Part shown: piece by piece, positions 1-64,000 of the stretch
How the letters are laid out: each line of letters opens with the position of its first letter
Numbering within the stretch: position 1 is the first letter of the stretch
NCBI RefSeq assembly: GCF_022682305.1
Contig: NZ_CP093528.1
Span: 3,237,501 to 3,301,500 of the forward strand
Direction: 5' to 3'
From: Shinella zoogloeoides
Lineage (GTDB): Bacteria > Pseudomonadota > Alphaproteobacteria > Rhizobiales > Rhizobiaceae
Length of the DNA: 64,000 bases
Translations under genes and position numbers: made by a program
The notes under the pieces: generated by a model
Told to the model about the DNA's origin: nothing
The model's database searches: none
The model's input: only the letters and a program-made list of their open reading frames with translations

Positions 1-459
1 CAGGTTGAAGGCGACGATAAGGTCGGCCTGGCCGGACAGCAGGGCGGCGACCGCCTCGTCCGTCGAGCCGATCTGGATGGAAAGGCCGATCAGCGGATGG
101 GCGGCGGCGATGTCCTGCACCAGTTGCGGCAGGATGGTCGTGGCGTGGCTGTCCATGGCGAAGATGTTCACCTGGCCCTGCTGCACGCCCTGCAATTGGA
201 ATATCTCGGCCACGGCATTGCGCTCCTCCGCCCGCCAGCGGTGGACGAGGCGTACGAGGGTTTCGCCGGCCGCCGTCAGCCGCATGCCCTTCGGCACCCG
301 GTCGAAAAGCTTCACGCCCAGGCGCTCCTCCAGCCCGATGATCTGTCGATCGATGGCCGAGGCCGCGATGTTCTGCGCGCGGGCGGCAGCCTGGATGGAG
401 CCGGTCGAGGCGACGCGGTCGAAATAATGCAGGGCGGCGGGGATCAGCGAACGGGACAT
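1..459 (-). CDS. LysR-family transcriptional regulator, 3' end cut by the window edge
   Basis: The minus strand reads an open frame from an ATG at 459 to the left edge, 153 codons. The N-terminus is a LysR winged helix-turn-helix (about residues 4-62: alternation of small residues, then RQIIGLEERLGVKLFDR and LTAAGE). The beginning of the substrate-binding domain follows (QGQVNIFAMDSHATTILPQL, then a GxxxEAVAALLSGQADL stretch). LysR proteins are about 300 aa, so roughly half is missing. It is divergent from the 574-7222 operon and is therefore the natural candidate for its regulator. The inducer cannot be told from this fragment. Confidence 0.88.
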   Translation of the reverse strand, partial: MSRSLIPAALHYFDRVASTGSIQAAARAQNIAASAIDRQIIGLEERLGVKLFDRVPKGMRLTAAGETLVRLVHRWRAEERNAVAEIFQLQGVQQGQVNIFAMDSHATTILPQLVQDIAAAHPLIGLSIQIGSTDEAVAALLSGQADLIVAFNL

Positions 460-573
460 GCGGGCCTCACCATTCTAATTTCGGCAATAGCTTGTTTCAT
501 AGTTTGATATAGACGGCAATGCATTCGGGGCGCACATTATTCGCAGGCAAACCAACCAACAGGGGGCGATGGC
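460..573. promoter_or_regulatory. Divergent intergenic region between LysR gene and transport operon
   Basis: This 114-bp gap separates two divergent genes. Its middle (about 475-525) is clearly richer in A+T than the neighbourhood, as expected for overlapping promoters and a LysR operator. An AGGGGG ribosome-binding site lies at 561-566, 7 nt before the GTG start at 574. No single LysR T-N11-A box stands out convincingly. The regulatory role is inferred from position. Confidence 0.4.
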
Positions 574-1548
574 GTGGTCCAGCAAGTAAAATTCTTCCTG
601 AACAGCTTTTTCTCGGGGCCGCAGGCGCCCTTCTTCCTGGCGGCCGACAACGGGCATTTCTCGCGCCATGGCATAGAGGTCGAATTCACCGAGGGCGCGT
701 CCCTCGCATGGTCTGTGCCGGTTCTGGCCGGCGGCGGCTATGATGTCGCCTATGGCGACATGAACACGCTGATCGAGATGAAATCGGTCGATCCGGACAG
801 CTCGCCGCTCGCCGTCTGGGCGATGCACAACCGCTCGCCCTATACGATCGCCGTCGATGCGGACGGCCCGATCCACAGCCCCGCCGATCTTGCCGGCCGC
901 AAGCTGGTCTCCCATCCGGAAGACGCCGCCTGGAAGCTTTTCAAGGAATTCGGCATCGCCACCGGCCTCGACATCTCGACGGTCGATGTGGAGGCATCCG
1001 ACCTCGGCCATGAGGAAATGGTCCCGATCATGCGCGACACCGGCCGTTGGGAAGGCATTTTCGGCTTCGTCAACACCGTGCGCGCCCACACGATCGAAGC
1101 TGGCCTCGACCCGGACAAGGTGCTACGCCATCTCGAATTCCGTCATTATCTGCCGGAACTCTATGGCGGCGCTGTCATGGTCACCCGCGATTTCGCCGCA
1201 AGGCATCCGCAAGCGGTGCGCGGCCTGCTTGATGCGATCAATTGCGGCCTCAAGGATGCGATCGCCGATCCGGACGCGGCTATCGCGGCTGTCGCCCGGC
1301 GTAATCCGCAGGTCGATATCAAGGCTAACCATGCGCGCCTCGTCGGCACGCTCGGCCTGGAAATGGCGGGCGAAGAGGGTGGGCGCATCGGCATCGGCGA
1401 TGCGGATGATGCACGCATCGTCGCCGGCGCCGCGCTGATCGCCAAGGCCAAGGGCCTGCCCCGCGTGCCGGCGCCCAGCGAGGTGTTCGATCGCAGCTTC
1501 CTGCCGCCGCTCGGCGAGCGCGTCACCAGCCTGGCGAAAAACGCATGA
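574..1548 (+). CDS. NMT1/THI5-like (SsuA-type) ABC substrate-binding domain protein
   Basis: This 324-aa protein opens directly with the fold's first strand (VKFFLNSFFSGPQAPFFLAA, then GHFSRHGIEVEF), the hallmark of NMT1/SsuA-type periplasmic-binding domains for pyrimidine, taurine or nitrate-like ligands. The GTG at 574 is chosen because AGGGGG sits 7 nt upstream; the ATG at 569 reaches a stop after six codons. There is no signal peptide, which is odd for a binding protein: it may act in the cytoplasm or be an enzyme-like NMT1 homologue. Its stop overlaps the uraD start by 4 nt (ATGA), so the two are translationally coupled. The ligand is unknown; a pyrimidine or ureide is plausible from context. 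Confidence 0.75.
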   Translation: MVQQVKFFLNSFFSGPQAPFFLAADNGHFSRHGIEVEFTEGASLAWSVPVLAGGGYDVAYGDMNTLIEMKSVDPDSSPLAVWAMHNRSPYTIAVDADGPIHSPADLAGRKLVSHPEDAAWKLFKEFGIATGLDISTVDVEASDLGHEEMVPIMRDTGRWEGIFGFVNTVRAHTIEAGLDPDKVLRHLEFRHYLPELYGGAVMVTRDFAARHPQAVRGLLDAINCGLKDAIADPDAAIAAVARRNPQVDIKANHARLVGTLGLEMAGEEGGRIGIGDADDARIVAGAALIAKAKGLPRVPAPSEVFDRSFLPPLGERVTSLAKNA

Positions 1549-2078
1549 ACACGCGGCCGATCGCAGACCTCAACGCGCTACCGCCGGGGGATTTCGCAGC
1601 CGCGTTGGCGCCCGTCTGGGAAAATGCCGACTGGGTGGCGGAGAAGGTATCGCGCGACCGACCCTTCATGTCGGCGGCCGCCCTGCACGATGCGATGCTG
1701 GCACTGGTCAAGGCGCTGCCGGAAGACGAGCTTCTCGCCTTCCTCAACCGCCATCCCGACCTTGGCGGGGCCGATGTGCGCGCCGGCCGGGTGACGGCCG
1801 AGTCGGATGCCGAACAGGGTTCGATCCGCCTCAACGCGCTAACCGTCGCGCAGATCGCCGAATGGGACGAACTGAACGCCGCCTACAAGGCCCGCTTCGG
1901 CTTCCCCTTCATCCTGTGCGTGCGCCGGCACGACCAGGCCTCGGCGCTGGCAGCCATCCGCACGCGCATGAACGGTACACGCGACGGCGAGCTGGATGCC
2001 GCGTTGCAGGAAATCACCTGGATCACCCGCTACCGGCTTGCCGCGCGAGTGGCCGATCACGGATTTGCAGGATTGTAG
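1545..2078 (+). CDS. uraD: 2-oxo-4-hydroxy-4-carboxy-5-ureidoimidazoline (OHCU) decarboxylase
   Basis: UraD decarboxylates OHCU, the last step from urate to S-allantoin, in the cytoplasm. The 177-aa length is normal. Visible family motifs are HPDLGG with catalytic His70, the S-D-A-EQ segment with Glu90-Gln91, and FGFPFILCVR at residues 118-127, which shapes the substrate pocket. The gene overlaps the upstream NMT1-like gene by 4 nt and lies 52 nt before the transporter binding protein, so it is part of the same operon. No uricase or HIU hydrolase is present here, so either they lie elsewhere or this copy serves a related ureide. Confidence 0.85.
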   Translation: MNTRPIADLNALPPGDFAAALAPVWENADWVAEKVSRDRPFMSAAALHDAMLALVKALPEDELLAFLNRHPDLGGADVRAGRVTAESDAEQGSIRLNALTVAQIAEWDELNAAYKARFGFPFILCVRRHDQASALAAIRTRMNGTRDGELDAALQEITWITRYRLAARVADHGFAGL

Positions 2079-2130
2079 TAGCGACGACGTAACCGACCTG
2101 GTGGACCAGGCTCTACGGGAGGAGAGCGAA

Positions 2131-3720
2131 ATGAAAAGAAGACAGTTCCTTGGAAGCGTGGCCGCGGCAGCGCTTTTCATGAGCATGACGGGCGGCATGG
2201 CGTTCGCCGAAACGCCCGCCGATACCCTGGTCATCGCCAGGGTGATCGACGACGCCATTTCGTTCGACCCGGCCGAGTCCTATGAGGATACCGGAACGGA
2301 AGTGCTGCACAATGTCTACGAGACCCTCGTCGGCAACGATGCGACCGACATGTCCAGGATGACCGGCCTCATCGCCGAAAGCTGGAGCTTCAGCGACGAC
2401 AACCGTACGGCCACCTTTAAGCTACGCTCCGGCCAGACCTTCGCCTCGGGCAATCCGCTGACCGCCAGCGACATCGTCTATTCCTTCACCCGCGTCGTCA
2501 AGGCGGGCAAGTCGCCGGCCTTCCTGCTCAAACAGTTCGGCTGGACGGCCGAAAATATCGACAGCATGGTCAAGGCCGTCGACGACGGGACCTTCGAGAT
2601 GAAGATCGCCGTCGACTACGCGCCGTCGCTCGTCCTGAACATCCTCTCGTCCATCAATGCCTCGGTGGTCGATTCCAAGACCGTCATGGCGAACGAGAAG
2701 GACGGCGATTTCGGCCTTGCCTACCTGAAGGACAAGTCAGAAGGCTCCGGTCCCTTCGTGCTGAAGACCTGGAAACCGAACCAGACGATCGTCATGCAGG
2801 CCAATCCGGCCTATCGCCAGGGCGAGCCGGCGATGAAGCGGGTGATCCTGCGCCATGTGCCGGAAGCCGCCTCGCAGCGCCTGCTGCTCGAAAAGGGCGA
2901 CGTCGACATCGCCGACAACCTGCCGGGCGACCAGATCAAGGCGGTGGAGAGCAACCCCGACATCACCGTCCAGCGCGACACCACGGCCCGCAACCTCTAT
3001 ATCGGTCTCAGCCAGACGGTCGAGCCGTTCACCAAGCCGAAGGTGCGCGAGGCGCTGAAATACCTTGTCGATTACAAGGGCATGACGGAATCGCTACTGA
3101 AGGGCGAGTTCACCGTGCTGCAATCCTTCTGGCCCGCCGGCTTCGACGCCTCGCTCGGCGAGAATCCCTATACCTACGATGTCGAGAAGGCCAAGGCGCT
3201 GCTGGCGGAAGCCGGCTACAAGGACGGCTTCTCCTTCAAGCTCTCGGTGCGCAATGTCAGCCCGGCCATCGACATGGCCCAGGCGGTGCAGCAATCCATG
3301 TCGGCAGCCGGCGTCAAGATGGATATCGTGCAGACCGACCAGAAACAGTTCATCACCGCCTATCGCGGCCGCCAGTTCGAGGCGGTGCTCGGCACCTGGG
3401 AACCGGACTTCCTCGATCCGCACGCCAACGCGGCGACCTTCGCCTTCAACCCCGACAACGGCCCGGACGCGAGCAACAAGACCGTGGCCTGGCGCAATAG
3501 CTGGAAGGACGATGCGGTCAACGCGCTGACGGAAGCGGCGGTGAAGGAACCCGACGAGGCCAAGCGCACGGACATGTACAAGGAACTGCAGCGCAAGGTG
3601 CTGGCCGACGGCCCCTATATCGGCCTCGTGCAGCGCATCCGCCAGACGGCCATGCGCAGCAATGTGGAGGGCTATACGGTCGGCCCGGCGACGATCTTCT
3701 ACCGGCTGGTCCGGAAGTAG
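2131..3720 (+). CDS. Dipeptide/oligopeptide-type ABC transporter substrate-binding protein (SBP_bac_5)
   Basis: A 529-aa periplasmic binding protein. The start at 2131 follows GGGAGGAG and begins with a Tat-like twin-arginine leader (RR at residues 3-4, RRQFLG) and an AFA cleavage site near residue 27. The SBP_bac_5 fold is evident: the early ISFDPAESYEDTGTEVLHNV segment, then YEPDFLDPHAN-like and KVREALKYLVD segments. It is followed after 4 nt by two permeases and two ATPases, giving a full Dpp/Opp/Nik-type importer. Linkage to uraD suggests a nitrogenous ligand rather than general peptides, but that is inference. Confidence 0.9.
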   Translation: MKRRQFLGSVAAAALFMSMTGGMAFAETPADTLVIARVIDDAISFDPAESYEDTGTEVLHNVYETLVGNDATDMSRMTGLIAESWSFSDDNRTATFKLRSGQTFASGNPLTASDIVYSFTRVVKAGKSPAFLLKQFGWTAENIDSMVKAVDDGTFEMKIAVDYAPSLVLNILSSINASVVDSKTVMANEKDGDFGLAYLKDKSEGSGPFVLKTWKPNQTIVMQANPAYRQGEPAMKRVILRHVPEAASQRLLLEKGDVDIADNLPGDQIKAVESNPDITVQRDTTARNLYIGLSQTVEPFTKPKVREALKYLVDYKGMTESLLKGEFTVLQSFWPAGFDASLGENPYTYDVEKAKALLAEAGYKDGFSFKLSVRNVSPAIDMAQAVQQSMSAAGVKMDIVQTDQKQFITAYRGRQFEAVLGTWEPDFLDPHANAATFAFNPDNGPDASNKTVAWRNSWKDDAVNALTEAAVKEPDEAKRTDMYKELQRKVLADGPYIGLVQRIRQTAMRSNVEGYTVGPATIFYRLVRK

Positions 3721-3724
3721 TCCC

Positions 3725-4759
3725 ATGCACAGCCCGGCCAAACGGTTCTACACCGCCCTGCGCCTTGCGACGGGAAGCGCGATTTCGATCGCGCTCACCC
3801 TCGTCGGCCTGATCTTCGTCACCTTCGCGGTTGGCCGGCTGATTCCGATCGACCCGGTCGTAGCCGTCATCGGCGAGAAGGCCCCGCAGGACGTCTACGA
3901 CAAGGTCTACAAGGAACTCGGCCTCGACAGGCCGGTCTACGAACAGTTCTTCACCTATGTCGGCAAGGTCGCCCATGGCGATTTCGGCGATTCAGCTTTC
4001 ACCGGCCATCCGGTGGTCCAGGATCTTGCGAGCGTCTTTCCAGCGACGCTGGAGCTTGCGACCATCGGCATCCTGATCGGCGTACTGCTCGGCGTGCCGC
4101 TCGGCGTGATCGCGGCCGCCAACAGCGGACGCTGGCCGGACCAGGTGGTGCGCGTGCTCAGTCTCACCGGCTATTCGGTGCCGGTCTTCTGGCTCGGCAT
4201 CGTGCTGCTTCTCATCTTCTACGGCCAGCTCGACTGGGTGGCCGGGCCGGGACGCATCGATATCGCCTATGACGGTCTCGTCGAGGAATGGTCGGGCATT
4301 CTCACCATCGATGCGCTGCGCGCCGGCGACATGGACGTCTTCTACAACGCGCTGTCGCACATGATCCTACCAGCGACACTGCTCGGGCTTTCCTCGCTCG
4401 CCTATATCGCCCGCATGACGCGCAGCTTCATGCTGACGCAGCTCAGCCAGGAATATGTCACCCTCGCCCGCGCCAAGGGCGCATCCGAACGCACGGTGAT
4501 CTGGCGTCACGCGCTGAAGAACGCCCGCGTGCAGATCATCACCGTCTGCTTCCTCTCCTACGGCTTCCTGCTCGAGGGCGCGGTGCTGACGGAAACGGTG
4601 TTCTCCTGGCCGGGCCTCGGTCTCTACATGACCAATGCGCTTTTCAATGCCGATCTCAACGCCGTCATCGGCGGCACGATCCTGATCGGCGCCGTCTTCA
4701 TCATACTCAACGCGCTGGCGGATATCGTCTACCGCTTCGCAGATCCGAGGACAGCATGA
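3725..4759 (+). CDS. ABC transporter permease, DppB/OppB type
   Basis: A 344-aa inner-membrane permease with an N-terminal membrane segment, a periplasmic stretch (IPIDPVVAVIGEKAP) and five further membrane helices. The cytoplasmic EAA loop that contacts the ATPase is visible (LARAKGASERTVIWRHALKN). The ATG at 3725 lies 4 nt after the binding-protein stop; a longer in-frame reading from 3662 would overlap that gene and is disregarded. The stop overlaps the next start as ATGA (4756-4759). It forms the transmembrane pore with the following DppC-type protein. Confidence 0.93.
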   Translation: MHSPAKRFYTALRLATGSAISIALTLVGLIFVTFAVGRLIPIDPVVAVIGEKAPQDVYDKVYKELGLDRPVYEQFFTYVGKVAHGDFGDSAFTGHPVVQDLASVFPATLELATIGILIGVLLGVPLGVIAAANSGRWPDQVVRVLSLTGYSVPVFWLGIVLLLIFYGQLDWVAGPGRIDIAYDGLVEEWSGILTIDALRAGDMDVFYNALSHMILPATLLGLSSLAYIARMTRSFMLTQLSQEYVTLARAKGASERTVIWRHALKNARVQIITVCFLSYGFLLEGAVLTETVFSWPGLGLYMTNALFNADLNAVIGGTILIGAVFIILNALADIVYRFADPRTA

Positions 4760-5652
4760 GCACCACCTTTGCCCAATGGCTGACCACCGACCGGCCCGCC
4801 AGCCGCGCGCAGGCCCGGCTCGTCCGCCTCACCCTCTCGTTCCGCGCGCTCGTCGCCAACCGGCTGGCACTCGTCGGCCTCCTCGTCGTCATGGCGCTTG
4901 TCGTCATGGCGCTTATCGGCCCGCTCTTCGTCGGCTCGCCGACCGAGCAGGTGCTGGCGAACCGCCTGCTGCCGCCGAGCGCCGCCCACTGGTTCGGCAC
5001 GGACGAGCTTGGTCGCGACATTCTTGCGCGCGTCGTGCACGGCTCGCAGATCACCGTGCGCATCGTCCTCATGGTCTCACTGATCGTCGGCCCGGTGGGA
5101 CTGACGATCGGCATCGTCTCCGGTTATTTCGGCGGCTGGGTAGATGCGGTACTGATGCGTATCACCGATATCTTCCTGTCGCTGCCCCGGCTCGTGCTGG
5201 CGCTCGCCTTCGTCGCGGCGCTGGGTACCGGCATCAACAATGCCATCATCGCCATCGCGGTGACGAGCTGGCCGCCCTATGCCCGCCTTGCCCGCGCCGA
5301 GACGCTCAGCATCCGCAACAGCGATTTCGTCCGCATGGCCCAGTTGCAGGGCGCCTCGACGCTGCGTGTCCTCTTCAACCATATCGCGCCACTCTGCTTC
5401 GCCTCGGTCGTGGTCCGTCTCACCTTCGACATGTCCGGGACGATCCTGGTCGCCGCCGGCCTCGGCTTCCTTGGCCTCGGCGCGCAGCCGCCGCAACCGG
5501 AATGGGGCCTGATGGTTGCCGCCGGCCGGCAATATGTGCTCGACCAGTGGTGGGTCGCCACCATTCCCGGCATTGCCATCTTCATCGCCAGCCTCGGCTT
5601 CAACCTTCTCGGCGACGGCCTGCGCGATGTCTTCGATGCGAGGTCCTCGTAA
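4756..5652 (+). CDS. ABC transporter permease, DppC/OppC type
   Basis: A 298-aa permease with an N-terminal cytoplasmic tail, a first helix near residues 35-55, the characteristic HWFGTDELGRDILARVVHG segment of DppC proteins, then five helices. The EAA loop reads RMAQLQGASTLRVLFNH. Translation is coupled to its neighbours on both sides: ATGA overlap with the upstream permease and a TAATG overlap with the downstream ATPase (5650-5654). Confidence 0.93.
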   Translation: MSTTFAQWLTTDRPASRAQARLVRLTLSFRALVANRLALVGLLVVMALVVMALIGPLFVGSPTEQVLANRLLPPSAAHWFGTDELGRDILARVVHGSQITVRIVLMVSLIVGPVGLTIGIVSGYFGGWVDAVLMRITDIFLSLPRLVLALAFVAALGTGINNAIIAIAVTSWPPYARLARAETLSIRNSDFVRMAQLQGASTLRVLFNHIAPLCFASVVVRLTFDMSGTILVAAGLGFLGLGAQPPQPEWGLMVAAGRQYVLDQWWVATIPGIAIFIASLGFNLLGDGLRDVFDARSS

Positions 5653-6491
5653 TGTCCCGGCTCGATATAGAAGGTCTGCGCGTTTCCTTCGCCAGCCGCA
5701 CCGGCCCGGTTCCCGCGCTGCGTGGCATCGACCTGTCGGTCGACGGAGGCCGGCTCGGCATCGTCGGCGAAAGCGGCTCGGGCAAATCCACCATGGGCCG
5801 CGCCATCATGGGCCTTCTGCCCGCGACCGCCTCGGTCACGGCGCGGCGCTTCGAATTTGCCGGCCAGGACATGCTCAAGGCATCGCCCGCCCAGAAACGG
5901 GCGATGCGCGGCCGGCGCATCGGCATGATCATGCAGGATCCGCGCTATGCGCTGAACCCCGTCATGACGGTCGGCGCCCAGATCGCCGAATGCTTCAAGC
6001 TGCATCACGGCATCGTCGGCAGGGCGGCGAAAGCCAAGGCGCTCGACCTGCTCGCCGCCGTGCGCATCAACGATCCCGGCATGGTCTACGACCAGTACCC
6101 GCATCAGGTGTCGGGCGGCATGGGCCAGCGCGTGATGATCGCCATCGCCCTTGCCGGCGAGCCGGAGCTGCTGATCGCCGACGAGCCGACCTCGGCGCTC
6201 GACGCCTCGGTGCGCACCAGCTTCCTCGGCCTGCTCGACCAGATCATCAAGGAACGCGGCATGTCGCTGATCCTGATCAGCCACGACCTGCACCTCGTCT
6301 CCAATTTCTGCGACCGGGTGGTGGTGATGTATGGCGGACAGGTGATGGAGGAGTGCACGGCCGCCGATCTCGCCAGTCCGCGTCACGCCTATACGCGCGC
6401 GCTCGCCGCCTGCCGTCCCTCGCTTACCGAGCGGCTGCCCGAACTGCGCACCTTCACCCGTGATCCCGCCTGGCTGGAGGCAAAGTCATGA
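5652..6491 (+). CDS. ABC transporter ATP-binding protein, DppD/OppD type
   Basis: A 279-aa ATPase with Walker A (GESGSGKST), a Q-loop (MIMQDPRYALNP), an ABC signature in the variant form VSGGMGQRV, Walker B (LLIADEPTSALD) and the H-loop (LISHDLHLV). It is shorter than typical DppD (about 325 aa) because the C-terminal oligopeptide-transporter extension with its cysteines is reduced. It should energise the importer as a heterodimer with the next gene, which it overlaps by 4 nt. Confidence 0.93.
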   Translation: MSRLDIEGLRVSFASRTGPVPALRGIDLSVDGGRLGIVGESGSGKSTMGRAIMGLLPATASVTARRFEFAGQDMLKASPAQKRAMRGRRIGMIMQDPRYALNPVMTVGAQIAECFKLHHGIVGRAAKAKALDLLAAVRINDPGMVYDQYPHQVSGGMGQRVMIAIALAGEPELLIADEPTSALDASVRTSFLGLLDQIIKERGMSLILISHDLHLVSNFCDRVVVMYGGQVMEECTAADLASPRHAYTRALAACRPSLTERLPELRTFTRDPAWLEAKS

Positions 6492-7222
6492 TCGAGATCG
6501 AAGCCGTCTGCGTCGATTTCCACACCAGGACCCGCACCGTCCGCGCGCTGAACGCGGTCTCCCTCAGCGTGCCGCAAGGCAGTGTCTTCGGCCTCGTCGG
6601 CGAATCCGGCTCCGGCAAGACGACGCTGCTGCGCGCCATGATGGGACTGACCGCCACCAGTTCCGGGCGCGTGACGATCGCCGGCGAAGAGGTGCGGCAG
6701 AACCCGTCGCTCGCCTTCCGTCGCCGCGTGCAGATGGTCATGCAGGATTGCTACGCCTCGCTGAATCCGGTGCACACCGTCGACCAGATCATCGGCGAGC
6801 CGCTTGCCATCCACAGGTTCGACAACCCGGAAAAGCGCATCCTGCAGGCGCTGAAGGATGTCGGCCTCGGCCCGGAGCATCGCTTCCGCTTCCCGCACCA
6901 ACTCTCCGGCGGCCAGCGCCAGCGCGTAGCGATCGCAAGGTGCCTCGCCATCGAGCCACAGGTCATGCTGCTCGACGAGCCGACCTCGGCGCTCGATGTC
7001 TCCATCCAGGCGGAAATCGTCAACCTCGTCATGCGCCTGCAGCGAGAGAAAGGGCTGACGCTCTTCATCATCAGCCACGACCTGCCGCTCGTCGCCCATA
7101 TGTGCGACCGGTTGGCCATCATGCACAAGGGCACGGTGCGGGAGATAATCACCAGTGACGACCTGATCCACCAGAACGTGAAGGACGATTATACCAGGGA
7201 ACTGCTGTCGGCCTCCCTTTAG
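6488..7222 (+). CDS. ABC transporter ATP-binding protein, DppF/OppF type
   Basis: A 244-aa ATPase, last gene of the operon. Walker A is GESGSGKTT, the signature LSGGQRQRV, Walker B VMLLDEPTSALD and the H-loop IISHDLPLV. It also lacks the usual C-terminal oligopeptide extension, ending near IHQNVKDDYTRELLSA. A strong hairpin follows directly after the stop, consistent with the end of the transcript. Confidence 0.93.
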   Translation: MIEIEAVCVDFHTRTRTVRALNAVSLSVPQGSVFGLVGESGSGKTTLLRAMMGLTATSSGRVTIAGEEVRQNPSLAFRRRVQMVMQDCYASLNPVHTVDQIIGEPLAIHRFDNPEKRILQALKDVGLGPEHRFRFPHQLSGGQRQRVAIARCLAIEPQVMLLDEPTSALDVSIQAEIVNLVMRLQREKGLTLFIISHDLPLVAHMCDRLAIMHKGTVREIITSDDLIHQNVKDDYTRELLSASL

Positions 7223-7255
7223 GCGTTGGCCCTGCGGGGCCTGCGGGGCCAACGC
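7223..7255 (+). terminator. Hairpin terminator after the Dpp-type operon
   Basis: A perfect 10-bp stem, GCGTTGGCCC (7223-7232) with GGGCCAACGC (7246-7255), starts immediately after the TAG stop at 7220-7222. No T-run follows, so it may be an attenuated or Rho-assisted terminator. The remaining gap to 7461 shows no gene, only an A+T-richer stretch between two operons that end tail to tail. Confidence 0.6.
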
Positions 7256-7461
7256 AACCGTCCGCAATATCGATTTGTCCCACGCGCGCCCGATAGAATT
7301 GAAGGCTGAAAGAGGCTTCCCCGCGATGCCACCGTTGCATCGTTACCGGCCAATGAGCCACGAGCCCATGACCATCGAGATTTGCAATGTGATGGCATTA
7401 AAAAGAATTAAACTATCGACCCGATCTTGACCCGCCCCATGCATAATCACGAACGTGAACT

Positions 7462-8574
7462 CTATTGCAGGAAATGCCGAAAGCGGCTCAGGGAGAAGGC
7501 GAACAGAGTTCCGCCGATCAAGGACATGGCGGCAAGTTGAGGCCAGACCACATCCAGTCCGGCGCCTCGAAACAACACGGCCTGCGCCAGCATGACGAAA
7601 TGCGTGTTGGGTGCGGCGAGCATGATGAACTGGATGGCTTCCGGCATGCTTTCGCGTGGGGTTACCCCGCCTGATAGCAGTTGCAGCGGCATCAGCACCA
7701 TCATGAGCAGGAGCCCGAACTGCGGCATCGAGCCGGCGACTGTGGCGAGGAAGATACCAAGACAGGTCATGGCGAAGATGTCGAGCGCCGCGCCGACAAG
7801 GAACAGGACGAGCGAGCCGTTGACGGGTACGGCCAGTAGCCCTTCCACGACGAAGACAACGCTGAGGGCGGATGCTGTCAGCACGACCAACCCCATCGAC
7901 CAGACCTTGCTCACCATGATCTCGAAGGCGGTCACCGGCATCACAAGAAGGTGCTCTATCGTGCCGTGTTCGCGCTCGCGGATGAGCGCCGCGCCGGTCA
8001 GCACGATCGACAGCATGGTGATCGACGTGATGACGTCGCTGATCGCGCCGAACCAACCCTTGTCCAGTTCCGGATTGAAGCGGGCGCGCAGGTCGAGGGA
8101 AGCGGGCAGGATCGTCTCCGTGCGGTGGCCGGCGAGGAATTCCCCTACCTCGCCCGATACGATCGCCTGCACGTAGCCACCGCCGGTGAAAGCCTGTGAC
8201 ATGCGGGTCGCGTCGATATTGAGCTGTAGGGTCGGCGCACGGCCGGCGAGAAGATCGCGCTGGAAATTCGGCGGGATGTCGAGCGCGAACGTATCGAGAC
8301 CGGCATCCATGCGGCTGTCCATTTCCTGCTGCGAGATGAGGGAGGGCGCGAGAAAATAGGGTGGATAGAAGGCGCCGGAGATGCGCGCCGACAGGGCCGA
8401 GCGGTCCTCGTCGACGATGGCGATCGGCGCACGGTTGAGCGTTTCCGGCATCGCCTTTGAGGCAGTGTAGATCGCGAGCGTGAAGGCATGGACGATCAGG
8501 ATGAGAAGCACCGGATCGCGCCCGAGGCCGCGCAGTTCCTTGATACCGAGATGGAGGATGTTCGCCGCCCGCAT
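7462..8574 (-). CDS. ABC-2 type transporter permease (YhhJ-like)
   Basis: A 370-aa inner-membrane protein: one N-terminal helix (about residues 20-38), a large extracytoplasmic domain, then five C-terminal helices ending in RFRHFLQ, the ABC-2 architecture. The ATG at 8574 overlaps the stop of the RbbA gene (ATGA, 8571-8574). Gene order HlyD, double-ATPase-permease, permease matches the E. coli yhiI-rbbA-yhhJ cluster. The exporter's substrate is unknown. Confidence 0.88.
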   Translation of the reverse strand: MRAANILHLGIKELRGLGRDPVLLILIVHAFTLAIYTASKAMPETLNRAPIAIVDEDRSALSARISGAFYPPYFLAPSLISQQEMDSRMDAGLDTFALDIPPNFQRDLLAGRAPTLQLNIDATRMSQAFTGGGYVQAIVSGEVGEFLAGHRTETILPASLDLRARFNPELDKGWFGAISDVITSITMLSIVLTGAALIREREHGTIEHLLVMPVTAFEIMVSKVWSMGLVVLTASALSVVFVVEGLLAVPVNGSLVLFLVGAALDIFAMTCLGIFLATVAGSMPQFGLLLMMVLMPLQLLSGGVTPRESMPEAIQFIMLAAPNTHFVMLAQAVLFRGAGLDVVWPQLAAMSLIGGTLFAFSLSRFRHFLQ

Positions 8575-11321
8575 CACCGCGCCTGCTTTCTGAGAAAGAT
8601 CACACCGAGGCCGATCAGGACTGGAACGGCGATGAGGAGCGGCAGGAAGGCACCGGCGAGGTCCGAAAACCCAAGCGCCTTGGAGAAGGTACCGCGCGCG
8701 ATGGTGATGAAATGGGTGGTGGGGTAGATCCGGCCGATGAAGGCGCCCAGCCCCTGAAGCGACGTCACGGGATCGATGAGGCCGGAATATTGCGAGGCGG
8801 GCAGCATGGTGACGAGCGCAGTCGCGAAGATCGCCGCGATCTGGCTGTTCAGGAAGGTGGAGAGGACCAGCCCCATCGCCGTCGCGACGACGACATAGAC
8901 GAAGGCCGCCGCCGCGAAGGTGGCGAAGCTGCCGGTGAAGGGCACATCGAAGACGAAGACGGCGAAGGCCGTCAGAAGGATGAAATTCATCATCGCGACA
9001 AGCACATAAGGGATCTGTTTGCCGACCAGGAATTCCAGCCGCGTCACCGGCGTCACGTAGAAATTGACGATGGAGCCGAGCTCCTTCTCGCGGACCACGC
9101 TCAGCACCGCCAGCATGGACGGGATCATCAGCAACAGCATGGGAATGACAGCCGGCACCATGGCGTCGAGACTGCGCACATCGGGATTGTAGCGGTAGCG
9201 CACCTCGAGCCGGAAATCGCCCTCCGCGGCCTTCTTGCCGTAGATCTCGCGCGCCTTTTGCGTGAGCCAGGCCATATGCATGCCTTCGGCATAGCCGCGG
9301 ACGGTCTCGGCGCGCGTGGGCATCGCACCGTCGATCCACGCGCCGATGGCGACCGGCCGGCCCCGAGCAAGATCGCGCCCGAAACCGGAGGGGATTTCCA
9401 GCGCCAGACTGATCTCTCCGCTTTCCATGCGACGGTCCATGTCGGCATAGCCGGCAAGCGGCGGCTTTTCGGTGAAGAAGCGCGATCCCGAAAGATGGAG
9501 ACCGTAGTCCCGGCTGATGGCGGTGTCGTCCTGATCGAGCACGGCGAAGGAAAGGTTATCGACATCCATGTTGATGCCATAGCCGATGACGATCATCAGG
9601 ATCAGGCTGCCGATGGTGGCGAGCATCGCGCGGATCGGGTCGCGCAGCAGTTCGAGCGTTTCGCGCCGCGTATAGGCGAACATCCGCCGGATATCGAAAA
9701 AGCGGGTCTGCAGCAGGGGGCCTTGGCGTTGCAAGGGTGGTGCGTCGGGCGGAGGAGCAGCAACCGCTTCGACGGATACGGCATCGCCCAGATAGCCGAC
9801 GAAAGCGGCTTCCAGCGTATCGGCGGAGCGGCTGGCGACGATGGCCGCCGGCGTGTCGCTGACAAGAACCTTTCCGGCATGCATCAACGCAATGCGGTCG
9901 CAACGCTCGGCTTCATTCATGAAATGGGTCGAGACGAAGATCGTGACGCCCTGGCGTCGCGACAGATCGACGAGGATGCGCCAGAAGCCGTCCCGCGCAA
10001 CCGGATCGACACCGGAGGTCGGCTCGTCGAGGATCAGGATATCGGGCGAATGGATGGTCGCGACGGCCAGCGACAAACGCTGGCGGATGCCAAGCGGCAA
10101 GGCGCCGGGCAGCGCGTCCATATAGCCGGCAAGCGCGAATTGCCGGGCCGCCTCCGCGGCCCGCGCTGCGATCTCGGCTGCCGGAATACCGAAGAGGCGC
10201 GCGTGCAAGTCGATATTCTGGCGGACCGTGAGTTCCGAATAGAGGGAAAAGCCCTGCGACATGTAGCCGACGCGCCGCCGCACCGCGATATCGCGCGGAT
10301 CGATCTCCTTGCCGAACAGCCTCGCCCGGCCGCCGCTTGCCTCCAGAAGGCCAGTCAGCATCTTCATGGTGGTCGTCTTGCCGCAGCCGTTCGAGCCGAG
10401 AAAGCCGAATATCTCGCCACGCGCGATGCGGAAGCTCACATCGTCCACGGCCATGAACTCGCCGAAGCACCGGCTGAGATGCTCGGCCTCGATGACGATC
10501 TCGCCGTCCATGCCGGCCGGACGCGGCGGAATGACGACCGGGCGATACCCCGCGCGCTTTTCGGCGGGCAACAGGGCGATGAAGGCGGCGTCGAGATCGG
10601 GCATGACCGTGCGGCGCAGAAGCTCGGCCGGCGCGTCGCAGGCCAGTACCCGCCCGCCGTCCATGGCCACCAGCCAGTCGAAGCGGGCGGCCTCCTCCAT
10701 ATAGGCTGTGGCAACGATCACGCTCATGCCCTCGCGGCTGCGGCGGATGCGCTCGATCAACTGCCAGAACTGCCGGCGGGCCAGCGGATCGACGCCGGTC
10801 GTCGGTTCGTCGAGGATAAGGAGGTCGGGATCGTGGATCAGCGCGCAGCAGAGGCCAAGCTTCTGCTTCATGCCGCCCGAAAGCTTGGCGACGGGCCGGT
10901 CGGCGAAGGGCGCCAGCCCGGTAGCGTCCAGAAGATCGGCGATGCGGCGCTCCCGCTCCTGCCGCCCATGGCCGAAGAGACGGCCGAAAAAGTCGATGTT
11001 GTCGCAAACGGAGAGGGTCGGGTAGAGGTTGCGCCCGAGGCCCTGCGGCATATAGGCGATGCGCGGGCAGACGCGGCGCCTGTGCGTAGACCGCGCCATG
11101 TCGCCGCCGAGCACGTCGATGCGCCCCTCCTGGATCGTCCGCGCTCCGGCGATCAGCGACAGCAGGCTGGATTTACCGACGCCATCAGGCCCGATGAGAC
11201 CCACCATGCAACCGGCCGGAATGTCCAGCGTGACGGCGTCGAGCGCCCGCGTCGGGCCGTAGGAGAGCCCGACATTCTCCAGCCGGGCCGCCCGGCGCTG
11301 CGCGGTCGCCTCCGGGGTCAT
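8574..11321 (-). CDS. rbbA: RbbA-type protein: two ABC ATPase domains fused to an ABC-2 permease
   Basis: A 915-aa fusion. Residues about 10-230 form the first nucleotide-binding domain (Walker [10 protein letters not shown], signature [10 protein letters not shown], Walker [14 protein letters not shown]). Residues about 275-500 form the second ([10 protein letters not shown], Walker [14 protein letters not shown]) whose signature is degenerate (LPLGIRQRL instead of LSGGQ). Residues 550-915 are an ABC-2 membrane domain. The ATG at 11321 is preferred because it makes an ATGA overlap with the HlyD stop; a start 30 nt upstream is possible. E. coli RbbA was described as ribosome-associated, yet the context here is that of a drug-type exporter. 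Confidence 0.88.
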
Positions 11322-12382
11322 TGCAGGACGGTTCCCAAGGCGGCAGGCCATTCGGCTTTCGGATCGAGACGGATATAGGCGACGCCCGGAAGGCCGGTTT
11401 TCACCTGCTGGATATATTTGCGCAGCAGTTCCGGCGCGATCTTCGCCTTGATCCGGAACATCAGCTTCTGGCGCTCCTCCTCGGTCTCGACCGTCTTCGG
11501 CGTGAACTGCGCCACATCGGCGACGAAGGTCGCCCGGGCGGGGATGACATATTGCGGAGCGGCATCGAGCACGAGGCGGACCTCCGTGCCAATCGCGACA
11601 CGGCCAGCCTCGGCCGTGGGGAGGAAGAACGTCATCGAGACATCACCGAGATCAACGAGGCTGAGCACCCGCCCGCCGCTGCCGACCACCTCGCCGGGCT
11701 GGGCAACGCGATACTGCACGCGCCCGTCACGCGGCGCCCGCAGCGTCGCATCGTCGATTTCCGTGTCGATGGCCTCGATGGCGGCGCGCGCCGCATCGAC
11801 GGCGGCCTGCGCATCCACCACCATCGCCCGCGCCGCGTTGATGGCCGCCTCGCTCGCCGCAAGCTGTGCCCCGGCGGCGGCCACCGCGGCGGCGGCACTG
11901 CGTTCGGCGGCGCGGCTGTTGTCGAGAATCTGCTGCGAGACGGTGTTGCTGACGGCGAGCTGTTCAGAGCGCGCCAGCGTGCGTTTTGCGACGTCATGCT
12001 CTGCCTCGCGCTGCGCCACCACGGCGGCGGCGGCCGTCTTCTCGGCTTCGCGCTGAACGATCAGCGTCTTCGCGGTACCCACACCGATGGACGCGCGCTG
12101 CAACTGCGCCTCTGCCTGCCGGCGACGGGCCGCCAGTTCCGCCGTGTCCATGCGGGCAAGAATGTCATCTGCCTTCACGAGATCGCCTTCGTCGACAAGG
12201 ATATCCTTGATCCGCCCCGGCGATTTCGCCGAGACATCGATCTCGACGGCCTCTATACGTCCGTTGCCGCTCGCAAACCCTTCCGGCAGTGCGCCGTTTC
12301 CCGCCTGCTGCCAGGCATAAAATCCGGCGATGGCAAGCACGGCCAGCACGACGACAAGCCAGAGACGGCCGATACCGATCAT
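11318..12382 (-). CDS. HlyD-family membrane-fusion (periplasmic adaptor) protein
   Basis: A 354-aa adaptor, first gene of the exporter operon. It has one N-terminal membrane anchor (about residues 7-25), a lipoyl-like half ([18 protein letters not shown]), an alanine-rich coiled-coil hairpin (about residues 75-200) and a beta-barrel segment ([20 protein letters not shown]). Such proteins bridge inner-membrane ABC pumps to an outer-membrane factor; none is encoded nearby. It diverges from hsp20 across a 349-bp gap that carries a FixK-type box. Confidence 0.88.
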
Positions 12383-12513
12383 CGCCCCTCTCCCCCAGCC
12401 GCCGGGTTGGCACTATGCCCGCTCAATTCATTGCCCATGCCTGGCGATGCGATCATGGCGGCGCTCCATCCTAAAAGCCCTCAAATGAAAATCAGAAGCC
12501 CGCCGCCACGACC

Positions 12514-12527
12514 TTGATCCGCGTCAA
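12514..12527 (+). promoter_or_regulatory. FNR/FixK box upstream of hsp20
   Basis: TTGATCCGCGTCAA is a perfect TTGA-N6-TCAA palindrome. It lies in the 349-bp intergenic region 12383-12731, whose remainder shows no convincing gene. The centre is 211 nt ahead of the hsp20 ATG and 138 nt ahead of the HlyD ATG, so it could serve either, with a long leader for hsp20. The binding protein is predicted to be the FixK-type regulator at 16129. Confidence 0.7.
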
Positions 12528-12731
12528 TGCGGCAAAACGGCGGGCGGCGTTTGCTGGAATGCCTGCCGGAACGAGCCAATCGGATGAAGCAGGGCCGGAC
12601 GCGGCAGCGCGCCGGCATGCGACGTTCCTGCAGGAAGCGCCGCCGCCCTCTCGCCTCGTTGTGTCGAGGCTTGCATGGAAAAACCGGGGCGACTGCAATG
12701 AGACGATTATCCAACGCGAAGGAGACCAATC

Positions 12732-13256
12732 ATGGCCGAAGCTGCCACCAAGATGCCCGTCACGAAGACGACTGCCCCTGCCAAGCGCGACGAGCGCCGC
12801 CCGCTCGAAAGCCTGCGGCGCGAGATCGACCAGCTTTTCGAAAGCTTCCATCCCTTCGACTGGCGCCTGCCGTCGAGCGTCCTCGGTTTCGAACTACCAC
12901 GCGTCTCGCGCGAGGAATGGCCGGTGCTGCCCGCCATGGACCTCGTGGAGAAGACCGACGCCTACGAGATCACGGCCGAGCTTCCCGGCATCGACGAGAA
13001 GAACGTGGAGATCAAGCTCTCCAACCACACGCTGACGATCAAGGGCGAGAAGAAGGAAGAAAAAGAAGAGAAGCAGAAGGACTACTACCTCTCCGAGCGC
13101 CGCTACGGCTCGTTCCAGCGCAGCTTTCAGCTTCCCGACGGGGTGGACACCGACAAGATCGACGCCGCCTTCACCAAGGGCGTACTGACGATCAAGCTGC
13201 CCAAGACCGCCCAGGCAAGACAGGCGGAAAAGACCATCGCGGTCAAGGCTGCGTGA
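12732..13256 (+). CDS. Hsp20/alpha-crystallin family small heat-shock protein
   Basis: A 174-aa holdase chaperone. The alpha-crystallin domain spans about residues 60-165, with the AMDLVEKTDAYEITAELPGI strand region, the NHTLTIKGEKK strand and the conserved GVLTIKLPK end. A charged EKKEEKEEKQKD loop sits in the middle. The ATG follows AAGGAGACC at good spacing. A FixK box upstream and a strong terminator downstream make it its own transcription unit. Low-oxygen control of an Hsp20 recalls Acr/HspX of the mycobacterial DosR regulon. Confidence 0.93.
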   Translation: MAEAATKMPVTKTTAPAKRDERRPLESLRREIDQLFESFHPFDWRLPSSVLGFELPRVSREEWPVLPAMDLVEKTDAYEITAELPGIDEKNVEIKLSNHTLTIKGEKKEEKEEKQKDYYLSERRYGSFQRSFQLPDGVDTDKIDAAFTKGVLTIKLPKTAQARQAEKTIAVKAA

Positions 13257-13272
13257 CCGAAGCCGACAGTCA

Positions 13273-13301
13273 CCGGTGCGCCCGATGGCGCACCGGATTT
13301 T
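13273..13301 (+). terminator. Rho-independent terminator after hsp20
   Basis: A perfect 10-bp stem CCGGTGCGCC (13273-13282) and GGCGCACCGG (13287-13296) with a CGAT loop is followed by ATTTT. It ends the hsp20 transcript, though the DUF2267 gene begins only 16 nt later, so read-through may supply the second gene. Confidence 0.8.
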
Positions 13302-13316
13302 CCAGGGAGACGCCTG

Positions 13317-13745
13317 ATGAGTAGCACATCGATAACCCATTTCACCCAGGCTGCGCAGCAGGCACAGCAGTGGGTCAACGAACTTGCCGAGGATCTCGAC
13401 TGGACGCAGCCGCGCGCCTACCACCTTCTTCGGTGCGTGCTGCATGCCCTGCGCGACTGGCTCTCGCCGGAGGAAATGACGGACCTCTCCTCGCAACTGC
13501 CCGTTCTGGTCCGCGGTATCTATTTCGAGAACTGGAAGCCTCTCGAGACGCCCGTATGGGACCGCAGGAAAGAGGATTTCATTGCCCGCATCGAGGACGC
13601 CTTTGCCGGCGACATGCTGGTCGATCCCGATGAGGCGATACGCGCCGTTTTCCGCCTGCTCGACAGGCATGTTTCCCATGGCGAGATCATGCAGGTCAGG
13701 AACTCGATGAAGAAACCGCTGCGCGACCTGTGGCCGGCGGCGTAA
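13317..13745 (+). CDS. DUF2267 family protein
   Basis: A 142-aa, mostly helical soluble protein. The DUF2267 pattern is visible: an N-terminal helix ending in WVNELAEDLDW, a RAYHLLRCVLHALRDWLSPEE segment typical of the family, then LPVLVRGIYFENWKP and a second half-repeat (FRLLDRHVSHGEI). The ATG follows CAGGGAGACGCCTG. DUF2267 proteins have no settled function and often sit beside stress and Hsp20 genes, as here. Confidence 0.85.
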   Translation: MSSTSITHFTQAAQQAQQWVNELAEDLDWTQPRAYHLLRCVLHALRDWLSPEEMTDLSSQLPVLVRGIYFENWKPLETPVWDRRKEDFIARIEDAFAGDMLVDPDEAIRAVFRLLDRHVSHGEIMQVRNSMKKPLRDLWPAA

Positions 13746-13891
13746 CCGTCTTGCGCCGCTTCAGGAGGCCGGTGTCCAGCGGAGTCCGCGCCGCACCGCC
13801 CTTCCTTTCAAGCTCGGGCGGTTGTATTCTCGCCGCTGGTTAAACCTGTCTTCCCGATGGCGCCCGGGCTGGCGTCCCCGATAGGAACACC

Positions 13892-15400
13892 ATGCCGGCG
13901 CGCGACCTACCCGGACTGCAGGGGCGCTTCCTGCAGGCAATCTTCTCACGCCGCTTCGAAGGAAGCGCCGGGTACCTGCTGGCGCTGGTTTCCGTAGCGG
14001 GGGTTTTCGGCTTACGCTGGCTGCTCCAGAGCGTGCTCGGCAATACCGCCACATTCATTCTCTTCATTCCCGTCATCCTCGTCGCCGCAATCGCCGGTGG
14101 CATGGGGCCAGGGCTTCTTGCCCTCGCCCTTTCGCTTGCCAGCGCGACCTATGTTGCCGGTCCCAATGGGACGGTCTGGCTCCAGGTCGGCATCTTCGCC
14201 CTGGTCGGGCTGACCATCACATGGATGGGCGAGATGCTGCACCACGCGCGTCGGGCCATTGACCGGACCGAAGTGGCCTTGAGAACGCGGGAAGCGCATC
14301 TTCGCTCTATCCTCGATACAGTACCGGATGCGACGGTCGTCATCGACGAGCGAGGCCTCATCACCTCCTTCAGTGCGGCCGCGGTTCGACAGTTCGGCTA
14401 TACCGAAGCCGAGGTGCTCGGCCGAAACGTCAACATCCTCATGCCGGAACCCTATCATCGCGAACATGACGGCTACATCGAACGCTACGTCAGCACGGGT
14501 GAGAAGCGGATCATCGGGGTGGACCGCGTGGTCGTGGGCCTTCGTCGGGACGGATCGACCTTTCCCATGAAGCTCGCGGTCGGGGAGGTGCAATCTTCGA
14601 ATGGCCGTTTTTTCACGGGCTTCGTCCGCGACCTGACGGAACGCGAGGAGTCCGAGGCGCGGCTGCAGGAGGTCCAGAACGAGCTGGCACGGCTTGCCCG
14701 TCTCAACGAACTGGGGGAAATGGCTTCCACACTCGCGCACGAACTCAACCAGCCCCTGGCGACCATCGCCAACTATTCCCAGGGCTGCATCCGGCTGCTC
14801 GACGGCATGACGAAGGAATCGGCCATCCAGATGCGGGAGGCGCTGGAGGAAATCGCGAAGCAATCACTGCGCGCCGGCGAAATCATCCGTCACCTTCGCG
14901 AGTTCGTCACGCGCGGAGAAACGGAAAAAACGCCGCATGACATGCGCAAGCTGATCGAGGAAGCCGGGGCGCTCGCCCTTGTCGGCTCAAGGGAACTCGG
15001 CGTCCGGTCGGTTTTCGCCTTTTCGCCTAATACCAAAGCGGTGCTTGTCGATCGCGTCCAGATTCAGCAGGTTCTCATCAATCTGATGCGCAATGCCATG
15101 GAAGCCATGCGCGACAGCGGGCGACGCGAACTGGTCGTGCGCACCCTGCCGGACGGAGCCGATCACGTCGTCGTGGAAGTTGCCGATACGGGGCCGGGTA
15201 TTTCCGACGAGATCGCAGCCCGCCTGTTCCAGCCTTTCGTCACCAGCAAGGCAAGCGGCATGGGCATAGGACTGTCCATATCCAAGCGCATCGTGGAGGC
15301 CCACCGGGGCGAGATATCGGCGCAGCGCAACGAGAATGGCGGAACGACGTTCCGGTTCTCCTTGCCGGTTGCCGGACAGGGGGCTGAATATGAAGCCTGA
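13892..15400 (+). CDS. fixL: Oxygen-sensor histidine kinase FixL
   Basis: A 502-aa membrane kinase. Residues about 24-112 hold four membrane helices, followed by a PAS domain (about 132-250), a HisKA dimerisation helix with phospho-acceptor His283 in [10 protein letters not shown], and an ATPase domain ([17 protein letters not shown]). The PAS domain aligns with rhizobial FixL haem domains: His192 in the REHDGYI segment matches the haem-ligating His, and Arg212 (DRVVVG) matches the O2-sensing Arg of Bradyrhizobium FixL. It should autophosphorylate when O2 is low. The stop overlaps the fixJ start by 11 nt. Confidence 0.92.
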
Positions 15401-16016
15401 CAGCTATGTCGTGCATATCGTCGACGACGAGGAGCCAGTGCGCAAGTCGCTGGCCTTTCTTCTGACCATGTCAGGTTTCACGGTGCGCGTGCACGAGTCC
15501 GCCACCCATTTCCTCGCCGTCGCACCAACGCTCGCCAATGCCTGCCTAGTAACTGACCTGCGTATGCCGGATATGAGCGGCATCGAGCTGCTGGAGAAGC
15601 TCGGCGCAATCAAAGCCCTCCCCCCGGCAGTCGTGATCACCGGACACGGCGACGTGCCGATGGCAGTCTCGGCCATGAAGGCAGGCGCGGTCGATTTCAT
15701 CGAGAAGCCGTTTGAGGATCAAGCCCTGATCGACGCAATCATTCGGGCCGCCAGCCGGCTGGAAGACACCATCGAGGTTTCCAGCGATACGGGAGCGTTG
15801 CGGGCACGCCTGGACAGCCTTTCGGATCGAGAGCGCCAGGTTCTCTCGGCGGTCGTCTCCGGTCTGCCCAACAAGACGATCGCCTACGATCTCGACATCA
15901 GCCCGCGCACGGTGGAGGTCCACCGCGCCAACATCATGTCGAAGATGCAGGCGAAAAGCCTTGCCGAACTCGTGCGAATGGCCATAGCTCTCAAGGTCGC
16001 CAGCACCCGTCATTGA
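15390..16016 (+). CDS. fixJ: Response regulator FixJ
   Basis: A 208-aa two-domain regulator. The receiver carries acidic Asp12-Asp13, phospho-acceptor Asp56 (LVTDLRMP) and the EKPF lysine. The C-terminus is a LuxR/FixJ helix-turn-helix (LSDRERQVL, then [18 protein letters not shown]). The ATG at 15390 follows GACAGGGGGC and lies inside the fixL end, so kinase and regulator are coupled. Phosphorylated FixJ activates fixK in rhizobia, and a fixK-like gene follows 112 nt downstream. Confidence 0.93.
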
Positions 16017-16044
16017 GGCCAGCGGCCAACGGCCGGGCGACCAC

Positions 16045-16060
16045 TACGCATTTTCCCCTA
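16045..16060 (+). promoter_or_regulatory. Candidate FixJ-binding site upstream of fixK
   Basis: The 112-bp gap between fixJ and fixK holds TACGCATTTTCCCCTA, with the TACG motif repeated just downstream. It resembles the TA-x-GTA core of rhizobial FixJ sites with one mismatch, at 69-84 nt before the ATG. The match is weak and rests mainly on position. Confidence 0.25.
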
Positions 16061-16128
16061 CGGACATGACCGAATTTCGTTTCGCAGGATTTGCGCGATG
16101 ATCTTCCATCGACTCCAGGGAGAAGATC

Positions 16129-16776
16129 ATGACCGTTCATGACGAGATTCTGACATCGTTTCATCGCAGGGCAGCATTCGATCCAGGGATGGCCGATCGT
16201 CGCTCGGCAATCGACGCGCCGGCATTCTTTCCCGCCGGCGCGGAAATCTATGCCCAGGGGGAAAAGTGCGGCAGCCTCTATACCGTGGAGTTCGGAGCCG
16301 TGCGGGTCTACCGGCTGCTGGCGGACGGACGCCGCCAGATTTCCGCCTTTCACCTTGCCGGGGAGATGTTCGGGTTCGAGACCGACGCCAACCACCATTT
16401 CTTTGCCGAAGCCACATGCGCGACCGGCATAAGGATGCAACGCACCACGCTGCTCCACGGTGATCATGCCGGCGCACTGCTGCCCATGGCCCTGCAATGC
16501 CTCGTGCGGGCGCAGGAGCATCTGCTCGTACTCGGCCGGCAGAACGCGACGGAACGCGTCGCCGCCTTCCTTCTCGACATGTCGGAGCGCCAGGGCGGCC
16601 TGCGGCTGATCGAGTTGCAAATGGCGCGCGCCGATATCGGCGATTATCTCGGCCTCAGCATCGAAACCGTTTCCCGCGTGTTTTCGAGGCTCCGCCAGAA
16701 GGGCGTCATCCGGCTGCCGAACCTGCGCGGCGTGGAGATCGTCAAGAGGCAGGCGCTGCACGATCTCGCCGCCTGA
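16129..16776 (+). CDS. fixK: Crp/Fnr-family transcriptional regulator, FixK type
   Basis: A 215-aa regulator with a cNMP-like beta-roll (about 30-120), a dimer helix (about 125-155) and a winged HTH. The recognition helix reads SIETVSRVF: Glu179, Ser182 and Arg183 correspond to the E--SR residues by which FNR reads TTGA half-sites. It lacks the N-terminal cysteine cluster of Fnr, so it should not bind a 4Fe-4S cluster and would take its oxygen cue from FixLJ. The start follows CAGGGAGAAGATC. It is the obvious candidate binder of the boxes listed here. Confidence 0.88.
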   Translation: MTVHDEILTSFHRRAAFDPGMADRRSAIDAPAFFPAGAEIYAQGEKCGSLYTVEFGAVRVYRLLADGRRQISAFHLAGEMFGFETDANHHFFAEATCATGIRMQRTTLLHGDHAGALLPMALQCLVRAQEHLLVLGRQNATERVAAFLLDMSERQGGLRLIELQMARADIGDYLGLSIETVSRVFSRLRQKGVIRLPNLRGVEIVKRQALHDLAA

Positions 16777-16854
16777 TGCACAACGACCGCGAGCAGGTCG
16801 TCCATCCGCCGGCCCCGACAACGAGAAAGGGCACGGCCAACAGGGAGAACCACG

Positions 16855-17259
16855 ATGATCCTACCCAATGGCGCGACAGTGGCGGTCGTTGACGGCCACA
16901 GATTGCTTCTCTTCAGGAACATGGCCCACGAACCCGGCATCGAACTCCTCGCCCTGCCCCCGCCCCACCTGCCAGAAGGACATGGCGGCTCCGGCGCACG
17001 CCACAGGAACAGTATCGCCAACCCGGACAAGATACGCCTTCTGGAAGACGATTTCGCCGCCACGGTTTGCGCCGCGCTCAACCGGGCGGCTGTCGCCGGC
17101 GAGATCACCGAGTTGCTCATCATCGCGGACGCACGAACCCTCGGGGAAATGCGCCAACACTTTCACAGGAGCCTGAAGGAACGACTGCTTGGCGAAATCG
17201 TCAAGGACATGACCGGACACTCCAGAACGGAGATCGAGGCTGCTGTTCGAACGGCCTGA
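16855..17259 (+). CDS. Host-attachment protein family (PF10116-like)
   Basis: A 134-aa protein with the family's opening strand TVAVVDGHRLLLFRN, a central basic segment and the C-terminal half with LLIIADARTLGEMRQHF and RLLGEIVKDMTGHS. Proteins of this family are named after an Agrobacterium host-attachment factor but occur widely and resemble a translation-termination-factor-like fold; the true role is unclear. It follows fixK by 78 nt with GGGAGAACCACG before the ATG and may be co-transcribed. Confidence 0.75.
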   Translation: MILPNGATVAVVDGHRLLLFRNMAHEPGIELLALPPPHLPEGHGGSGARHRNSIANPDKIRLLEDDFAATVCAALNRAAVAGEITELLIIADARTLGEMRQHFHRSLKERLLGEIVKDMTGHSRTEIEAAVRTA

Positions 17260-17294
17260 GCGCCTTCGCACCCGGCTCCTCGTAGATACGCCTG

Positions 17295-17498
17295 ATGTGG
17301 CAACCGGTTTCCACAGCACCCTACAATCAGGATATCGAACTGGCGGTCATCGACCGCGACGGAACGCATACGCTGGTCTTTCCCTGCAGGCGCACGCTGG
17401 TCGGGTGGGTGAAATCGGGCACGCGTGAACGTGTCGATGTGTCTCCCACCCATTGGCGGCCTTGGGACGATGGCGAGAAAACTGCCGACGGCAGGTAG
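17295..17498 (+). CDS. Small conserved-looking hypothetical protein
   Basis: A 67-aa protein beginning MWQPVSTAPYNQDIELAVID, with an RRTLVGWVKSGT centre and a PTHWRPW ending. The WxP--TAP opening and terminal W--W are reminiscent of DUF551-like small proteins common in Hyphomicrobiales and phages, so I believe it is real. No enzymatic motif or membrane segment is visible and the function is unknown. Confidence 0.6.
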   Translation: MWQPVSTAPYNQDIELAVIDRDGTHTLVFPCRRTLVGWVKSGTRERVDVSPTHWRPWDDGEKTADGR

Positions 17499-17522
17499 GC
17501 GAGCGTTCAAAAAATGCCGATT

Positions 17523-17536
17523 TTGACGCCGGTCAA
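17523..17536 (+). promoter_or_regulatory. FNR/FixK box upstream of the BON-domain gene
   Basis: TTGACGCCGGTCAA is a perfect TTGA-N6-TCAA site, centred 86 nt before the ATG at 17616, a spacing compatible with class II activation (about -40) plus a short leader. The gap 17499-17615 holds nothing else recognisable. Confidence 0.8.
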
Positions 17537-17615
17537 CGCTTGCAGGCCCTTCACGTCAGAGAATGAACAGGCTCAGGGCGGGAATGGTGCCCGCCGGAAG
17601 AACGAGGTGAAAGTC

Positions 17616-18266
17616 ATGAATGACAGCACATTGAGACAGGATATCCTGGACGAACTCGACTTCGAACCCAGCATCGACGCGGCCGATATCGGCGTAGCGG
17701 TGGAAAACGGCATCATCACGCTGACCGGGCATGTCCCGACCTACAGCCAGAAACTCAAGATCGAGGACGTCGTGGGGCGGGTCAAGGGCGTAAAGGGCAT
17801 CGCCCAGGAGATCGAAGTACGGCCGTTCGGAACCAACCGCACGGCCGATGACGAAATCGCCAAGCGCGCCATCAATTCGATCGCCTGGAACACATCGGTC
17901 CCCGACAACGCCGTGCAGGTGAAAGTCCAGAAGGGCTGGATCACGCTGAGCGGCAAGGTCGACTGGCAATATCAGCGGATCGCAGCCGCCAATGCGGTGC
18001 GTGACCTCGCCGGTGTCATCGGCGTGACGAACCAGGTCGAGATCAAGCACCACGTCTCGGCGCTCGACGTGAAGAAACGGATCGAAGATGCGCTGAAACG
18101 CAATGCAGAGGTGGAGGCGCGGGCGATAAAGGTCGCGGTGCTCGACGGCGGCAAGGTGCGATTGGACGGTCGGGTACATGCGTGGTCCGAACGCCGTGCC
18201 GCCGAACAGGCCGCCTGGGCCGCCGCCGGCGTCCATGCTGTCGAGGACCACATTTCCGTCGGATAA
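17616..18266 (+). CDS. Protein with three BON domains
   Basis: A 216-aa protein made of three tandem BON repeats at about residues 3-68, 75-143 and 150-216. Each shows the G-hydrophobic-G pattern (NGIITLTGHV, KGWITLSGKV, GGKVRLDGRV). BON modules bind phospholipids or act as OsmY-like stress proteins. No signal peptide is visible, so this copy may be cytoplasmic. The ATG at 17616 is preferred over an in-frame one at 17514, because the latter would place the FixK box inside the gene. Confidence 0.85.
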   Translation: MNDSTLRQDILDELDFEPSIDAADIGVAVENGIITLTGHVPTYSQKLKIEDVVGRVKGVKGIAQEIEVRPFGTNRTADDEIAKRAINSIAWNTSVPDNAVQVKVQKGWITLSGKVDWQYQRIAAANAVRDLAGVIGVTNQVEIKHHVSALDVKKRIEDALKRNAEVEARAIKVAVLDGGKVRLDGRVHAWSERRAAEQAAWAAAGVHAVEDHISVG

Positions 18267-18290
18267 TGTGACACGTCCAACGACAGCCGA

Positions 18291-18325
18291 TGAGGCGGGA
18301 GCAATGCTTCCGCCTCACGCTTTTT
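18291..18325 (+). terminator. Rho-independent terminator after the BON-domain gene
   Basis: TGAGGCGG (18291-18298) pairs with CCGCCTCA (18310-18317), with a further AGC/GCT extension inside the loop, and is followed by CGCTTTTT. This is a textbook intrinsic terminator. The alcohol dehydrogenase ATG lies only 26 nt beyond it. Confidence 0.85.
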
Positions 18326-18350
18326 CAGCATTGCGTAAAGGAGAGGCGCG

Positions 18351-19334
18351 ATGAGGGCAATGGTGCTGGAAAGACCCGGAACGAGGCTGGTCGCGGTCGA
18401 GCACCCCGATCCGGTCCCAGGGCCAGGAGAAGTAAGGATCGAGGTCGAAGCCTGCGCCGTGTGTCGCACGGACCTCCACGTCATAGACGGTGAACTCGCA
18501 CAGCCCAGACTGCCCCTTGTGCCGGGACATGAGATCGTCGGCATCGTCGATGCCGTCGGCCCCGATGTCGCGCCCTCGCGCCTCGGAAAGCGCGTCGGCG
18601 TGCCCTGGCTCGGGCATGCTTGCGGATCGTGCGCCTACTGCCGGTCCGACGCTGAAAACCTCTGCGACGCGCCGCAATTTACCGGCTACACCCGCGATGG
18701 CGGCTTCGCGACGCATGCGGTGGCCGACGCAAACTTCGCCTTCGATCTCGACCCCGACGCCGATCCGGTCGCACTCGCGCCTTTGCTGTGCGCCGGGCTG
18801 ATCGGCTGGCGCGCCTTGACCAAGGCAGGCGACGGAAAACGCATCGGGCTCTACGGCTTCGGCGCCGCGGCCCATATCATTGCACAGGTCTGCGTCTGGC
18901 AGGGGCGCGCCGTCCACGCCTTCACCCGGCCGGGCGACACGCAAGCACAACGCTTCGCGCTCAGCCTCGGGGCAGTATGGGCCGGCGGCTCGGACGCGAC
19001 GCCGGCCGCCCCGCTCGACGCCGCGATCATCTTCGCGCCGGTCGGAGACCTTGTGCCCGCCGCCCTGCGCGCGGTTCGCAAGGCTGGCATCGTCGTGTGC
19101 GGCGGCATCCATATGAGCGACATCCCGGCGATGCCCTACGCCACGCTTTGGGGGGAGCGGGAGCTCGTCTCCGTGGCCAACCTGACGCGGCGCGACGCGG
19201 AGACGTTCTTTCCGGTGGCGCATGCCGCCGGCGTGCGCACGCACACCACGACCTATCCCCTCGCCGCCGCCAACGAAGCTCTCGCGGATCTCAGGGCGGG
19301 CCGCCTCAACGGCGCGGCCGTGCTGGTGCCTTGA
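18351..19334 (+). CDS. Zinc-binding alcohol dehydrogenase family protein
   Basis: A 327-aa medium-chain dehydrogenase. The N-terminal GroES-like part has catalytic zinc ligands in CAVCRTDLH and PGHE, and structural zinc cysteines in HACGSCAYCRSDAENLC. The Rossmann half has a glycine motif GLYGFGAAAH. It ends TYPLAAANEALADLRAGRLNGAAVL, as in AdhA/AdhP proteins that reduce or oxidise short aldehydes and alcohols with NAD(P)H. No FixK box is seen directly upstream, so its promoter must lie elsewhere or it depends on read-through of the preceding terminator. Confidence 0.9.
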   Translation: MRAMVLERPGTRLVAVEHPDPVPGPGEVRIEVEACAVCRTDLHVIDGELAQPRLPLVPGHEIVGIVDAVGPDVAPSRLGKRVGVPWLGHACGSCAYCRSDAENLCDAPQFTGYTRDGGFATHAVADANFAFDLDPDADPVALAPLLCAGLIGWRALTKAGDGKRIGLYGFGAAAHIIAQVCVWQGRAVHAFTRPGDTQAQRFALSLGAVWAGGSDATPAAPLDAAIIFAPVGDLVPAALRAVRKAGIVVCGGIHMSDIPAMPYATLWGERELVSVANLTRRDAETFFPVAHAAGVRTHTTTYPLAAANEALADLRAGRLNGAAVLVP

Positions 19335-19345
19335 GACTTTGCCGG

Positions 19346-19939
19346 TCAGCCGGCGCGCGCACCGAGGGCCCGCATCTTCGCAAGCCATTTTGCGCGCGTC
19401 TCGGCGCTTGCGCCATCCACCATGCCGAACAGCGTTTCCCGGACGGGGCTGATGCCCACGAAGTTCAGGATGTTACGGCGCAGGCCCGCAACGCCATGGC
19501 CGAGATACCAGAACCGATAGAAGGAGGCCGGCATGCCCATGGTCACGATGACCCGCGCGGAACGCCCCTTGAGCAGCGTTCGCGCAAAACCGCCGCCGCC
19601 CGCTTCGGAATAGGCGAATGCGACGCCGGGGCGCATCACCTGCTCCAGAAAGGCTTTCAGCAGGGCCGGCATCGTGCCGAGCCATAGCGGAAAGACGAAG
19701 ACGATGTGCTCGGCATGCCGGATTGCCTCAACTGCAGCCTCCAGCGTCACTGGAAGGGGTCGCCGTTCGAACTCCTCCATCGTGCGAAGCAGAGGGAAGT
19801 CAAGCGCCGCGACATCGATAAGCTGCACCTCATGTCCAGCCGAACGGGCTCCATCGGCATAGCTGGCGGCGAGCGCCCGGCAAAGCCGTTTCGGTTCCGG
19901 GTCGGGATGGCCGATGATGACGAGGATGCGGCGCGGCAT
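19346..19939 (-). CDS. Flavodoxin-fold NAD(P)H oxidoreductase (Flavodoxin_2 family)
   Basis: A 197-aa cytoplasmic FMN/FAD reductase. It opens RRILVIIGHPDPEPKRLCRAL, the family's phosphate-binding start, and contains the FPLWLGTMPALLKAFLEQVM core shared with MdaB/NQO-like quinone reductases. The ATG at 19939 is chosen over one at 19966 because CAGGAG sits before it. A FixK box is centred 56 nt upstream. It is convergent with the alcohol dehydrogenase, 11 bp apart. Confidence 0.85.
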   Translation of the reverse strand: MPRRILVIIGHPDPEPKRLCRALAASYADGARSAGHEVQLIDVAALDFPLLRTMEEFERRPLPVTLEAAVEAIRHAEHIVFVFPLWLGTMPALLKAFLEQVMRPGVAFAYSEAGGGGFARTLLKGRSARVIVTMGMPASFYRFWYLGHGVAGLRRNILNFVGISPVRETLFGMVDGASAETRAKWLAKMRALGARAG

Positions 19940-19988
19940 GGCGATCTCCTGATGAACCACCATCAAACGCCTTTACCGCGCCGGTGCC

Positions 19989-20002
19989 TTGACCCGGGTC
20001 AA
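19989..20002 (-). promoter_or_regulatory. FNR/FixK box, overlapping the mgtA stop codon
   Basis: TTGACCCGGGTCAA is a perfect palindrome over its full 14 bp. It is centred 56 nt upstream of the flavodoxin-fold reductase start on the minus strand. Its right part (19999-20001) is the TGA stop of the upstream mgtA gene, so a regulatory site and a stop codon share bases. Confidence 0.8.
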
Positions 20003-22584
20003 ACGCGACGCCTTGCTTGCCTGCGGTGACGCTCGCGCGCGAAGAACCAGTATTTTGCCGTTTCCGAAGCCCCCAGATAGGCAAGCGTAATCGCGATCAG
20101 GCCACCGACGACCGGTAGCGGCAGGGCGACAAAACCGAACCAGTCCGCGCCGGGCAGATAGGGGATCGCGATGGCAAACACGGCGACGGCCAGCGTCAGC
20201 CAGGAAAGCAGCGCGCTCGGACGGCTGCGCCAGAAGGGCGCGCGGGTCCGCACGACGAGAACGATCGCCAGCTCCGTGATGAGGGATTCGACGAACCATC
20301 CCGTCTGGAATGCGGAGGCCGTCGCTCCGGCGACAAGGAGCAGGAAGGCGAAGGTCATGACGTCGAAGAACGAGCTGACCAATCCGAACGTCACCATGAA
20401 GCGGCGTACGAAGGCAATGTCCCATCGCCGCGGCGTTCGGACCTGATCGGCATCGACATTATCGGTGGCGATGGCAAGCGAGGGCACGTCCGACAGGAAG
20501 TTGTTGAGCAGGATTTGTGGCGCGAGCAATGGCAGGAAGGGCAAGGCCAGCGAAGCGAAGGCCATCGAGATCATGTTGCCGAAATTCGCGCTGGTGGTGA
20601 TGGAAATGTATTTCATCGTGTTGGCGAAGGTTTTCCGTCCGTCGTCGATCCCGCGCAGCAGCACGCCGAGGTCGCGCTGAAGCAGGATCATGTCGGCCGC
20701 CTCGCGCGCCACGTCCACTGCACCCTCGACGGAAATGCCGACATCGGCCTCGTGCAGCGCCGGCGCATCGTTGATGCCGTCGCCGAGATAGCCGACGACA
20801 TGGCCGTGCTTGCGCAGCGCCGCGATAATGCGCTCCTTCTGGTTCGGATCGATCTCCGCGAAGATATCGTTCTGGGAGACGCGGCGCACCAGTGCCTCCT
20901 TCGTCAGTCGACTCACCTCGGTTCCTGTGAGGACGCGGCGGTTCGGCAGCCCCACGGTTTCGGCAAGATGGGCAGCGACATAGCGATTGTCGCCCGTAAT
21001 GATCTTCACCTTGATGCCACGGGCGGCCAGGGCCTTCAGCGTTTCCGCCATGCCCGCCTTAGGCGGATCGAAGAGCAACAGGAAGCCGGCAAGGACAAGA
21101 TCGGCCTCGTCCTCCCGGCGATAGCTGTCCTGCTGCGCGAAGCGGCGCACAGCAAGCCCGAGGACACGATATCCCTGTCCGCTCCAAGCCTGCACCTTCT
21201 CGTCGATCGCCGCAGCCGCGGCTGCATCGAGCGGCACCGGTGCGCCCCGGGCAAGGACAGAAGAGCAGGCTGCGACAACGGTCTGCACCGCGCCCTTGCA
21301 GATCATCAGGTCTTCCGGCTCCCCCGTCTGGCGGACGACGACCGAGAGCCGCTTGCGGATGAAGTCATAGGGGATCTCGTCTACCTTGGCATAGGCGGCA
21401 ATGTCGTCCCGCGCGTCCTTGCCGGAGGCGATGGCCTCGTCCAGCGGGTTCGCCATTCCCGTCTGCAATGTGGCGTTCAGCAGCGCCCAAAGCCGCACCT
21501 GTGGTGCATCGGTCCCGGCAACGTCCAGGCAGGCGTCGAGATGAATGACACCTTCGGTCAGGGTACCGGTTTTGTCCGTGCACAGAAGGTCCATGCTGCC
21601 GAGGTTCTCGATGGCGTCGAGCCGACGCACGATGACGCCGTTCGCGGCCATCGTGCGGGCACCACGCGCCAGCGTCACGCTGATGATCGCCGGCAGCAGC
21701 TCCGGCGTCAGCCCCACGGCGAGCGCAAGAGAAAACAGCAGCGAATCCACCGCCGGGCGATGCAGCAGGAGATTGGCGAAGAAGACGAGGATGACGATGA
21801 CCAGCATGATCTCCGTCATGAGATAGCCGAAGCGGCGAATGCCGCGCGCGAAATCCGTCTCCGGCGCGACATGGGCGATGGTCGCGGCGATGGAAGCGAA
21901 CTCGGTCGCGCCGCCCGTCTTCACGACCGCCATCGTCGCTGTGCCACTGCGCACGGAGGTGCCGGTGAAGGCCGCGTTCGTCCGCTGGCCGAGGCGGGCC
22001 TCGGGCGGGCAGATGCCCGCCGTCTTGATCACCGGGAAGGTCTCGCCGGTCAGCGCCGCCTCGCTGACATTGAAGTCGCGCGTCTCCAGGAGAATGCCGT
22101 CGGCCGGGACGAGGTTTCCCGCCGAAAGCCGGACGATATCACCCGGCACGATCTCCTCGACGGGAAGCAGGGTTTCCCGCCCGTCGCGCAGCACGAGAGC
22201 CTTGCGGGCGATGCGGGCGGTGAGCGCCTGCATGGCGCGGGAGGCGCCATACTCCTGCGAGAAGGAAAGAACGCAGCTCGCCAGCACGATGACGCCGATG
22301 ATGACCGCCTCACTGCCCTCACCGACGACACCCGATACGATGGCAGCGAAGATGAGGATAAGGACAAGCGGGCTGCGGAACTGCCGCGCGAAAGCCGCAA
22401 GCGCCGAACCCTCGTGCCCCGCCCTGATCATATTGACCCCGACGCGAGCGAGGCGGGTCCTCGCGACCTCACTCGAAAGCCCGCTTGTGCGGGTATCCAG
22501 CCGGGCAAGGAGAGCCTCGGCAGAAATGGACCAATAAGCCGGCACCGAATCCACGGCCTGCGGCGGCAACGTTTCCGGCTGCAT
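19999..22584 (-). CDS. mgtA: Magnesium-translocating P-type ATPase (MgtA/MgtB)
   Basis: An 861-aa P3B-type ATPase. Asp337 lies in the phosphorylation motif CTDKTGTLTEG, the actuator TGE is in AALTGETFP, the hinge is GDGINDAPAL, and ten membrane helices can be traced, with the LTPELLPAI motif before the P-domain. It imports Mg2+ into the cytoplasm. The ATG at 22584 follows GGCGGAGACACG; a longer reading from 22692 would overlap the usp gene. It is 38 nt downstream of that usp, so the two form a FixK-box-led operon. Confidence 0.92.
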   Translation of the reverse strand: MQPETLPPQAVDSVPAYWSISAEALLARLDTRTSGLSSEVARTRLARVGVNMIRAGHEGSALAAFARQFRSPLVLILIFAAIVSGVVGEGSEAVIIGVIVLASCVLSFSQEYGASRAMQALTARIARKALVLRDGRETLLPVEEIVPGDIVRLSAGNLVPADGILLETRDFNVSEAALTGETFPVIKTAGICPPEARLGQRTNAAFTGTSVRSGTATMAVVKTGGATEFASIAATIAHVAPETDFARGIRRFGYLMTEIMLVIVILVFFANLLLHRPAVDSLLFSLALAVGLTPELLPAIISVTLARGARTMAANGVIVRRLDAIENLGSMDLLCTDKTGTLTEGVIHLDACLDVAGTDAPQVRLWALLNATLQTGMANPLDEAIASGKDARDDIAAYAKVDEIPYDFIRKRLSVVVRQTGEPEDLMICKGAVQTVVAACSSVLARGAPVPLDAAAAAAIDEKVQAWSGQGYRVLGLAVRRFAQQDSYRREDEADLVLAGFLLLFDPPKAGMAETLKALAARGIKVKIITGDNRYVAAHLAETVGLPNRRVLTGTEVSRLTKEALVRRVSQNDIFAEIDPNQKERIIAALRKHGHVVGYLGDGINDAPALHEADVGISVEGAVDVAREAADMILLQRDLGVLLRGIDDGRKTFANTMKYISITTSANFGNMISMAFASLALPFLPLLAPQILLNNFLSDVPSLAIATDNVDADQVRTPRRWDIAFVRRFMVTFGLVSSFFDVMTFAFLLLVAGATASAFQTGWFVESLITELAIVLVVRTRAPFWRSRPSALLSWLTLAVAVFAIAIPYLPGADWFGFVALPLPVVGGLIAITLAYLGASETAKYWFFARERHRRQARRRV

Positions 22585-22622
22585 TTTCGTGTCTCCGCCT
22601 GCGGTCGCCTGTTCCAGCCCCG

Positions 22623-23444
22623 TCAATTCGACATGAAACGGCTTATCCGGATCTCGTCGAGCAGCGATCGGGTCATACCGCCGAATGCCCACTCCCTGAG
22701 GCGGCTGTGCCCATAGGCGCCAGATACGACGAGATCGGCGTCGTGCCGATCGATGAGCTCGATCAGACTGTCGGTTTCCCGACCGCTTTCAACGGTTTCA
22801 CTGCGTGCGGTCACCCCGTGAGCAGCCAGGAAGGATACCACATCGCCCAAGCTCTCGCGGGCCCACTGATCGATGGCCGGAGCCACCGTCGCAACCACGA
22901 CGTCATCGGCCGCCTGCAACAGCGGCATGGCGTCGGCGACCGCACGCCGGGCCTCCCGCGTATCCTTCCACGCGACGACGATCTTCCGGCCGACGCGGTG
23001 AGCCATATCGTTCCCGACCACCAGGAGGGGCCGGCCCAGTTGCAGCACCGCGCTGCCCGGATCAACCCGGCGCGCCGTATCCTTCGTCGCCGCGCCGTCG
23101 GCAGCTCCGGTGACGACGATGTCGGCGATCCTCGCCGCTTGGGCCAGCGCATAGGTCGGTCTTTCCTGCGCGACGCGCCAGTCGGTCGCGACAACACCGG
23201 CAACCAGCGCCTCAAACTCCTTGCGCAGGTCCTTGAAACGGCGCTCGTCGTCGTCACGCATCTGCCGCCACACCTCCGCCGCCAGTTCCGCACCTTCCGG
23301 CCCCGTGACCGGAAGGTAGGCATCGGTCGCGCAGAAGCCGGTCAACCTGGCGTTCCAACGTTGAGCCAGCTCGCTTGCTGCCTTCACGACCGGAACGATC
23401 GGCCCTTCGACATCCAGATTAACAAGAATGGATTTGTAGCTCAC
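22623..23444 (-). CDS. Universal stress protein, tandem UspA domains
   Basis: A 273-aa protein with two Usp halves: residues 1-140 (YKSILVNLDVEG to PLLVVGNDM) and 150-273 (KIVVAWKDTREARRAV to the end). The second half has the G-AYGHSRLREWAFGG-TRSLL segment of the ATP-binding Usp type (G-2X-G-9X-G). Tandem Usps often rise in hypoxia or stationary phase. A FixK box is centred 69 nt before its start. mgtA follows in the same direction. Confidence 0.92.
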   Translation of the reverse strand: MSYKSILVNLDVEGPIVPVVKAASELAQRWNARLTGFCATDAYLPVTGPEGAELAAEVWRQMRDDDERRFKDLRKEFEALVAGVVATDWRVAQERPTYALAQAARIADIVVTGAADGAATKDTARRVDPGSAVLQLGRPLLVVGNDMAHRVGRKIVVAWKDTREARRAVADAMPLLQAADDVVVATVAPAIDQWARESLGDVVSFLAAHGVTARSETVESGRETDSLIELIDRHDADLVVSGAYGHSRLREWAFGGMTRSLLDEIRISRFMSN

Positions 23445-23506
23445 TGGACTGTCCTCCGTCTTGCTGCCTGTTTGTTGAGAAGATAGTCGTTTGGACGCAC
23501 GGCACC

Positions 23507-23520
23507 TTGACGCGGGTCAA
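23507..23520 (-). promoter_or_regulatory. FNR/FixK box upstream of usp-mgtA
   Basis: TTGACGCGGGTCAA is a perfect TTGA-N6-TCAA site in the 95-bp gap between arcC and usp, centred 69 nt before the usp ATG on the minus strand. It gives usp-mgtA a promoter separate from the arc operon. Confidence 0.8.
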
Positions 23521-23539
23521 ACGTGGCCCTCCCGATGCC

Positions 23540-24448
23540 TCACCCATCCACCGGTTCGATCCATGTTCCGCGTATGCCTGCGATGATCTCCACGGCATCC
23601 TCGAGCCGGCCGATCGCGGCCGGCTTGCCGGCGCTGGCGAACGCGATGCCTGCCTCGACCTTCGGCCGCATCGAGCCGGCGGGAAAATCGCCCGGTGCAA
23701 GATCCGATGTCCTCACGATGCCGAGAGGAACGGCGGCATCCGTGCCCCAGCCACGATAAACGGCGTCGACATCGGTCAACATGAGAAGAAAGTCGGCATG
23801 AAGCTGACGCGCGAGGAGTGCGGAAGCAAAATCCTTGTCGATGACCGCCTCTATGCCGATAAGGCTGCCATCCTCCCGTTCCACGACGGGGATGCCCCCG
23901 CCGCCGGCGCAAATAACGATGACACCGCGTTCGACGAGCAGGCCGAGCACCTCCGCTTCGAGGATCGCCAGGGGTTTCGGCGAGGCGACGACGCGGCGCC
24001 ATCTGTCACTGTCGGGCGCGATCTGCCAACCCCGCTCCGCCGCCAGCCGGCGCGCCGTCGTCTCGTCGTAGACGGGGCCGATGGGCTTCGTCGGCGTTGT
24101 AAAGGCACAATCCCGCGGATCGACTCGAACCTGCGTCAGAAGCGTGGCGAACAGCCGATCTTGGACGACATTGCCGAGTTCCTGCTGAAGAACATAACCG
24201 ATCATCCCGGCACTTTCGGCATCGAGCACATCCAGGGGAAAGGGCGCATCGGGCGTCGTTGCCGCCTGGAGCGCCAGCAGCCCGACCTGCGGCCCGTTGC
24301 CATGGGTGATCACCAGCGCATGGCCCGCAACGATCAGCTTCGCCAGCACCGCCGCCGCACGGCGAATGTTGGCGCGCTGGTTTTCTGCCGTCATCGGCTC
24401 GCCGCGCCGCAGGAGGGCGTTGCCGCCGAGAGCGACGACGATCCGCAT
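23540..24448 (-). CDS. arcC: Carbamate kinase
   Basis: A 302-aa enzyme that makes ATP from carbamoyl phosphate and ADP, the energy-yielding last step of the arginine deiminase pathway. Motifs: RIVVALGGNALLRRG at the N-terminus, ITHGNGPQVG, and CAGGGGIPVV. The ATG at 24448 follows GGAGGCTGAC and sits 1 nt after the arcB stop. It is last in arcDABC. Confidence 0.94.
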   Translation of the reverse strand: MRIVVALGGNALLRRGEPMTAENQRANIRRAAAVLAKLIVAGHALVITHGNGPQVGLLALQAATTPDAPFPLDVLDAESAGMIGYVLQQELGNVVQDRLFATLLTQVRVDPRDCAFTTPTKPIGPVYDETTARRLAAERGWQIAPDSDRWRRVVASPKPLAILEAEVLGLLVERGVIVICAGGGGIPVVEREDGSLIGIEAVIDKDFASALLARQLHADFLLMLTDVDAVYRGWGTDAAVPLGIVRTSDLAPGDFPAGSMRPKVEAGIAFASAGKPAAIGRLEDAVEIIAGIRGTWIEPVDG

Positions 24449-24449
24449 G

Positions 24450-25451
24450 TCAGCCTCCGATGGTGGCGACGAGGATCGCCTTGATCGTATGCATGCGGTT
24501 CTCCGCCTGGTCGAAAACCACAGATGCGGCGGATTCGAAAACCTCATTGGTGACTTCCATGCAATCGATACCGAAGCTGCTGGCGATATCCCGCCCGACC
24601 TCCGTCTCCGTATTATGGAAGGCGGGCAGGCAATGCATGAACTTGGCATGCGGCTTTCTCGTCGCCGCCATGAGGTCGCGGGTCACGCGATAGGGCGTCA
24701 GAAGTTCGATGCGCTCTCGCCAGGCGCTTTCGTTCTCGCCCATGGAAAGCCAGACGTCCGTGTAGACGAAATCGGCCCCGAGCACCGCAGCGTTCACGTC
24801 CTCGTCCAGCCGGAAGCTGCCACCGCTCGTTTCGGCCAGGCTGCGGACGTGATCGCAGAACCCATCATCCGGCCAGAGAGAACGGGGCGAGGCGATCCTC
24901 ATATCCATGCCCACCTTCGCCGCACCGATCGCCAGTGACGTCGCGACGTTGTCACGCCCCTCACCGACGAAGACGAGTGTCATGTCCGAAAGGTGCTTGT
25001 GCGAGAACTCACGCATCGTCATGAAATCGGCGAGCACCTGGGTCGGGTGCGCCTCGTCGGTCAGCCCGTTATAGACTGGAACCCCGGCATAGGCGGCCAG
25101 TTCGTCCGCCTGGTGCTGACTGAAGGCCCGGAACTCGATGGCGTCATACATGCGCCCCAGTACGCGCGCCGTGTCCTTCATCGTTTCCTTGTGGCCGATG
25201 TGGCTGCCGGAAGGACCAATATAGGTGACATGCGCTCCCTGGTCGTAAGCGGCGACTTCGAAGCCTGAGCGGGTGCGTGTCGAATCCTTCTCGAAGATCA
25301 GGGCGATGTTCTTGCGGACGAGCCGCTGCACCTCCGTTCCCGCCTGCTTCGCCGCCTTGAGTTCGGCCGCAAGACGCAGCAGGTAGCGGATCTCCGCGCC
25401 GGAGAAATCGTCCATCGTCAGCACATTGCGACCATGCAGATTTACGGGCAT
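24450..25451 (-). CDS. arcB: Ornithine carbamoyltransferase, catabolic type
   Basis: A 333-aa enzyme converting citrulline and phosphate into ornithine and carbamoyl phosphate. Motifs: carbamoyl-phosphate binding [19 protein letters not shown], and the ornithine-side HCLPAFHN. Its place between arcA and arcC and a length close to the roughly 336 aa of catabolic ArcB argue for the catabolic rather than the biosynthetic (ArgF) role. Confidence 0.93.
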
Positions 25452-25467
25452 GTCAGTTCCTCCTTCG

Positions 25468-26685
25468 TCAGATCGGGTCGCGCGCGATGGGGCAGGTCAT
25501 GCAATGGCCACCGCCACGCCCTCGGCTGAGTTCGGCGCCCTCCACGGTGATGACCTCGATGCCCGCGCGGCGCAGCAGCGTGTTTGTGTAGACGTTGCGG
25601 TCGTAGCCGATGACCACGCCCGGCTCGACGGCGACGACATTGTTGCCGTCGTCCCATTGCTCGCGCTCCGATTCATAGGCGTCGCCGCCAGTTGAAACGA
25701 TGCGCAGCGTCTTCAATCCCATCGCCTCCTTCACCACCTCGACGAAGGGTTTGGTCTCCTCGATGACGTCGACGGCAGCCTCGCCCTCGCCCGGCCGCAG
25801 CGAAAAGGTCCGCAGCCGCTCGACGACCGGCGGATACATGGTCGCGAGATCCCGGTCGCAGAAGGTGAAAACGGTGTCGAGGTGCATGAACGAGCGGTCG
25901 CGCGGCATCAGGGCGGCGACGACATGGGTTGCCTCGCCCGCCGAAAACAGGCGGCGCGCCAGCCCGCCGACCGCCTGCGGCGTCGTGCGCTCGCCCATGC
26001 CGACCAGCACGACACCCCCACCGACCGGCATGACGTCGCCGCCTTCCAGGCTCACGCCGGGACCGGGATTGTCCGGCGAGACGAAAGGCAGGCCCGCGTC
26101 GCGAAAGCGCGGATGAAACCGGTAGACCGCTTCGACATTCGCCGCCTCGGGTTTGCGCGCAGCCCAGTACATGGCGTTGACGGATACCGAACGGTAGATC
26201 CAGCAGGAGCTATCGCGCATGAAGAGCTGGTTCGGCAACGGCGGCAGCACGAAATCCTGCGGCAAAAGCGTCCGGCCGGTGAGACCCGCCGGCTGGAAGG
26301 GCAGTTCGGCGCGGGCGATGCCGCCCACCAGCAGCGTGGCGAGCCTGTCGGCCGGCACCTCGTCCAGCCAGCCGCGTAGCTCGCTCACCATGTCGTAGCC
26401 GACCACCGAGGCATCGACACGCCGGCCGAGCAGCCAGTCGCGGGCGTCCGGCAGCGCCATCGTCTCGGCCAACAGATCGCCAAACAGGTGCACGGTGACG
26501 CCGCGCTCGCGAAGGGCGTCGACGAAGACATCATGCTCCTGCCGGGCGCGCTTGACCCATAGCACGTCATCGAAGAGCAGCGCCCTGCAATTGTCCGGAG
26601 TGAGGCGGCGAAGGCTGAGGTCAGGCCGGTGCACGATCACCTCGCGCAGCCGGCCGACTTCAGAATGAGCGCCAAGAGTGGCCAT
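25468..26685 (-). CDS. arcA: Arginine deiminase
   Basis: A 405-aa enzyme hydrolysing arginine to citrulline and ammonia. Catalytic Cys398 lies in the C-terminal [10 protein letters not shown] motif, with [10 protein letters not shown] and [10 protein letters not shown] contributing Asp and His residues. The ATG at 26685 follows AAAGGAATCGTC and leaves 20 nt to arcD. A start 48 nt further upstream would run into arcD and is less likely. Confidence 0.94.
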
Positions 26686-26705
26686 GACGATTCCTTTCGA
26701 CGGGT

Positions 26706-28175
26706 TCACAGCGCGCTGACCGCACCGGTCCACATGGCGTAGGCGGCATAAATCCCCACCGCGACCAGCGCAGCGGCGAGCATGGCCTCGACCGGATGGA
26801 AGACCCGCTCCTCATTTTCCCGCCGTGCCCAGACGAAGAAGACGATGCCCGGCGCATAGAGGATGGCGCACATGAAGAGGTAGGAGAGGCCGGCCGCATA
26901 GACGAGCCAGAGACCATAGGCCGTCGCCAGAAGGCCGATCAGCATGGGACCGTTCCGGCCCTCGCCCTCGCGATAGCTTTCGCCTGTGATCGCAAGCTTT
27001 GCCAGATAGGCACCGGAGAAGATGTAGGGAACGAGGATTGCGGCCGAGGCGATGAAGAACAGCGCCTGATAGGTGCTTTGTGCAAACAGCGTGATGACGA
27101 GGAAAACCTGCACGAGCAGATTGGTGATGAGCAGCGAGGTGGAAGGCACGCCACGTGCGTTCTCGTGGCCGAAGAACTTCGGCATGGTGCCGTCGCGCCC
27201 GGCGACATGCGGAACCTCGGCGGCAAGCAGCGTCCAGCTCAGGAAGGCGCCGATGACGGAAACCACGAGTGCCAGATTGATGAGCACCGCACCCCACGGC
27301 CCGACGACGGCCTCCAGAACCCCCGCCATGGACGGGTTCTTCAGGGCCGCGAGTTCCGGCTGGTTCAGGATGCCGAGCGAGAGCAGCGAGACGAGCGCAT
27401 AGAGCGCAAGGCAGGTGAAGAAGCCAAGAACGGTTGCCGTGGCGATATCCTTACGCCGCTCGGCGCGGGCCGAAAAGACGCTGGCGCCCTCAATGCCGAT
27501 GAACACCCAGAGCGTCACAAGCATCGTGCTCTTCACCTGGTTCATGATCGAACCGAGGCCAGCATTGCCGAGACCGGTGAAATCGGCGTTGAAGACATCC
27601 ACCTTGAAAGCGACCGCGACGAGGCCGGCAAAAAGCACGATGGGCGCGATCTTGGCGACGGTGACGACCAGATTGACGATCGCCGCCTGACGCACGCCGG
27701 CAAGGATGAGGAAGTGGATCACCCAGAGGAGGGCGGAAGCGCCGAGCACCGCCTGCCAAGTGTTGCCGTCGCCAAACGATGGGACAAAATAGGACAGTGC
27801 ACTGAAGACGACCACCGCGTAGGAGACATTGCCCACCCATGCGCTGATCCAGTAACCCCAGGCGCTGTTGAAGCCGATGAACGGTCCGAACCCGGCCTTG
27901 GCATAGGCATAGGGTCCGGCATCGAGATCCGGCTTGCGGGTGGCCAGCGACTGGTAGACGAAGACCAGAGCCAGCATGCCCACGGCGGTGATCGCCCAGC
28001 CGATCATGATGGCGAGCGGCCCGGCCCCGGCGGCCATGTTCTGCGGCAGGCTGAAGACGCCCGAACCGACCATGGAGCCTATGACGAGCGCGGTCAATGC
28101 GCCCAGATGCAGCTTGGTTTGCTTTGCCGCCGGAGCGGAGGTGGTGGAAGCGGAATGAACATCTGCGGCAGTCAT
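26706..28175 (-). CDS. arcD: Arginine/ornithine antiporter, APC superfamily
   Basis: A 489-aa membrane protein with about 12-13 helices. The APC signature near the N-terminus reads [13 protein letters not shown], then [19 protein letters not shown] and [12 protein letters not shown]. It is first in arcDABC and should exchange external arginine for internal ornithine. The ATG at 28175 follows GGGAGACCAGCC. A perfect FixK box is centred 68 nt upstream. Confidence 0.92.
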
Positions 28176-28236
28176 GGCTGGTCTCCCGGAGTTCGTACAC
28201 ATCGGAAAAGACTGCACCCCGTCCCCGCGGATCGCC

Positions 28237-28250
28237 TTGACCGGCGTCAA
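28237..28250 (-). promoter_or_regulatory. FNR/FixK box for arcDABC
   Basis: TTGACCGGCGTCAA is a perfect TTGA-N6-TCAA site centred 68 nt before the arcD ATG. It shares a 203-bp divergent region with a second box 57 bp away that faces the alcohol dehydrogenase gene. Control of arcDABC by Anr/FNR-type proteins is established in Pseudomonas. Confidence 0.85.
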
Positions 28251-28293
28251 AGCGCCCCCGGGGCCTGAAATTTCTCGCCGGAAAGCGCCGCCG

Positions 28294-28307
28294 TTGACGG
28301 GGGTCAA
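28294..28307 (+). promoter_or_regulatory. FNR/FixK box for the alcohol dehydrogenase-acetyltransferase gene
   Basis: TTGACGGGGGTCAA is a perfect TTGA-N6-TCAA site centred 78 nt before the ATG at 28379. Together with the arcD-facing box it gives each divergent gene its own dedicated site. Confidence 0.85.
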
Positions 28308-28378
28308 AGCCTGTCGCGCGCAAACCGCTCATCGTCATTCACATCCACGATGATTGCGAACCCATGAAGGAGAACGTG

Positions 28379-29965
28379 ATGAAGGCGCTCGTTTACGAAG
28401 GTCCGGGACGGAAATCCCTGATGGAACGGCCGCGGCCCCGGATCGAAGCGGCGACGGACGTGATCGTCAAGGTCACGCGCACCACGATCTGCGGAACAGA
28501 CCTGCATATCCTCAAGGGCGACGTGCCGAGCTGCCAGCCGGGCCGCATCCTTGGCCATGAGGGCGTAGGCGTGGTGGAGGAAACGGGCGCCGGCGTGACG
28601 CAGTTCGCCAAGGGCGACCGCGTGCTGATCTCCTGTATCTCCTCCTGCGGCAAGTGCGACTATTGCCGGCGCGGCATGTATTCCCATTGCACGACCGGCG
28701 GATGGATTCTCGGCAACACGATAGACGGCACCCAGGCCGAATATGTGCGCATCCCGCACGCCGACACCAGCCTTTATCCGATCCCCGACGGGGCCGACGA
28801 GGAGGCGCTGGTCATGCTGAGCGATATCCTGCCGACCGGCTTCGAATGCGGCGTGCTGAACGGAAAGGTGCAGCCCGGCGGCACCGTCGCCATCGTCGGC
28901 GCCGGCCCCATCGGGCTCGCGGCGCTGCTGACGGCGCAGTTCTATTCTCCCGCCGAGGTTGTCATGATCGACCTCGATGAAAACCGGCTCTCCGTCGCCA
29001 AACGCTTCGGCGCAACGAAAACCGTCCAGGCAAGCGGCGAGGAGGCGGCGCGCAAGGTTCTCTCCCTTACCGGCGGCAAGGGCGTCGACACGGCAATCGA
29101 GGCGGTCGGCCTTCCCGCCACCTTCGGGCTCTGCCAGGAGATCGTCGCACCCGGCGGCGTCATCGCCAATATCGGCGTTCATGGGGTGAAGGCCGATCTG
29201 CACTTGGAAAAGCTGTGGTCGCAGAACATCGCCATCACGACGCGGCTGGTGGACACCGTCACGACGCCAATGCTCATGAAGACGGTACAGGCCGGCAAGA
29301 TCGATCCGAAGAAGCTGATCACACATCGGTTCAGCCTCGACCGGATCGCCGAGGCCTACGAGACCTTTTCCCACGCGGCCGACACAAGGGCACTCAAGGT
29401 GATCATCGAGACAGACGCCGTGGAAACGATCCCGGCCAGGACGACCGACAACAATCTCAGTACCGCCCTCATGACCCATACCGGGCTCATGCTGCATGTG
29501 CGCGCAGTCAAGCCGGGGGACGAACCGCTTCTGGCGGAATTCTTCCGGCATGTGACGCCGGAAGACCTGCGCTTCCGGTTTCTTGGCGGTGTCCGGGAAG
29601 TGAGCCACGACCGTCTGCTCGCCATGACGAAGATCGATCACACCACCACGGAGCACTTTCTTGCCTTCGCCGGCGGCAGCGACGCGATCGTCGCAGCGGC
29701 GATGGTGGCCTGCGATCCATCGACGACAAAGGCCGAGGTGGCGATTTCCGTTCGCGCCGACGACAAACACAAGGGCGTCGGCTGGGAGATGCTGCGCTTG
29801 GCAGCCCGCTTTGCACAAAGCCGTGGCGCAAAGACGCTGGAGTCGCTGGAAAGCCGCGAAAACCACGAGGCCATCGAACTCGAACGGGAACAGGGTTTCG
29901 TCGCCGCCCCCTACCCCGACGATCCAACGCTTGTCCTCATCCGCAAGGACCTTGGGTCCGCCTGA
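28379..29965 (+). CDS. Zn-dependent alcohol dehydrogenase fused to a GNAT acetyltransferase domain
   Basis: A 528-aa two-domain protein. Residues 1-345 are a zinc dehydrogenase: catalytic Cys38, His60-Glu61 and Asp150; structural Cys90, 93, 96 and 104; Rossmann GAGPIG at 174-179. After a linker (346-370), residues 371-525 form a GNAT domain with an acetyl-CoA loop in HKGVGWEML and the EREQGF ending. Its start (RAVKPGDEPLLAEFF) resembles the GNAT domain of Pat-type protein lysine acetyltransferases. One uninterrupted frame covers both parts, so it is a real fusion. The ATG follows GAAGGAGAACGTG. Coupling alcohol or aldehyde redox to acetyl-CoA-dependent modification is inference. Confidence 0.88.
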   Translation: MKALVYEGPGRKSLMERPRPRIEAATDVIVKVTRTTICGTDLHILKGDVPSCQPGRILGHEGVGVVEETGAGVTQFAKGDRVLISCISSCGKCDYCRRGMYSHCTTGGWILGNTIDGTQAEYVRIPHADTSLYPIPDGADEEALVMLSDILPTGFECGVLNGKVQPGGTVAIVGAGPIGLAALLTAQFYSPAEVVMIDLDENRLSVAKRFGATKTVQASGEEAARKVLSLTGGKGVDTAIEAVGLPATFGLCQEIVAPGGVIANIGVHGVKADLHLEKLWSQNIAITTRLVDTVTTPMLMKTVQAGKIDPKKLITHRFSLDRIAEAYETFSHAADTRALKVIIETDAVETIPARTTDNNLSTALMTHTGLMLHVRAVKPGDEPLLAEFFRHVTPEDLRFRFLGGVREVSHDRLLAMTKIDHTTTEHFLAFAGGSDAIVAAAMVACDPSTTKAEVAISVRADDKHKGVGWEMLRLAARFAQSRGAKTLESLESRENHEAIELEREQGFVAAPYPDDPTLVLIRKDLGSA

Positions 29966-29980
29966 ACCGGAGTTTCGAAA

Positions 29981-31339
29981 TCATAACACGAATTCCTGGT
30001 CGAGGCGCGGTACCACGCTCTCCCAACCGAGTTCGCGCCCTATGCGCACGCGCAAGGCTTCCGATGCTTCGGCCTCGCCGTGCACGATGAAGACCTTGCG
30101 TGGCGGACGCGGGCAGCCGGAAAGCCAGCGCATCAGCTCATCGGCATCGGCATGGGCCGAGAGCATATCGAGATGGGCCACCTCCGCATTGACCGGAATC
30201 CAGGCGCCATGAATCTTCAGTTCCTTCGCGCCGTCCTGCAGCGAGCGGCCTCTCGTTCCGGCGGCCTGGAAGCCGGCGAGCAGGATCGTATTGCGCGCAT
30301 CCGGCGCGAAGGCTTTCAGATGATGCAGGACACGGCCGCCCGTCGCCATGCCGGAGGCGGAAATGACGATCTTCGGAACCCGGCTTGAACTGATCGCCTT
30401 CGATGCCTCGACGTCATCGGTGTAGTGCGCGATGCCGAACACCCTCTTGCAGCTTTCGGGGTCAAGCCGATGATCCCTCGGATGCCGGCCCATGAGCCCG
30501 GTTGCATCGATGGCCATGGGGCTGTCGAGGAACACGGGTACGTCCCCGAGAACCCCCGCCTGCTTCAGCTTCCAGAAATAATAGAGCAATTCCTGCGCGC
30601 GCCCGACAGCAAAGGCCGGAACGACGAGCGTCCCACCACGTCTGATCGTGCGCTCCACGACCGCCCGCAAGGCCTCTTCGGGGTCGGTCTTGTCGTGGAT
30701 GCGATTGCCGTAAGTGGATTCGATCATGACGTAGTCTGCCTCGACCGGCCGGGCCGGGTCCGGCATCAGCGGATCGCCGTATCGGCCGATATCGCCGGAA
30801 AAGACGATCCTCTGCCCACCCCAGGCCATCTCCACCCATGCCGCACCGAGAATGTGACCAGCGCGGTGGAAACGGAACCATGCTCCATTGGAAAGCCGCA
30901 CGGTCTGGTCGAATGCAACGGTCGAGAAGTGCTCCACGGCGTTTTGCGCATCATGGACGGTGTAGAGTGGAAGAGCCGGCTGGTGGCGGGACAGCTTGTG
31001 CCGGTTGAGGAATTCCGCGTCCTTTTCCTGCAGATGGCCGCTGTCCATGAGGATCAGCTCGGCGACATCGCGGGTGGCGGGCGTCGCATAGATCTTGCCG
31101 CGGTAGCCCTCGCGCACCAGGCGCGGCAAATATCCGCAATGATCGAGATGTGCATGCGTCAGGATCACCGCGTCGATCTCGCGGGGTGACACCGGCAGGG
31201 GCGTCCAGTTGAGGTCACGCAGGTTCTTCAGACCCTGGAAAAGACCGCAATCGATCAGGATGCGGTGTCCCCCCAGGGTGAGCAGATGCTTCGAGCCGGT
31301 AACGGTTCCGGCAGCACCAAGCGATTTCAGTGACAGCAT
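29981..31339 (-). CDS. MBL-fold beta-CASP RNase/exonuclease family protein
   Basis: A 452-aa metallo-beta-lactamase nuclease. The zinc motif reads THAHLDHCGYLPRL, with the later His in RAGHILGAAW and Asp in FSGDIGRYG. The beta-CASP cap holds PAFAVGRAQELLYYF and SASGMATGGR, and the C-terminus SAHADADEL. Homologues resemble CPSF-type RNA 3'-end endonucleases and bacterial YsgA/TTHA0252 proteins. It is 55 nt downstream of xfp on the same strand, so probably under the same promoter, and convergent with the fusion dehydrogenase (15 bp gap). Confidence 0.88.
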   Translation of the reverse strand: MLSLKSLGAAGTVTGSKHLLTLGGHRILIDCGLFQGLKNLRDLNWTPLPVSPREIDAVILTHAHLDHCGYLPRLVREGYRGKIYATPATRDVAELILMDSGHLQEKDAEFLNRHKLSRHQPALPLYTVHDAQNAVEHFSTVAFDQTVRLSNGAWFRFHRAGHILGAAWVEMAWGGQRIVFSGDIGRYGDPLMPDPARPVEADYVMIESTYGNRIHDKTDPEEALRAVVERTIRRGGTLVVPAFAVGRAQELLYYFWKLKQAGVLGDVPVFLDSPMAIDATGLMGRHPRDHRLDPESCKRVFGIAHYTDDVEASKAISSSRVPKIVISASGMATGGRVLHHLKAFAPDARNTILLAGFQAAGTRGRSLQDGAKELKIHGAWIPVNAEVAHLDMLSAHADADELMRWLSGCPRPPRKVFIVHGEAEASEALRVRIGRELGWESVVPRLDQEFVL

Positions 31340-31394
31340 GGTTCCCTCCTCTCACGGACCGCATTTGCCCACGTCGCCACCGGGCCGGATATGT

Positions 31395-33761
31395 CTATTG
31401 CCGCACATAAGGCCATTTCCAGTCGCGGATCTCGGGCATGTCCTCGCCGTGCTCACGCACATAGGCATGGTGCGCGGTGAGCTTCGCCTTGAGCGTGGCG
31501 ACGAGGTCCGGTTTCCTCTCGGCAAGAGCCGGCAGGCGTTCGATCGCCTCGATGGCGAGGTGATAGCGGTCGAGCTTGTTCATCACCGTCATATCGAAGG
31601 GCGTGGTCGTGGTGCCCTCCTCGACAAAGCCCCTGACGTGGAAATTCGGATGGTTGGTGCGTTTGTAGACCAGCCGATGGATAAGATACGGATAGCCGTG
31701 ATGGGCGAACACGACCGGCCGGTCTCGGGTAAAAATCCGGTCGAAATCCTCGTCCGAAACACCGTGCGGATGGTGCTGCGGCGACTGCAATGCCATCAGG
31801 TCCACGACGTTGACGACACGGATGCGCAACCCCAGCACCGCCTGTCGAAGCAGATCGACCGCCGCGAGCATCTCCATGGTCGGTACGTCACCGGCTGCGG
31901 CCATCACCACATCCGGATCTAGTCCCCCTTCCGTGCCCGCCCAGTCCCAGATGCCAAGTCCGGCCTCGCAATGGGAGGCCGCCTCGTCCATCGTCAGCCA
32001 TTGCGGCGCCGGCTGCTTGCCGGCCACGATGACGTTGATGCGGTTCCAGGTCTTCAGGCAATGGTCGCCGACCCAGAGCAGCGTGTTGGCATCTGGCGGC
32101 AGGTAGACGCGCACGATGTCCGATCCCTTGTTGGCGACGAGGTCGATGAAGCCGGGATCCTGATGCGAGAAGCCGTTGTGGTCCTGCCGCCAGACATGGG
32201 AGGTGAGCAGATAGTTGAGCGAGGAAACCGGTTTGCGCCAGGACAGCCCGCGCGCAACCTTCAGCCACTTGGCATGCTGGTTGAACATGGAGTCGACGAT
32301 GTGGATGAAGGCCTCGTAGCAGGAGAAGAAACCGTGCCGTCCGGTGAGCAGGTAGCCCTCAAGCCAGCCCTGACACAGATGCTCGCTGAGCACTTCCATG
32401 ACGCGGCCTTCCGGCGCGAGGTGATCGTCCGTCGGCAGTCTCTCGGCCATCCACACCCTATCCGTCGCCTCGAAGACACCTGTGAGCCGGTTGGAGGCCG
32501 TCTCGTCCGGCCCAAAGACACGGAAATTGCGGTCGGTCGCGTTCAGCCGGATCACATCGCGCAGATAGTCGCCGAGAACCTTCGTCGCCTGCGCCTCGAC
32601 CGCGCCGGGCCGTTCCACGGCGACCGCATAGAGGCCGATGTCCGGCGTGCGCAACTCCTTGCGAAGGACGCCGCCATTGGCGTGCGGACTGGCGCCCATG
32701 CGGCGCGCGCCTTTCGGCGCCAGCGACCGCAACTCCGGCTTCAGGCGGCCATCCGTATCGAAGAGGTCTTCGGGATCGTAGCTGCGCATCCAGGCTTCGA
32801 GGATGCCGCGATGGGCAGCGTTCGTGCGGCACTCGGAAACTGGCACCTGATGCGAGCGCCAATGGTTCTCGACGACCTTGCCGTCGACCTCCTTAGGCCC
32901 CGTCCAGCCCTTCGGGCTGCGCAGCACGATCATCGGCCAGCGCGGCCTGCGGGCGGGATCGTCCTTCGCCGCGGCGCGGATGGCCGCGATGCGGTCGAAG
33001 GCCCGATCGAGCGCCCCCGCCATGTCCCGGTGCATGGCCTGCGGCTCGTGACCCGCGACGAAGATCGGATCGTAGCCATAGCCGGTGAAGAGATGGGCGA
33101 GTTCTTCGTCCGGTAGCCGCGCCAGCACGGTGGGATTGGCGATCTTGTAGCCGTTGAGATGGAGGATCGGCAGCACTGTGCCGTCACTGACAGGGCTGAG
33201 GAATTTATTGGAATGCCAGGCGGCAGCGAGTGGGCCGGTCTCGGCCTCGCCGTCTCCAACCACGCAGGCGACGACGAGGTCAGGATTGTCGAACGCCGCA
33301 CCATAGGCATGCACCAGCGCATAGCCGAGTTCGCCGCCCTCATGAATGGATCCCGGCGTTTCGGGGGCCGCATGGCTCGGAATACCGCCGGGGAAGGAGA
33401 ACTGCCGGAACAGAGCCTTCAGCCCTGTCTCATGCTCACCGATTTCCGGATAAATCTCCGAATAGGTGCCTTCCAGATAGGTGTTGGCCACCATGCCCGG
33501 CCCGCCATGGCCGGGGCCGCAGATATAGAGGATGTCCGCATCGCGGGCCATGATGATCCGGTTGAGATGGACATAGATAAAATTGAGGCCCGGCGTCGTA
33601 CCCCAGTGGCCGAGAAGGCGCGGCTTCACATGCTCCGCCTTCAGCGGTTCGCGCAGAAGCGGATTGTCCATCAGGTAAATCTGGCCGACGGAGAGATAGT
33701 TGGCCGCCCGCCAGTAACGGTCGAGCAGTGCGAGGTTCCCAGTATAAGGCTCGTTTGCCAT
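31395..33761 (-). CDS. xfp: Phosphoketolase (xylulose-5-P / fructose-6-P)
   Basis: A 788-aa thiamine-diphosphate enzyme splitting xylulose-5-P (or fructose-6-P) with phosphate into acetyl phosphate plus glyceraldehyde-3-P (or erythrose-4-P). Visible are the N-terminal [18 protein letters not shown], the [11 protein letters not shown] and GPGHGGPG active-site loops, the ThDP motif [13 protein letters not shown] and the terminal RDWKWPY. Length is normal. The ATG at 33761 has GGAG 8 nt upstream; an upstream GTG at 33770 is an alternative. It supplies acetyl phosphate to the Pta/AckA genes opposite. Confidence 0.95.
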
Positions 33762-33854
33762 ATCCTTCACTCCATGCCGCCGGTTTCAGAACGGCAACAC
33801 CCATGCAGACGGGACGTCGCTCCCAGCCAGTGCCCGTACATCGCCATTCCGATC

Positions 33855-33868
33855 TTGACTGGCGCCAA
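33855..33868 (-). promoter_or_regulatory. Imperfect FNR/FixK box upstream of xfp
   Basis: TTGACTGGCGCCAA keeps TTGA-N6 but ends CCAA instead of TCAA (one mismatch). It is centred 100 nt before the xfp ATG in the 313-bp divergent region 33762-34074, which otherwise holds the second box and no gene. Confidence 0.55.
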
Positions 33869-34002
33869 AAGAGGCGGATCGGCCCCACGGAAGCGAAGAC
33901 GGCCGCAATTCGCCCGCATCCATCGCGTTGTTCGCTGACATGGCGAATTTCTTACCCCGTTTGGATCATAACCTTACTCTAGGTGGTTTCGCGCAATGAA
34001 TC

Positions 34003-34016
34003 TTGATCTGCGTCAA
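34003..34016 (+). promoter_or_regulatory. FNR/FixK box upstream of the small ORF-pta-ackA unit
   Basis: TTGATCTGCGTCAA is a perfect TTGA-N6-TCAA site. Its centre is 65 nt before the ATG of the 65-aa ORF at 34075, the same spacing seen at other boxes here, but 270 nt before pta. This supports the small ORF as the first gene of the transcript. Confidence 0.8.
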
Positions 34017-34074
34017 CGGAGGCGGAGACCACCCTGTATAGGGTGTCGCTCGATCCGCCATCCAGGAGAGCGTG

Positions 34075-34272
34075 ATGCGAATGCGTTTGCTTCAACGCGC
34101 ACGAATGGGCGAGGATATCGGAGGCGCGAAACCGATTGTGGTGGAAGCCCTGGACGGGCTGGCGTTGCGCACATGCGACATCCGAACGGATCGGCCCGCC
34201 GACCATGGCCGCGCGCCTGCCCGCTACAGGCCGCTTGCCGATACGCCTGACGGTGACATTTTGCAAAGGTGA
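34075..34272 (+). CDS. Small hypothetical protein ahead of pta
   Basis: A 65-aa basic ORF starting MRMRLLQRARMGEDIGG and ending DTPDGDILQR. Support: a strong AGGAG seven nt before the ATG, a perfect FixK box at the expected distance, and only 7 nt to the pta start, implying an operon. It contains one cysteine and no membrane segment or known motif. It is not recognised and could be a leader region rather than a protein. Confidence 0.45.
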   Translation: MRMRLLQRARMGEDIGGAKPIVVEALDGLALRTCDIRTDRPADHGRAPARYRPLADTPDGDILQR

Positions 34273-34279
34273 AGAGCCG

Positions 34280-35680
34280 ATGGATGACTTCCTCCGTAAC
34301 CGGACTTTCGATGAGCTTAAGCCCGGGGATACCGAAGCGATCACGCGGCTGGTCGGCGACGATGACATCGACCTCTTCGCCGCCATCTCCGGAGACCAGA
34401 ACCCGGCCCCTCTCGATGCGGCCTGCACAAAAACCGGGCCCCTTGGCCATGGGGTCGCCCACGGCATTTGGACCGCCGCCCTCATCTCGGCTGTGCTCGG
34501 CACGCGCCTGCCCGGCCCCGGCACGATCTATCTCGGACAGGACCTCCTTTTCCTCAAGCCCGTCGCCCCGGGCGACACGATCACCGCTACCGTCACGGTG
34601 AAGGAGAAACAGCCGCAAAAGCGCATCGTCCTGCTGGACACGGTCTGCACCAATCGCGACGGAGAAACCGTGCTGAAGGGGACGGCGACCGTGATCGCAC
34701 CGGAAGCTCGCGTCGAGTGGCCGCGCACACGGCTGCCAGATGCATCGCTCCGACAGCACGACCGTTACGAGGCCTTCGTGAAAAAGGCGCGCGATCTACC
34801 GGCGATCCGCGCCGCCGTCGTGCATCCCTGCTCGGTCGCGGCCATCACTGGCGCACTCGAAGCACGCGAGGCAGGCCTCATGGAACCGGTCCTCGTCGGG
34901 CCGGAAGGCAAGATCCGCGCAGCAGCCGAGCTCGCGCAGGTCTCGCTTCAGGGTATCGAGATCATTCCCGTCGCCCACAGCCACGCCGCAGCCGACCGCG
35001 CCGTCGAGCTTGCCGTTGCTGGGACCGTTTCGGTGCTGGTCAAAGGCAGCCTTCATACGGACGAGCTTCTCGAGGCCGTCGTCGCGCCCGGCTCCGGCCT
35101 TCGCACCGAACGGCGCATCAGCCATGTCTATGCCATGGACATCCCCGCCTACGGCAAGCCGCTCATCGTCACCGACGCGGCGATCAACATCCAGCCGACG
35201 CTTGAGCACAAGCGCGACATCTGCCAGAACGCCATCGATCTTCTGCGTCGGCTCGGCATGGAGAGGCCGAAGGTGGCGGTGCTCGCCGCCGTGGAAACCG
35301 TAAACCCCAAGATGCCGGCGACGCTCGACGCCGCGGCGCTGACCGTAATGGCCGCGCGTGGGCAGATAACCGGCGCGAGCGTTGACGGCCCCCTCGCCTT
35401 CGACAACGCCATCAGCGTCGACGCCGCCCGCACGAAGGGCATTGTTTCCCCCGTCGCGGGCGAGGCCGACATCCTGCTCGTGCCGGACCTCGAAGCCGGC
35501 AACATGCTGGCCAAGCAGCTCATCTACTTTGCCGGCGCGACGGCGGCCGGCCTCGTGCTCGGCGCGCGGGTGCCCATCGTGCTGACGAGCCGCGCCGATC
35601 CGCTCTCGGCCCGCATCGCTTCGGCGGCGCTCGCCAAGATGGTCGCCGCACCCTATCCCGTGGAGGGATTGCCCGCATGA
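34280..35680 (+). CDS. pta: Bifunctional MaoC-like hydratase / phosphate acetyl(butyryl)transferase
   Basis: A 466-aa fusion. Residues 1-150 are a MaoC/hot-dog enoyl-CoA hydratase-like domain (ITRLVGDDDIDLFAAISGDQ, HGIWTAALISAVLGTRLPGPG, then LLFLKPVAPGDTI). Residues 165-460 are a PTA_PTB domain (LVKGSLHTDELL, RRISHVYAMDIP, ADILLVPDLEAGNMLAKQL). The second domain interconverts acetyl phosphate and acetyl-CoA. The ATG at 34280 follows AGGTGAAGAGCCG; a longer frame from 34136 overlaps the small ORF and is not favoured. Its stop overlaps ackA by ATGA. Confidence 0.9.
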   Translation: MDDFLRNRTFDELKPGDTEAITRLVGDDDIDLFAAISGDQNPAPLDAACTKTGPLGHGVAHGIWTAALISAVLGTRLPGPGTIYLGQDLLFLKPVAPGDTITATVTVKEKQPQKRIVLLDTVCTNRDGETVLKGTATVIAPEARVEWPRTRLPDASLRQHDRYEAFVKKARDLPAIRAAVVHPCSVAAITGALEAREAGLMEPVLVGPEGKIRAAAELAQVSLQGIEIIPVAHSHAAADRAVELAVAGTVSVLVKGSLHTDELLEAVVAPGSGLRTERRISHVYAMDIPAYGKPLIVTDAAINIQPTLEHKRDICQNAIDLLRRLGMERPKVAVLAAVETVNPKMPATLDAAALTVMAARGQITGASVDGPLAFDNAISVDAARTKGIVSPVAGEADILLVPDLEAGNMLAKQLIYFAGATAAGLVLGARVPIVLTSRADPLSARIASAALAKMVAAPYPVEGLPA

Positions 35681-36858
35681 AGACCCTGCTGACCTTCAAT
35701 GCCGGCTCTTCCACCGTAAAGATCGGCCTGTTTGCGCTTCACGCGGGCGGTCCCGTCCGGCTCGCCCGCGGCGTGATCGATTTCCGCCACGAACCGCTGA
35801 CCTTGCGGGTGAGCGAGGGGGAGCAGCGGATCGAGGTCGCGCTGGATGCACGGCCGGATGCGGACCTGAGCGGCATCCTGTCGGAGACCGTCGCCGTCCT
35901 CGGCCGCCATTTCGATCTTGGCGAGGTCGCGGCCGTCGGGCATCGCGTCGTACATGGCGGCGACCACTTCGCCGGGCCTGCTCGCCTCGACAGGGAAAGC
36001 ATCGCGGCCATCGAGGCGCTGACGGTGCTCGCGCCGCTCCACCAGCCGCAGAGCCTGCGCCTCATCCGCGCGATCGGCAGCGTGCTGCCGGACCTGCCGC
36101 AGGGCGCCTCCTTCGACACTGCCTTTCACCGCACGAACGATGCGCTGGTGCGCCGCTTCGCCATCCCGCGCGCCCTCCATGACCGGGGCATCAAGCGGTA
36201 TGGCTTCCACGGCCTCTCCTACAAATATATCGCCGGCGAACTCGCGCGCCTTGCACCAGAAAAGGCTGGCGGCAAGGTAGTGGTCGCCCATCTTGGCAGC
36301 GGTGCGAGCCTTTGCGGCCTCGACAACGGTATCAGCCGCGACACCAGCATGGGCTTTTCGACGCTCGACGGCATTCCGATGGCGACGCGCTGCGGTGCGC
36401 TCGACCCGGGCGTGGTGCTGCATCTCCTCGGGCAGGAGGGGCTGGCGTTACGTGCGATGGAAGACCTCCTCTACCACAAGTCCGGGCTCCTCGGGGTTTC
36501 CGGCATCAGTGCCGACAGCCGCGATCTTCTGGAGAGCGATGCGCCTGAAGCGAGGGAGGCGATCGACCTCTTCGCTCTGCGGATCGCCGGCGAGATCGCC
36601 CGGCTGGCCGCCACGCTCGGCGGTCTCGACGCCGTCGTCTTCACGGCCGGCGTCGGCGAGAACCAGCCAAAGCTGCGGGCCAATGTCTGCGGCCGGCTGG
36701 GCTGGCTCGGCCTCGACCTCAACCCCATCGCCAATGCCGCGAACGCGGTCCTCATCAGCACACCGGAAAGCCGCATGGCCGCCTTCGTCATCCCCACCGA
36801 CGAGGAACAGGTGATCGCCGAGGAAACCGTCTCGCTGCTGGGGAGCGCAGGAAAATGA
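35677..36858 (+). CDS. ackA: Acetate kinase
   Basis: A 393-aa ASKHA-fold kinase making ATP and acetate from acetyl phosphate. Motifs: FNAGSSTVKIGLF at the N-terminus, the RVVHGGDHF segment, GFHGLSYKYI, HLGSGASLCGL and FTAGVGENQP. With xfp and pta it completes a phosphoketolase-acetate route giving ATP without respiration. It overlaps pta by 4 nt. Confidence 0.95.
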   Translation: MKTLLTFNAGSSTVKIGLFALHAGGPVRLARGVIDFRHEPLTLRVSEGEQRIEVALDARPDADLSGILSETVAVLGRHFDLGEVAAVGHRVVHGGDHFAGPARLDRESIAAIEALTVLAPLHQPQSLRLIRAIGSVLPDLPQGASFDTAFHRTNDALVRRFAIPRALHDRGIKRYGFHGLSYKYIAGELARLAPEKAGGKVVVAHLGSGASLCGLDNGISRDTSMGFSTLDGIPMATRCGALDPGVVLHLLGQEGLALRAMEDLLYHKSGLLGVSGISADSRDLLESDAPEAREAIDLFALRIAGEIARLAATLGGLDAVVFTAGVGENQPKLRANVCGRLGWLGLDLNPIANAANAVLISTPESRMAAFVIPTDEEQVIAEETVSLLGSAGK

Positions 36859-37043
36859 CTGAGCCCAGGAGCACTCTTGGAAGACGGTTGCCAGCAGCAC
36901 AGCCGACCGCCGTTTCAGCGGGTACGGTCGACCGCAAGAGCAGACCTGCGTAGCGCTGACGAGCCGCCCCAACGCTCTCCGCTATTGCCGACTCTCGCCA
37001 TTCGCTGACTGAAGATAACGGAGCGATCGGCCCGTCCGTTCCT

Positions 37044-37057
37044 TTGCCTTGCGTCAA
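37044..37057 (+). promoter_or_regulatory. Imperfect FNR/FixK box upstream of the PNPOx-fold gene
   Basis: TTGCCTTGCGTCAA has one mismatch in the first half-site (TTGC for TTGA). It is centred 72 nt before the ATG at 37123, matching the spacing of the perfect boxes. The rest of the 264-bp gap after ackA shows no gene. Confidence 0.5.
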
Positions 37058-37122
37058 TGTGCCGGGAACTGAAGGGGAAGAAAGTATCGCCAATCCCGCA
37101 CGGATCGAAGGAGGAGTTCCCG

Positions 37123-37590
37123 ATGATGATCCGCGAAATGACGCACAACGAATGCACCGCGACGATTGCCGACCAGCGGCTGGCACGGCTGGCCTGCGCC
37201 GACAACAACAACCCCTACGTCGTCCCGATCTGCTATGCCTATTCGGCAAACCGGCTTTTTGTCTTCTCGATGCCGGGCAAGAAGCTCGAAATCCTGCGCG
37301 CCAATCCCAAGGCGTGCGTGCTCATAGACGCTTTGGAAACAAGACATCGATGGAAGTGCGTCATCGTGGACGCCCTGTTTCATGAACTTCCCGATACCGA
37401 AGACCTGCACGACGAGCGTCTAAGGGCCTGGACACTCCTTGCAAAGGACGTCGACTGGTGGGAACCAGGCGCATTCAAGCCTCAGCCGCAACCAGTGGTG
37501 ACCACCTGGCCCCATATATTCTTTGAACTCGAAATCCTCGCGATGAGCGGGCGTGAGGCGACGAACGACATGAGCGAGGTCTCGCACTAA
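37123..37590 (+). CDS. Pyridoxamine 5'-phosphate oxidase-fold flavin protein (NimA-like)
   Basis: A 155-aa split-barrel protein. It opens MIREMTHNECTATIADQRLARLAC-like and continues YVVPICYAYSANRLFVFSMP-like, the pattern of FMN-binding PNPOx/nitroimidazole-reductase relatives. GGAGGAG precedes two adjacent ATGs (37123 and 37126). Family members bind flavin or F420/haem and act in redox stress. The upstream box links it to the island's regulation. Confidence 0.8.
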   Translation: MMIREMTHNECTATIADQRLARLACADNNNPYVVPICYAYSANRLFVFSMPGKKLEILRANPKACVLIDALETRHRWKCVIVDALFHELPDTEDLHDERLRAWTLLAKDVDWWEPGAFKPQPQPVVTTWPHIFFELEILAMSGREATNDMSEVSH

Positions 37591-37617
37591 CATCCTTAGC
37601 GGGCATACGGGTTCACG

Positions 37618-39612
37618 TCATCGAAGAGCTCTCAGCGCGTTGAGGATCACAGCCACGTCGATCGCCTCCTGGAGGATCGCCCCTTCGACCGGCTGGAGAT
37701 ATCCGAAGGCTGCCGCAACCATTGCCCCGACTGAAAGCGTAAGTCCGACCGATACGCTCTGTAACGCGATCCTGCGGCTTCGGCGCGCGATTGCAATGGC
37801 CTTGGCGAGTGGCGCAAGCTCATCGACAAGGACCACCACGCCCGCGGCTTCAGAAGACGAGGCCGTGCCGCGGGCGCCCATGGCAACGCCGATATCGGCC
37901 GCCGCGAGCGCCGGGGCGTCATTGACGCCGTCCCCCACCATCATCACCGGGCCGTTTCCGGTCTCCCTTCTGACCGCATCGACCTTGGCTTCCGGCGTCA
38001 GGTCGCCGAGGACGGCATCCATGCCAAGCGCCTGGCCGACGACATGCGCAATCTCCGCGCGATCACCCGACGCCAGCACGAGCCTCCGGATGCCCGACGT
38101 CCGAAGATCCGCCAGAACCGACATCGCATCTGCACGCACCTGGTCCTTGAGAACGATCATGCCCGCGAGCGCTCCATCGATGGCGACGGCCACGGTCATG
38201 GAAGCCCGCATCTCGGGCGTGATCAGGTCATGCGGGTCCTCGCAACCGGACATGCGTTGCACAAAGCCACTCCCGCCGACAACAATCCGTCGTCCCTCGA
38301 CATAACCTTCGATGCCGGTGCCGGGCACTTCCCGCACACCCTCCGGCTTCGACAGAGACAGGCCGCTTTCGGTTGCAGCACGGATGAGGGCAGCGGCAAC
38401 GACATGGCCGGAAGCCTGATCCAGGCTCGCCGCCGCCCCTAGCACCGCTTCTGCCGTGAAGGGCGATACCGTCCTGATGTCGATCACCGCCGCCTGACCA
38501 TGGGTGAGCGTGCCGGTCTTGTCGAGAACCGCGGTCTGCACGCGCCCCAGCATCTCGAGCATGCCGCCGTTCTTTACGAGAACGCCGATTCCGGCCGCCT
38601 TCGACATGCCGGAAATGATGGCGACCGGGACCGCAAGGATCAGGGGACAGGGTGTTGCAACGACAAGAACGGCAAGCGCGCGGATCGGATCCTCCGAAAA
38701 ATACCAGGCGCCGCCCGCGATAATGAGAGTCAGGACCAGGAAGCCCACCGCAAAACGGTCTGCCATGCGGACCATGGGCGCCTTGCTCGCCTGCGCGGCC
38801 TCAACCAGCCTGATGATCCCCGCATAGGTGCTTTCGGCGGCAGTCCTACTGGCAACCAGATCGAAGGGCGCGCCCACGCAGGTCGAACCGCTCAGCGCCT
38901 CGGCTCCAGACGGAGTGGGCTGCGGCAAAGGTTCTCCGGTCAAGGCCGCCATGTCTAGCGCCGCACCTTCGCCGGAAGCGATCCCATCCACCGGCAGCAC
39001 TTCACCCTGTCGGATCAGCAACCGGTCGCCGGGCTGTATCCGGGAGATCGCGATCTCCTCCAGTCCGCACGTGCCATGGCGCATGGCAAAATGCGAAATG
39101 CGCCCCATCAGGGCCGTCATCTCCCGACGCGCGCGCCCTTCGGCAAAGGCCTCAAGGAGCTGGCCACCCGCATACATCAAGCCGACCACGTTTCCGGCAA
39201 GCGGCTCGCCGAACACGATCGCGGCCGACATGGAAAGCGCTGCAACGATATCAAGCCCGACATCCCCCCGGCGCAAGGCGCCGAAGACCTGAATGGACAG
39301 ACTGATGAGAATCGTCAGCGTCGCCGCACTCCAGACAAGAGGGGCGTAGCGGGGGCCCTGCCACGACAAGACCAGACCGATCACCAGCCCCCCGGCGGCA
39401 ATACCGACCAGGATGATGCTCGACCGTCTCTGCCAGATGCCTTCGCTCGCTTGCGGCACGTTGCCCTCCCTATCGACAGGATGCCACTGAATAAGCCCGC
39501 AAACGGCCGCTCCCACCTTGCGCAGGATCAATTCCGGAAGCGTCGTTTTCTCTAGAATGGGAATGAACACCGCCGCGCCTGGTGCCGACTGGGCCTTTCC
39601 CGATGGTTCCAT
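37618..39612 (-). CDS. Heavy-metal P1B-type ATPase without N-terminal metal-binding domain
   Basis: About 664 aa. Core motifs: actuator AALTGEPLP, membrane CPx motif ATPCPLILA, phosphorylation LDKTGTLTHG, hinge GDGVNDAPAL. A membrane-proximal ending DVAVILNALR resembles Zn/Cd or Co exporters more than Cu pumps, but the metal is uncertain. No N-terminal CxxC HMA domain is present. The start is doubtful: the ATG at 39612 leaves 2 bp to the divergent gene at 39615, so a GTG at 39570 may be the true start. Convergent with the PNPOx-fold gene. Confidence 0.88.
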   Translation of the reverse strand: MEPSGKAQSAPGAAVFIPILEKTTLPELILRKVGAAVCGLIQWHPVDREGNVPQASEGIWQRRSSIILVGIAAGGLVIGLVLSWQGPRYAPLVWSAATLTILISLSIQVFGALRRGDVGLDIVAALSMSAAIVFGEPLAGNVVGLMYAGGQLLEAFAEGRARREMTALMGRISHFAMRHGTCGLEEIAISRIQPGDRLLIRQGEVLPVDGIASGEGAALDMAALTGEPLPQPTPSGAEALSGSTCVGAPFDLVASRTAAESTYAGIIRLVEAAQASKAPMVRMADRFAVGFLVLTLIIAGGAWYFSEDPIRALAVLVVATPCPLILAVPVAIISGMSKAAGIGVLVKNGGMLEMLGRVQTAVLDKTGTLTHGQAAVIDIRTVSPFTAEAVLGAAASLDQASGHVVAAALIRAATESGLSLSKPEGVREVPGTGIEGYVEGRRIVVGGSGFVQRMSGCEDPHDLITPEMRASMTVAVAIDGALAGMIVLKDQVRADAMSVLADLRTSGIRRLVLASGDRAEIAHVVGQALGMDAVLGDLTPEAKVDAVRRETGNGPVMMVGDGVNDAPALAAADIGVAMGARGTASSSEAAGVVVLVDELAPLAKAIAIARRSRRIALQSVSVGLTLSVGAMVAAAFGYLQPVEGAILQEAIDVAVILNALRALR

Positions 39613-39614
39613 CA

Positions 39615-40868
39615 ATGGACACACTCATAACCAGATTGGGTATCGCGCTATCGATCGGCCTTCTGGTCGGGCTTGAACGCGGCTGGCAGGAGCGAGATGC
39701 TCCCGAAGGCAGCAGAACCGCCGGCATACGAACCTTCGGGATATCGGGGCTTCTTGGCGGCGTGCTGGTGGCGGTCGCTCATACCCTCGATTATCCCATG
39801 GTGTTTCCGATCACGTTTCTGGGCTTCGCCGCCACGCTGGCTATCTTCAAGCTGCGCGAAGCACGTTCGGATTCAGACTATAGCGTGACCACCGTCATGG
39901 CGGGTCTTGGCGTTTTCGCACTCGGCGGCCTGGCTGTCGCCGGCGACGCGCAGGCCGCGGCGGCGGGAGGGGCAGCACTCGCCGCCACGCTCGCAAGCCG
40001 CAACGTCCTGCATCGCTTTCTGAAGCGCTTGACCTGGGTAGAACTGCGCTCCGCGCTGATGCTGGCTGTCATGACGGCGGTTATCCTTCCGATCCTGCCG
40101 AACGAAACCATAGATCCCTGGGGAGGACTCAATCCGTGGAAGGTTTGGTTCTTCACCGTCCTGACCGCAAGTCTTTCGTTCCTCGGCTACATTGCCGTCA
40201 GGATCTTCGGAGCCAGGAAGGGCTTCATCCTGAGCGCGATTGCCGGCTCGCTCGTTTCATCCACGGCCGTTACCATGGTTCTGGCGCGAAGCGTGAAAGG
40301 CTCCGGCGATCCGCTTCCGCTTGCCGGGGCCGCAGCGCTCGGTGCGGCCGTGTCCATCCTGCGCGTGATGAGCCTGATCCTGCTGATAGACCCGGCCGCG
40401 GTCATTCCCACCGGTCCGGCCGCCGCCACGGCCGCTGTCGTCTTCGCCGGTTCCGGGTTCGCGCTGTTCTACTGGCCGCAAGACAGACCCTTCGCGGACG
40501 TGCCGACCAGCAATCCCTTCGAGATAGGCCCGCTGCTGGTCTTCGCGGCGATTTTCGCAGCAGCCACCATCACCAGCGCGGTTCTTGTCTCACATTTCGG
40601 CAGCTCCGGACTTTTGGCCACGACCGCCCTGACGGGCGCGGTCGATGTGGATGTCGCCGTACTGGCCGCCCTGCAAGCGGGCCGGGATGTCTTGCCACTC
40701 GACGTCATCGGAAAGGCAATCCTTGTCGCCATGGCAACGAATGCCCTGTGCCGCGCCGGCATTACCATCCTGCTTGGGGCGCCGTCTTTCAGCGCGCCGT
40801 TTACCGCCCTCACGGTCGCCGCCGGCACCGCGGCCTTTGCCGCCCACATCGTTCTTCCCATGCAGTGA
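39615..40868 (+). CDS. MgtC/DUF4010 family membrane protein
   Basis: A 417-aa polytopic protein. Residues about 1-140 are MgtC-like (LGIALSIGLLVGLERGW, FGISGLLGGVLVA); residues about 165-417 are DUF4010 with 7-8 helices (KGFILSAIAGSLVSSTAVTM, ATTALTGAVDVDVAVLA). MgtC relatives modulate Mg2+ homeostasis and ATP synthase in pathogens; DUF4010 proteins are less defined. The in-frame ATG at 39582 is rejected because the first helix begins right after 39615. No good Shine-Dalgarno is seen. Confidence 0.85.
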   Translation: MDTLITRLGIALSIGLLVGLERGWQERDAPEGSRTAGIRTFGISGLLGGVLVAVAHTLDYPMVFPITFLGFAATLAIFKLREARSDSDYSVTTVMAGLGVFALGGLAVAGDAQAAAAGGAALAATLASRNVLHRFLKRLTWVELRSALMLAVMTAVILPILPNETIDPWGGLNPWKVWFFTVLTASLSFLGYIAVRIFGARKGFILSAIAGSLVSSTAVTMVLARSVKGSGDPLPLAGAAALGAAVSILRVMSLILLIDPAAVIPTGPAAATAAVVFAGSGFALFYWPQDRPFADVPTSNPFEIGPLLVFAAIFAAATITSAVLVSHFGSSGLLATTALTGAVDVDVAVLAALQAGRDVLPLDVIGKAILVAMATNALCRAGITILLGAPSFSAPFTALTVAAGTAAFAAHIVLPMQ

Positions 40869-40914
40869 GGAACACTTTCACCGGCGCGGGCCAAGCGAGC
40901 GCAGGATGGAACGA

Positions 40915-41415
40915 TCAGCCGACCGTCATCCGCCGAAGCACATTCGTCTTCCAATAGAAATGATGCGCCAACGCCCCCAGGACGTGAAGCCCCACAACCG
41001 CCCACAGAATGGCTTTGAGAACGTCGGCATGGAGGTCGCCTGCGCCCTTGTATCCGAGATAATAGGCGGCGGCGCCGCTGAGCGGCATCGCGAGCAGGAG
41101 GAGATAGAGCGTCCATTCGGATATCTTGGCTACCGACCTGAATATCGCTGGTTCGCCCGCGGGCGCAGCCGGCACGCCCTGGACCTGTCGGAGCAGAAGT
41201 CGAACGGCGACGAGAACAAGGATCGCGATGCCGGCATAGGCGTGGATATTGGCACTTGCGACCTGTTCGGCGCTCGCCGCACCGGTTTGCTTCATGCTCC
41301 TGTTCCAGGCATTCATGCCGTCCGGGAACAACAGGTTGAAGAAGACGAGCCCTGCCGTGAGCCAGTGCAAGATGCGCTGCGGAAGGGAAAACGAGAGCGA
41401 TGCGGTCGTAGCCAT
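40915..41415 (-). CDS. Cytochrome b561 family protein
   Basis: A 166-aa four-helix di-haem membrane protein. His17 (QRILHW), His58 (ANIHAYAG), His144 (VGLHVLG) and His151/152 (LAHHFYW) sit at the expected helix positions for b-type haems. The family passes electrons from quinols to periplasmic acceptors. The cupredoxin gene lies 46 nt upstream on the same strand, so both may form a small electron-transfer unit. The ATG at 41415 is preferred to one 33 nt upstream. Confidence 0.88.
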   Translation of the reverse strand: MATTASLSFSLPQRILHWLTAGLVFFNLLFPDGMNAWNRSMKQTGAASAEQVASANIHAYAGIAILVLVAVRLLLRQVQGVPAAPAGEPAIFRSVAKISEWTLYLLLLAMPLSGAAAYYLGYKGAGDLHADVLKAILWAVVGLHVLGALAHHFYWKTNVLRRMTVG

Positions 41416-41461
41416 GGACGTGTTTCGCCTTCTTTCGTGTGGCGGCATCAGGAGGATGCAA

Positions 41462-41887
41462 TCACTTCGTCACCGTCAGCAGGGTGTGCATCCCCGCCTC
41501 GTAGTGGCCCTTGATGTTGCAGAGCAGGAGATAGGAACCCGGGGCAAGCCGCGCCTTCATCTGGCCGTCCTTGCCCGGCTTCAGATCCGCGACTTCACCG
41601 AGACTTTTCAAATGTTTCTCGTCCACCCGATGCTTGGAGGCGACGACATCGACCTTCTGATCGGCTGACTTCAGCTTGACCAGGACCATTTCGTGCTCTT
41701 CCGTGAGCGCATTGTTGTGCACCACGAAGGTCGTCTCACCGGCCTTTATCGTAGGCCGGTCGAGCGTGAGGGTCATCGGACCACCGCCTTCGCCACTTTC
41801 GATGACCTTGACGGTATTCGCGGCCCATGCCGGCGAGGTGATTGCAACGATAGCAAGCGCTGCGAGGATATTGCGACGGATGTTCAT
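41462..41887 (-). CDS. Exported cupredoxin-domain protein (type 1 copper)
   Basis: A 141-aa protein with a Sec signal peptide (about residues 1-22, basic NIRR start, cleavage after AWA). The copper ligands are visible: His65 in TEEHEMV, and Cys123, His128 and Met133 in LLLCNIKGHYEAGMHT. This is the C-x4-H-x4-M pattern of blue copper proteins. It should shuttle electrons or bind copper in the periplasm. AGAAGGAAG precedes the ATG. Pairing with cytochrome b561 suggests an electron donor-acceptor couple. Confidence 0.87.
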   Translation of the reverse strand: MNIRRNILAALAIVAITSPAWAANTVKVIESGEGGGPMTLTLDRPTIKAGETTFVVHNNALTEEHEMVLVKLKSADQKVDVVASKHRVDEKHLKSLGEVADLKPGKDGQMKARLAPGSYLLLCNIKGHYEAGMHTLLTVTK

Positions 41888-41977
41888 GTCGGCTTCCTTC
41901 TGCTGGAGATGCATCCGGCAATAAGGCGCCATGCTGACAGGTGCCTGAACGGCGCGAAAACGACCAGGGATCAGGAT

Positions 41978-42008
41978 GCGCCCCGATGCTCACAACGCAT
42001 CGGGGCGC
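41978..42008 (-). terminator. Strong hairpin after the second usp gene
   Basis: GCGCCCCGATGC (41978-41989) and GCATCGGGGCGC (41997-42008) form a perfect 12-bp stem with a 7-nt loop, starting 8 bp past the usp stop. No long T-run follows on the minus strand, so termination may be partial. It separates usp from the cupredoxin gene. Confidence 0.65.
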
Positions 42009-42016
42009 TCCAGATC

Positions 42017-42847
42017 TCACCGCACCATGAAGACAGGCACGTCGCAGGTCTCGAGGATCGAAGCGGTGACGCCCCCGAAAACGCGCTCGCGCAGGCGCGA
42101 ATGACCGTAGGCCCCCATGACGATCATATCGCAGCCGAGTTCGAGCGCATGCTGGCGGATCACGTCTTCCGTCGGTCTCTGGCCGCTCGCGATCTGCTCG
42201 ATCACGACCTTTGCGCCATGACGCGACAGGAAGGCCGCCATGTCCGCGCCCGGCTCCCCGCCATTCTCGAAGTACGAAGAATCCGGATCGACGATGACGA
42301 GGCGGACGGTATCGGCACCTTTCAGCATCCCAAGCGCTGCCTTTGCGGCACTGGCCGCCTGCGGGCGCGAATTCCAGGCCAGAAGGACGTTCTTCGGCTT
42401 CAGGGTGGCGCGACCTGCCTTCGGCATCAAGAGCAGAGGCGTACCGGCGTTGAAGGCTGTCGCCGCGATGGCTGCCTTTCGAAGCTCGGAATCCGAACGG
42501 ATTCCTTCCCCGGCGACGACCAGATCGGCGTACATCGCGCGGGTGCCGATGTTGCTTTCGATGATGAAGCGGTCATCGTAGATATGGTCGACATCGAATG
42601 ACAAGCCACCTTTCCTGCAGCGCTCGTCAGCGATGCGTCGAACATCCACCACCTCGTCGATTTCCTTTTGGCGCTCGTTCAGCCAGGCGGCTGCGGCAGG
42701 GTAGTCGGCCCCGAACGGCGAAATCGCGGTTCTCAGCGCCATGACGGAGAGATGCCCGTCGATTTCCACCGCCAACGTTACAGTCTTATCGATATCCGCA
42801 TCGGTGTTTGTCGTGCCGATGAGCGAGAGTATGGTCTTGAACGGCAT
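42017..42847 (-). CDS. Universal stress protein, UspA type
   Basis: A 276-aa Usp protein opening FKTILSLIGTTNTDADIDKT. The C-terminal half carries VLLAWNSRPQAASAAKAAL and the G-AYGHSRLRERVFGG-TASIL nucleotide-binding segment, ending VPVFMVR. It is a paralogue of the 22623-23444 protein. An FNR-like box with one mismatch is centred 75 nt before its ATG. Confidence 0.9.
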   Translation of the reverse strand: MPFKTILSLIGTTNTDADIDKTVTLAVEIDGHLSVMALRTAISPFGADYPAAAAWLNERQKEIDEVVDVRRIADERCRKGGLSFDVDHIYDDRFIIESNIGTRAMYADLVVAGEGIRSDSELRKAAIAATAFNAGTPLLLMPKAGRATLKPKNVLLAWNSRPQAASAAKAALGMLKGADTVRLVIVDPDSSYFENGGEPGADMAAFLSRHGAKVVIEQIASGQRPTEDVIRQHALELGCDMIVMGAYGHSRLRERVFGGVTASILETCDVPVFMVR

Positions 42848-42915
42848 GTCTGAACTCCTTCACCAGAATGGTCTTGCAGTGAAGGTAAGCTAGCTCTCGG
42901 CACCCATATGCCGCG

Positions 42916-42929
42916 ATGATCTGCGTCAA
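42916..42929 (-). promoter_or_regulatory. Imperfect FNR/FixK box upstream of the second usp
   Basis: ATGATCTGCGTCAA differs from TTGA-N6-TCAA at the first base only. It is centred 75 nt before the usp ATG on the minus strand. Its core is the same as in the 34003 box. Confidence 0.55.
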
Positions 42930-43058
42930 AAGAGGATAGTTGGCTCCTCAGGCATGGCTGGGTTCCAGTTGCGTGATTGTGTTCGACAATCTTGTGCGCA
43001 CCCAACGTGTAGGATCGCGATCTACCATGAATAAGCCAGATGCGCGGAAACAAGAGAA

Positions 43059-43093
43059 TTGACAGGCAAATTATATCCGTTAATCTGGATATA
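43059..43093 (+). promoter_or_regulatory. arsR promoter with operator overlapping the start codon
   Basis: A TTGACA -35 hexamer at 43059-43064 and a TAATCT -10 at 43081-43086 are 16 bp apart. The perfect inverted repeat TATATCC-N8-GGATATA (43072-43093) spans the -10 and touches the first base of the arsR ATG, as expected for an ArsR operator. No Shine-Dalgarno precedes the ATG, and the predicted transcript would start at or next to it, suggesting a leaderless mRNA. Confidence 0.65.
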
Positions 43094-43440
43094 TGGATAA
43101 CACTGCGGCAATAGCGGCGCTCGGGGCCTTGGCGCAGACCACGCGGCTGGAGACTTTCCGTCTCCTCGTGCGACACGAGCCCCATGGCATTCCAGCAGGC
43201 GAACTTGCCCGCCTCATCGACGTGCCGCAAAATACCATGTCGGCGCATCTCGCGACACTTTCGCGGGCCGGCCTGGTCACGAACGAGCGGCAGAGCCGGT
43301 CGATCATCTATCGGGCAGACCTCAATGGCCTGCGTGACCTGACCCTGTTCCTTCTGAAGGACTGCTGCGGTGGCTCGACGGAACTTTGTGCTCCGCTCAT
43401 CGCAGAATTGATGCCGTGCTGCACCCCGGAGACGAAGTAG
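43093..43440 (+). CDS. arsR: ArsR-family arsenic-responsive repressor
   Basis: A 115-aa winged-helix repressor. The HTH reads HGIPAGELARLIDVPQNTMSAHLATLSRAGLV-like (residues 31-62). Cysteines gather in the C-terminus: Cys91-Cys92, Cys99 and Cys109-Cys110. This matches ArsR types whose As(III) site is C-terminal rather than in the DNA-recognition helix. It heads arsR-arsN2-(arsC remnant)-acr3-arsC-arsH and should repress it in the absence of arsenite. The stop is followed 2 nt later by arsN2. Confidence 0.9.
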   Translation: MDNTAAIAALGALAQTTRLETFRLLVRHEPHGIPAGELARLIDVPQNTMSAHLATLSRAGLVTNERQSRSIIYRADLNGLRDLTLFLLKDCCGGSTELCAPLIAELMPCCTPETK

Positions 43441-43442
43441 TC

Positions 43443-43883
43443 ATGAACGCAATCCGATTGGAGCAAATTGCCGGGAGCGACGCCGACCTCAAGGCGGCTT
43501 TGACGGACGCGTATCTTCCAACCGATGACATCGAGGATCATGGCCGGACCTTCTTCAAGGCACTGTCATCGGATGGCCAAATCGTGGGTTTCTACGGTGT
43601 CGAGCGCTGCGGTGGCGACGTCCTCCTGCGTTCGGTTGTCGTGCTTCCTGATCACCGCGGACAGCACCTTGGGATCGCCTTGGTCAAGCAGGCGCTGGCG
43701 GGCCTCGATCAAGCCAGCGACGTCTACCTCGCGACAACGCGTGCAGCGTCGTTCTTCACGCGCATCGGATTTTCGGAAGTCCAGCGGGACAGCGTGCCCG
43801 CGGCAGTGCTGGCGACCCGCCAGCTTTCGACCATCTGCCAATCCTCTGCGACCATCATGAGGCTCACCGCGCCGCCGACCTAG
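43443..43883 (+). CDS. arsN2: ArsN2-type GNAT N-acetyltransferase of arsenic operons
   Basis: A 146-aa GNAT protein with the acetyl-CoA motif LPDHRGQHLGIALVKQAL and the family ending RIGFSEVQRDSVPAAVLATRQ. ArsN2-like proteins accompany ars operons and may acetylate organo-arsenicals or related toxins. The ATG at 43443 sits directly after the arsR stop. The last residues (TAPPT) are probably new sequence created where the gene meets a decayed arsC remnant. Confidence 0.83.
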   Translation: MNAIRLEQIAGSDADLKAALTDAYLPTDDIEDHGRTFFKALSSDGQIVGFYGVERCGGDVLLRSVVVLPDHRGQHLGIALVKQALAGLDQASDVYLATTRAASFFTRIGFSEVQRDSVPAAVLATRQLSTICQSSATIMRLTAPPT

Positions 43884-44042
43884 CCACGGACCACGACCAT
43901 GAGGCCGCGCGTTTCCTCAAGAACCGGATCGCAGCTTTCGGCAGCCTGCCGCTGGCATCCATCGACCGCATGGCGCTTGATGAAGCTTCGTCAGATCGGC
44001 ACGATGGAAGGTTTCACTTCATTACAGGGAAAGTCCGCCTGA
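43868..44042 (+). pseudogene. Remnant of a low-molecular-weight phosphatase-type arsenate reductase
   Basis: Between arsN2 and acr3 a 58-codon remnant can be read: RAADLATDHDHEAARFLKN, then RIAAFGSLPLASIDRMAL, a frameshift near 43977, then KLRQIGTMEG and a TGA at 44040-44042. This resembles the C-terminus of LMW phosphatase proteins in ars operons (NRI--F--LP-ASIDR-AL--KL-EIG). The original stop still overlaps the acr3 ATG as TGATG, as in an intact operon. The catalytic N-terminal part is gone. Confidence 0.6.
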
Positions 44043-45100
44043 TGTCCAAATTCGAGCGTTATCTGACCATCTGGGTGTTCCTGTGCATCGTTGCGGGTGT
44101 CGCCCTCGGCCATTTCGTGCCCGGTATATTCCAGATCATTGGCGCGGCCGAGGTTGCCAAGGTGAACATTCCCGTTGCCATCCTGATCTGGCTGATGATC
44201 ATCCCGATGCTGCTCAAGATCGACTTCCGCTCGCTGGCGCAGGTCGGCACCTACTGGCGCGGCATAGGCGTGACCCTGATCATCAACTGGGCCGTCAAGC
44301 CGTTCTCCATGGCGCTGCTCGGCTGGCTGTTCATCGGCTGGCTGTTCCGCCCCTACCTGCCTGCCGACCAGATCGATTCCTATATCGCCGGACTGATCAT
44401 TCTCGCCGCAGCCCCCTGCACGGCCATGGTCTTCGTCTGGAGCAACCTCACGCGCGGGGAGCCCTTGTTCACGCTGTCGCAGGTCGCGCTGAACGATGCG
44501 ATCATGGTTGTCGCCTTCGCGCCGATCGTCGGCCTTCTGCTTGGCCTGTCCGCCATCACGGTGCCATGGGCTACGCTGGTTCTCTCCGTCGCCCTCTACA
44601 TCGTCGTGCCTGTCATTATCGCGCAGGTCATCCGCCGCCGCCTCACGGCTGATGGAACGACGCGAGCCTTGGATGGCGTACTTGCAAGATTGCAGTCGAT
44701 CTCGCTGGTGGCGCTGCTTGCGACGCTTGTTCTTCTCTTCGCCTTTCAAGGTGAGCAGATCATCGCCCAGCCGGCCGTCATCGGCTTGCTCGCCGTGCCG
44801 ATCCTGATCCAGGTCTATCTGAATTCCGGACTTGCCTATCTGCTCAACCGGATGTCCGGCGAGCGGCATTGCGTTGCCGGCCCGTCGGCCCTGATCGGTG
44901 CCAGCAATTTCTTCGAACTTGCGGTCGCCGCCGCCATCAGTCTGTTCGGCTTCCAGTCCGGTGCGGCGCTGGCCACCGTCGTTGGCGTTCTCATCGAAGT
45001 ACCGGTCATGCTGTCGGTCGTCTGGATCGTGAACCGCTCGAAGGACTGGTACGAGGCCGCCCCTGCCGTTTGCCGAACCACCCTCACCGAAAGGCACTGA
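44042..45100 (+). CDS. acr3: Arsenite efflux transporter, ACR3 family
   Basis: A 352-aa inner-membrane protein with ten helices exporting As(III). Diagnostic are the N-terminal FERYLTIWVFLCIVAGVALG, the essential Cys126 in LAAAPCTAMVFVWS, and the NFFELAVAAAISLFG segment near the end. The ATG at 44042 is chosen because an upstream in-frame ATG at 43970 only continues through the arsC remnant. Confidence 0.94.
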   Translation: MSKFERYLTIWVFLCIVAGVALGHFVPGIFQIIGAAEVAKVNIPVAILIWLMIIPMLLKIDFRSLAQVGTYWRGIGVTLIINWAVKPFSMALLGWLFIGWLFRPYLPADQIDSYIAGLIILAAAPCTAMVFVWSNLTRGEPLFTLSQVALNDAIMVVAFAPIVGLLLGLSAITVPWATLVLSVALYIVVPVIIAQVIRRRLTADGTTRALDGVLARLQSISLVALLATLVLLFAFQGEQIIAQPAVIGLLAVPILIQVYLNSGLAYLLNRMSGERHCVAGPSALIGASNFFELAVAAAISLFGFQSGAALATVVGVLIEVPVMLSVVWIVNRSKDWYEAAPAVCRTTLTERH

Positions 45101-45102
45101 CC

Positions 45103-45525
45103 ATGAACGCCACCATCTACCACAATCCCGCCTGCGGAACGTCCCGCAACACGCTGGCGCTCATCCGCGCTGCCGGGATCGAACCCGTTGTCATCGACTA
45201 CTTGCGACATCCCCCGACACGCGAGCAGCTCGCGACGATGATCGCGGACGCTGGATTGACGGTCCGGGAGGCCGTTCGCGAGAAGAGCACGCCCTACGCA
45301 GAACTCGGCCTCGACAATCCGAACCTCACCGACGAGCAGTTGCTCGATGCGATGATCGCAACGCCGATCCTGATCAACCGTCCCTTCGTCGTGACACCGC
45401 TCGGCACCCGGCTCGCCCGTCCGTCCGAAGCTGTGCTCGACATCCTGCCGGATAACTTCAAGGGGCCGTTCTTCAAGGAAGACGGTGAGCCGGTTCTCGA
45501 TCAAGAAGGAAAGCGCATTGCCTGA
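45103..45525 (+). CDS. arsC: Arsenate reductase, glutaredoxin-dependent (ArsC)
   Basis: A 140-aa thioredoxin-fold enzyme reducing arsenate to arsenite. Catalytic Cys11 lies in [13 protein letters not shown]. The C-terminal arginine region [18 protein letters not shown] holds the conserved arginines. It follows acr3 by 2 nt and overlaps arsH by 8 nt. It is the working arsenate reductase now that the phosphatase-type copy is decayed. Confidence 0.94.
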
Positions 45526-46228
45526 TACGTTCCCCGCACTGCAGGACGACCACCTGCACTCGACCGATCACGATGCCCTGCGCCCGGCATTTTCGACACA
45601 CAAGCCGCGCATTCTGATCCTCTACGGTTCCCTGCGCGATGTTTCATATAGCCGCCTGCTTGCATTCGAGGCCCGCCGGCTGCTCGAACGGCTCGGATGC
45701 GAGGTTCGCATATTCGACCCAAAGGGCCTGCCGCTGCCTGACGAAGCTCCCGCAAGTCACCCGAAGGTGCAGGAGTTGCGTGAACTATCGCAATGGTCGG
45801 AGGGGCAAATCTGGGTAAGTCCGGAACGCCACGGCGCGATGACTGGTATCATGAAGTCGCAGATCGACTGGATTCCGCTTTCTGTCGGTTCGGTCCGGCC
45901 GACGCAGGGCAAGACACTCGCCGTCATGGAGGTCTCCGGCGGCAGTCAATCCTTCAACGCCGTGAACCAGATGCGTATCCTCGGCCGCTGGATGCGGATG
46001 ATCACCATTCCTAACCAATCCTCCGTGGCAAAGGCCTACCAGGAGTTCGACGCCGATGGCCGGATGAAACCCTCGTCCTATTACGACCGGGTCGTGGACG
46101 TGTGCGAGGAACTGGTGAAGTTCACCCTCCTGACGCGGGATGCGTCCGCCTATCTCACCGACCGTTACAGCGAACGCAAGGAACAGGCGGCCGAACTTGA
46201 GAAGCGCGTGTCGCTGCGCTCAATTTAA
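45518..46228 (+). CDS. arsH: ArsH NADPH-dependent FMN reductase / organoarsenical oxidase
   Basis: A 236-aa flavodoxin-fold protein. The phosphate loop reads [15 protein letters not shown], with [21 protein letters not shown] and [16 protein letters not shown] typical of ArsH, which oxidises trivalent methylarsenicals. A TTG start at 45518 ([15 protein letters not shown]) with AAGGA 7 nt upstream gives the usual ArsH N-terminus; an ATG at 45485 would only add residues read from the arsC end. Last intact gene of the ars operon. Confidence 0.9.
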
Positions 46229-46384
46229 CAGCCTTGGGCTGGCGACGAGGGTCCGCTTCGTCGCCATCGCCACCGCGACAAACGCCGCAATGCCGACGGA
46301 ACCGAGCGCGGCGCTTAGAACGAGCGATGTGCCTATGCCGAACCGCTCCATCGTTGCCGCGAACGCGAAGGGGGCCGCAGCGCC
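46220..46384 (-). pseudogene. MFS transporter C-terminal fragment truncated by the IS21-family element
   Basis: About 53 codons on the minus strand, from the IS boundary to a TGA at 46220-46222, read PFAFAATMERFGIGTSLVL and SAALGSVGIAAFVAVAMATK. This is the last two helices of a major-facilitator protein. The upstream part is absent on the far side of the element, so this is a truncated remnant. MFS genes commonly flank ars operons. Confidence 0.6.
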
Positions 46385-46392
46385 TGAGAGCG

Positions 46393-46459
46393 GCGGTGCA
46401 AAAGTCGGCCACGGTAGCGGCGGCATAATGCTGCTGCGGGCGGAGTAAAAACCGGCCAC
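46393..46459 (+). repeat. Left-end paired repeats of the IS21-family element
   Basis: GCGGTGCAAAAGTCGGCCAC (46393-46412) and GCGGAGTAAAAACCGGCCAC (46440-46459) are direct copies 27 bp apart. They match, inverted, the two copies at the right end. IS21 elements use such multiple terminal repeats as transposase binding sites. Confidence 0.8.
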
Positions 46460-46506
46460 CTATCTTCCTTCTGCAATGATCGCAGGAGGGACAGGGGATC
46501 TACACC

Positions 46507-48001
46507 GTGGAACTATATCTGAAGGTTCGTCTGGCTGTTTCGGAAGGGATGACGCAGCGTCAGGCGGCGAAGCATTTCAACATATCGCGCGACAGCGTGG
46601 CGAAGATGGTGTCGTATTCGACGCCACCCGGTTACCAGCGGCGATCACCGATCCGGCGCCCGAAGCTGGATGCGTTTGTTTCGACGATCGAGCATTGGCT
46701 CGACGAGGACCTGAAGGTGCCGCGCAAGCAGCGCCATACCGCCAGGCGGGTATTTGACCGCCTGCGCGACGAGTGCGGGTTCACCGGCGGCTACACGATC
46801 ATCAAGGACTACATGCGAGCGGGATCAGCGCCGGCAGGAAGTGTTCGTGCCACTTGCCCATCCGCCGGGCCACGCGCAGGCCGATTTCGGCGAGGCGATG
46901 GTGGTGATCGGTGGTATAGAGCAGAAGGCCCGCTTCTTCGTGCTGGATCTTCCGCATAGTGATGGCTGCTATGTTCGGGCCTATCCGGCGGCGGTGGCCG
47001 AGGCCTGGGTGGACGGTCACATCCATGCATTCGCCTTCTTCGGGGGCGTGCCGCAATCGATCGTCTATGACAACGATCGCTGCCTTGTTGCCAAGATCCT
47101 GCCCGACGGCACCCGCAAGCGGGCGGCGTTGTTCAGCGGCTTCCTGTCCCACTACCTGATCCGCGATCGATATGGCCGTCCCGGAAAGGGCAATGACAAA
47201 GGGAATGTCGAGGGCCTTGTGGGCTACGCCCGGCGCAACTTCATGGTGCCGATCCCGCAGTTTGCGACATGGGATGCGTTCAACGCCTTTCTGGAGGAGC
47301 AGTGCCGCAAACGCCAGCGCGACAGGCTGCGCGGCGAGAGCGAGACGATCGGCGAGCGCCTGCAGCGGGATTTGGCGGCCATGCGTCCATTGCCGGCATC
47401 ACCCTTCGATGCCTGCGATCAGGCCAGCACAAGCGTAACGGCCCAGTCTCTGGTGCGCTACAAGACCAACGACTATTCCGTGCCGGTCGCCTACGGTCAT
47501 CAGGACGTCTGGGTGCGGGGCTATGTCGACGAGGTGGTGATCGGCTGCCGTGGCGAGATCATTGCTCGCCATCCGCGGTGCTGGGATCGGGAAGACGTCG
47601 TCTTCGACCCTATCCACTACCTGCCGCTGATCGAGCAGAAGATCAATTCCCTGGATCAGGCCGCCCCTCTGCAAGGCTGGGACCTGCCGGAAGAGTTCGC
47701 TACGCTGCGCCGGCTGATGGAAGGCCGCATGGCCAGGCATGGTCGGCGGGAATACGTTCAGGTTCTGCGCCTGATGGAGAGCTTCGAGCTCGCCGACCTG
47801 CATGCGGCGGTGAAGCAGGCAATCCAGCTCGGCGCAATCGGATTCGATGCCGTCAAGCATCTGATCCTGTGCCGGGTCGAGCGCCGGCCGCCGCGGCTGG
47901 ACCTGGCGATCTATCCCTACCTGCCGAGAACGACGGTCGAGAAGACCTCGGCGAAGGCATATATGCGCCTTCTGTCGTCTGATGCGGGAGAAGCGGCATG
48001 A
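46507..48001 (+). pseudogene. istA: IS21 transposase IstA, frameshifted
   Basis: From a GTG at 46507 the frame encodes the IstA N-terminus (VSEGMTQRQAAKHFNISRDSV helix-turn-helix). Near 46817 it shifts by +1: the DDE domain continues in another frame from ERDQRRQEVFVPL (HAQADFGEAM, SIVYDNDRCLV, KGNVEGLVGYARR) to 48001. The simplest cause is loss of two bases in a CGCG run (CGAGCGG for CGCGAGCGG). As read, no full-length transposase of about 495 aa is made, unless the shift is a sequencing error or is bypassed. Confidence 0.82.
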
Positions 48002-48756
48002 GCACCGAAGCACCCGACATCCTACTCGCCCATTATCTCAAAGCCCTGAAGCTGCCGACCTTCCAGCGCGAGCACCAGAAGCTGGCCCGGTTATGCGCCA
48101 CCGAGGGCATCGACCACATCGACTACCTGTTCCGGCTTGCCGAACGGGAGATGATCGAACGCGATCGCCGCAAGGTCGAACGCCGGATCAAGGCGGCCAA
48201 ATTCCCGGTCGTCAAAAGCCTCGACAGCTTCGACTTCACAGCCATCCCCAAGCTGAACAAGATGCAAGTGCTGGAGCTGGCACGTTGCGAGTGGATCGAC
48301 CGCCGCGAGAACGTGATCGCTCTCGGACCCAGCGGCACGGGCAAGACGCATGTCGCACTCGGCCTCGGACTGGCTGCCTGCCAGAAGGGGCTGTCCGTCG
48401 GCTTCACCACGGCCGCCGCCCTGGTCAGTGAGATGATGGAGGCGCGTGACGAGCGGCGTCTGCTCCGTTTCCAAAAGCAGATGGCAGCCTACAAGCTGCT
48501 GATCATCGACGAACTGGGCTTTGTGCCGCTGTCGAAGACCGGAGCGGAGTTGCTGTTCGAGCTTATCTCCCAGCGCTACGAGCGCGGCGCCACTCTGATC
48601 ACCAGCAATCTTCCGTTTGACGAATGGACAGAAACTCTGGGGTCCGAGCGTCTGACCGGCGCCCTGCTCGATCGCATCACCCACCACGTCAACATCCTCG
48701 AGATGAACGGCGACAGCTACCGTCTCGCCCAAAGCCGCGCCCGAAAGGCCGGCTGA
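47998..48756 (+). CDS. istB: IS21 ATP-binding helper protein IstB
   Basis: A 252-aa AAA+ ATPase, start overlapping the istA stop by ATGA. Walker A is LGPSGTGKTHVALGLG and Walker B LLIIDELGFVPLSKTGAELL. IstB loads IstA onto target DNA. It is intact even though istA is broken. Confidence 0.93.
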   Translation: MSTEAPDILLAHYLKALKLPTFQREHQKLARLCATEGIDHIDYLFRLAEREMIERDRRKVERRIKAAKFPVVKSLDSFDFTAIPKLNKMQVLELARCEWIDRRENVIALGPSGTGKTHVALGLGLAACQKGLSVGFTTAAALVSEMMEARDERRLLRFQKQMAAYKLLIIDELGFVPLSKTGAELLFELISQRYERGATLITSNLPFDEWTETLGSERLTGALLDRITHHVNILEMNGDSYRLAQSRARKAG

Positions 48757-48837
48757 AGCCTTCTCTGAAAATCGCCGCGCGCGCCCGAGACCCCCGCTCG
48801 GGCTACGCCCTCCCGGCGGTCTCAGGCGCGCGCCAAG

Positions 48838-48880
48838 GTGGCCGACTTTTGCTCCGCCCCGTGGCCGGTTTTTACTCCGC
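48838..48880 (-). repeat. Right-end paired repeats of the IS21-family element
   Basis: GTGGCCGACTTTTGCTCCGC (48838-48857) and GTGGCCGGTTTTTACTCCGC (48861-48880) are the inverted counterparts of the two left-end repeats but only 3 bp apart. The order of the two variants is swapped relative to the left end. Confidence 0.8.
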
Positions 48881-48968
48881 CGTTGACACCCGGCAACATT
48901 ACTGCCTTCTGCTGTCCGCGCAACTATCATCGTTGCATCAACAGCTTGTAGGGATGATGGAGGCCGCA

Positions 48969-49295
48969 ATGCGCAAACCACGGGACTATGACGCGGAACT
49001 GAAGGCGCTGGAAGACAGGGCGCGGGAATTGAAAGCGCTCAAGGTGACAGGGCTTGGCGAACTGGTGATCGCTACCGGAGCCGATGCCCTCACCGCCGAT
49101 GAACTGGCCGGTGCGCTCGTCGTGCTGGCCGAAACCAAGGACGCCGGGAAGAGGGAGGCGTGGGCCAAGCGCGGCGCGGCTTTCTTTCGCGGCAAGTCGC
49201 GGCGATCTTCATCAGCGCCTGACCGCGACAGTGGCGGCGCTCAAACGCAACCGGGCGGCGCGCAATCGGCATCAGGCGGCGCGGGCGCGACATGA
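48969..49295 (+). CDS. traC: Conjugal transfer protein TraC-like
   Basis: A 108-aa protein starting MRKPRDYDAELKALEDRARE, followed by KVTGLGELVIATGADALTADELAG and the AWAKRGAAFFRG segment, as in the small TraC proteins of rhizobial and sphingomonad plasmids. GGAGG precedes the ATG by 5 nt. The C-terminal tail is low-complexity (GGAQTQPGGAQS). It marks the backbone of a mobilisable element next to the IS. Confidence 0.78.
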   Translation: MRKPRDYDAELKALEDRARELKALKVTGLGELVIATGADALTADELAGALVVLAETKDAGKREAWAKRGAAFFRGKSRRSSSAPDRDSGGAQTQPGGAQSASGGAGAT

Positions 49296-49296
49296 C

Positions 49297-49563
49297 ATGC
49301 GCACATGGCAGGTCGAACGCCGCAAGCGCACCCGGCATCTGATCGAACTCGGCGGCCTTGTCGTCAAGGCCGGGATCGTAGACCTGACCGGCGACGACCG
49401 CGCCATGATCTACGGCGCGATGATCTGGATGGCCGAAAAGCTCAACAGCGAGGACGGTGAACGGGCGCGCGAACTGTGGGCCGAAAAGGGGAAAGAGGCG
49501 TTCGCGGTGGAACCTCCGGCGGATACACATGACGGAATCCAGCCGCCGCAGGATCGGGCATGA
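49297..49563 (+). CDS. traD: Conjugal transfer protein TraD-like
   Basis: An 88-aa protein opening MRTWQVERRKRTRHLIELGG, then LVVKAGIVDLTGDDRAMIYG, the standard rhizobial TraD start. The ATG lies 1 nt after the traC stop. Downstream genes expected in such clusters (traG, traA) are missing: an IS5-type remnant follows within about 80 bp. The pair is therefore an orphan fragment of a transfer region. Confidence 0.78.
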   Translation: MRTWQVERRKRTRHLIELGGLVVKAGIVDLTGDDRAMIYGAMIWMAEKLNSEDGERARELWAEKGKEAFAVEPPADTHDGIQPPQDRA

Positions 49564-49639
49564 CCGATGGCGGGCGGCGCGGAGACCCAACATATCGCAG
49601 CGCCGACCGCCATCGCGCGGCAAGCCGCCATGCTCCGCC

Positions 49640-49878
49640 CGATGACGCCATGTAAAGCAGCGCATTCACGACCTCGCGCAGGTCCGTCTTGCGGGGGCGG
49701 CCGATCCGCTCGGCGTCGGCATCAACGGCTCGACCAGCGCCCACTCCGCGTCCGTCAGGTCGCTTGCGTAGCGACGGCAGCGCGGTTCATAGTGAGGGCG
49801 AGCGGTTTCGGTCCAGGGCATAATGATCTCCGTCGAATCTCAGCAATCCGACAGAATCACAACCCGCTGAAATCACTC
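49640..49878 (-). pseudogene. IS5-family (IS1031-like) remnant: truncated, frameshifted transposase and one IS end
   Basis: From an ATG at 49821 on the minus strand the sequence reads MPWTETARPHYEPRCRRYA and DLTDAEWALVEPLMP. It then shifts frame to RIGRPRKTDLREVVNALLYM and ASSGGAWR before similarity stops near 49640. This is the N-terminus of IS5-type transposases. The leader 49822-49878 looks like the element's end, starting GAGTGATTTCAGCGGG. The region 49564-49639 between traD and this remnant holds nothing identifiable. Confidence 0.65.
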
Positions 49879-50877
49879 ACCTCTTTTTGGAGCAGACACT
49901 AATTTGTCAAAGAGCTGAGGCACCAAGGCCGTTCCTTGCTTGCGGAAATCAGAGGGCGACATCCCAGCAATTTTGCGGAAGCTTTTGTTGAAGGCGCTGA
50001 GAGACCCAAAACCGCTATCCATAGCGACATGCAAGATGTTGGCGTCTTTGTTGAGCAGCCTTGCCTGAGCATAAGAAAGGCGCATGAGGTTCAAGTAATC
50101 GTTCAATGTCATACCAGTCGACTTCTTGAACTGGCTCATCGCATATTTCGGATGTAGGCCGGCGGCAGCAGCAATGTCGTTACATTCGATGTTATCGAGG
50201 AAATGTTCCGCAATGAAAGCAGACATCAGACTGATTTTGCGGGACGAAAATTGCTCCGCAGTTTGAGCCGGAGAAATATCATCTTTGACGCGGGGGACCA
50301 ATTGGAAAGGTTCGAAACGCACCCGCTCCAGTCGAAGCAGTAACTCGCTCACCGCCTGTTGCGCTCGTAGCGGATCACCCGATCTATTGTAACGGTCCCA
50401 GCGTGGAAAATTGGCGACATCTGAAGCGTCTGTTGCCTTAATGAGCAGGGTAGAGCCCGCAATCAGCCGGCGTTGGACTTCGCCTGGCAAACGCAGCCGG
50501 AAAAAATGCACCAGAGGAAGATGCGCGCCGGCGTAGATCGGATCAGTGGAAGCGTCGTCCATATGATGCGGCAGTCCGCCCCAAAACAGCGCCATATCGC
50601 CAGCGACCAGACGCAGGTCATAGTCAGCCATGCGATAGTGCACCCAACCGCGCATGATAAAATTGACCTCGACCTGCGCATGCCAATGGGGTTGGCGCAT
50701 AACCAACGGCGGGTGATGAAACGTCTGCAGTACGCTCGGAGTGCCCTCCACACTGTTGGCGTTTAGCTGATAGTAGGTGCGTCCGCTAACCTTACCTTTG
50801 GACAAGTTTATCGCCCTTTCGGCCAAGACAGCCGTTGCCCATCCCGTAAAATTCAGGCGCTCCGAGAGGAAGAGCAA
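49873..50877 (-). CDS. AraC-family transcriptional regulator
   Basis: Up to 334 aa: an N-terminal cupin-like sugar-sensing domain (HWHAQVEVNFIMRGWVHYRM, then LVAGDMALFWGGLPHHM) and two C-terminal HTH motifs (CNDIAAAAGLHPKYAMSQF and HVAMDSGFGSLSAFNKSFRK). The overall form is MelR-like. The ATG at 50877 leaves only 17 bp to the divergent binding-protein gene, so a TTG at 50805 preceded by AAAGGG may be the real start. The last Glu and the stop come from the abutting IS5 end. It should control the sugar operon. Confidence 0.85.
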   Translation of the reverse strand: MLFLSERLNFTGWATAVLAERAINLSKGKVSGRTYYQLNANSVEGTPSVLQTFHHPPLVMRQPHWHAQVEVNFIMRGWVHYRMADYDLRLVAGDMALFWGGLPHHMDDASTDPIYAGAHLPLVHFFRLRLPGEVQRRLIAGSTLLIKATDASDVANFPRWDRYNRSGDPLRAQQAVSELLLRLERVRFEPFQLVPRVKDDISPAQTAEQFSSRKISLMSAFIAEHFLDNIECNDIAAAAGLHPKYAMSQFKKSTGMTLNDYLNLMRLSYAQARLLNKDANILHVAMDSGFGSLSAFNKSFRKIAGMSPSDFRKQGTALVPQLFDKLVSAPKRGE

Positions 50878-50894
50878 TCGAAATGGGAGGAATC

Positions 50895-52172
50895 ATGCGC
50901 ACCATCATCGGGTGTGCCGCGCTGACACTTTTGACCAATTTTAGCGCGAGCACGGCATTCGCACAATCAACGGAAATCAGGATCTGGAGCTGGAATATCG
51001 CGGCATCATCGCTGAAAACGACCGCAGCCGAGTACATGAAGCAACATCCAGACGTGAAGATCATCGTCGAGGATTATGGCAACGCGCAGGTTTTTGACAA
51101 GACGCTGGCTGGATGCGCCGCAGGCGGTGTTGGCTTGCCTGATATCGTCACCATTCAGAATGGCGACGCGGAAAGCTTCTGGAGCCAGTTTCCAGACTGC
51201 TTCACCGACCTGAAGGCTTTGGGTTATACGCCTGAGGTTCAGGCCAAGTTTCCGCAATTCAAGCGGACCGAACTGGAAGTTGGAGACAAGGCTTATGCCA
51301 TGCCGTGGGACACTGGTCCTGTCGTTATGTTCTACCGGCGCGATCTTTATGAAAAGGCTGGTGTCGATCCCGCCACGATCGTTACCTGGGATGATTTTAT
51401 CGCCGCCGGCAAGAAGATATCTGAAGCCAATCCGGGCGTGGTGATGAGTCAGGCCGACCTGAATGGCGACGACGAATTCATGCGCATGATCGGTAACGAG
51501 CAGGGCTGCAACTACTTCTCGGATGACGGGAGCGAAATCACGATCAACCAGCCTGCCTGTGTTTCAACGCTGGATACGATAAAAAAGCTCAAGGATACTG
51601 GAACCATCTCTGCCGCAAAATGGGATGAGAAAATCCAGTCGGTCGTCGCCGGCAAAGTGGCCACCCAAATGTATGGTGGCTGGTATGAGGGCACGTTGCG
51701 CACCAATGCTCCTGATTTGGCGGGCAAGTGGGGCGTCTATACCATGCCGAGCGTGACCGCCGATGGCCTGCATGCGGCCAACGTTGGTGGATCGGCTCTG
51801 GGTATCACCTCGATTTCCGCGAACAAGGAAGCTGCCTATGCGTATCTGAATTACACGCTTGGCACCAACGAAGGGCAGATCTCCATGCTCAAGGCTTATG
51901 GGCTTGTGCCTTCGTTGATCTCGGCCCTCGACGATCCTTATGTGCACGAGAAGCAGCCCTATTGGGGTGACCAAGCCATATGGGTAGACATCCTGTCCGG
52001 TCTGCCGAGGATCAGGCCGTCGCGCGGCACGGCTTTCTATCAGGACGCTAAGTCGGCCTACCGCACTGTTCAGGTGAAATATCTTGAAGGCGGATACCCT
52101 GATGCCAAGACGGCGCTCGACGATGCGGCCAAGCAGATCTCGTCCGCTACCGGACTGGAAATCGCCCACTAG
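50895..52172 (+). CDS. Sugar ABC transporter substrate-binding protein
   Basis: A 425-aa periplasmic binding protein of the SBP_bac_1 type. The Sec signal peptide runs to about residue 24 (AFA cleavage). Typical segments are EIRIWSWNIAASSLK, GLPDIVTIQNGDAESFW and AYAMPWDTGPVVMFYRRDLYEKAG. The ATG at 50895 follows GGGAGGAATC. Codon use here is visibly less G+C-rich than in the first 45 kb, suggesting acquisition. The partner GH2 enzyme points to a beta-glycoside ligand. Confidence 0.92.
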   Translation: MRTIIGCAALTLLTNFSASTAFAQSTEIRIWSWNIAASSLKTTAAEYMKQHPDVKIIVEDYGNAQVFDKTLAGCAAGGVGLPDIVTIQNGDAESFWSQFPDCFTDLKALGYTPEVQAKFPQFKRTELEVGDKAYAMPWDTGPVVMFYRRDLYEKAGVDPATIVTWDDFIAAGKKISEANPGVVMSQADLNGDDEFMRMIGNEQGCNYFSDDGSEITINQPACVSTLDTIKKLKDTGTISAAKWDEKIQSVVAGKVATQMYGGWYEGTLRTNAPDLAGKWGVYTMPSVTADGLHAANVGGSALGITSISANKEAAYAYLNYTLGTNEGQISMLKAYGLVPSLISALDDPYVHEKQPYWGDQAIWVDILSGLPRIRPSRGTAFYQDAKSAYRTVQVKYLEGGYPDAKTALDDAAKQISSATGLEIAH

Positions 52173-52291
52173 GTTTGTTGGGTAGTCAGGTCTTCTCCCG
52201 CCTGACCCTAGCCGCGCAATCCCGCATTTTTGCGGGATTGCAGCGTGCTGCAGAAAATAACCTTTGGGCTCAAAAAACTAAAGGAGACGAC

Positions 52292-53151
52292 ATGCGCAGC
52301 AACAACCGCACAGCTTACGCATTTCTGCTGCCCTACCTATTGATCTTCTTGGCTTTCTGGGTTTGGCCAATCATCAATTCATTTATTATCTCGCTACACG
52401 TGACGCGGGTGAACCCTTGGAGGTTTGCGCCGCTGGCAAACTGGTCGCGGCTGTTCAATGATCCAGACTTTTTTAACGCGCTGAAAAACACGCTGCTGAT
52501 CCTGGTTATCCAGGTTCCGATAATGATCGCGCTGGCGACGTTGATGGCGGTGCTGCTGAATTCGCAGGCGCTCAAGGCCCGCGGTCTGTTCCGTTTTGCT
52601 TTTTTGCGCCAATCGTCGTTGGTGAAGTCGCGTATGCGGCTGTTTTCAGGCTCATGTTCACCGACGATTTCGGTGTCGTCAACAAACTGCTTGAAACAGT
52701 AGGGATCGGCGGCATTAGCTGGTTTACGAGCCCAACCGCAGCAATGGCTGTCATTATTATGGCGGTCACCTGGCGCTGGGCAGGCTATAACGCGATCATC
52801 ATCCTTGCTGGTCTGCAATCTGTTCCTGAAGACGTCTACGAAGCGGCAACGCTCGAACGGATATCCAAGGTAAAACAGTTCTTCTATATCACGCTGCCGC
52901 TACTGAAACCGATTATCACCTTCTGCGCTGTGATGTCGATCATTGGCGCTATGCAGCTCTTTGCCGAACCTTTCCTGATCACGGACCGTGGCGGACCAGG
53001 GTCAGCGACCGAAACGCTCGGTGTGCTGCTTTATCGGCAAGGCTTCACCTCGGGCAACTTTGGTTATGCCTCAACCATCGCGTATGCAATCGCTGCGTTG
53101 GCTGTGGTGATCTCAATGGTTCAACTTTGGCTGACTAGGGAACCGAAATGA
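52292..53151 (+). pseudogene. Sugar ABC transporter permease (MalF type), frameshifted in a T run
   Basis: The ATG at 52292 (after AAGGAGACGAC) encodes a MalF-type permease start (AYAFLLPYLLIFLAFWVWPI, then ALKNTLLILVIQVPIMIAL). At a run of six T (52600-52605) the frame breaks. Continuing +1, FFAPIVVGEVAYAAVFRLMF and the rest of the permease with its EAA loop (EDVYEAATLERISKVKQFF) follow to 53151. Seven T would restore a normal protein of about 286 aa. It is either a true inactivation, a slippage-prone switch or a sequencing error. Confidence 0.82.
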
Positions 53152-53981
53152 GCAAGTCTAGACAACAGCGACTGCGGGCCATTGGCCTGCACGCACTACT
53201 CATCCCGCTCGCGCTAATCTGGGTGTTCCCGTTATGGATGATGGCAGTGTTCGCCACATTGCCCGACCACGCGATCTTTTCGCCCAACATTGTTCTGTGG
53301 TTTGGCACAAGCTTCTTCGACAATATCAGCAACCTGCAGGCAGATACCGATTTTCTGCGCGCCATGTTCGTATCGATTGTCGTCGGCATCATCTATACCA
53401 TACTGTCAGTCATGCTGACGGCCATGGCCGGGTGGGCACTGGTGCGGTACCGGTTCTTTGGCAAATCACTGGTACTGGCCATTCTTCTAGGCACGATAAC
53501 GTTGCCCTATTTCGTCGTCGTGATCCCGCAGTTTGTGATGGTTGCGCGCGATTTCGGGCTGGGCAACACTTGGTTTGCTTTGATCGGTCCGCCGCTATTC
53601 TACTCGCTCGGCGTTCTTTTCATGCGACAGGCTTTCACGATGATGCCCGCCGAGCTTTTCGACGCAGCTCGTGTCGAAGGTGTCAGCGAATGGCGCATCT
53701 TTTTCCGTGTCGCTCTGCCTCTGGCCCGACCAACGATGGCGGCGCTGTCGATCATCCTCTTCCTCTACAGCTGGAACAACTATCTGTGGCCGCTGCTGAT
53801 CTCCAGTGATCGTACCATGTTCACTGCGCCGGTCGCACTGGGTAGCCTCATTGGGCCGAGCAAGGTCAGTTGGGGTGGCATCATGGCAGGAGCAGTGCTT
53901 CTAACCGCTCCGATGATCGCCGTTTTTCTTCTTTTGCAACGTCATTTCGTGGCCGGCATCACTGCAGGCGCGGTCAAGTAG
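53148..53981 (+). CDS. Sugar ABC transporter permease (MalG type)
   Basis: A 277-aa permease with six helices. The EAA loop reads [20 protein letters not shown] and the protein ends [17 protein letters not shown], typical of CUT1-family MalG proteins. The start overlaps the preceding permease stop by ATGA, and the ATPase follows 11 nt later. Confidence 0.93.
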
Positions 53982-53992
53982 GGATTGGAACC

Positions 53993-55075
53993 ATGGTTGG
54001 TCTTTCGCTCAAATCAGTCGTTAAGCGCTACGGCGCGATAGAAATAGTCAAGGGTGTCGATATCGAGATCGCCTCTGGTGAGTTCGTTGTTTTCGTCGGC
54101 CCATCTGGCTGCGGCAAGTCTACTCTGTTGCGCATGGTCGCGGGCCTGGAGGATATTAGTAGCGGCGAGATGCGCATCGGCGATCGCGTCGTCAATGATG
54201 TCGAGCCGGCCGACCGTGGTATAGCCATGGTGTTCCAGTCCTATGCGCTTTACCCGCATATGACCGTCGGCCAGAATCTCGCCTTCGGTCTGCGCATGAA
54301 CGGTAACCCGGAAGAAGACACCAATCGCCGGGTCAAGCACGCCGCAGAGATATTGCAGATCGGTCACTTAATGGAGCGCCGCCCAAAAGCGCTATCAGGT
54401 GGCCAGCGCCAACGAGTTGCTATCGGACGCGCGATCGTGCGGGAGCCGCAAGTATTCTTGTTCGATGAGCCGTTGTCCAACCTTGACGCGGAGCTCAGGG
54501 TGCAGATGCGCGTCGAGATCGCGAGGCTGCACAAGGAGCTGGGCGCGACCATGATATACGTTACCCACGACCAGACCGAAGCGATGACGCTGGCGGATAA
54601 GATCGTCGTCCTGCGCGGTGGTAATGTAGAGCAGATTGGCCGCCCGCTAGACCTTTATGACAATCCGGCCAACATGTTTGTTGCCGGTTTCGTCGGCTCG
54701 CCGAAGATGAACTTCCTTGCCGCGAGAGTAGTCAATGCGGCTGCCGGCGCTGTGACCGTTGAGCTGGTCAACCAAGGCGGCGCACACCTGACCCTGCCTC
54801 TGAAGGACATACCGACGCCGGGAACGGATGTAATTTTGGGGCTGCGGCCGGAGCATTTTGCTTCTGCCGGCGCGGGTGATTGTGACATCGTGCTCAACGT
54901 TGATGTTGCCGAGCATCTCGGCGCCACAAGCTATGTCTATGTTGGCACGGGAACAAAAGAGCCGCTGATTATCGAACGCCACGAATTCCGTTACGTCGAC
55001 GATAAGCGCCTCACGGTTGGTATCCCGGCGAAACGCGCTCTATTGTTCGCCAAGAATGGCGCGCGCCTCTACTAA
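53993..55075 (+). CDS. Sugar ABC transporter ATP-binding protein (UgpC/MalK type)
   Basis: A 360-aa CUT1 ATPase. Walker A is [11 protein letters not shown], the signature [15 protein letters not shown], Walker [16 protein letters not shown] and the H-loop [10 protein letters not shown]. The C-terminal MalK regulatory (TOBE/OB) domain covers about residues 235-360. Together with the binding protein and two permeases it would make a full importer, if the first permease were functional. Confidence 0.93.
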
Positions 55076-55254
55076 CAAAGGACGAGCCTAGAGAGCAGGG
55101 CATCGTCCAGCATTTTCGCATCGACTATGGCACTGTCATAATAGATACGAAGATCAAAACATTACCTATTCGAAATGCGTTCTTTGCCATGCAGAGTAGT
55201 TCTGCCATGGCACTCTTGTGTCTGCAAAAAACATGAAGGGATGAATTAGATACT

Positions 55255-57507
55255 ATGCGTGCGGTGCAAAAAATATCTGATGACTGGGTATTCCACGATC
55301 ATTTCGTTCCTGAATTGATCGCGGAACTGTGGGATGGTGAGGCAGTTTCATTGCCACACAATGCAGTGAAACTTCCCTTCAACTATTTTGACGAGAAGTG
55401 CTATCAGCACGCATTCATCTATCAGAAGAAGCTGCCATGGCAGACGGCGTTCGAAGGTAAGGAAGTTGTCCTGCGTTTCGATGCCGCTATGGCCGACGCC
55501 GTCGTCTGCCTGAACGGCAAACAAGTGGCCGCACATAAAGATGGCTATACGCCGTTCGAGGCCAGGCTGACTGACCTGCTGGTGAACGGCGATAATCTGA
55601 TTACGGTCAAGATCGACGGCAGCGAGAACCCGGAAATTCCGCCGTTCGGCGGGATGATCGACTATCTGACCTATGCTGGCATTTACCGCGATGTGTGGCT
55701 TGAAATCCGGTCCTCAGTCTCGATTGCCAAGATGAAGGTCGAGACAGGCAATGTGCTTGAAGCGGCCAAGTCGGCATCGGTTCGCTGCTGGTTTGACAAT
55801 CCTCAAGACCTCCCACTTGAAGGCGTTGTCGTTGCGACGCTTAAAGATGGAGAGGGTAGCGCTATAGTTGCCGTATCGGCTCCGCTCGACGGCGCATCGG
55901 CGCTGTTGCGGTTTGATAACCTGACCGGTCTTGCTCTGTGGGATATCGACAATCCGGTTCTCTATGAGATTTCCGTCGAACTTACGACAACCTCCGGCAC
56001 CGATCAGATTTCGAGCAAGTTTGGTTTCAGGACTGCCGAATTTACCCCGGACGGCTTTCTTCTGAACGGCAAGCCTCTGAAGCTGATGGGACTCAATCGC
56101 CATCAGTCATTTCCCTATGTTGGTTACGCCATGGGCCGGTCAGCACAGGAACAGGATGCCGAACTGGTGAAGCGGGTGCTGAAGTGCAATGTCGTGCGCA
56201 CCTCGCACTACCCACAATCCACTTACTTCCTCGACCATTGCGACCGCATTGGTCTGCTCGTGTTCGAAGAGATCCCGGGCTGGCAGCACATTGGCGGCCC
56301 CGCCTGGAAGGCGGAGTCGGTCGAGAATGTCCGCCGTATGATAGAGCGCGACTGGAACCATCCCTCGATCATTATCTGGGGCGTTCGCATCAATGAATCG
56401 CAGGACGATCATGACTTCTATACCGAGACCAATCGCCTTGCTCGCGAACTTGACCCGACCCGCCAGACGGGCGGTGTTCGCTATATCGATGAAAGCGAGT
56501 TGCTTGAAGACGTTTATACGATGAACGACTTCAGTCAGGGCTCCGAAGAACTGCCCGGCAACAACCGCCCACACGTCGCGCTGCGCAACCAGCGCGAGGT
56601 AACCGGACTATCAAAGGTGGTTCCCTATCTGGTGACCGAATTCAACGGCCACATGTATCCAACGAAACGAACTGACCAGGAGCAGCGTCAGGCCGAGCAT
56701 GTTTCACGCCATTTGCGTGTGCTTGATGCGATGCATGGCGACCCGAACGTTTCAGGTTGCATCGGCTGGTGCATGTTCGACTACAACACCCACCAGGAAT
56801 TCGGCTCAGGCGATCGCATCTGTTATCATGGCGTTATGGACATGTTCCGCGAGCCGAAGTTCGCGGCCTATGCCTACATAAGCCAATGTGACCCCTCCGA
56901 TGAAGTCGTCTTGAAGCCTGTGACCTATTGGGCGCGAGGAGAGCGCAATATTGGCGGCGTGCTGCCGTTGATCATTTTGACCAATTGCGACGAGATCGAG
57001 TTTCGCTACGGCAACCAGTTGTCCAAGCGGGCAGGGCCTGATCGCCAGAACTATCCGCATTTGCCGCACCCGCCGATTGTCTTTGACGAGCGCCACTTCC
57101 GGCCTGAAGAGATGGGCCTTTGGGGTTCGAGTTGGCAGGACGGAACATTGGTTGGCTACATAAACGGCGAGGCAGTCAAGGCAGTTCAGATGTCTTCAGC
57201 TCCTGTGCCGACGACGCTGCAGGTCGAGGCAGATCAGACCAGTCTGAACGCAATGGAAAGAGATACTGTGCGCGTTATCGCGCGCGTTCTCGATCAGACC
57301 GGCAATGTCCTGCCGTATCTCGAAGGGTCGATGGAGGTCGATGTTGCGGGTCCCGCAATACTTCTTGGACCGAATATCGTTCCCATTCGTGGTGGCATCG
57401 TCGGGTTCTGGCTACAGGCGAATGGCGAGCCGGGAGACATCGATATTGGTGTTTACTGGCCGGGTTTGGGCGGGGAACGCATCCGTGTTGTGTCCGTCGG
57501 ACTGTAG
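55255..57507 (+). CDS. Glycoside hydrolase family 2 enzyme (beta-galactosidase/glucuronidase-like)
   Basis: A 750-aa cytoplasmic glycosidase without signal peptide. Domain order: sugar-binding jelly roll (about 1-155, with AGIYRDVWLEI), Ig-like domain (about 156-262), TIM barrel (about 263-560), then C-terminal Ig-like domains. The acid/base is Glu381 (WGVRINES) and the nucleophile Glu462 (LVTEFNGH). The motif NRHQSF replaces the LacZ NRHEHH. It should hydrolyse a beta-glycoside imported by the upstream transporter; the exact sugar is unclear. A 179-bp A+T-rich gap separates it from the ATPase. Confidence 0.9.
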   Translation: MRAVQKISDDWVFHDHFVPELIAELWDGEAVSLPHNAVKLPFNYFDEKCYQHAFIYQKKLPWQTAFEGKEVVLRFDAAMADAVVCLNGKQVAAHKDGYTPFEARLTDLLVNGDNLITVKIDGSENPEIPPFGGMIDYLTYAGIYRDVWLEIRSSVSIAKMKVETGNVLEAAKSASVRCWFDNPQDLPLEGVVVATLKDGEGSAIVAVSAPLDGASALLRFDNLTGLALWDIDNPVLYEISVELTTTSGTDQISSKFGFRTAEFTPDGFLLNGKPLKLMGLNRHQSFPYVGYAMGRSAQEQDAELVKRVLKCNVVRTSHYPQSTYFLDHCDRIGLLVFEEIPGWQHIGGPAWKAESVENVRRMIERDWNHPSIIIWGVRINESQDDHDFYTETNRLARELDPTRQTGGVRYIDESELLEDVYTMNDFSQGSEELPGNNRPHVALRNQREVTGLSKVVPYLVTEFNGHMYPTKRTDQEQRQAEHVSRHLRVLDAMHGDPNVSGCIGWCMFDYNTHQEFGSGDRICYHGVMDMFREPKFAAYAYISQCDPSDEVVLKPVTYWARGERNIGGVLPLIILTNCDEIEFRYGNQLSKRAGPDRQNYPHLPHPPIVFDERHFRPEEMGLWGSSWQDGTLVGYINGEAVKAVQMSSAPVPTTLQVEADQTSLNAMERDTVRVIARVLDQTGNVLPYLEGSMEVDVAGPAILLGPNIVPIRGGIVGFWLQANGEPGDIDIGVYWPGLGGERIRVVSVGL

Positions 57508-57598
57508 CTTGGCAAACACCCCGGCGCTTTCCTGTCCGGGTGACGTTGCCCCTTGAATGCCCTCGGTTTGAACTGGACTCCGTCGAAAGGAGACGGAG

Positions 57599-57862
57599 AT
57601 GAAGAGAAGCCGGTTCACGGAAGATCAGATCATCGGCGTGCTGAAGGAGCACCAGGCGGGAATCCCGACTGCAGAGCTGTGCCGCAAGCACGGGATCTCG
57701 GAGGCAAGCTTCTACAATTGGCGTAACCGCTATGGCGGCATGGAAGTGTCGGACGCCCGGCGGCTGAAGAGCCTCGAGGACGAGAACCGCAGGCTGAAGA
57801 AGCTGCTAGCGGAATCGATGTTGGACGTCGCGACGCTGAAAGAAGCGCTGGGAAGGTTCTGA
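57599..57862 (+). CDS. IS3-family transposase OrfA
   Basis: An 87-aa protein with an N-terminal helix-turn-helix (FTEDQIIGVLKEHQAGIPTA, then CRKHGISEASFYNWRNRYGG) and a leucine-zipper-like C-terminus (SLEDENRRLKKLLAESMLDV). These are standard OrfA features for end binding and dimerisation. ATG at 57599 after AAGGAGACGG. Confidence 0.9.
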   Translation: MKRSRFTEDQIIGVLKEHQAGIPTAELCRKHGISEASFYNWRNRYGGMEVSDARRLKSLEDENRRLKKLLAESMLDVATLKEALGRF

Positions 57863-57885
57863 CGCCCAGGACAAGGAAGCGCTTC

Positions 57886-58708
57886 GTGGCTTGGGCGATC
57901 GAAGAGAAGTGCTATTCGCAGCGGCGTGCCTGCGGTCTGATCGGGCTCGACCCGAAGACCTACCGCTATGCGTCGCGGCGACCGGACGATGCCGCCGTGC
58001 GGACGCGTCTGAAGGAGCTGGCGCTTGAGCGGCGGCGGTTCGGCTATCGGCGGCTGCACATCCTACTGCGGCGGGAAGGCATCGAGCTGAACCACAAGAA
58101 GCTGTTCCGGCTCTACCGGGAAGAGGCTGACGACGGTGAAGAAGCGCGGTGGTCGCAAGCGGGCGCTGGGCACGCGGGCGCCGATGACGCTGCCGCAGGG
58201 ACCGAACCAGCGGTGGAGCCTGGACTTCGTCTGCGACATGCTCGCCGATGGCAGACGCTTCCGCATCCTGGTGGTGGTCGACGACTTCACCCGCGAGTGC
58301 CTGGCGCTCGTGGTCGACACGTCACTGTCGGGCATGCGGGTGGCGCGGGAACTGGACTCCATCGTCGAGACGCGCGGTCGGCCGCTGATGATCGTCTCCG
58401 ACAACGGTACCGAACTGACGTCGCGAGCGATCTTGCAGTGGCAGGAGGACCATCGCGTCGAGTGGCACTACATCGCGCCCGGCAAGCCCACCCAGAACGG
58501 CTTCGTCGAGAGCCTGAACGGCCGCTTCCGCGACGAATGTCTCAACGAGCACCTGTTCCGCGGCATGGCTGCTGCACGCCGTATCATCGAACAATGGAGG
58601 ATCGACTATAACGAACACCGGCCGCACACGAGCCTGCGTGGCCTCACGCCAAACGAGTTTGCAACCCGGTCCAGATCGAACCACAAGGAGAACAGAGTCC
58701 AGTTATGA
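57886..58708 (+). pseudogene. IS3-family transposase OrfB, frameshifted
   Basis: The first part (AWAIEEKCYSQRRACGLIG to LFRLYREE) is in one frame. Near 58125-58130 it shifts by +1, and the rve integrase core continues from [15 protein letters not shown] residues in [18 protein letters not shown] and [14 protein letters not shown]. The C-terminal [18 protein letters not shown] is intact. Loss of two bases or gain of one explains the break. As read, this copy cannot make OrfB or an OrfAB fusion and would need help to move. Confidence 0.83.
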
Positions 58709-58809
58709 ACGAGGGCTGATCGGGGGCAACGTCACGGGGCTTTGTGTTGTTTGCCGATTTCGGTGTAAGCTGTTGTTACACTTCGATTTCTAGCGAATTA
58801 TGACAGAAG

Positions 58810-58879
58810 TGGTTGCGGGGGCAGGATCTAATCTTTACTTGCTGCCCGAGCAAGTAAAGATGGTTGCGGGGACGGGCAG
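58810..58879. repeat. Perfect 12-bp hairpin framed by two tRNA-like direct repeats
   Basis: TCTTTACTTGCT (58832-58843) and AGCAAGTAAAGA (58849-58860) form a perfect 12-bp stem with loop GCCCG. On either side stand TGGTTGCGGGGGCAGGAT (58810-58827) and TGGTTGCGGGGACGGGCAG (58861-58879). The first equals the inverted last 18 bases of a rhizobial initiator tRNA-Met including CCA, as I recall it. The rest of the 292-bp gap 58735-59026 shows no gene. Possible attachment-site or IS-end scar. Confidence 0.55.
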
Positions 58880-59026
58880 CCATCATAACTTGCTATTCGA
58901 AACAGCTGCATAACCTACTCGTGGGTGACCTATTGCGCGCTGTATCCGTCAATTTTTCGAACGGAAGCGACAACCTTCGCGGAGCAAATCGATGCGTCCA
59001 GTTTCATTACCCTGCCTGCGCCAGAG

Positions 59027-59995
59027 TTAAGTCCGAGCGAGCATAAGGTAGGCGAAGTAAGCTATGTAGCAACCGACAAATGCTGCCCCTTCGGCCCGCG
59101 ACAGAGTTCTGCCCGTGAGGAAGGCTGGAACGCAAAGCACAGTTGCCGCAGCCATAACAGGAATGTCGACGGCGATGAGCGTTCTTTCCACGGTGATCGC
59201 TTCGCTCGGAACCAGCATCGTCAGCCCAAGAATGACTGCAATATTATAGACACTGCTGCCCAAAAGATTGCCTACCGCGATCTCGCGCTCATTGCGTACG
59301 GTCGAGACGATTGTCGTGATCAGTTCAGGGCTCGATGTGCCGATTGCAACTATGGTCAGTCCGATAAGAGCTTCGGAGACCTCCAACCTGCGAGCAAGAT
59401 CGGAGGATCCCCATACGAGCCAATCCGCGCCTATTGTGATGACCGCAATACCACCAATCATGACGGCGACGTTCAACCATCCGCTCCGCGGAGCGTCGCG
59501 CATCGGGCGTGGCAGGACTGGCAACTCTTTGTCGGGTGGCGAACTTCTTAAGCGCGCGCTTCGAACGACCAGGACGATATAGCCGATACCACCAAGCAGG
59601 AACACAAGGCCCTCGGCTCTCGACAGATAACCATCAGCTGCAAACACCCAGAACGCCAGTGCGGCGGCTATCATTGCAGGGAGTTCAAGCCCAACGGAGA
59701 CCGGTTCCAAAACAACGGGCCGAGCGATAGCACATAGTCCAAGGATGAACAGCAGACCGAAGGTGTTGGTGCCGGCGATGTTCCCGACGACCAACCCTCC
59801 TTCTCCCGTCAACGCGGCATTGATGCCCACCGCCAGCTCAGGTGTGCTTGTCCCGATCGCAACAAATGTGAGCCCGATGACGAGCGGGGATATGCTCAGC
59901 CGGCGCGCGAGCGTCGACCCGCTGCGCACCAGTATATCCGCTCCGCCGACCAAAGCGAGGAGGCCAAGCGCGCACCAGAGAATTGCGGCCGTCAA
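59027..59995 (-). CDS. Calcium/sodium antiporter (CaCA family, YrbG-like)
   Basis: A 322-aa membrane protein with ten helices in two halves, each holding an alpha-repeat: FVAIGTSTPELAVGINAAL near residue 45 and VAIGTSSPELITTIVSTV near residue 210. The acidic residue in GTSxPEL binds Ca2+ or Na+. A hydrophilic loop around residues 145-165 separates the halves. It would export Ca2+ using the Na+ gradient, fitting the neighbouring Na+-pumping NQR genes. Confidence 0.93.
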   Translation of the reverse strand: MTAAILWCALGLLALVGGADILVRSGSTLARRLSISPLVIGLTFVAIGTSTPELAVGINAALTGEGGLVVGNIAGTNTFGLLFILGLCAIARPVVLEPVSVGLELPAMIAAALAFWVFAADGYLSRAEGLVFLLGGIGYIVLVVRSARLRSSPPDKELPVLPRPMRDAPRSGWLNVAVMIGGIAVITIGADWLVWGSSDLARRLEVSEALIGLTIVAIGTSSPELITTIVSTVRNEREIAVGNLLGSSVYNIAVILGLTMLVPSEAITVERTLIAVDIPVMAAATVLCVPAFLTGRTLSRAEGAAFVGCYIAYFAYLMLART

Positions 59996-60065
59996 GGCTT
60001 GTGTCTCTGCAGAAGCACCGGATATGCGGCAAGGCCTGCATGCCGCTCTATGACCACGCTCCGGA

Positions 60066-60728
60066 TCAGCCGATTTCGCCTAAGGGCTGGATATATGTCA
60101 CCGAAAGATGATCCGGGAACTTCAGCGCTGTTTTAATAGCTTCGCGGTCCACCGTACCGAGGAGGCATGTGCCGAGCCCTTCGGCAGCGCAGAACAGATA
60201 GACGTTCTGGGCCATGATGGCTGAGTTGACGCGTGCGGCGATAACCAGTTCTTCGGGCGCAGACTTGGCCAGGTCACCGGCGGCAGCGGCAAGTTTCTCG
60301 GCATCAGAGACATAGATCAGCACCACGGGCGCCCTGCGTACGAAAGCCGTGGGGCTGACATCCGCGCGAATATCTGTATCGGCCACTTTGTTGAGAGCGT
60401 TTGCCACGGGGTCGTAGAGACTGACGCCATCTTCCAGCGCGACGTAGATATCGACGTTCTTCGCACCGTGCCAGGCGGGCGCTGTGCGTCCATCACCGTC
60501 CGCGCGGTTGACACCATTGGCCGCCCACAGTGCTTCGAGCACCTTTTCGCGCGCAACGTCACCACGCCCGAAGCGCTTGGTAGAGCGGCGCTGTTTCAGG
60601 GCTTCCTGCACGGAGACGGTTGCAGCGCCGCCGGAGGCCACCTGCGCATTGGCTGTCCCGACGATACCTGCGGACGCTGCCGCACTGGTTCCTGCGAGAA
60701 ACAATCTTCTGGAGAGCTGTCGTGTCAT
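60066..60728 (-). CDS. Tat-exported nitroreductase-like protein
   Basis: A 220-aa protein. The ATG at 60728 gives a twin-arginine signal (SRRLFLAGTSAAASAGIVG, cleavage near NAQ at residue 29). The mature part is a nitroreductase/SagB-type flavin fold (LKQRRSTKRFGRGDV, NGVNRADGDGRTAPA, RVNSAIMAQNVYLFCAAEGLG-like end). These FMN enzymes reduce quinones or nitro compounds; export by Tat suggests the flavin is bound before transport. A longer frame upstream overlaps the CBS gene and is not used. Confidence 0.87.
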   Translation of the reverse strand: MTRQLSRRLFLAGTSAAASAGIVGTANAQVASGGAATVSVQEALKQRRSTKRFGRGDVAREKVLEALWAANGVNRADGDGRTAPAWHGAKNVDIYVALEDGVSLYDPVANALNKVADTDIRADVSPTAFVRRAPVVLIYVSDAEKLAAAAGDLAKSAPEELVIAARVNSAIMAQNVYLFCAAEGLGTCLLGTVDREAIKTALKFPDHLSVTYIQPLGEIG

Positions 60729-60759
60729 GATATCGGTCCTTTTCTTTTCCGGGGCTTTG

Positions 60760-61155
60760 TTATGTCCACTGCCGTGAAAGGGCGTTGAGGACGTCGGTAC
60801 GGCTGATCTGGCCGACAAGTCGGCCATGGCGGGTGACGGGGAACCGCCGGTACGAGCTTGCGACAAAGCGCTCACACGCTTCGACGATGTCGATACCCGC
60901 ATCGAGCGTCTCGAGTTCGGTGCTCATATAGTCGGCGACACTGCCACCCCATTGTTTGTAGTAGGAGGCGTTGAGTGCGGCCTTCAGGCAATCGCGTTTG
61001 GACAGAACGCCGACGAGATCGCCGGCGCCGTCGATGACGCATGCACCCGACACGCCGTTTTGCATGAGCACGGACACGGCCCGTACTATCTCCATGTCCG
61101 GCGTTAGCGTGATCAGGTCCGTGCGCATATGATCGGCGACCGTGTCGAGTTTCAT
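60760..61155 (-). CDS. CBS-domain pair protein
   Basis: A 131-aa protein consisting of two CBS modules (DLITLTPDMEIVRAVSVLMQ, then LETLDAGIDIVEACERFVA), each ending in the GxLVGxxSxxD pattern (DLVGVLSKRD, RLVGQISRTD). Such modules bind adenosine nucleotides and regulate partners. The ATG at 61155 overlaps the NqrM stop (ATGA), so it is part of the nqr transcript. It has the same organisation as Hrp1-like hypoxic CBS proteins. Confidence 0.9.
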   Translation of the reverse strand: MKLDTVADHMRTDLITLTPDMEIVRAVSVLMQNGVSGACVIDGAGDLVGVLSKRDCLKAALNASYYKQWGGSVADYMSTELETLDAGIDIVEACERFVASSYRRFPVTRHGRLVGQISRTDVLNALSRQWT

Positions 61156-61313
61156 GTCCCGCTTCCTTCGGATCGTTCGCAAGCATGGCATTTGCCGCCG
61201 CAGGCCGCGCCGCCGCACGATCCCTTGAGCGGTGCGCGGCCGGCAAAAAGGCCGGCGGCCAGCGCGAGCATGGCAAGCCCGGTCAGAAGAACAGCGGCGA
61301 AAATGGTCTGCAT
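61152..61313 (-). CDS. nqrM: NqrM, Na+-NQR maturation protein
   Basis: A 53-aa protein with one membrane helix (TIFAAVLLTGLAMLALAAGL), the conserved GRAPLKGSCGG motif and further cysteines (AACGGKCHAC). NqrM is thought to deliver iron for the membrane Fe centre between NqrD and NqrE. It lies 4 nt downstream of apbE and overlaps the CBS gene. The small size is normal. Confidence 0.87.
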   Translation of the reverse strand: MQTIFAAVLLTGLAMLALAAGLFAGRAPLKGSCGGAACGGKCHACERSEGSGT

Positions 61314-61317
61314 GGCT

Positions 61318-62292
61318 TTATGCCCTCCCCTGGTCGATGAACAACCTGTTGGCTCTGGCCTTAAGACCTCCCGCCTCGCGAAGCAGATAAAGCGCGGGCA
61401 GACGGTTGGCGGAGGCGAATGCAAGGCCGCCTTCAGGACCCATTACCAGAAGGGCGGTCGCAAACGCGTCGGCCTCCAGCGCTGTCGGGGCCAGAACGGA
61501 AACCGAGGCGACGCTGTTGCGAACCGGCTCTCCGGTTGCGGGATCGATCGTATGACTGTAGCGGCGGCCCGCGATCTCATAGGCATTGATCGCATCGCCC
61601 GAGGTCGCCATCGCCACGCCTGTCAGGGGAAGCGTCGTGTGGACACCGGTGCGAAGCGGGTCCGCAATGCCGACGCGCCATGGACGGCCGTCAGGGCGCG
61701 CACCGAAACCATAGACTTCGCCACCCACCTCGATCAGGAAACTCGGCAGCCCTTGATCTCTCAGGTGTCCTGCAAGCCGGTCGACGGCGTAGCCCTTGGC
61801 TATGCCGCACAGATCGAGCGAAAGTTCCGGCTCTGCTTTGGAGAGGCCTTCGGCACTGACGGCAAAAGCGGTGTAGCGACCGGACCGCCCGGCAGCGATC
61901 GGCCCGAAACCGTAACGATGGACAGCGGGCCCGACGGCCGGATCGAACGCGCCGCCGGTCAATCGCGCAATCTCGAGTGCCTTGCTAGCAACCGTCCGAA
62001 GCGGCTCGGAGGCTGCGAACGGTGTGATTTCCGAACGGCTGTTGAAGCGCGAAAGCTCCGAACCCGCACGAAACGGGCTCATCGAATGATCGATCCCGGC
62101 CAGTAAGTGCCGGAGATCCGCGCCAATCTTGCGGGCATCGGCATCGGCCGGAACGGTGACCTGCCATCGTGTGCCGAAAGCGCGCCCGGAGATGCGCGTG
62201 AGATCATCGGCACCGGCTCGGGCCAAAGACGGCAAGGACATCAGTCCGGCCAGGGCTCCCAGTCCAAATACGATCTCGCGCCTTGTCGTCAT
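61318..62292 (-). CDS. apbE: FAD:protein FMN transferase ApbE
   Basis: A 324-aa periplasmic enzyme attaching FMN to Thr residues of NqrB and NqrC. It has a twin-arginine-like or Sec leader (TTRREIVFGLGALAGL, SLARAGA). Typical motifs are FGTRWQVTV, MSPFRAGSELSRFN, LDLCGIAKGYAVDRLA, and SHTIDPATGEPVRNSVASVSV near the FAD site. The ATG at 62292 lies 4 nt after the nqrF stop. Confidence 0.92.
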   Translation of the reverse strand: MTTRREIVFGLGALAGLMSLPSLARAGADDLTRISGRAFGTRWQVTVPADADARKIGADLRHLLAGIDHSMSPFRAGSELSRFNSRSEITPFAASEPLRTVASKALEIARLTGGAFDPAVGPAVHRYGFGPIAAGRSGRYTAFAVSAEGLSKAEPELSLDLCGIAKGYAVDRLAGHLRDQGLPSFLIEVGGEVYGFGARPDGRPWRVGIADPLRTGVHTTLPLTGVAMATSGDAINAYEIAGRRYSHTIDPATGEPVRNSVASVSVLAPTALEADAFATALLVMGPEGGLAFASANRLPALYLLREAGGLKARANRLFIDQGRA

Positions 62293-62296
62293 GCTC

Positions 62297-63517
62297 CTAG
62301 ATCCCGAAATCGTCATTGAAGATGCTCTCGCTCTCCACACCGCATTCATCGAGCATCGCGTAGATGGCCTCGATCATGAGCGGAGGGCCGCACAGATAAT
62401 ATTCGCAGTCCTCCGGCGCCGGGTGATCCTTCAGATAGGCGCGGAAGACGACATCATGGACAAAGCCTAACTCACCGTCCCAGGGGTCGTTTCTGGCTGG
62501 TTCGGAGAGGGCTGGCACCCAGCGGAAGTTCTCATGACGCCGGGCAAGCTCGTCGAATTCGTCGGCGTAGAACAGTTCGCCACGGCTTCGCGCGCCGTAC
62601 CAGAAGCTGATCTTGCGGCGGCTTCCCTGACGCTCGAGCATGTCCGTTATGATGGCGCGCAAGGGCGCCATGCCGACGCCGCCGCCGATAAACACCATCT
62701 CGCGCCCGGTATCCTGCGCCCCGAAGTGACCATACGGGCCCGCCACTTCGATCGGGTCGCCCTCGCGCAGACCGAACAGCCATGACGAGACGATGCCGGG
62801 AGGTGCATGCGGTTTGGCTGGCGGTGGCGTGGCCAGACGGATGTTGAGCACGATCATGCCGACATCCTTGGGTCGGCTGGCAACCGAATAGGCGCGAGAG
62901 ACGGGCTGAGGGCTTTGCGACGAGAGCTTGTCAATTCCGAGTTTTTTCCATTCGGCGGCATGCTGCGGTTCAAGCGCGATGCCGGAGAAGTCGAGACGAT
63001 AGGCCGGTGCGGTGACCTGCACGAAATTGCCCGCACGAAAGTCGAATTCCGCGCCCTCCGGCAAGGCGAGCACGATTTCCTTGATCAAAGGCGTGACACT
63101 GCGCGACGATGCCACGCGGCAGTTCATCGTGGTGATGCCGAGCACCTCGTCCGGGACGGTGACGGCGAGGTCGTTTCGCACCACGATCTGGCAGGCGAGC
63201 CGCATTCCAGCCCGAACGTCGGCAGGAGAAAGCCGGGCGCGTTCCGTCGGCAACGGCTCTCCCGTACCCGTGACGCCGCTGACGCGGCACAGGCCGCACG
63301 TTCCCGCGCCGGCGCAGCCCGAGGGCACGGCGATGCCGTTGGAATTCAAAATATCGAGAAGCTTGAAATTCGCCAGAGCGCCAATCTCACGCCCGCCGTT
63401 AACGGTGACCGCCACGGGTCGCGACGGCAGCAGATACTCCCGAACCTTATGGACAACGGCTGCCAGCGCGACGAGCAGCAAGGAAATGAAGCCGATGCCG
63501 AGCAGGATCTCCGTCAT
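62297..63517 (-). CDS. nqrF: Na+-translocating NADH:quinone reductase subunit F
   Basis: A 406-aa electron-input subunit: N-terminal membrane helix (about residues 4-24), 2Fe-2S ferredoxin domain with Cys68, Cys74, Cys77 and Cys109, then a flavin/NADH reductase domain ([13 protein letters not shown] motif, [17 protein letters not shown] motif, CEYYLCGPP). NADH is oxidised in the cytoplasm. The start overlaps the nqrE stop by 4 nt. Confidence 0.95.
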
Positions 63518-64000
63518 AGCACGCGCACTCCCACAAAGGCGGAGAACGCCATGGACAGGAGACCGGTGACGATGAAAGCAATGCCGAGGCCCTGCAATCC
63601 TTCGGGGACATTGGCATAGCGCAGCCTCTCGCGGATCGCCGCGAGCGCGACGATGGCCAGCGCCCAGCCGATCCCGGTGCCGATCCCATAGACCGTGCTT
63701 TCAGTGAGATCATATTGCCGCTCGACCATGAACAGACTGCCGCCGATAATGGCGCAGTTGATGGCGAGCAGCGGCAGGTAGATGCCAAGCGCGCCGTAGA
63801 GGGCGGGCACGTAACGATCGAGCAGCATCTCGATGATCTGCACCATCGCCGCGACGATGCCGATGAAGGTGATCAGCCGCATGAAACCGAGATCGACATC
63901 CGGCAGCCCCATCCACGCGAGCGCCCCGGCACTCAGGATATAGGCGTGCAGCAGGTAGTTCACCGGCACGCTGAGCGATTGCACGACGATCATCGCAACA
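63514..64000 (-). CDS. nqrE: Na+-NQR subunit E, N-terminus beyond the window
   Basis: About 162 codons are visible of a protein that is near 200 aa in other bacteria. The frame stays open to the right edge, so the ATG at 63993 is internal. Conserved stretches: [16 protein letters not shown]-like [52 protein letters not shown] and [10 protein letters not shown]. NqrE is a six-helix membrane subunit. nqrA-D presumably lie further right. Confidence 0.92.

Follow-up and report, generated by a model that had tools for sequence, protein, structure and literature searches.

The island is a run of about 25 neighbouring genes inside the window, the 64-kb stretch of DNA analysed here, and most of its gene groups are preceded by the same FNR/FixK-type box. 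A putative sensor (FixL), a response regulator (FixJ), a candidate FixJ-type operator and fixK lie together at one end:

8574..11351, minus strand: ABC transporter, two ATPase domains and an ABC-2 membrane domain (Pfam)
11318..12382, minus: HlyD-family membrane fusion protein (Pfam)
12732..13256, plus: Hsp20 small heat-shock protein (Pfam)
13317..13745, plus: DUF2267 protein (Pfam)
13892..15400, plus: FixL, with membrane (DUF4118), heme PAS and histidine kinase regions (Pfam, structure matches)
15336..16016, plus: FixJ response regulator, receiver and GerE (Pfam, NCBIfam)
16044..16064, plus: candidate FixJ-type operator CTACGCATTTTCCCCTACGGA, upstream of fixK
16129..16776, plus: FixK, CRP/FNR regulator (Pfam, structure match)
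16855..17259, plus: baeRF12/host-attachment protein (Pfam)
17616..18266, plus: BON-domain protein (Pfam; start moved from 17514, GTG at 17607 possible)
18351..19334, plus: zinc alcohol dehydrogenase, adh_fam_2 (profile matches)
19346..19939, minus: flavodoxin-fold NAD(P)H reductase (Pfam; revised start)
19999..22692, minus: MgtA-like cation P-type ATPase (Pfam)
22623..23444, minus: universal stress protein 1 (Pfam)
23540..28175, minus: arcDABC arginine deiminase operon (arcC 23540, arcB 24450, arcA 25468, arcD start 28175)
28379..29965, plus: alcohol dehydrogenase-GNAT fusion (Pfam; revised start)
29981..31339, minus: beta-CASP metallo-beta-lactamase-fold RNase-like protein (Pfam)
31395..33770, minus: phosphoketolase, Xfp (Pfam)
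34280..35680, plus: bifunctional MaoC-type enoyl-CoA hydratase/phosphate acetyltransferase (NF006045; revised start)
35677..36858, plus: acetate kinase family (Pfam)
37123..37590, plus: pyridoxamine 5'-phosphate oxidase (PNPOx)-fold protein (Pfam; revised start)
37618..39459, minus: heavy-metal-type P-type ATPase (Pfam; revised start)
39603..40868, plus: MgtC/DUF4010 membrane protein (Pfam; start uncertain)
40915..41448, minus: cytochrome b561-like protein (Pfam)
41462..41932, minus: cupredoxin-like protein (best Pfam E 3e-5, under gathering score)
42017..42847, minus: universal stress protein 2 (Pfam)

The MaoC/Pta protein scored 719 bits against NCBIfam NF006045 (cut-off 282), and a homologue of the ABC transporter on plasmid pbSHIWSC3 is annotated RbbA. 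As a first-pass annotation of the sequence had proposed, this gene content fits a low-oxygen survival set, combining energy supply at low oxygen with stress survival; no nifH was recognisable in this genome. The 64-kb window is without a tRNA gene, and tRNA-anchored integration of the island was rejected on that ground.

The identities that the same annotation gave to fixL, fixJ and fixK are supported by a heme PAS domain, a FixJ score above cut-off and a FixK lacking the cysteine cluster. S. meliloti 1d06 is the closest solved PAS to that of FixL, in an alignment that also spans the 1dp6 PAS, and the predicted heme site keeps His192 and Arg212, which we take to be the proximal histidine and the conserved arginine of heme PAS domains. 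Because FixL scored 518.8 bits against NCBIfam NF041777, under the cut-off of 850, we claim it as a FixL-type protein and not as that rhizobial equivalog. FixJ, with 300.7 bits against NF006900 (cut-off 255), is the sole protein in the genome above that cut-off. FixK lacks the N-terminal FNR cysteine cluster, its only cysteines being at 47, 97 and 124, and carries the E..SR recognition helix (ETVSR at 179); its closest solved structure is FixK2 (4i2o), and it scored 172 bits against the Caulobacter FixK equivalog NF050806, under the cut-off of 300. This pairing of an E..SR helix with missing FNR cysteines is the division used by Dufour et al. (PMC2908626).

The candidate operator at 16044, to be compared with the published S. 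meliloti FixJ site TAAGTAATTTCCCTTA (PMC4999443), is the only such match within the 64-kb window. Elements of this type, with at most 6 mismatches of 21, were found upstream of fixK at 88 of 95 loci, while a control that took the best of 20 shuffles per locus yielded 7 of 95. By this operator the three genes make up a predicted FixLJ-FixK cascade.

Eleven predicted FNR/FixK boxes precede about eleven gene groups, and most of the boxes are conserved:

Box 1, 12514..12527, TTGATCCGCGTCAA: between hlyD and hsp20; identical in 4/4 aligning Shinella stretches
Box 2, 17523..17536, TTGACGCCGGTCAA: upstream of the BON gene; half-sites conserved in 3/3 aligning stretches
Box 3, 19989..20002, TTGACCCGGGTCAA: upstream of the flavodoxin-fold gene, sharing four bases with the mgtA stop codon; half-sites conserved in 3/3 aligning stretches
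Box 4, 23507..23520, TTGACGCGGGTCAA: upstream of usp1-mgtA; conserved in 3/4 aligned stretches, with a single half-site change in S. yambaruensis
Box 5, 28237..28250, TTGACCGGCGTCAA: arcD side; perfect match
Box 6, 28294..28307, TTGACGGGGGTCAA: ADH-GNAT side; conserved in S. kummerowiae, absent from the S. zoogloeoides and S. fusca stretches, which have one box between the arcD and ADH-GNAT genes
Box 7, 33855..33868, TTGACTGGCGCCAA: upstream of xfp; one mismatch here and in S. zoogloeoides, perfect in S. kummerowiae, not found upstream of xfp in S. yambaruensis or on two plasmids
Box 8, 34003..34016, TTGATCTGCGTCAA: upstream of pta-ackA, with TATAGG 20 nt downstream
Box 9, 37044..37057, TTGCCTTGCGTCAA: upstream of the PNPOx gene; one mismatch, identical in S. 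kummerowiae, TTGCCGTGCGTCAA in S. zoogloeoides
Box 10, 39518..39531, TTGCGCAGGATCAA: between the P-type ATPase and mgtC genes; one mismatch, conserved as TTGCGCAAGATCAA in three other Shinella islands and plasmid pShin-04
Box 11, 42916..42929, ATGATCTGCGTCAA: upstream of usp2; one mismatch, identical in three Shinella stretches and two plasmids, with a single core change in S. fusca

All ten boxes of the first-pass annotation are present, namely seven perfect TTGA-N6-TCAA sites at the coordinates it gave and the one-mismatch sites at 33855, 37044 and 42916, which appear real; its total fell one short, the one-mismatch site at 39518 having been overlooked. It had also placed nine box centres 56-100 nt before a start codon, a count that becomes eight of ten with revised start-codon choices, since site 12514 lies 138.5 nt from the hlyD start and 211.5 nt from the hsp20 start, and site 34003 is separated by 270.5 nt from 34280, the likely pta start. 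A further box, which three other Shinella have upstream of fixL, is mutated in this genome. As a test for class II promoters, the best TATAAT match 15-26 nt downstream of the boxes was scored on both sides, averaging about 3.5 of 6 (13 directions) where it faced the gene versus 2.8 of 6 (9 directions) on the opposite side; this weak signal of -10 elements at the expected spacing is suggestive only of a class II arrangement.

Over the island as delimited by its boxes (12514..42929, 30.4 kb), the seven perfect sites compare with 0.33 expected (Poisson P 6.5e-8), so that the genome scan proposed with the earlier annotation puts the island far above background. The whole genome holds 56 perfect sites in 5,141,032 bases, and 12 of the reversed control pattern. 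The 64-kb window holds nine against 0.65 expected from shuffles, the remaining two (49029 and 55793) lying outside the island within a 9.9-kb duplicated element. The seven island sites span 21.5 kb, a concentration that none of 20,000 uniform random placements reached; the densest 21.5-kb cluster among these had six sites and occurred four times. Under the stricter pattern TTGAY-N4-GTCAA, the island holds 7 of 19 distinct genomic places. In the boxes that can be aligned to those of other Shinella islands, 246 of 248 half-site positions match (87/88, 72/72, 40/40, 31/32 and 16/16 in the five stretches), compared with agreement of 69-80% at other intergenic positions. Density and conservation together rule out chance or base composition as the origin of the cluster, a reading for which no support was found and whose probability we consider practically nil.

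The S. zoogloeoides alignment runs, with gaps, from about 7.4 kb to 42.94 kb, so the shared block takes in the ABC/HlyD export genes. On the right, S. kummerowiae also shares 43.07-43.90 kb, beyond about 5.3 kb of extra DNA; its contig does not reach far enough left to confirm the other edge. FixK is present in 5 of 21 same-genus genomes, with FixLJK located inside the array. Contrary to the first-pass description of a self-contained regulon that brings its own oxygen sensor along, the effector genes and FixLJK do not always travel together: six of the eight FixK-less same-genus genomes examined, as well as two Shinella plasmids, have partial arrays, with boxes, in stretches that lack FixK. 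At four FixK-less arrays, other two-component genes lie several kb away and are only 25-28% like FixL/FixJ, suggesting that another sensor may serve those arrays. The entire island was sought on plasmids and not found, as none of 108 matching plasmid records has at least 80% of the 24.7-kb query at a single location.

When the 40-kb surroundings of fixK from 12 genomes are taken together, 480 kb contain 58 boxes; 240 kb of control segments from these genomes contain one box, four matches to the reversed pattern and zero island homologues. In Rhizobiales beyond Shinella, the gene set is found again close to fixK, in varying order. At the thresholds used, 6 of 20 family FixK neighbourhoods sampled and 14 of 80 named ones are without any island family outside FixLJK.

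The genome also encodes FnrN, an FNR protein with the cysteine cluster, near the ccoN (cbb3 oxidase) and fixG genes, and boxes are present in that region as well. All 21 genus genomes searched encode a protein 34-37% identical to FixK, which in this genome is FnrN, and FnrN could read the same island boxes as FixK. It is nevertheless conceivable, if unlikely, that FixK alone runs the island as a self-contained regulon, FnrN being confined to respiratory genes by a difference in site or context. Core composition speaks for such a division: G+C-rich cores (3-4 of 4) occur in 7/7 perfect island sites and in 5/19 outside Y..R sites, the latter taken from the 43 of 49 outside perfect sites listed (Fisher P 0.0012), and FixK-carrying Shinella average 9.2 G+C-core sites per genome versus 3.6 in those without FixK, but not more of the other-core sites (19.0 versus 18.4). 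However, the excess in this genome is mostly the island itself and is thus not independent evidence, and FixK-less partial arrays retain G+C-core boxes (e.g., TTGACGCGGATCAA in genome G075); a spacer code, in which a G+C core would mark a FixK site and an A+T core an FnrN site, is for these reasons not claimed. FNR and FixK motifs are, moreover, near-identical according to Dufour et al. 2010 (PMC2908626). FnrN and FixK sites are not reliably distinguishable by sequence, and either protein or both may act here.

That FnrN is instead the main reader of the boxes, with FixLJ-FixK a minor or differently timed input, we regard as improbable. The arrays in FixK-less stretches of same-genus genomes and plasmids, and the FixK-related protein present in all 21 genus genomes searched, would agree with it; set against this are the position of FixLJK inside the array of FixK-carrying Shinella, the conserved FixJ-type element, and the fact that the cysteine cluster of that protein has been checked in this genome only. 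An NO-responsive DNR/NnrR-type regulator, which would make the array a denitrification or nitrosative-stress unit, is a very remote prospect: the DNR site is nearly the same (PMC2908626) and the genome encodes further CRP/FNR proteins, but Pfam found zero denitrification genes among the scanned island proteins, and FixLJ lies within the array.

The explanation we favour, and consider reasonably likely, is that these genes form a modular low-oxygen array, in some cases located on plasmids, whose gene groups have an FNR/FixK box in common; in this genome FixLJ-FixK would control it, probably along with FnrN. A shared box combined with an oxygen sensor that is often missing in close relatives resembles a modular kit for anoxic survival and, as the box is generic, FnrN, the genome's FNR-type protein, would probably be able to run the same promoters. 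In this modular array, oxygen leaving the FixL heme would lead to phosphorylation of FixJ, which would bind at 16044 and switch on fixK, and FixK would activate the island promoters. ArcDABC, and phosphoketolase with Pta and AckA, would supply ATP without respiration, and other products would balance redox state, pump cations and protect proteins or the cell (Hsp20, Usp, BON). In a fixK mutant of R. palustris TIE-1, a phosphoketolase gene was down to 0.11 in one of six conditions and showed no decrease in several conditions (PMC3050613). FixLJK would be a detachable second oxygen input and not an obligatory part. We put forward more tentatively, as somewhat doubtful, a plug-in regulon: partly plasmid-borne fermentation and stress genes whose generic FNR-family box any host FNR-type regulator could run on arrival, FixLJ-FixK being an exchangeable cassette that contributes a second oxygen threshold, and box and function persisting through changes in gene order and content.

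Nitrogen-fixing symbionts are the best-known setting of FixLJ-FixK, which here heads a block suggesting ATP production and survival without oxygen, in a bacterium without recognisable nifH. In the Pseudomonas Anr regulon, ArcDABC, Usp and P-type ATPase genes are likewise controlled at low oxygen through an FNR-type box, but the regulator is single and global and the targets are scattered. The Mycobacterium DosR dormancy regulon shows a functional likeness only, in Hsp20, several Usp, a cation P-type ATPase, PNPOx-like proteins and a heme-based sensor pair, its final regulator and DNA site being unrelated. Related arrays with and without FixLJK form a natural comparison, in which the sensor is gained or lost while promoters stay, and which could show the contribution of a second oxygen sensor alongside FnrN.

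On the favoured reading, the Shinella island is a variant of the known FixK regulon. A literature search, with most subscription journals outside its scope, found no description of it by title. The Bradyrhizobium and Rhodopseudomonas regulons are alike in FixLJ and the FixK box, and their predicted or tested targets also include Hsp20, HlyD with an ABC exporter, phosphoketolase and zinc alcohol dehydrogenase (PMC2908626, PMC3050613); in contrast, Shinella packs most candidate targets in one block with the regulator and adds ArcDABC, Pta-AckA and MgtA/MgtC, in a genome without recognisable nifH. If the boxes act, the gene families that recur close to fixK in Shinella and Mesorhizobium would fit badly with the suggestion of Dufour et al. 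(PMC2908626) that FixK orthologues beyond Nitrobacter, Bradyrhizobium and Rhodopseudomonas have no common target set. The FnrN/FixK regulons of Tsoy et al. 2016 (PMC4999443) share the box and have a similar FixJ operator upstream of fixK; the main text of that paper has zero matches for universal stress, phosphoketolase or Hsp20, and no compact island is apparent from it. It does give phbC as a target in some Rhizobiales, and in S. kummerowiae a PhaC gene stands behind box 8.

All ten FNR/FixK boxes (TTGA-N6-TCAA) that the first-pass annotation had placed in the low-oxygen island were recovered by pattern search of the window (G000:C1:3237501-3301500, in a genome of 5.14 Mb), and a fourth one-mismatch box, absent from its list, was found at 39518. 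The proposal that box density in the island exceeds background was upheld: seven perfect boxes were present against 0.33 expected (Poisson P 6.5e-8), and seven sites within 21.5 kb were reached by 0 of 20,000 uniform placements. Genome-wide, perfect boxes numbered 56 and matches to the reversed-pattern control 12.

Box conservation was assessed by aligning the window with the islands of four other Shinella species, in five stretches. Half-site positions were the same as in the window in 87/88, 72/72, 40/40, 31/32 and 16/16 cases, a count that takes in aligned boxes only and leaves out those that did not align; the remaining intergenic positions matched at 1877/2518, 1749/2186, 579/789, 995/1243 and 195/284. 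Box 6 (28294) was not found in the S. zoogloeoides or S. fusca stretches; two plasmids and S. yambaruensis likewise showed no box 7 (33855) ahead of xfp. The one-mismatch boxes are well conserved in the alignment of Shinella stretches and plasmids. Three stretches and two plasmids share ATGATCTGCGTCAA as the usp2 box, which in S. fusca shows a single change in its core; TTGCGCAAGATCAA occupies the 39518 position in three of the stretches and on one plasmid; and the 37044 box aligned in S. kummerowiae alone, S. zoogloeoides carrying TTGCCGTGCGTCAA at the corresponding place.

In the known protein families, FixL senses oxygen through heme, FixJ activates fixK, and FixK activates at FNR/FixK-type boxes. 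The identities given to the three proteins of the island withstood closer inspection. The FixL PAS domain aligns with the structurally solved heme PAS domains of S. meliloti and B. japonicum, and retains both His192 and Arg212; FixJ is the sole protein in the genome above its curated cut-off; and FixK, which has no N-terminal cysteine cluster, is closest to FixK2. FixL scored below the NCBIfam cut-off for the rhizobial protein and FixK below that for the Caulobacter one, so we make no claim to those equivalog names. The nearest named FixK is that of S. zoogloeoides PQ7 (96% identical), followed by S. yambaruensis (92), S. kummerowiae (88) and S. fusca (81), matches that place the organism in Shinella or very near it. 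Upstream of fixK lies a single match in the window to a 21-base FixJ-type pattern (at most 6 mismatches):

16044-16064, FixJ-type element CTACGCATTTTCCCCTACGGA, upstream of fixK

Such a match was present in 88 of 95 fixK upstream regions (32/39 with fixJ adjacent, 56/56 without), figures that are not independent, as some sources recur among the loci, many of the loci are from closely related Mesorhizobium, and some of them supplied the pattern; the best-scoring of 20 shuffled versions of each region attained one in 7/95. Outside support comes from the published FixJ site of S. meliloti, TAAGTAATTTCCCTTA, and from the SELEX motif, GTAGTTTCCC, both quoted in PMC4999443.

A putative second oxygen circuit lies about 1.2 Mb from the island, where a gene preceded by a box encodes an FNR-type protein whose cysteines form a C-x2-C-x7-C cluster. 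Within about 20 kb are a COX1-family oxidase, a fixG-type gene and a radical-SAM gene, and perfect boxes occur in the region at 2050558, 2055000, 2057338 and 2064269. From these features we infer that the protein is FnrN and the oxidase cbb3. No protein of the genome scored above the nifH cut-off.

At the level of sequence, the genes, the boxes and their conservation, the FixJ-type element and the separability of the array are documented; any choice of regulator for the island boxes is putative, and at low oxygen the array would provide substrate-level ATP and stress protection. In earlier reports, Hsp20, HlyD, phosphoketolase and alcohol dehydrogenase belong to a known or predicted FixK regulon (PMC2908626; PMC3050613), and microoxia induces Usp, Hsp20, host-attachment, HlyD and phosphoketolase proteins in B. 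diazoefficiens (PMC6515984). Our literature searches showed no precedent for the compact array of boxed genes, for its reappearance in varied gene order or for its FixLJK-less forms, which are to that extent new.

Recurrence was examined in 20 fixK neighborhoods with contig room, chosen among the 29 best FixK relatives from a survey of 199 genomes of the family; each spanned 40 kb except one of 31 kb, and island families were called at 40% identity and half coverage. At least one further island family was found in 14/20, at least three in 11/20 and none in 6/20. Twelve of the genomes sampled in this way had 58 boxes across 480 kb of fixK stretches; their control stretches, 240 kb in all, contained 1 box and 4 matches to the reversed pattern, and no homologue of an island gene. 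Among 80 named fixK loci (6-21 kb; chiefly Mesorhizobium and not independent), further families numbered one or more in 66 and three or more in 47, or 62/76 and 43/76 without Shinella. Gene orders and orientations vary between fixK loci.

The island had been described as self-contained, with its own sensor. FixLJK is indeed present here, but partial arrays with no FixK in the same stretch occur in six same-genus genomes and on two plasmids. FixK was present in 5 of 21 same-genus genomes (a genus group presumed from FixK matches to be Shinella). Eight of the 16 genomes lacking FixK were sampled by neighborhood, with the ADH-GNAT protein as marker; six (G075, G205, G207, G210, G212, G217) had partial arrays and boxes with FixK absent from the stretch, that of G210 being a 5.7-kb contig and that of G212 having one box, and two (G209, G215) had alcohol dehydrogenase matches alone and no box. 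The Shinella plasmid pbSHIWSC3 carries an array in the window's order (rbbA-hlyD, usp, arcCBAD, gnat, mbl, xfp, pta, ackA, usp, ATPase, usp), with neither fixLJK nor its neighbors between hlyD and usp, and pShin-04 has a similar array near repAB; both plasmids retain boxes. From these sequences FixLJK is detachable from the array, the plasmid result applying to the plasmid stretches. Several kb from the arrays at loci L188 (G075), L215-L216 (G207), L217-L218 (G217) and L220 (pbSHIWSC3) are two-component genes that resemble FixL/FixJ at only 25-28%; they may supply another sensor for these boxes or may be unrelated. On the Ensifer adhaerens plasmid pCTYH.Ch1_2 (L222, 379299-408903), ten perfect boxes in 29.6 kb surround an ADH-GNAT homologue of full length, and the stretch also encodes Usp, PNPOx, BON, MgtC and a PAS histidine kinase; no FixK match lies within it. 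In place of the ADH-GNAT fusion (28379-29965), several same-genus genomes and the two Shinella plasmids have a GNAT protein alone.

The window is shorter than the S. kummerowiae island, from which it differs in missing an FtsH-like AAA-M41 protease gene, PhaC and P-type ATPase genes (behind box 8 at 34003 and behind ackA, respectively) and, after usp2, about 5 kb that include another Usp; alignment with S. zoogloeoides also shows gaps at the protease, PhaC and P-type ATPase places (gene names from S. kummerowiae). In three other Shinella a box separates the FtsH-like gene from fixL; its counterpart at 13801-13860 of the window is mutated, a sign that the FtsH-like gene was probably lost here and the box apparently with it. 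To the right of the island, 43093-46228 encodes a small HTH regulator, a GNAT protein, an SBF-family transporter and an FMN reductase, and looks like an arsenic-resistance operon. An IS21-type istAB (46754-48756) lies immediately left of a 9.9-kb segment with a TraD-type gene (48889-58827), which contains two perfect boxes (49029 and 55793) and has a second, inverted copy, 99.9% identical, at about G000:C1:4025844-4035782.
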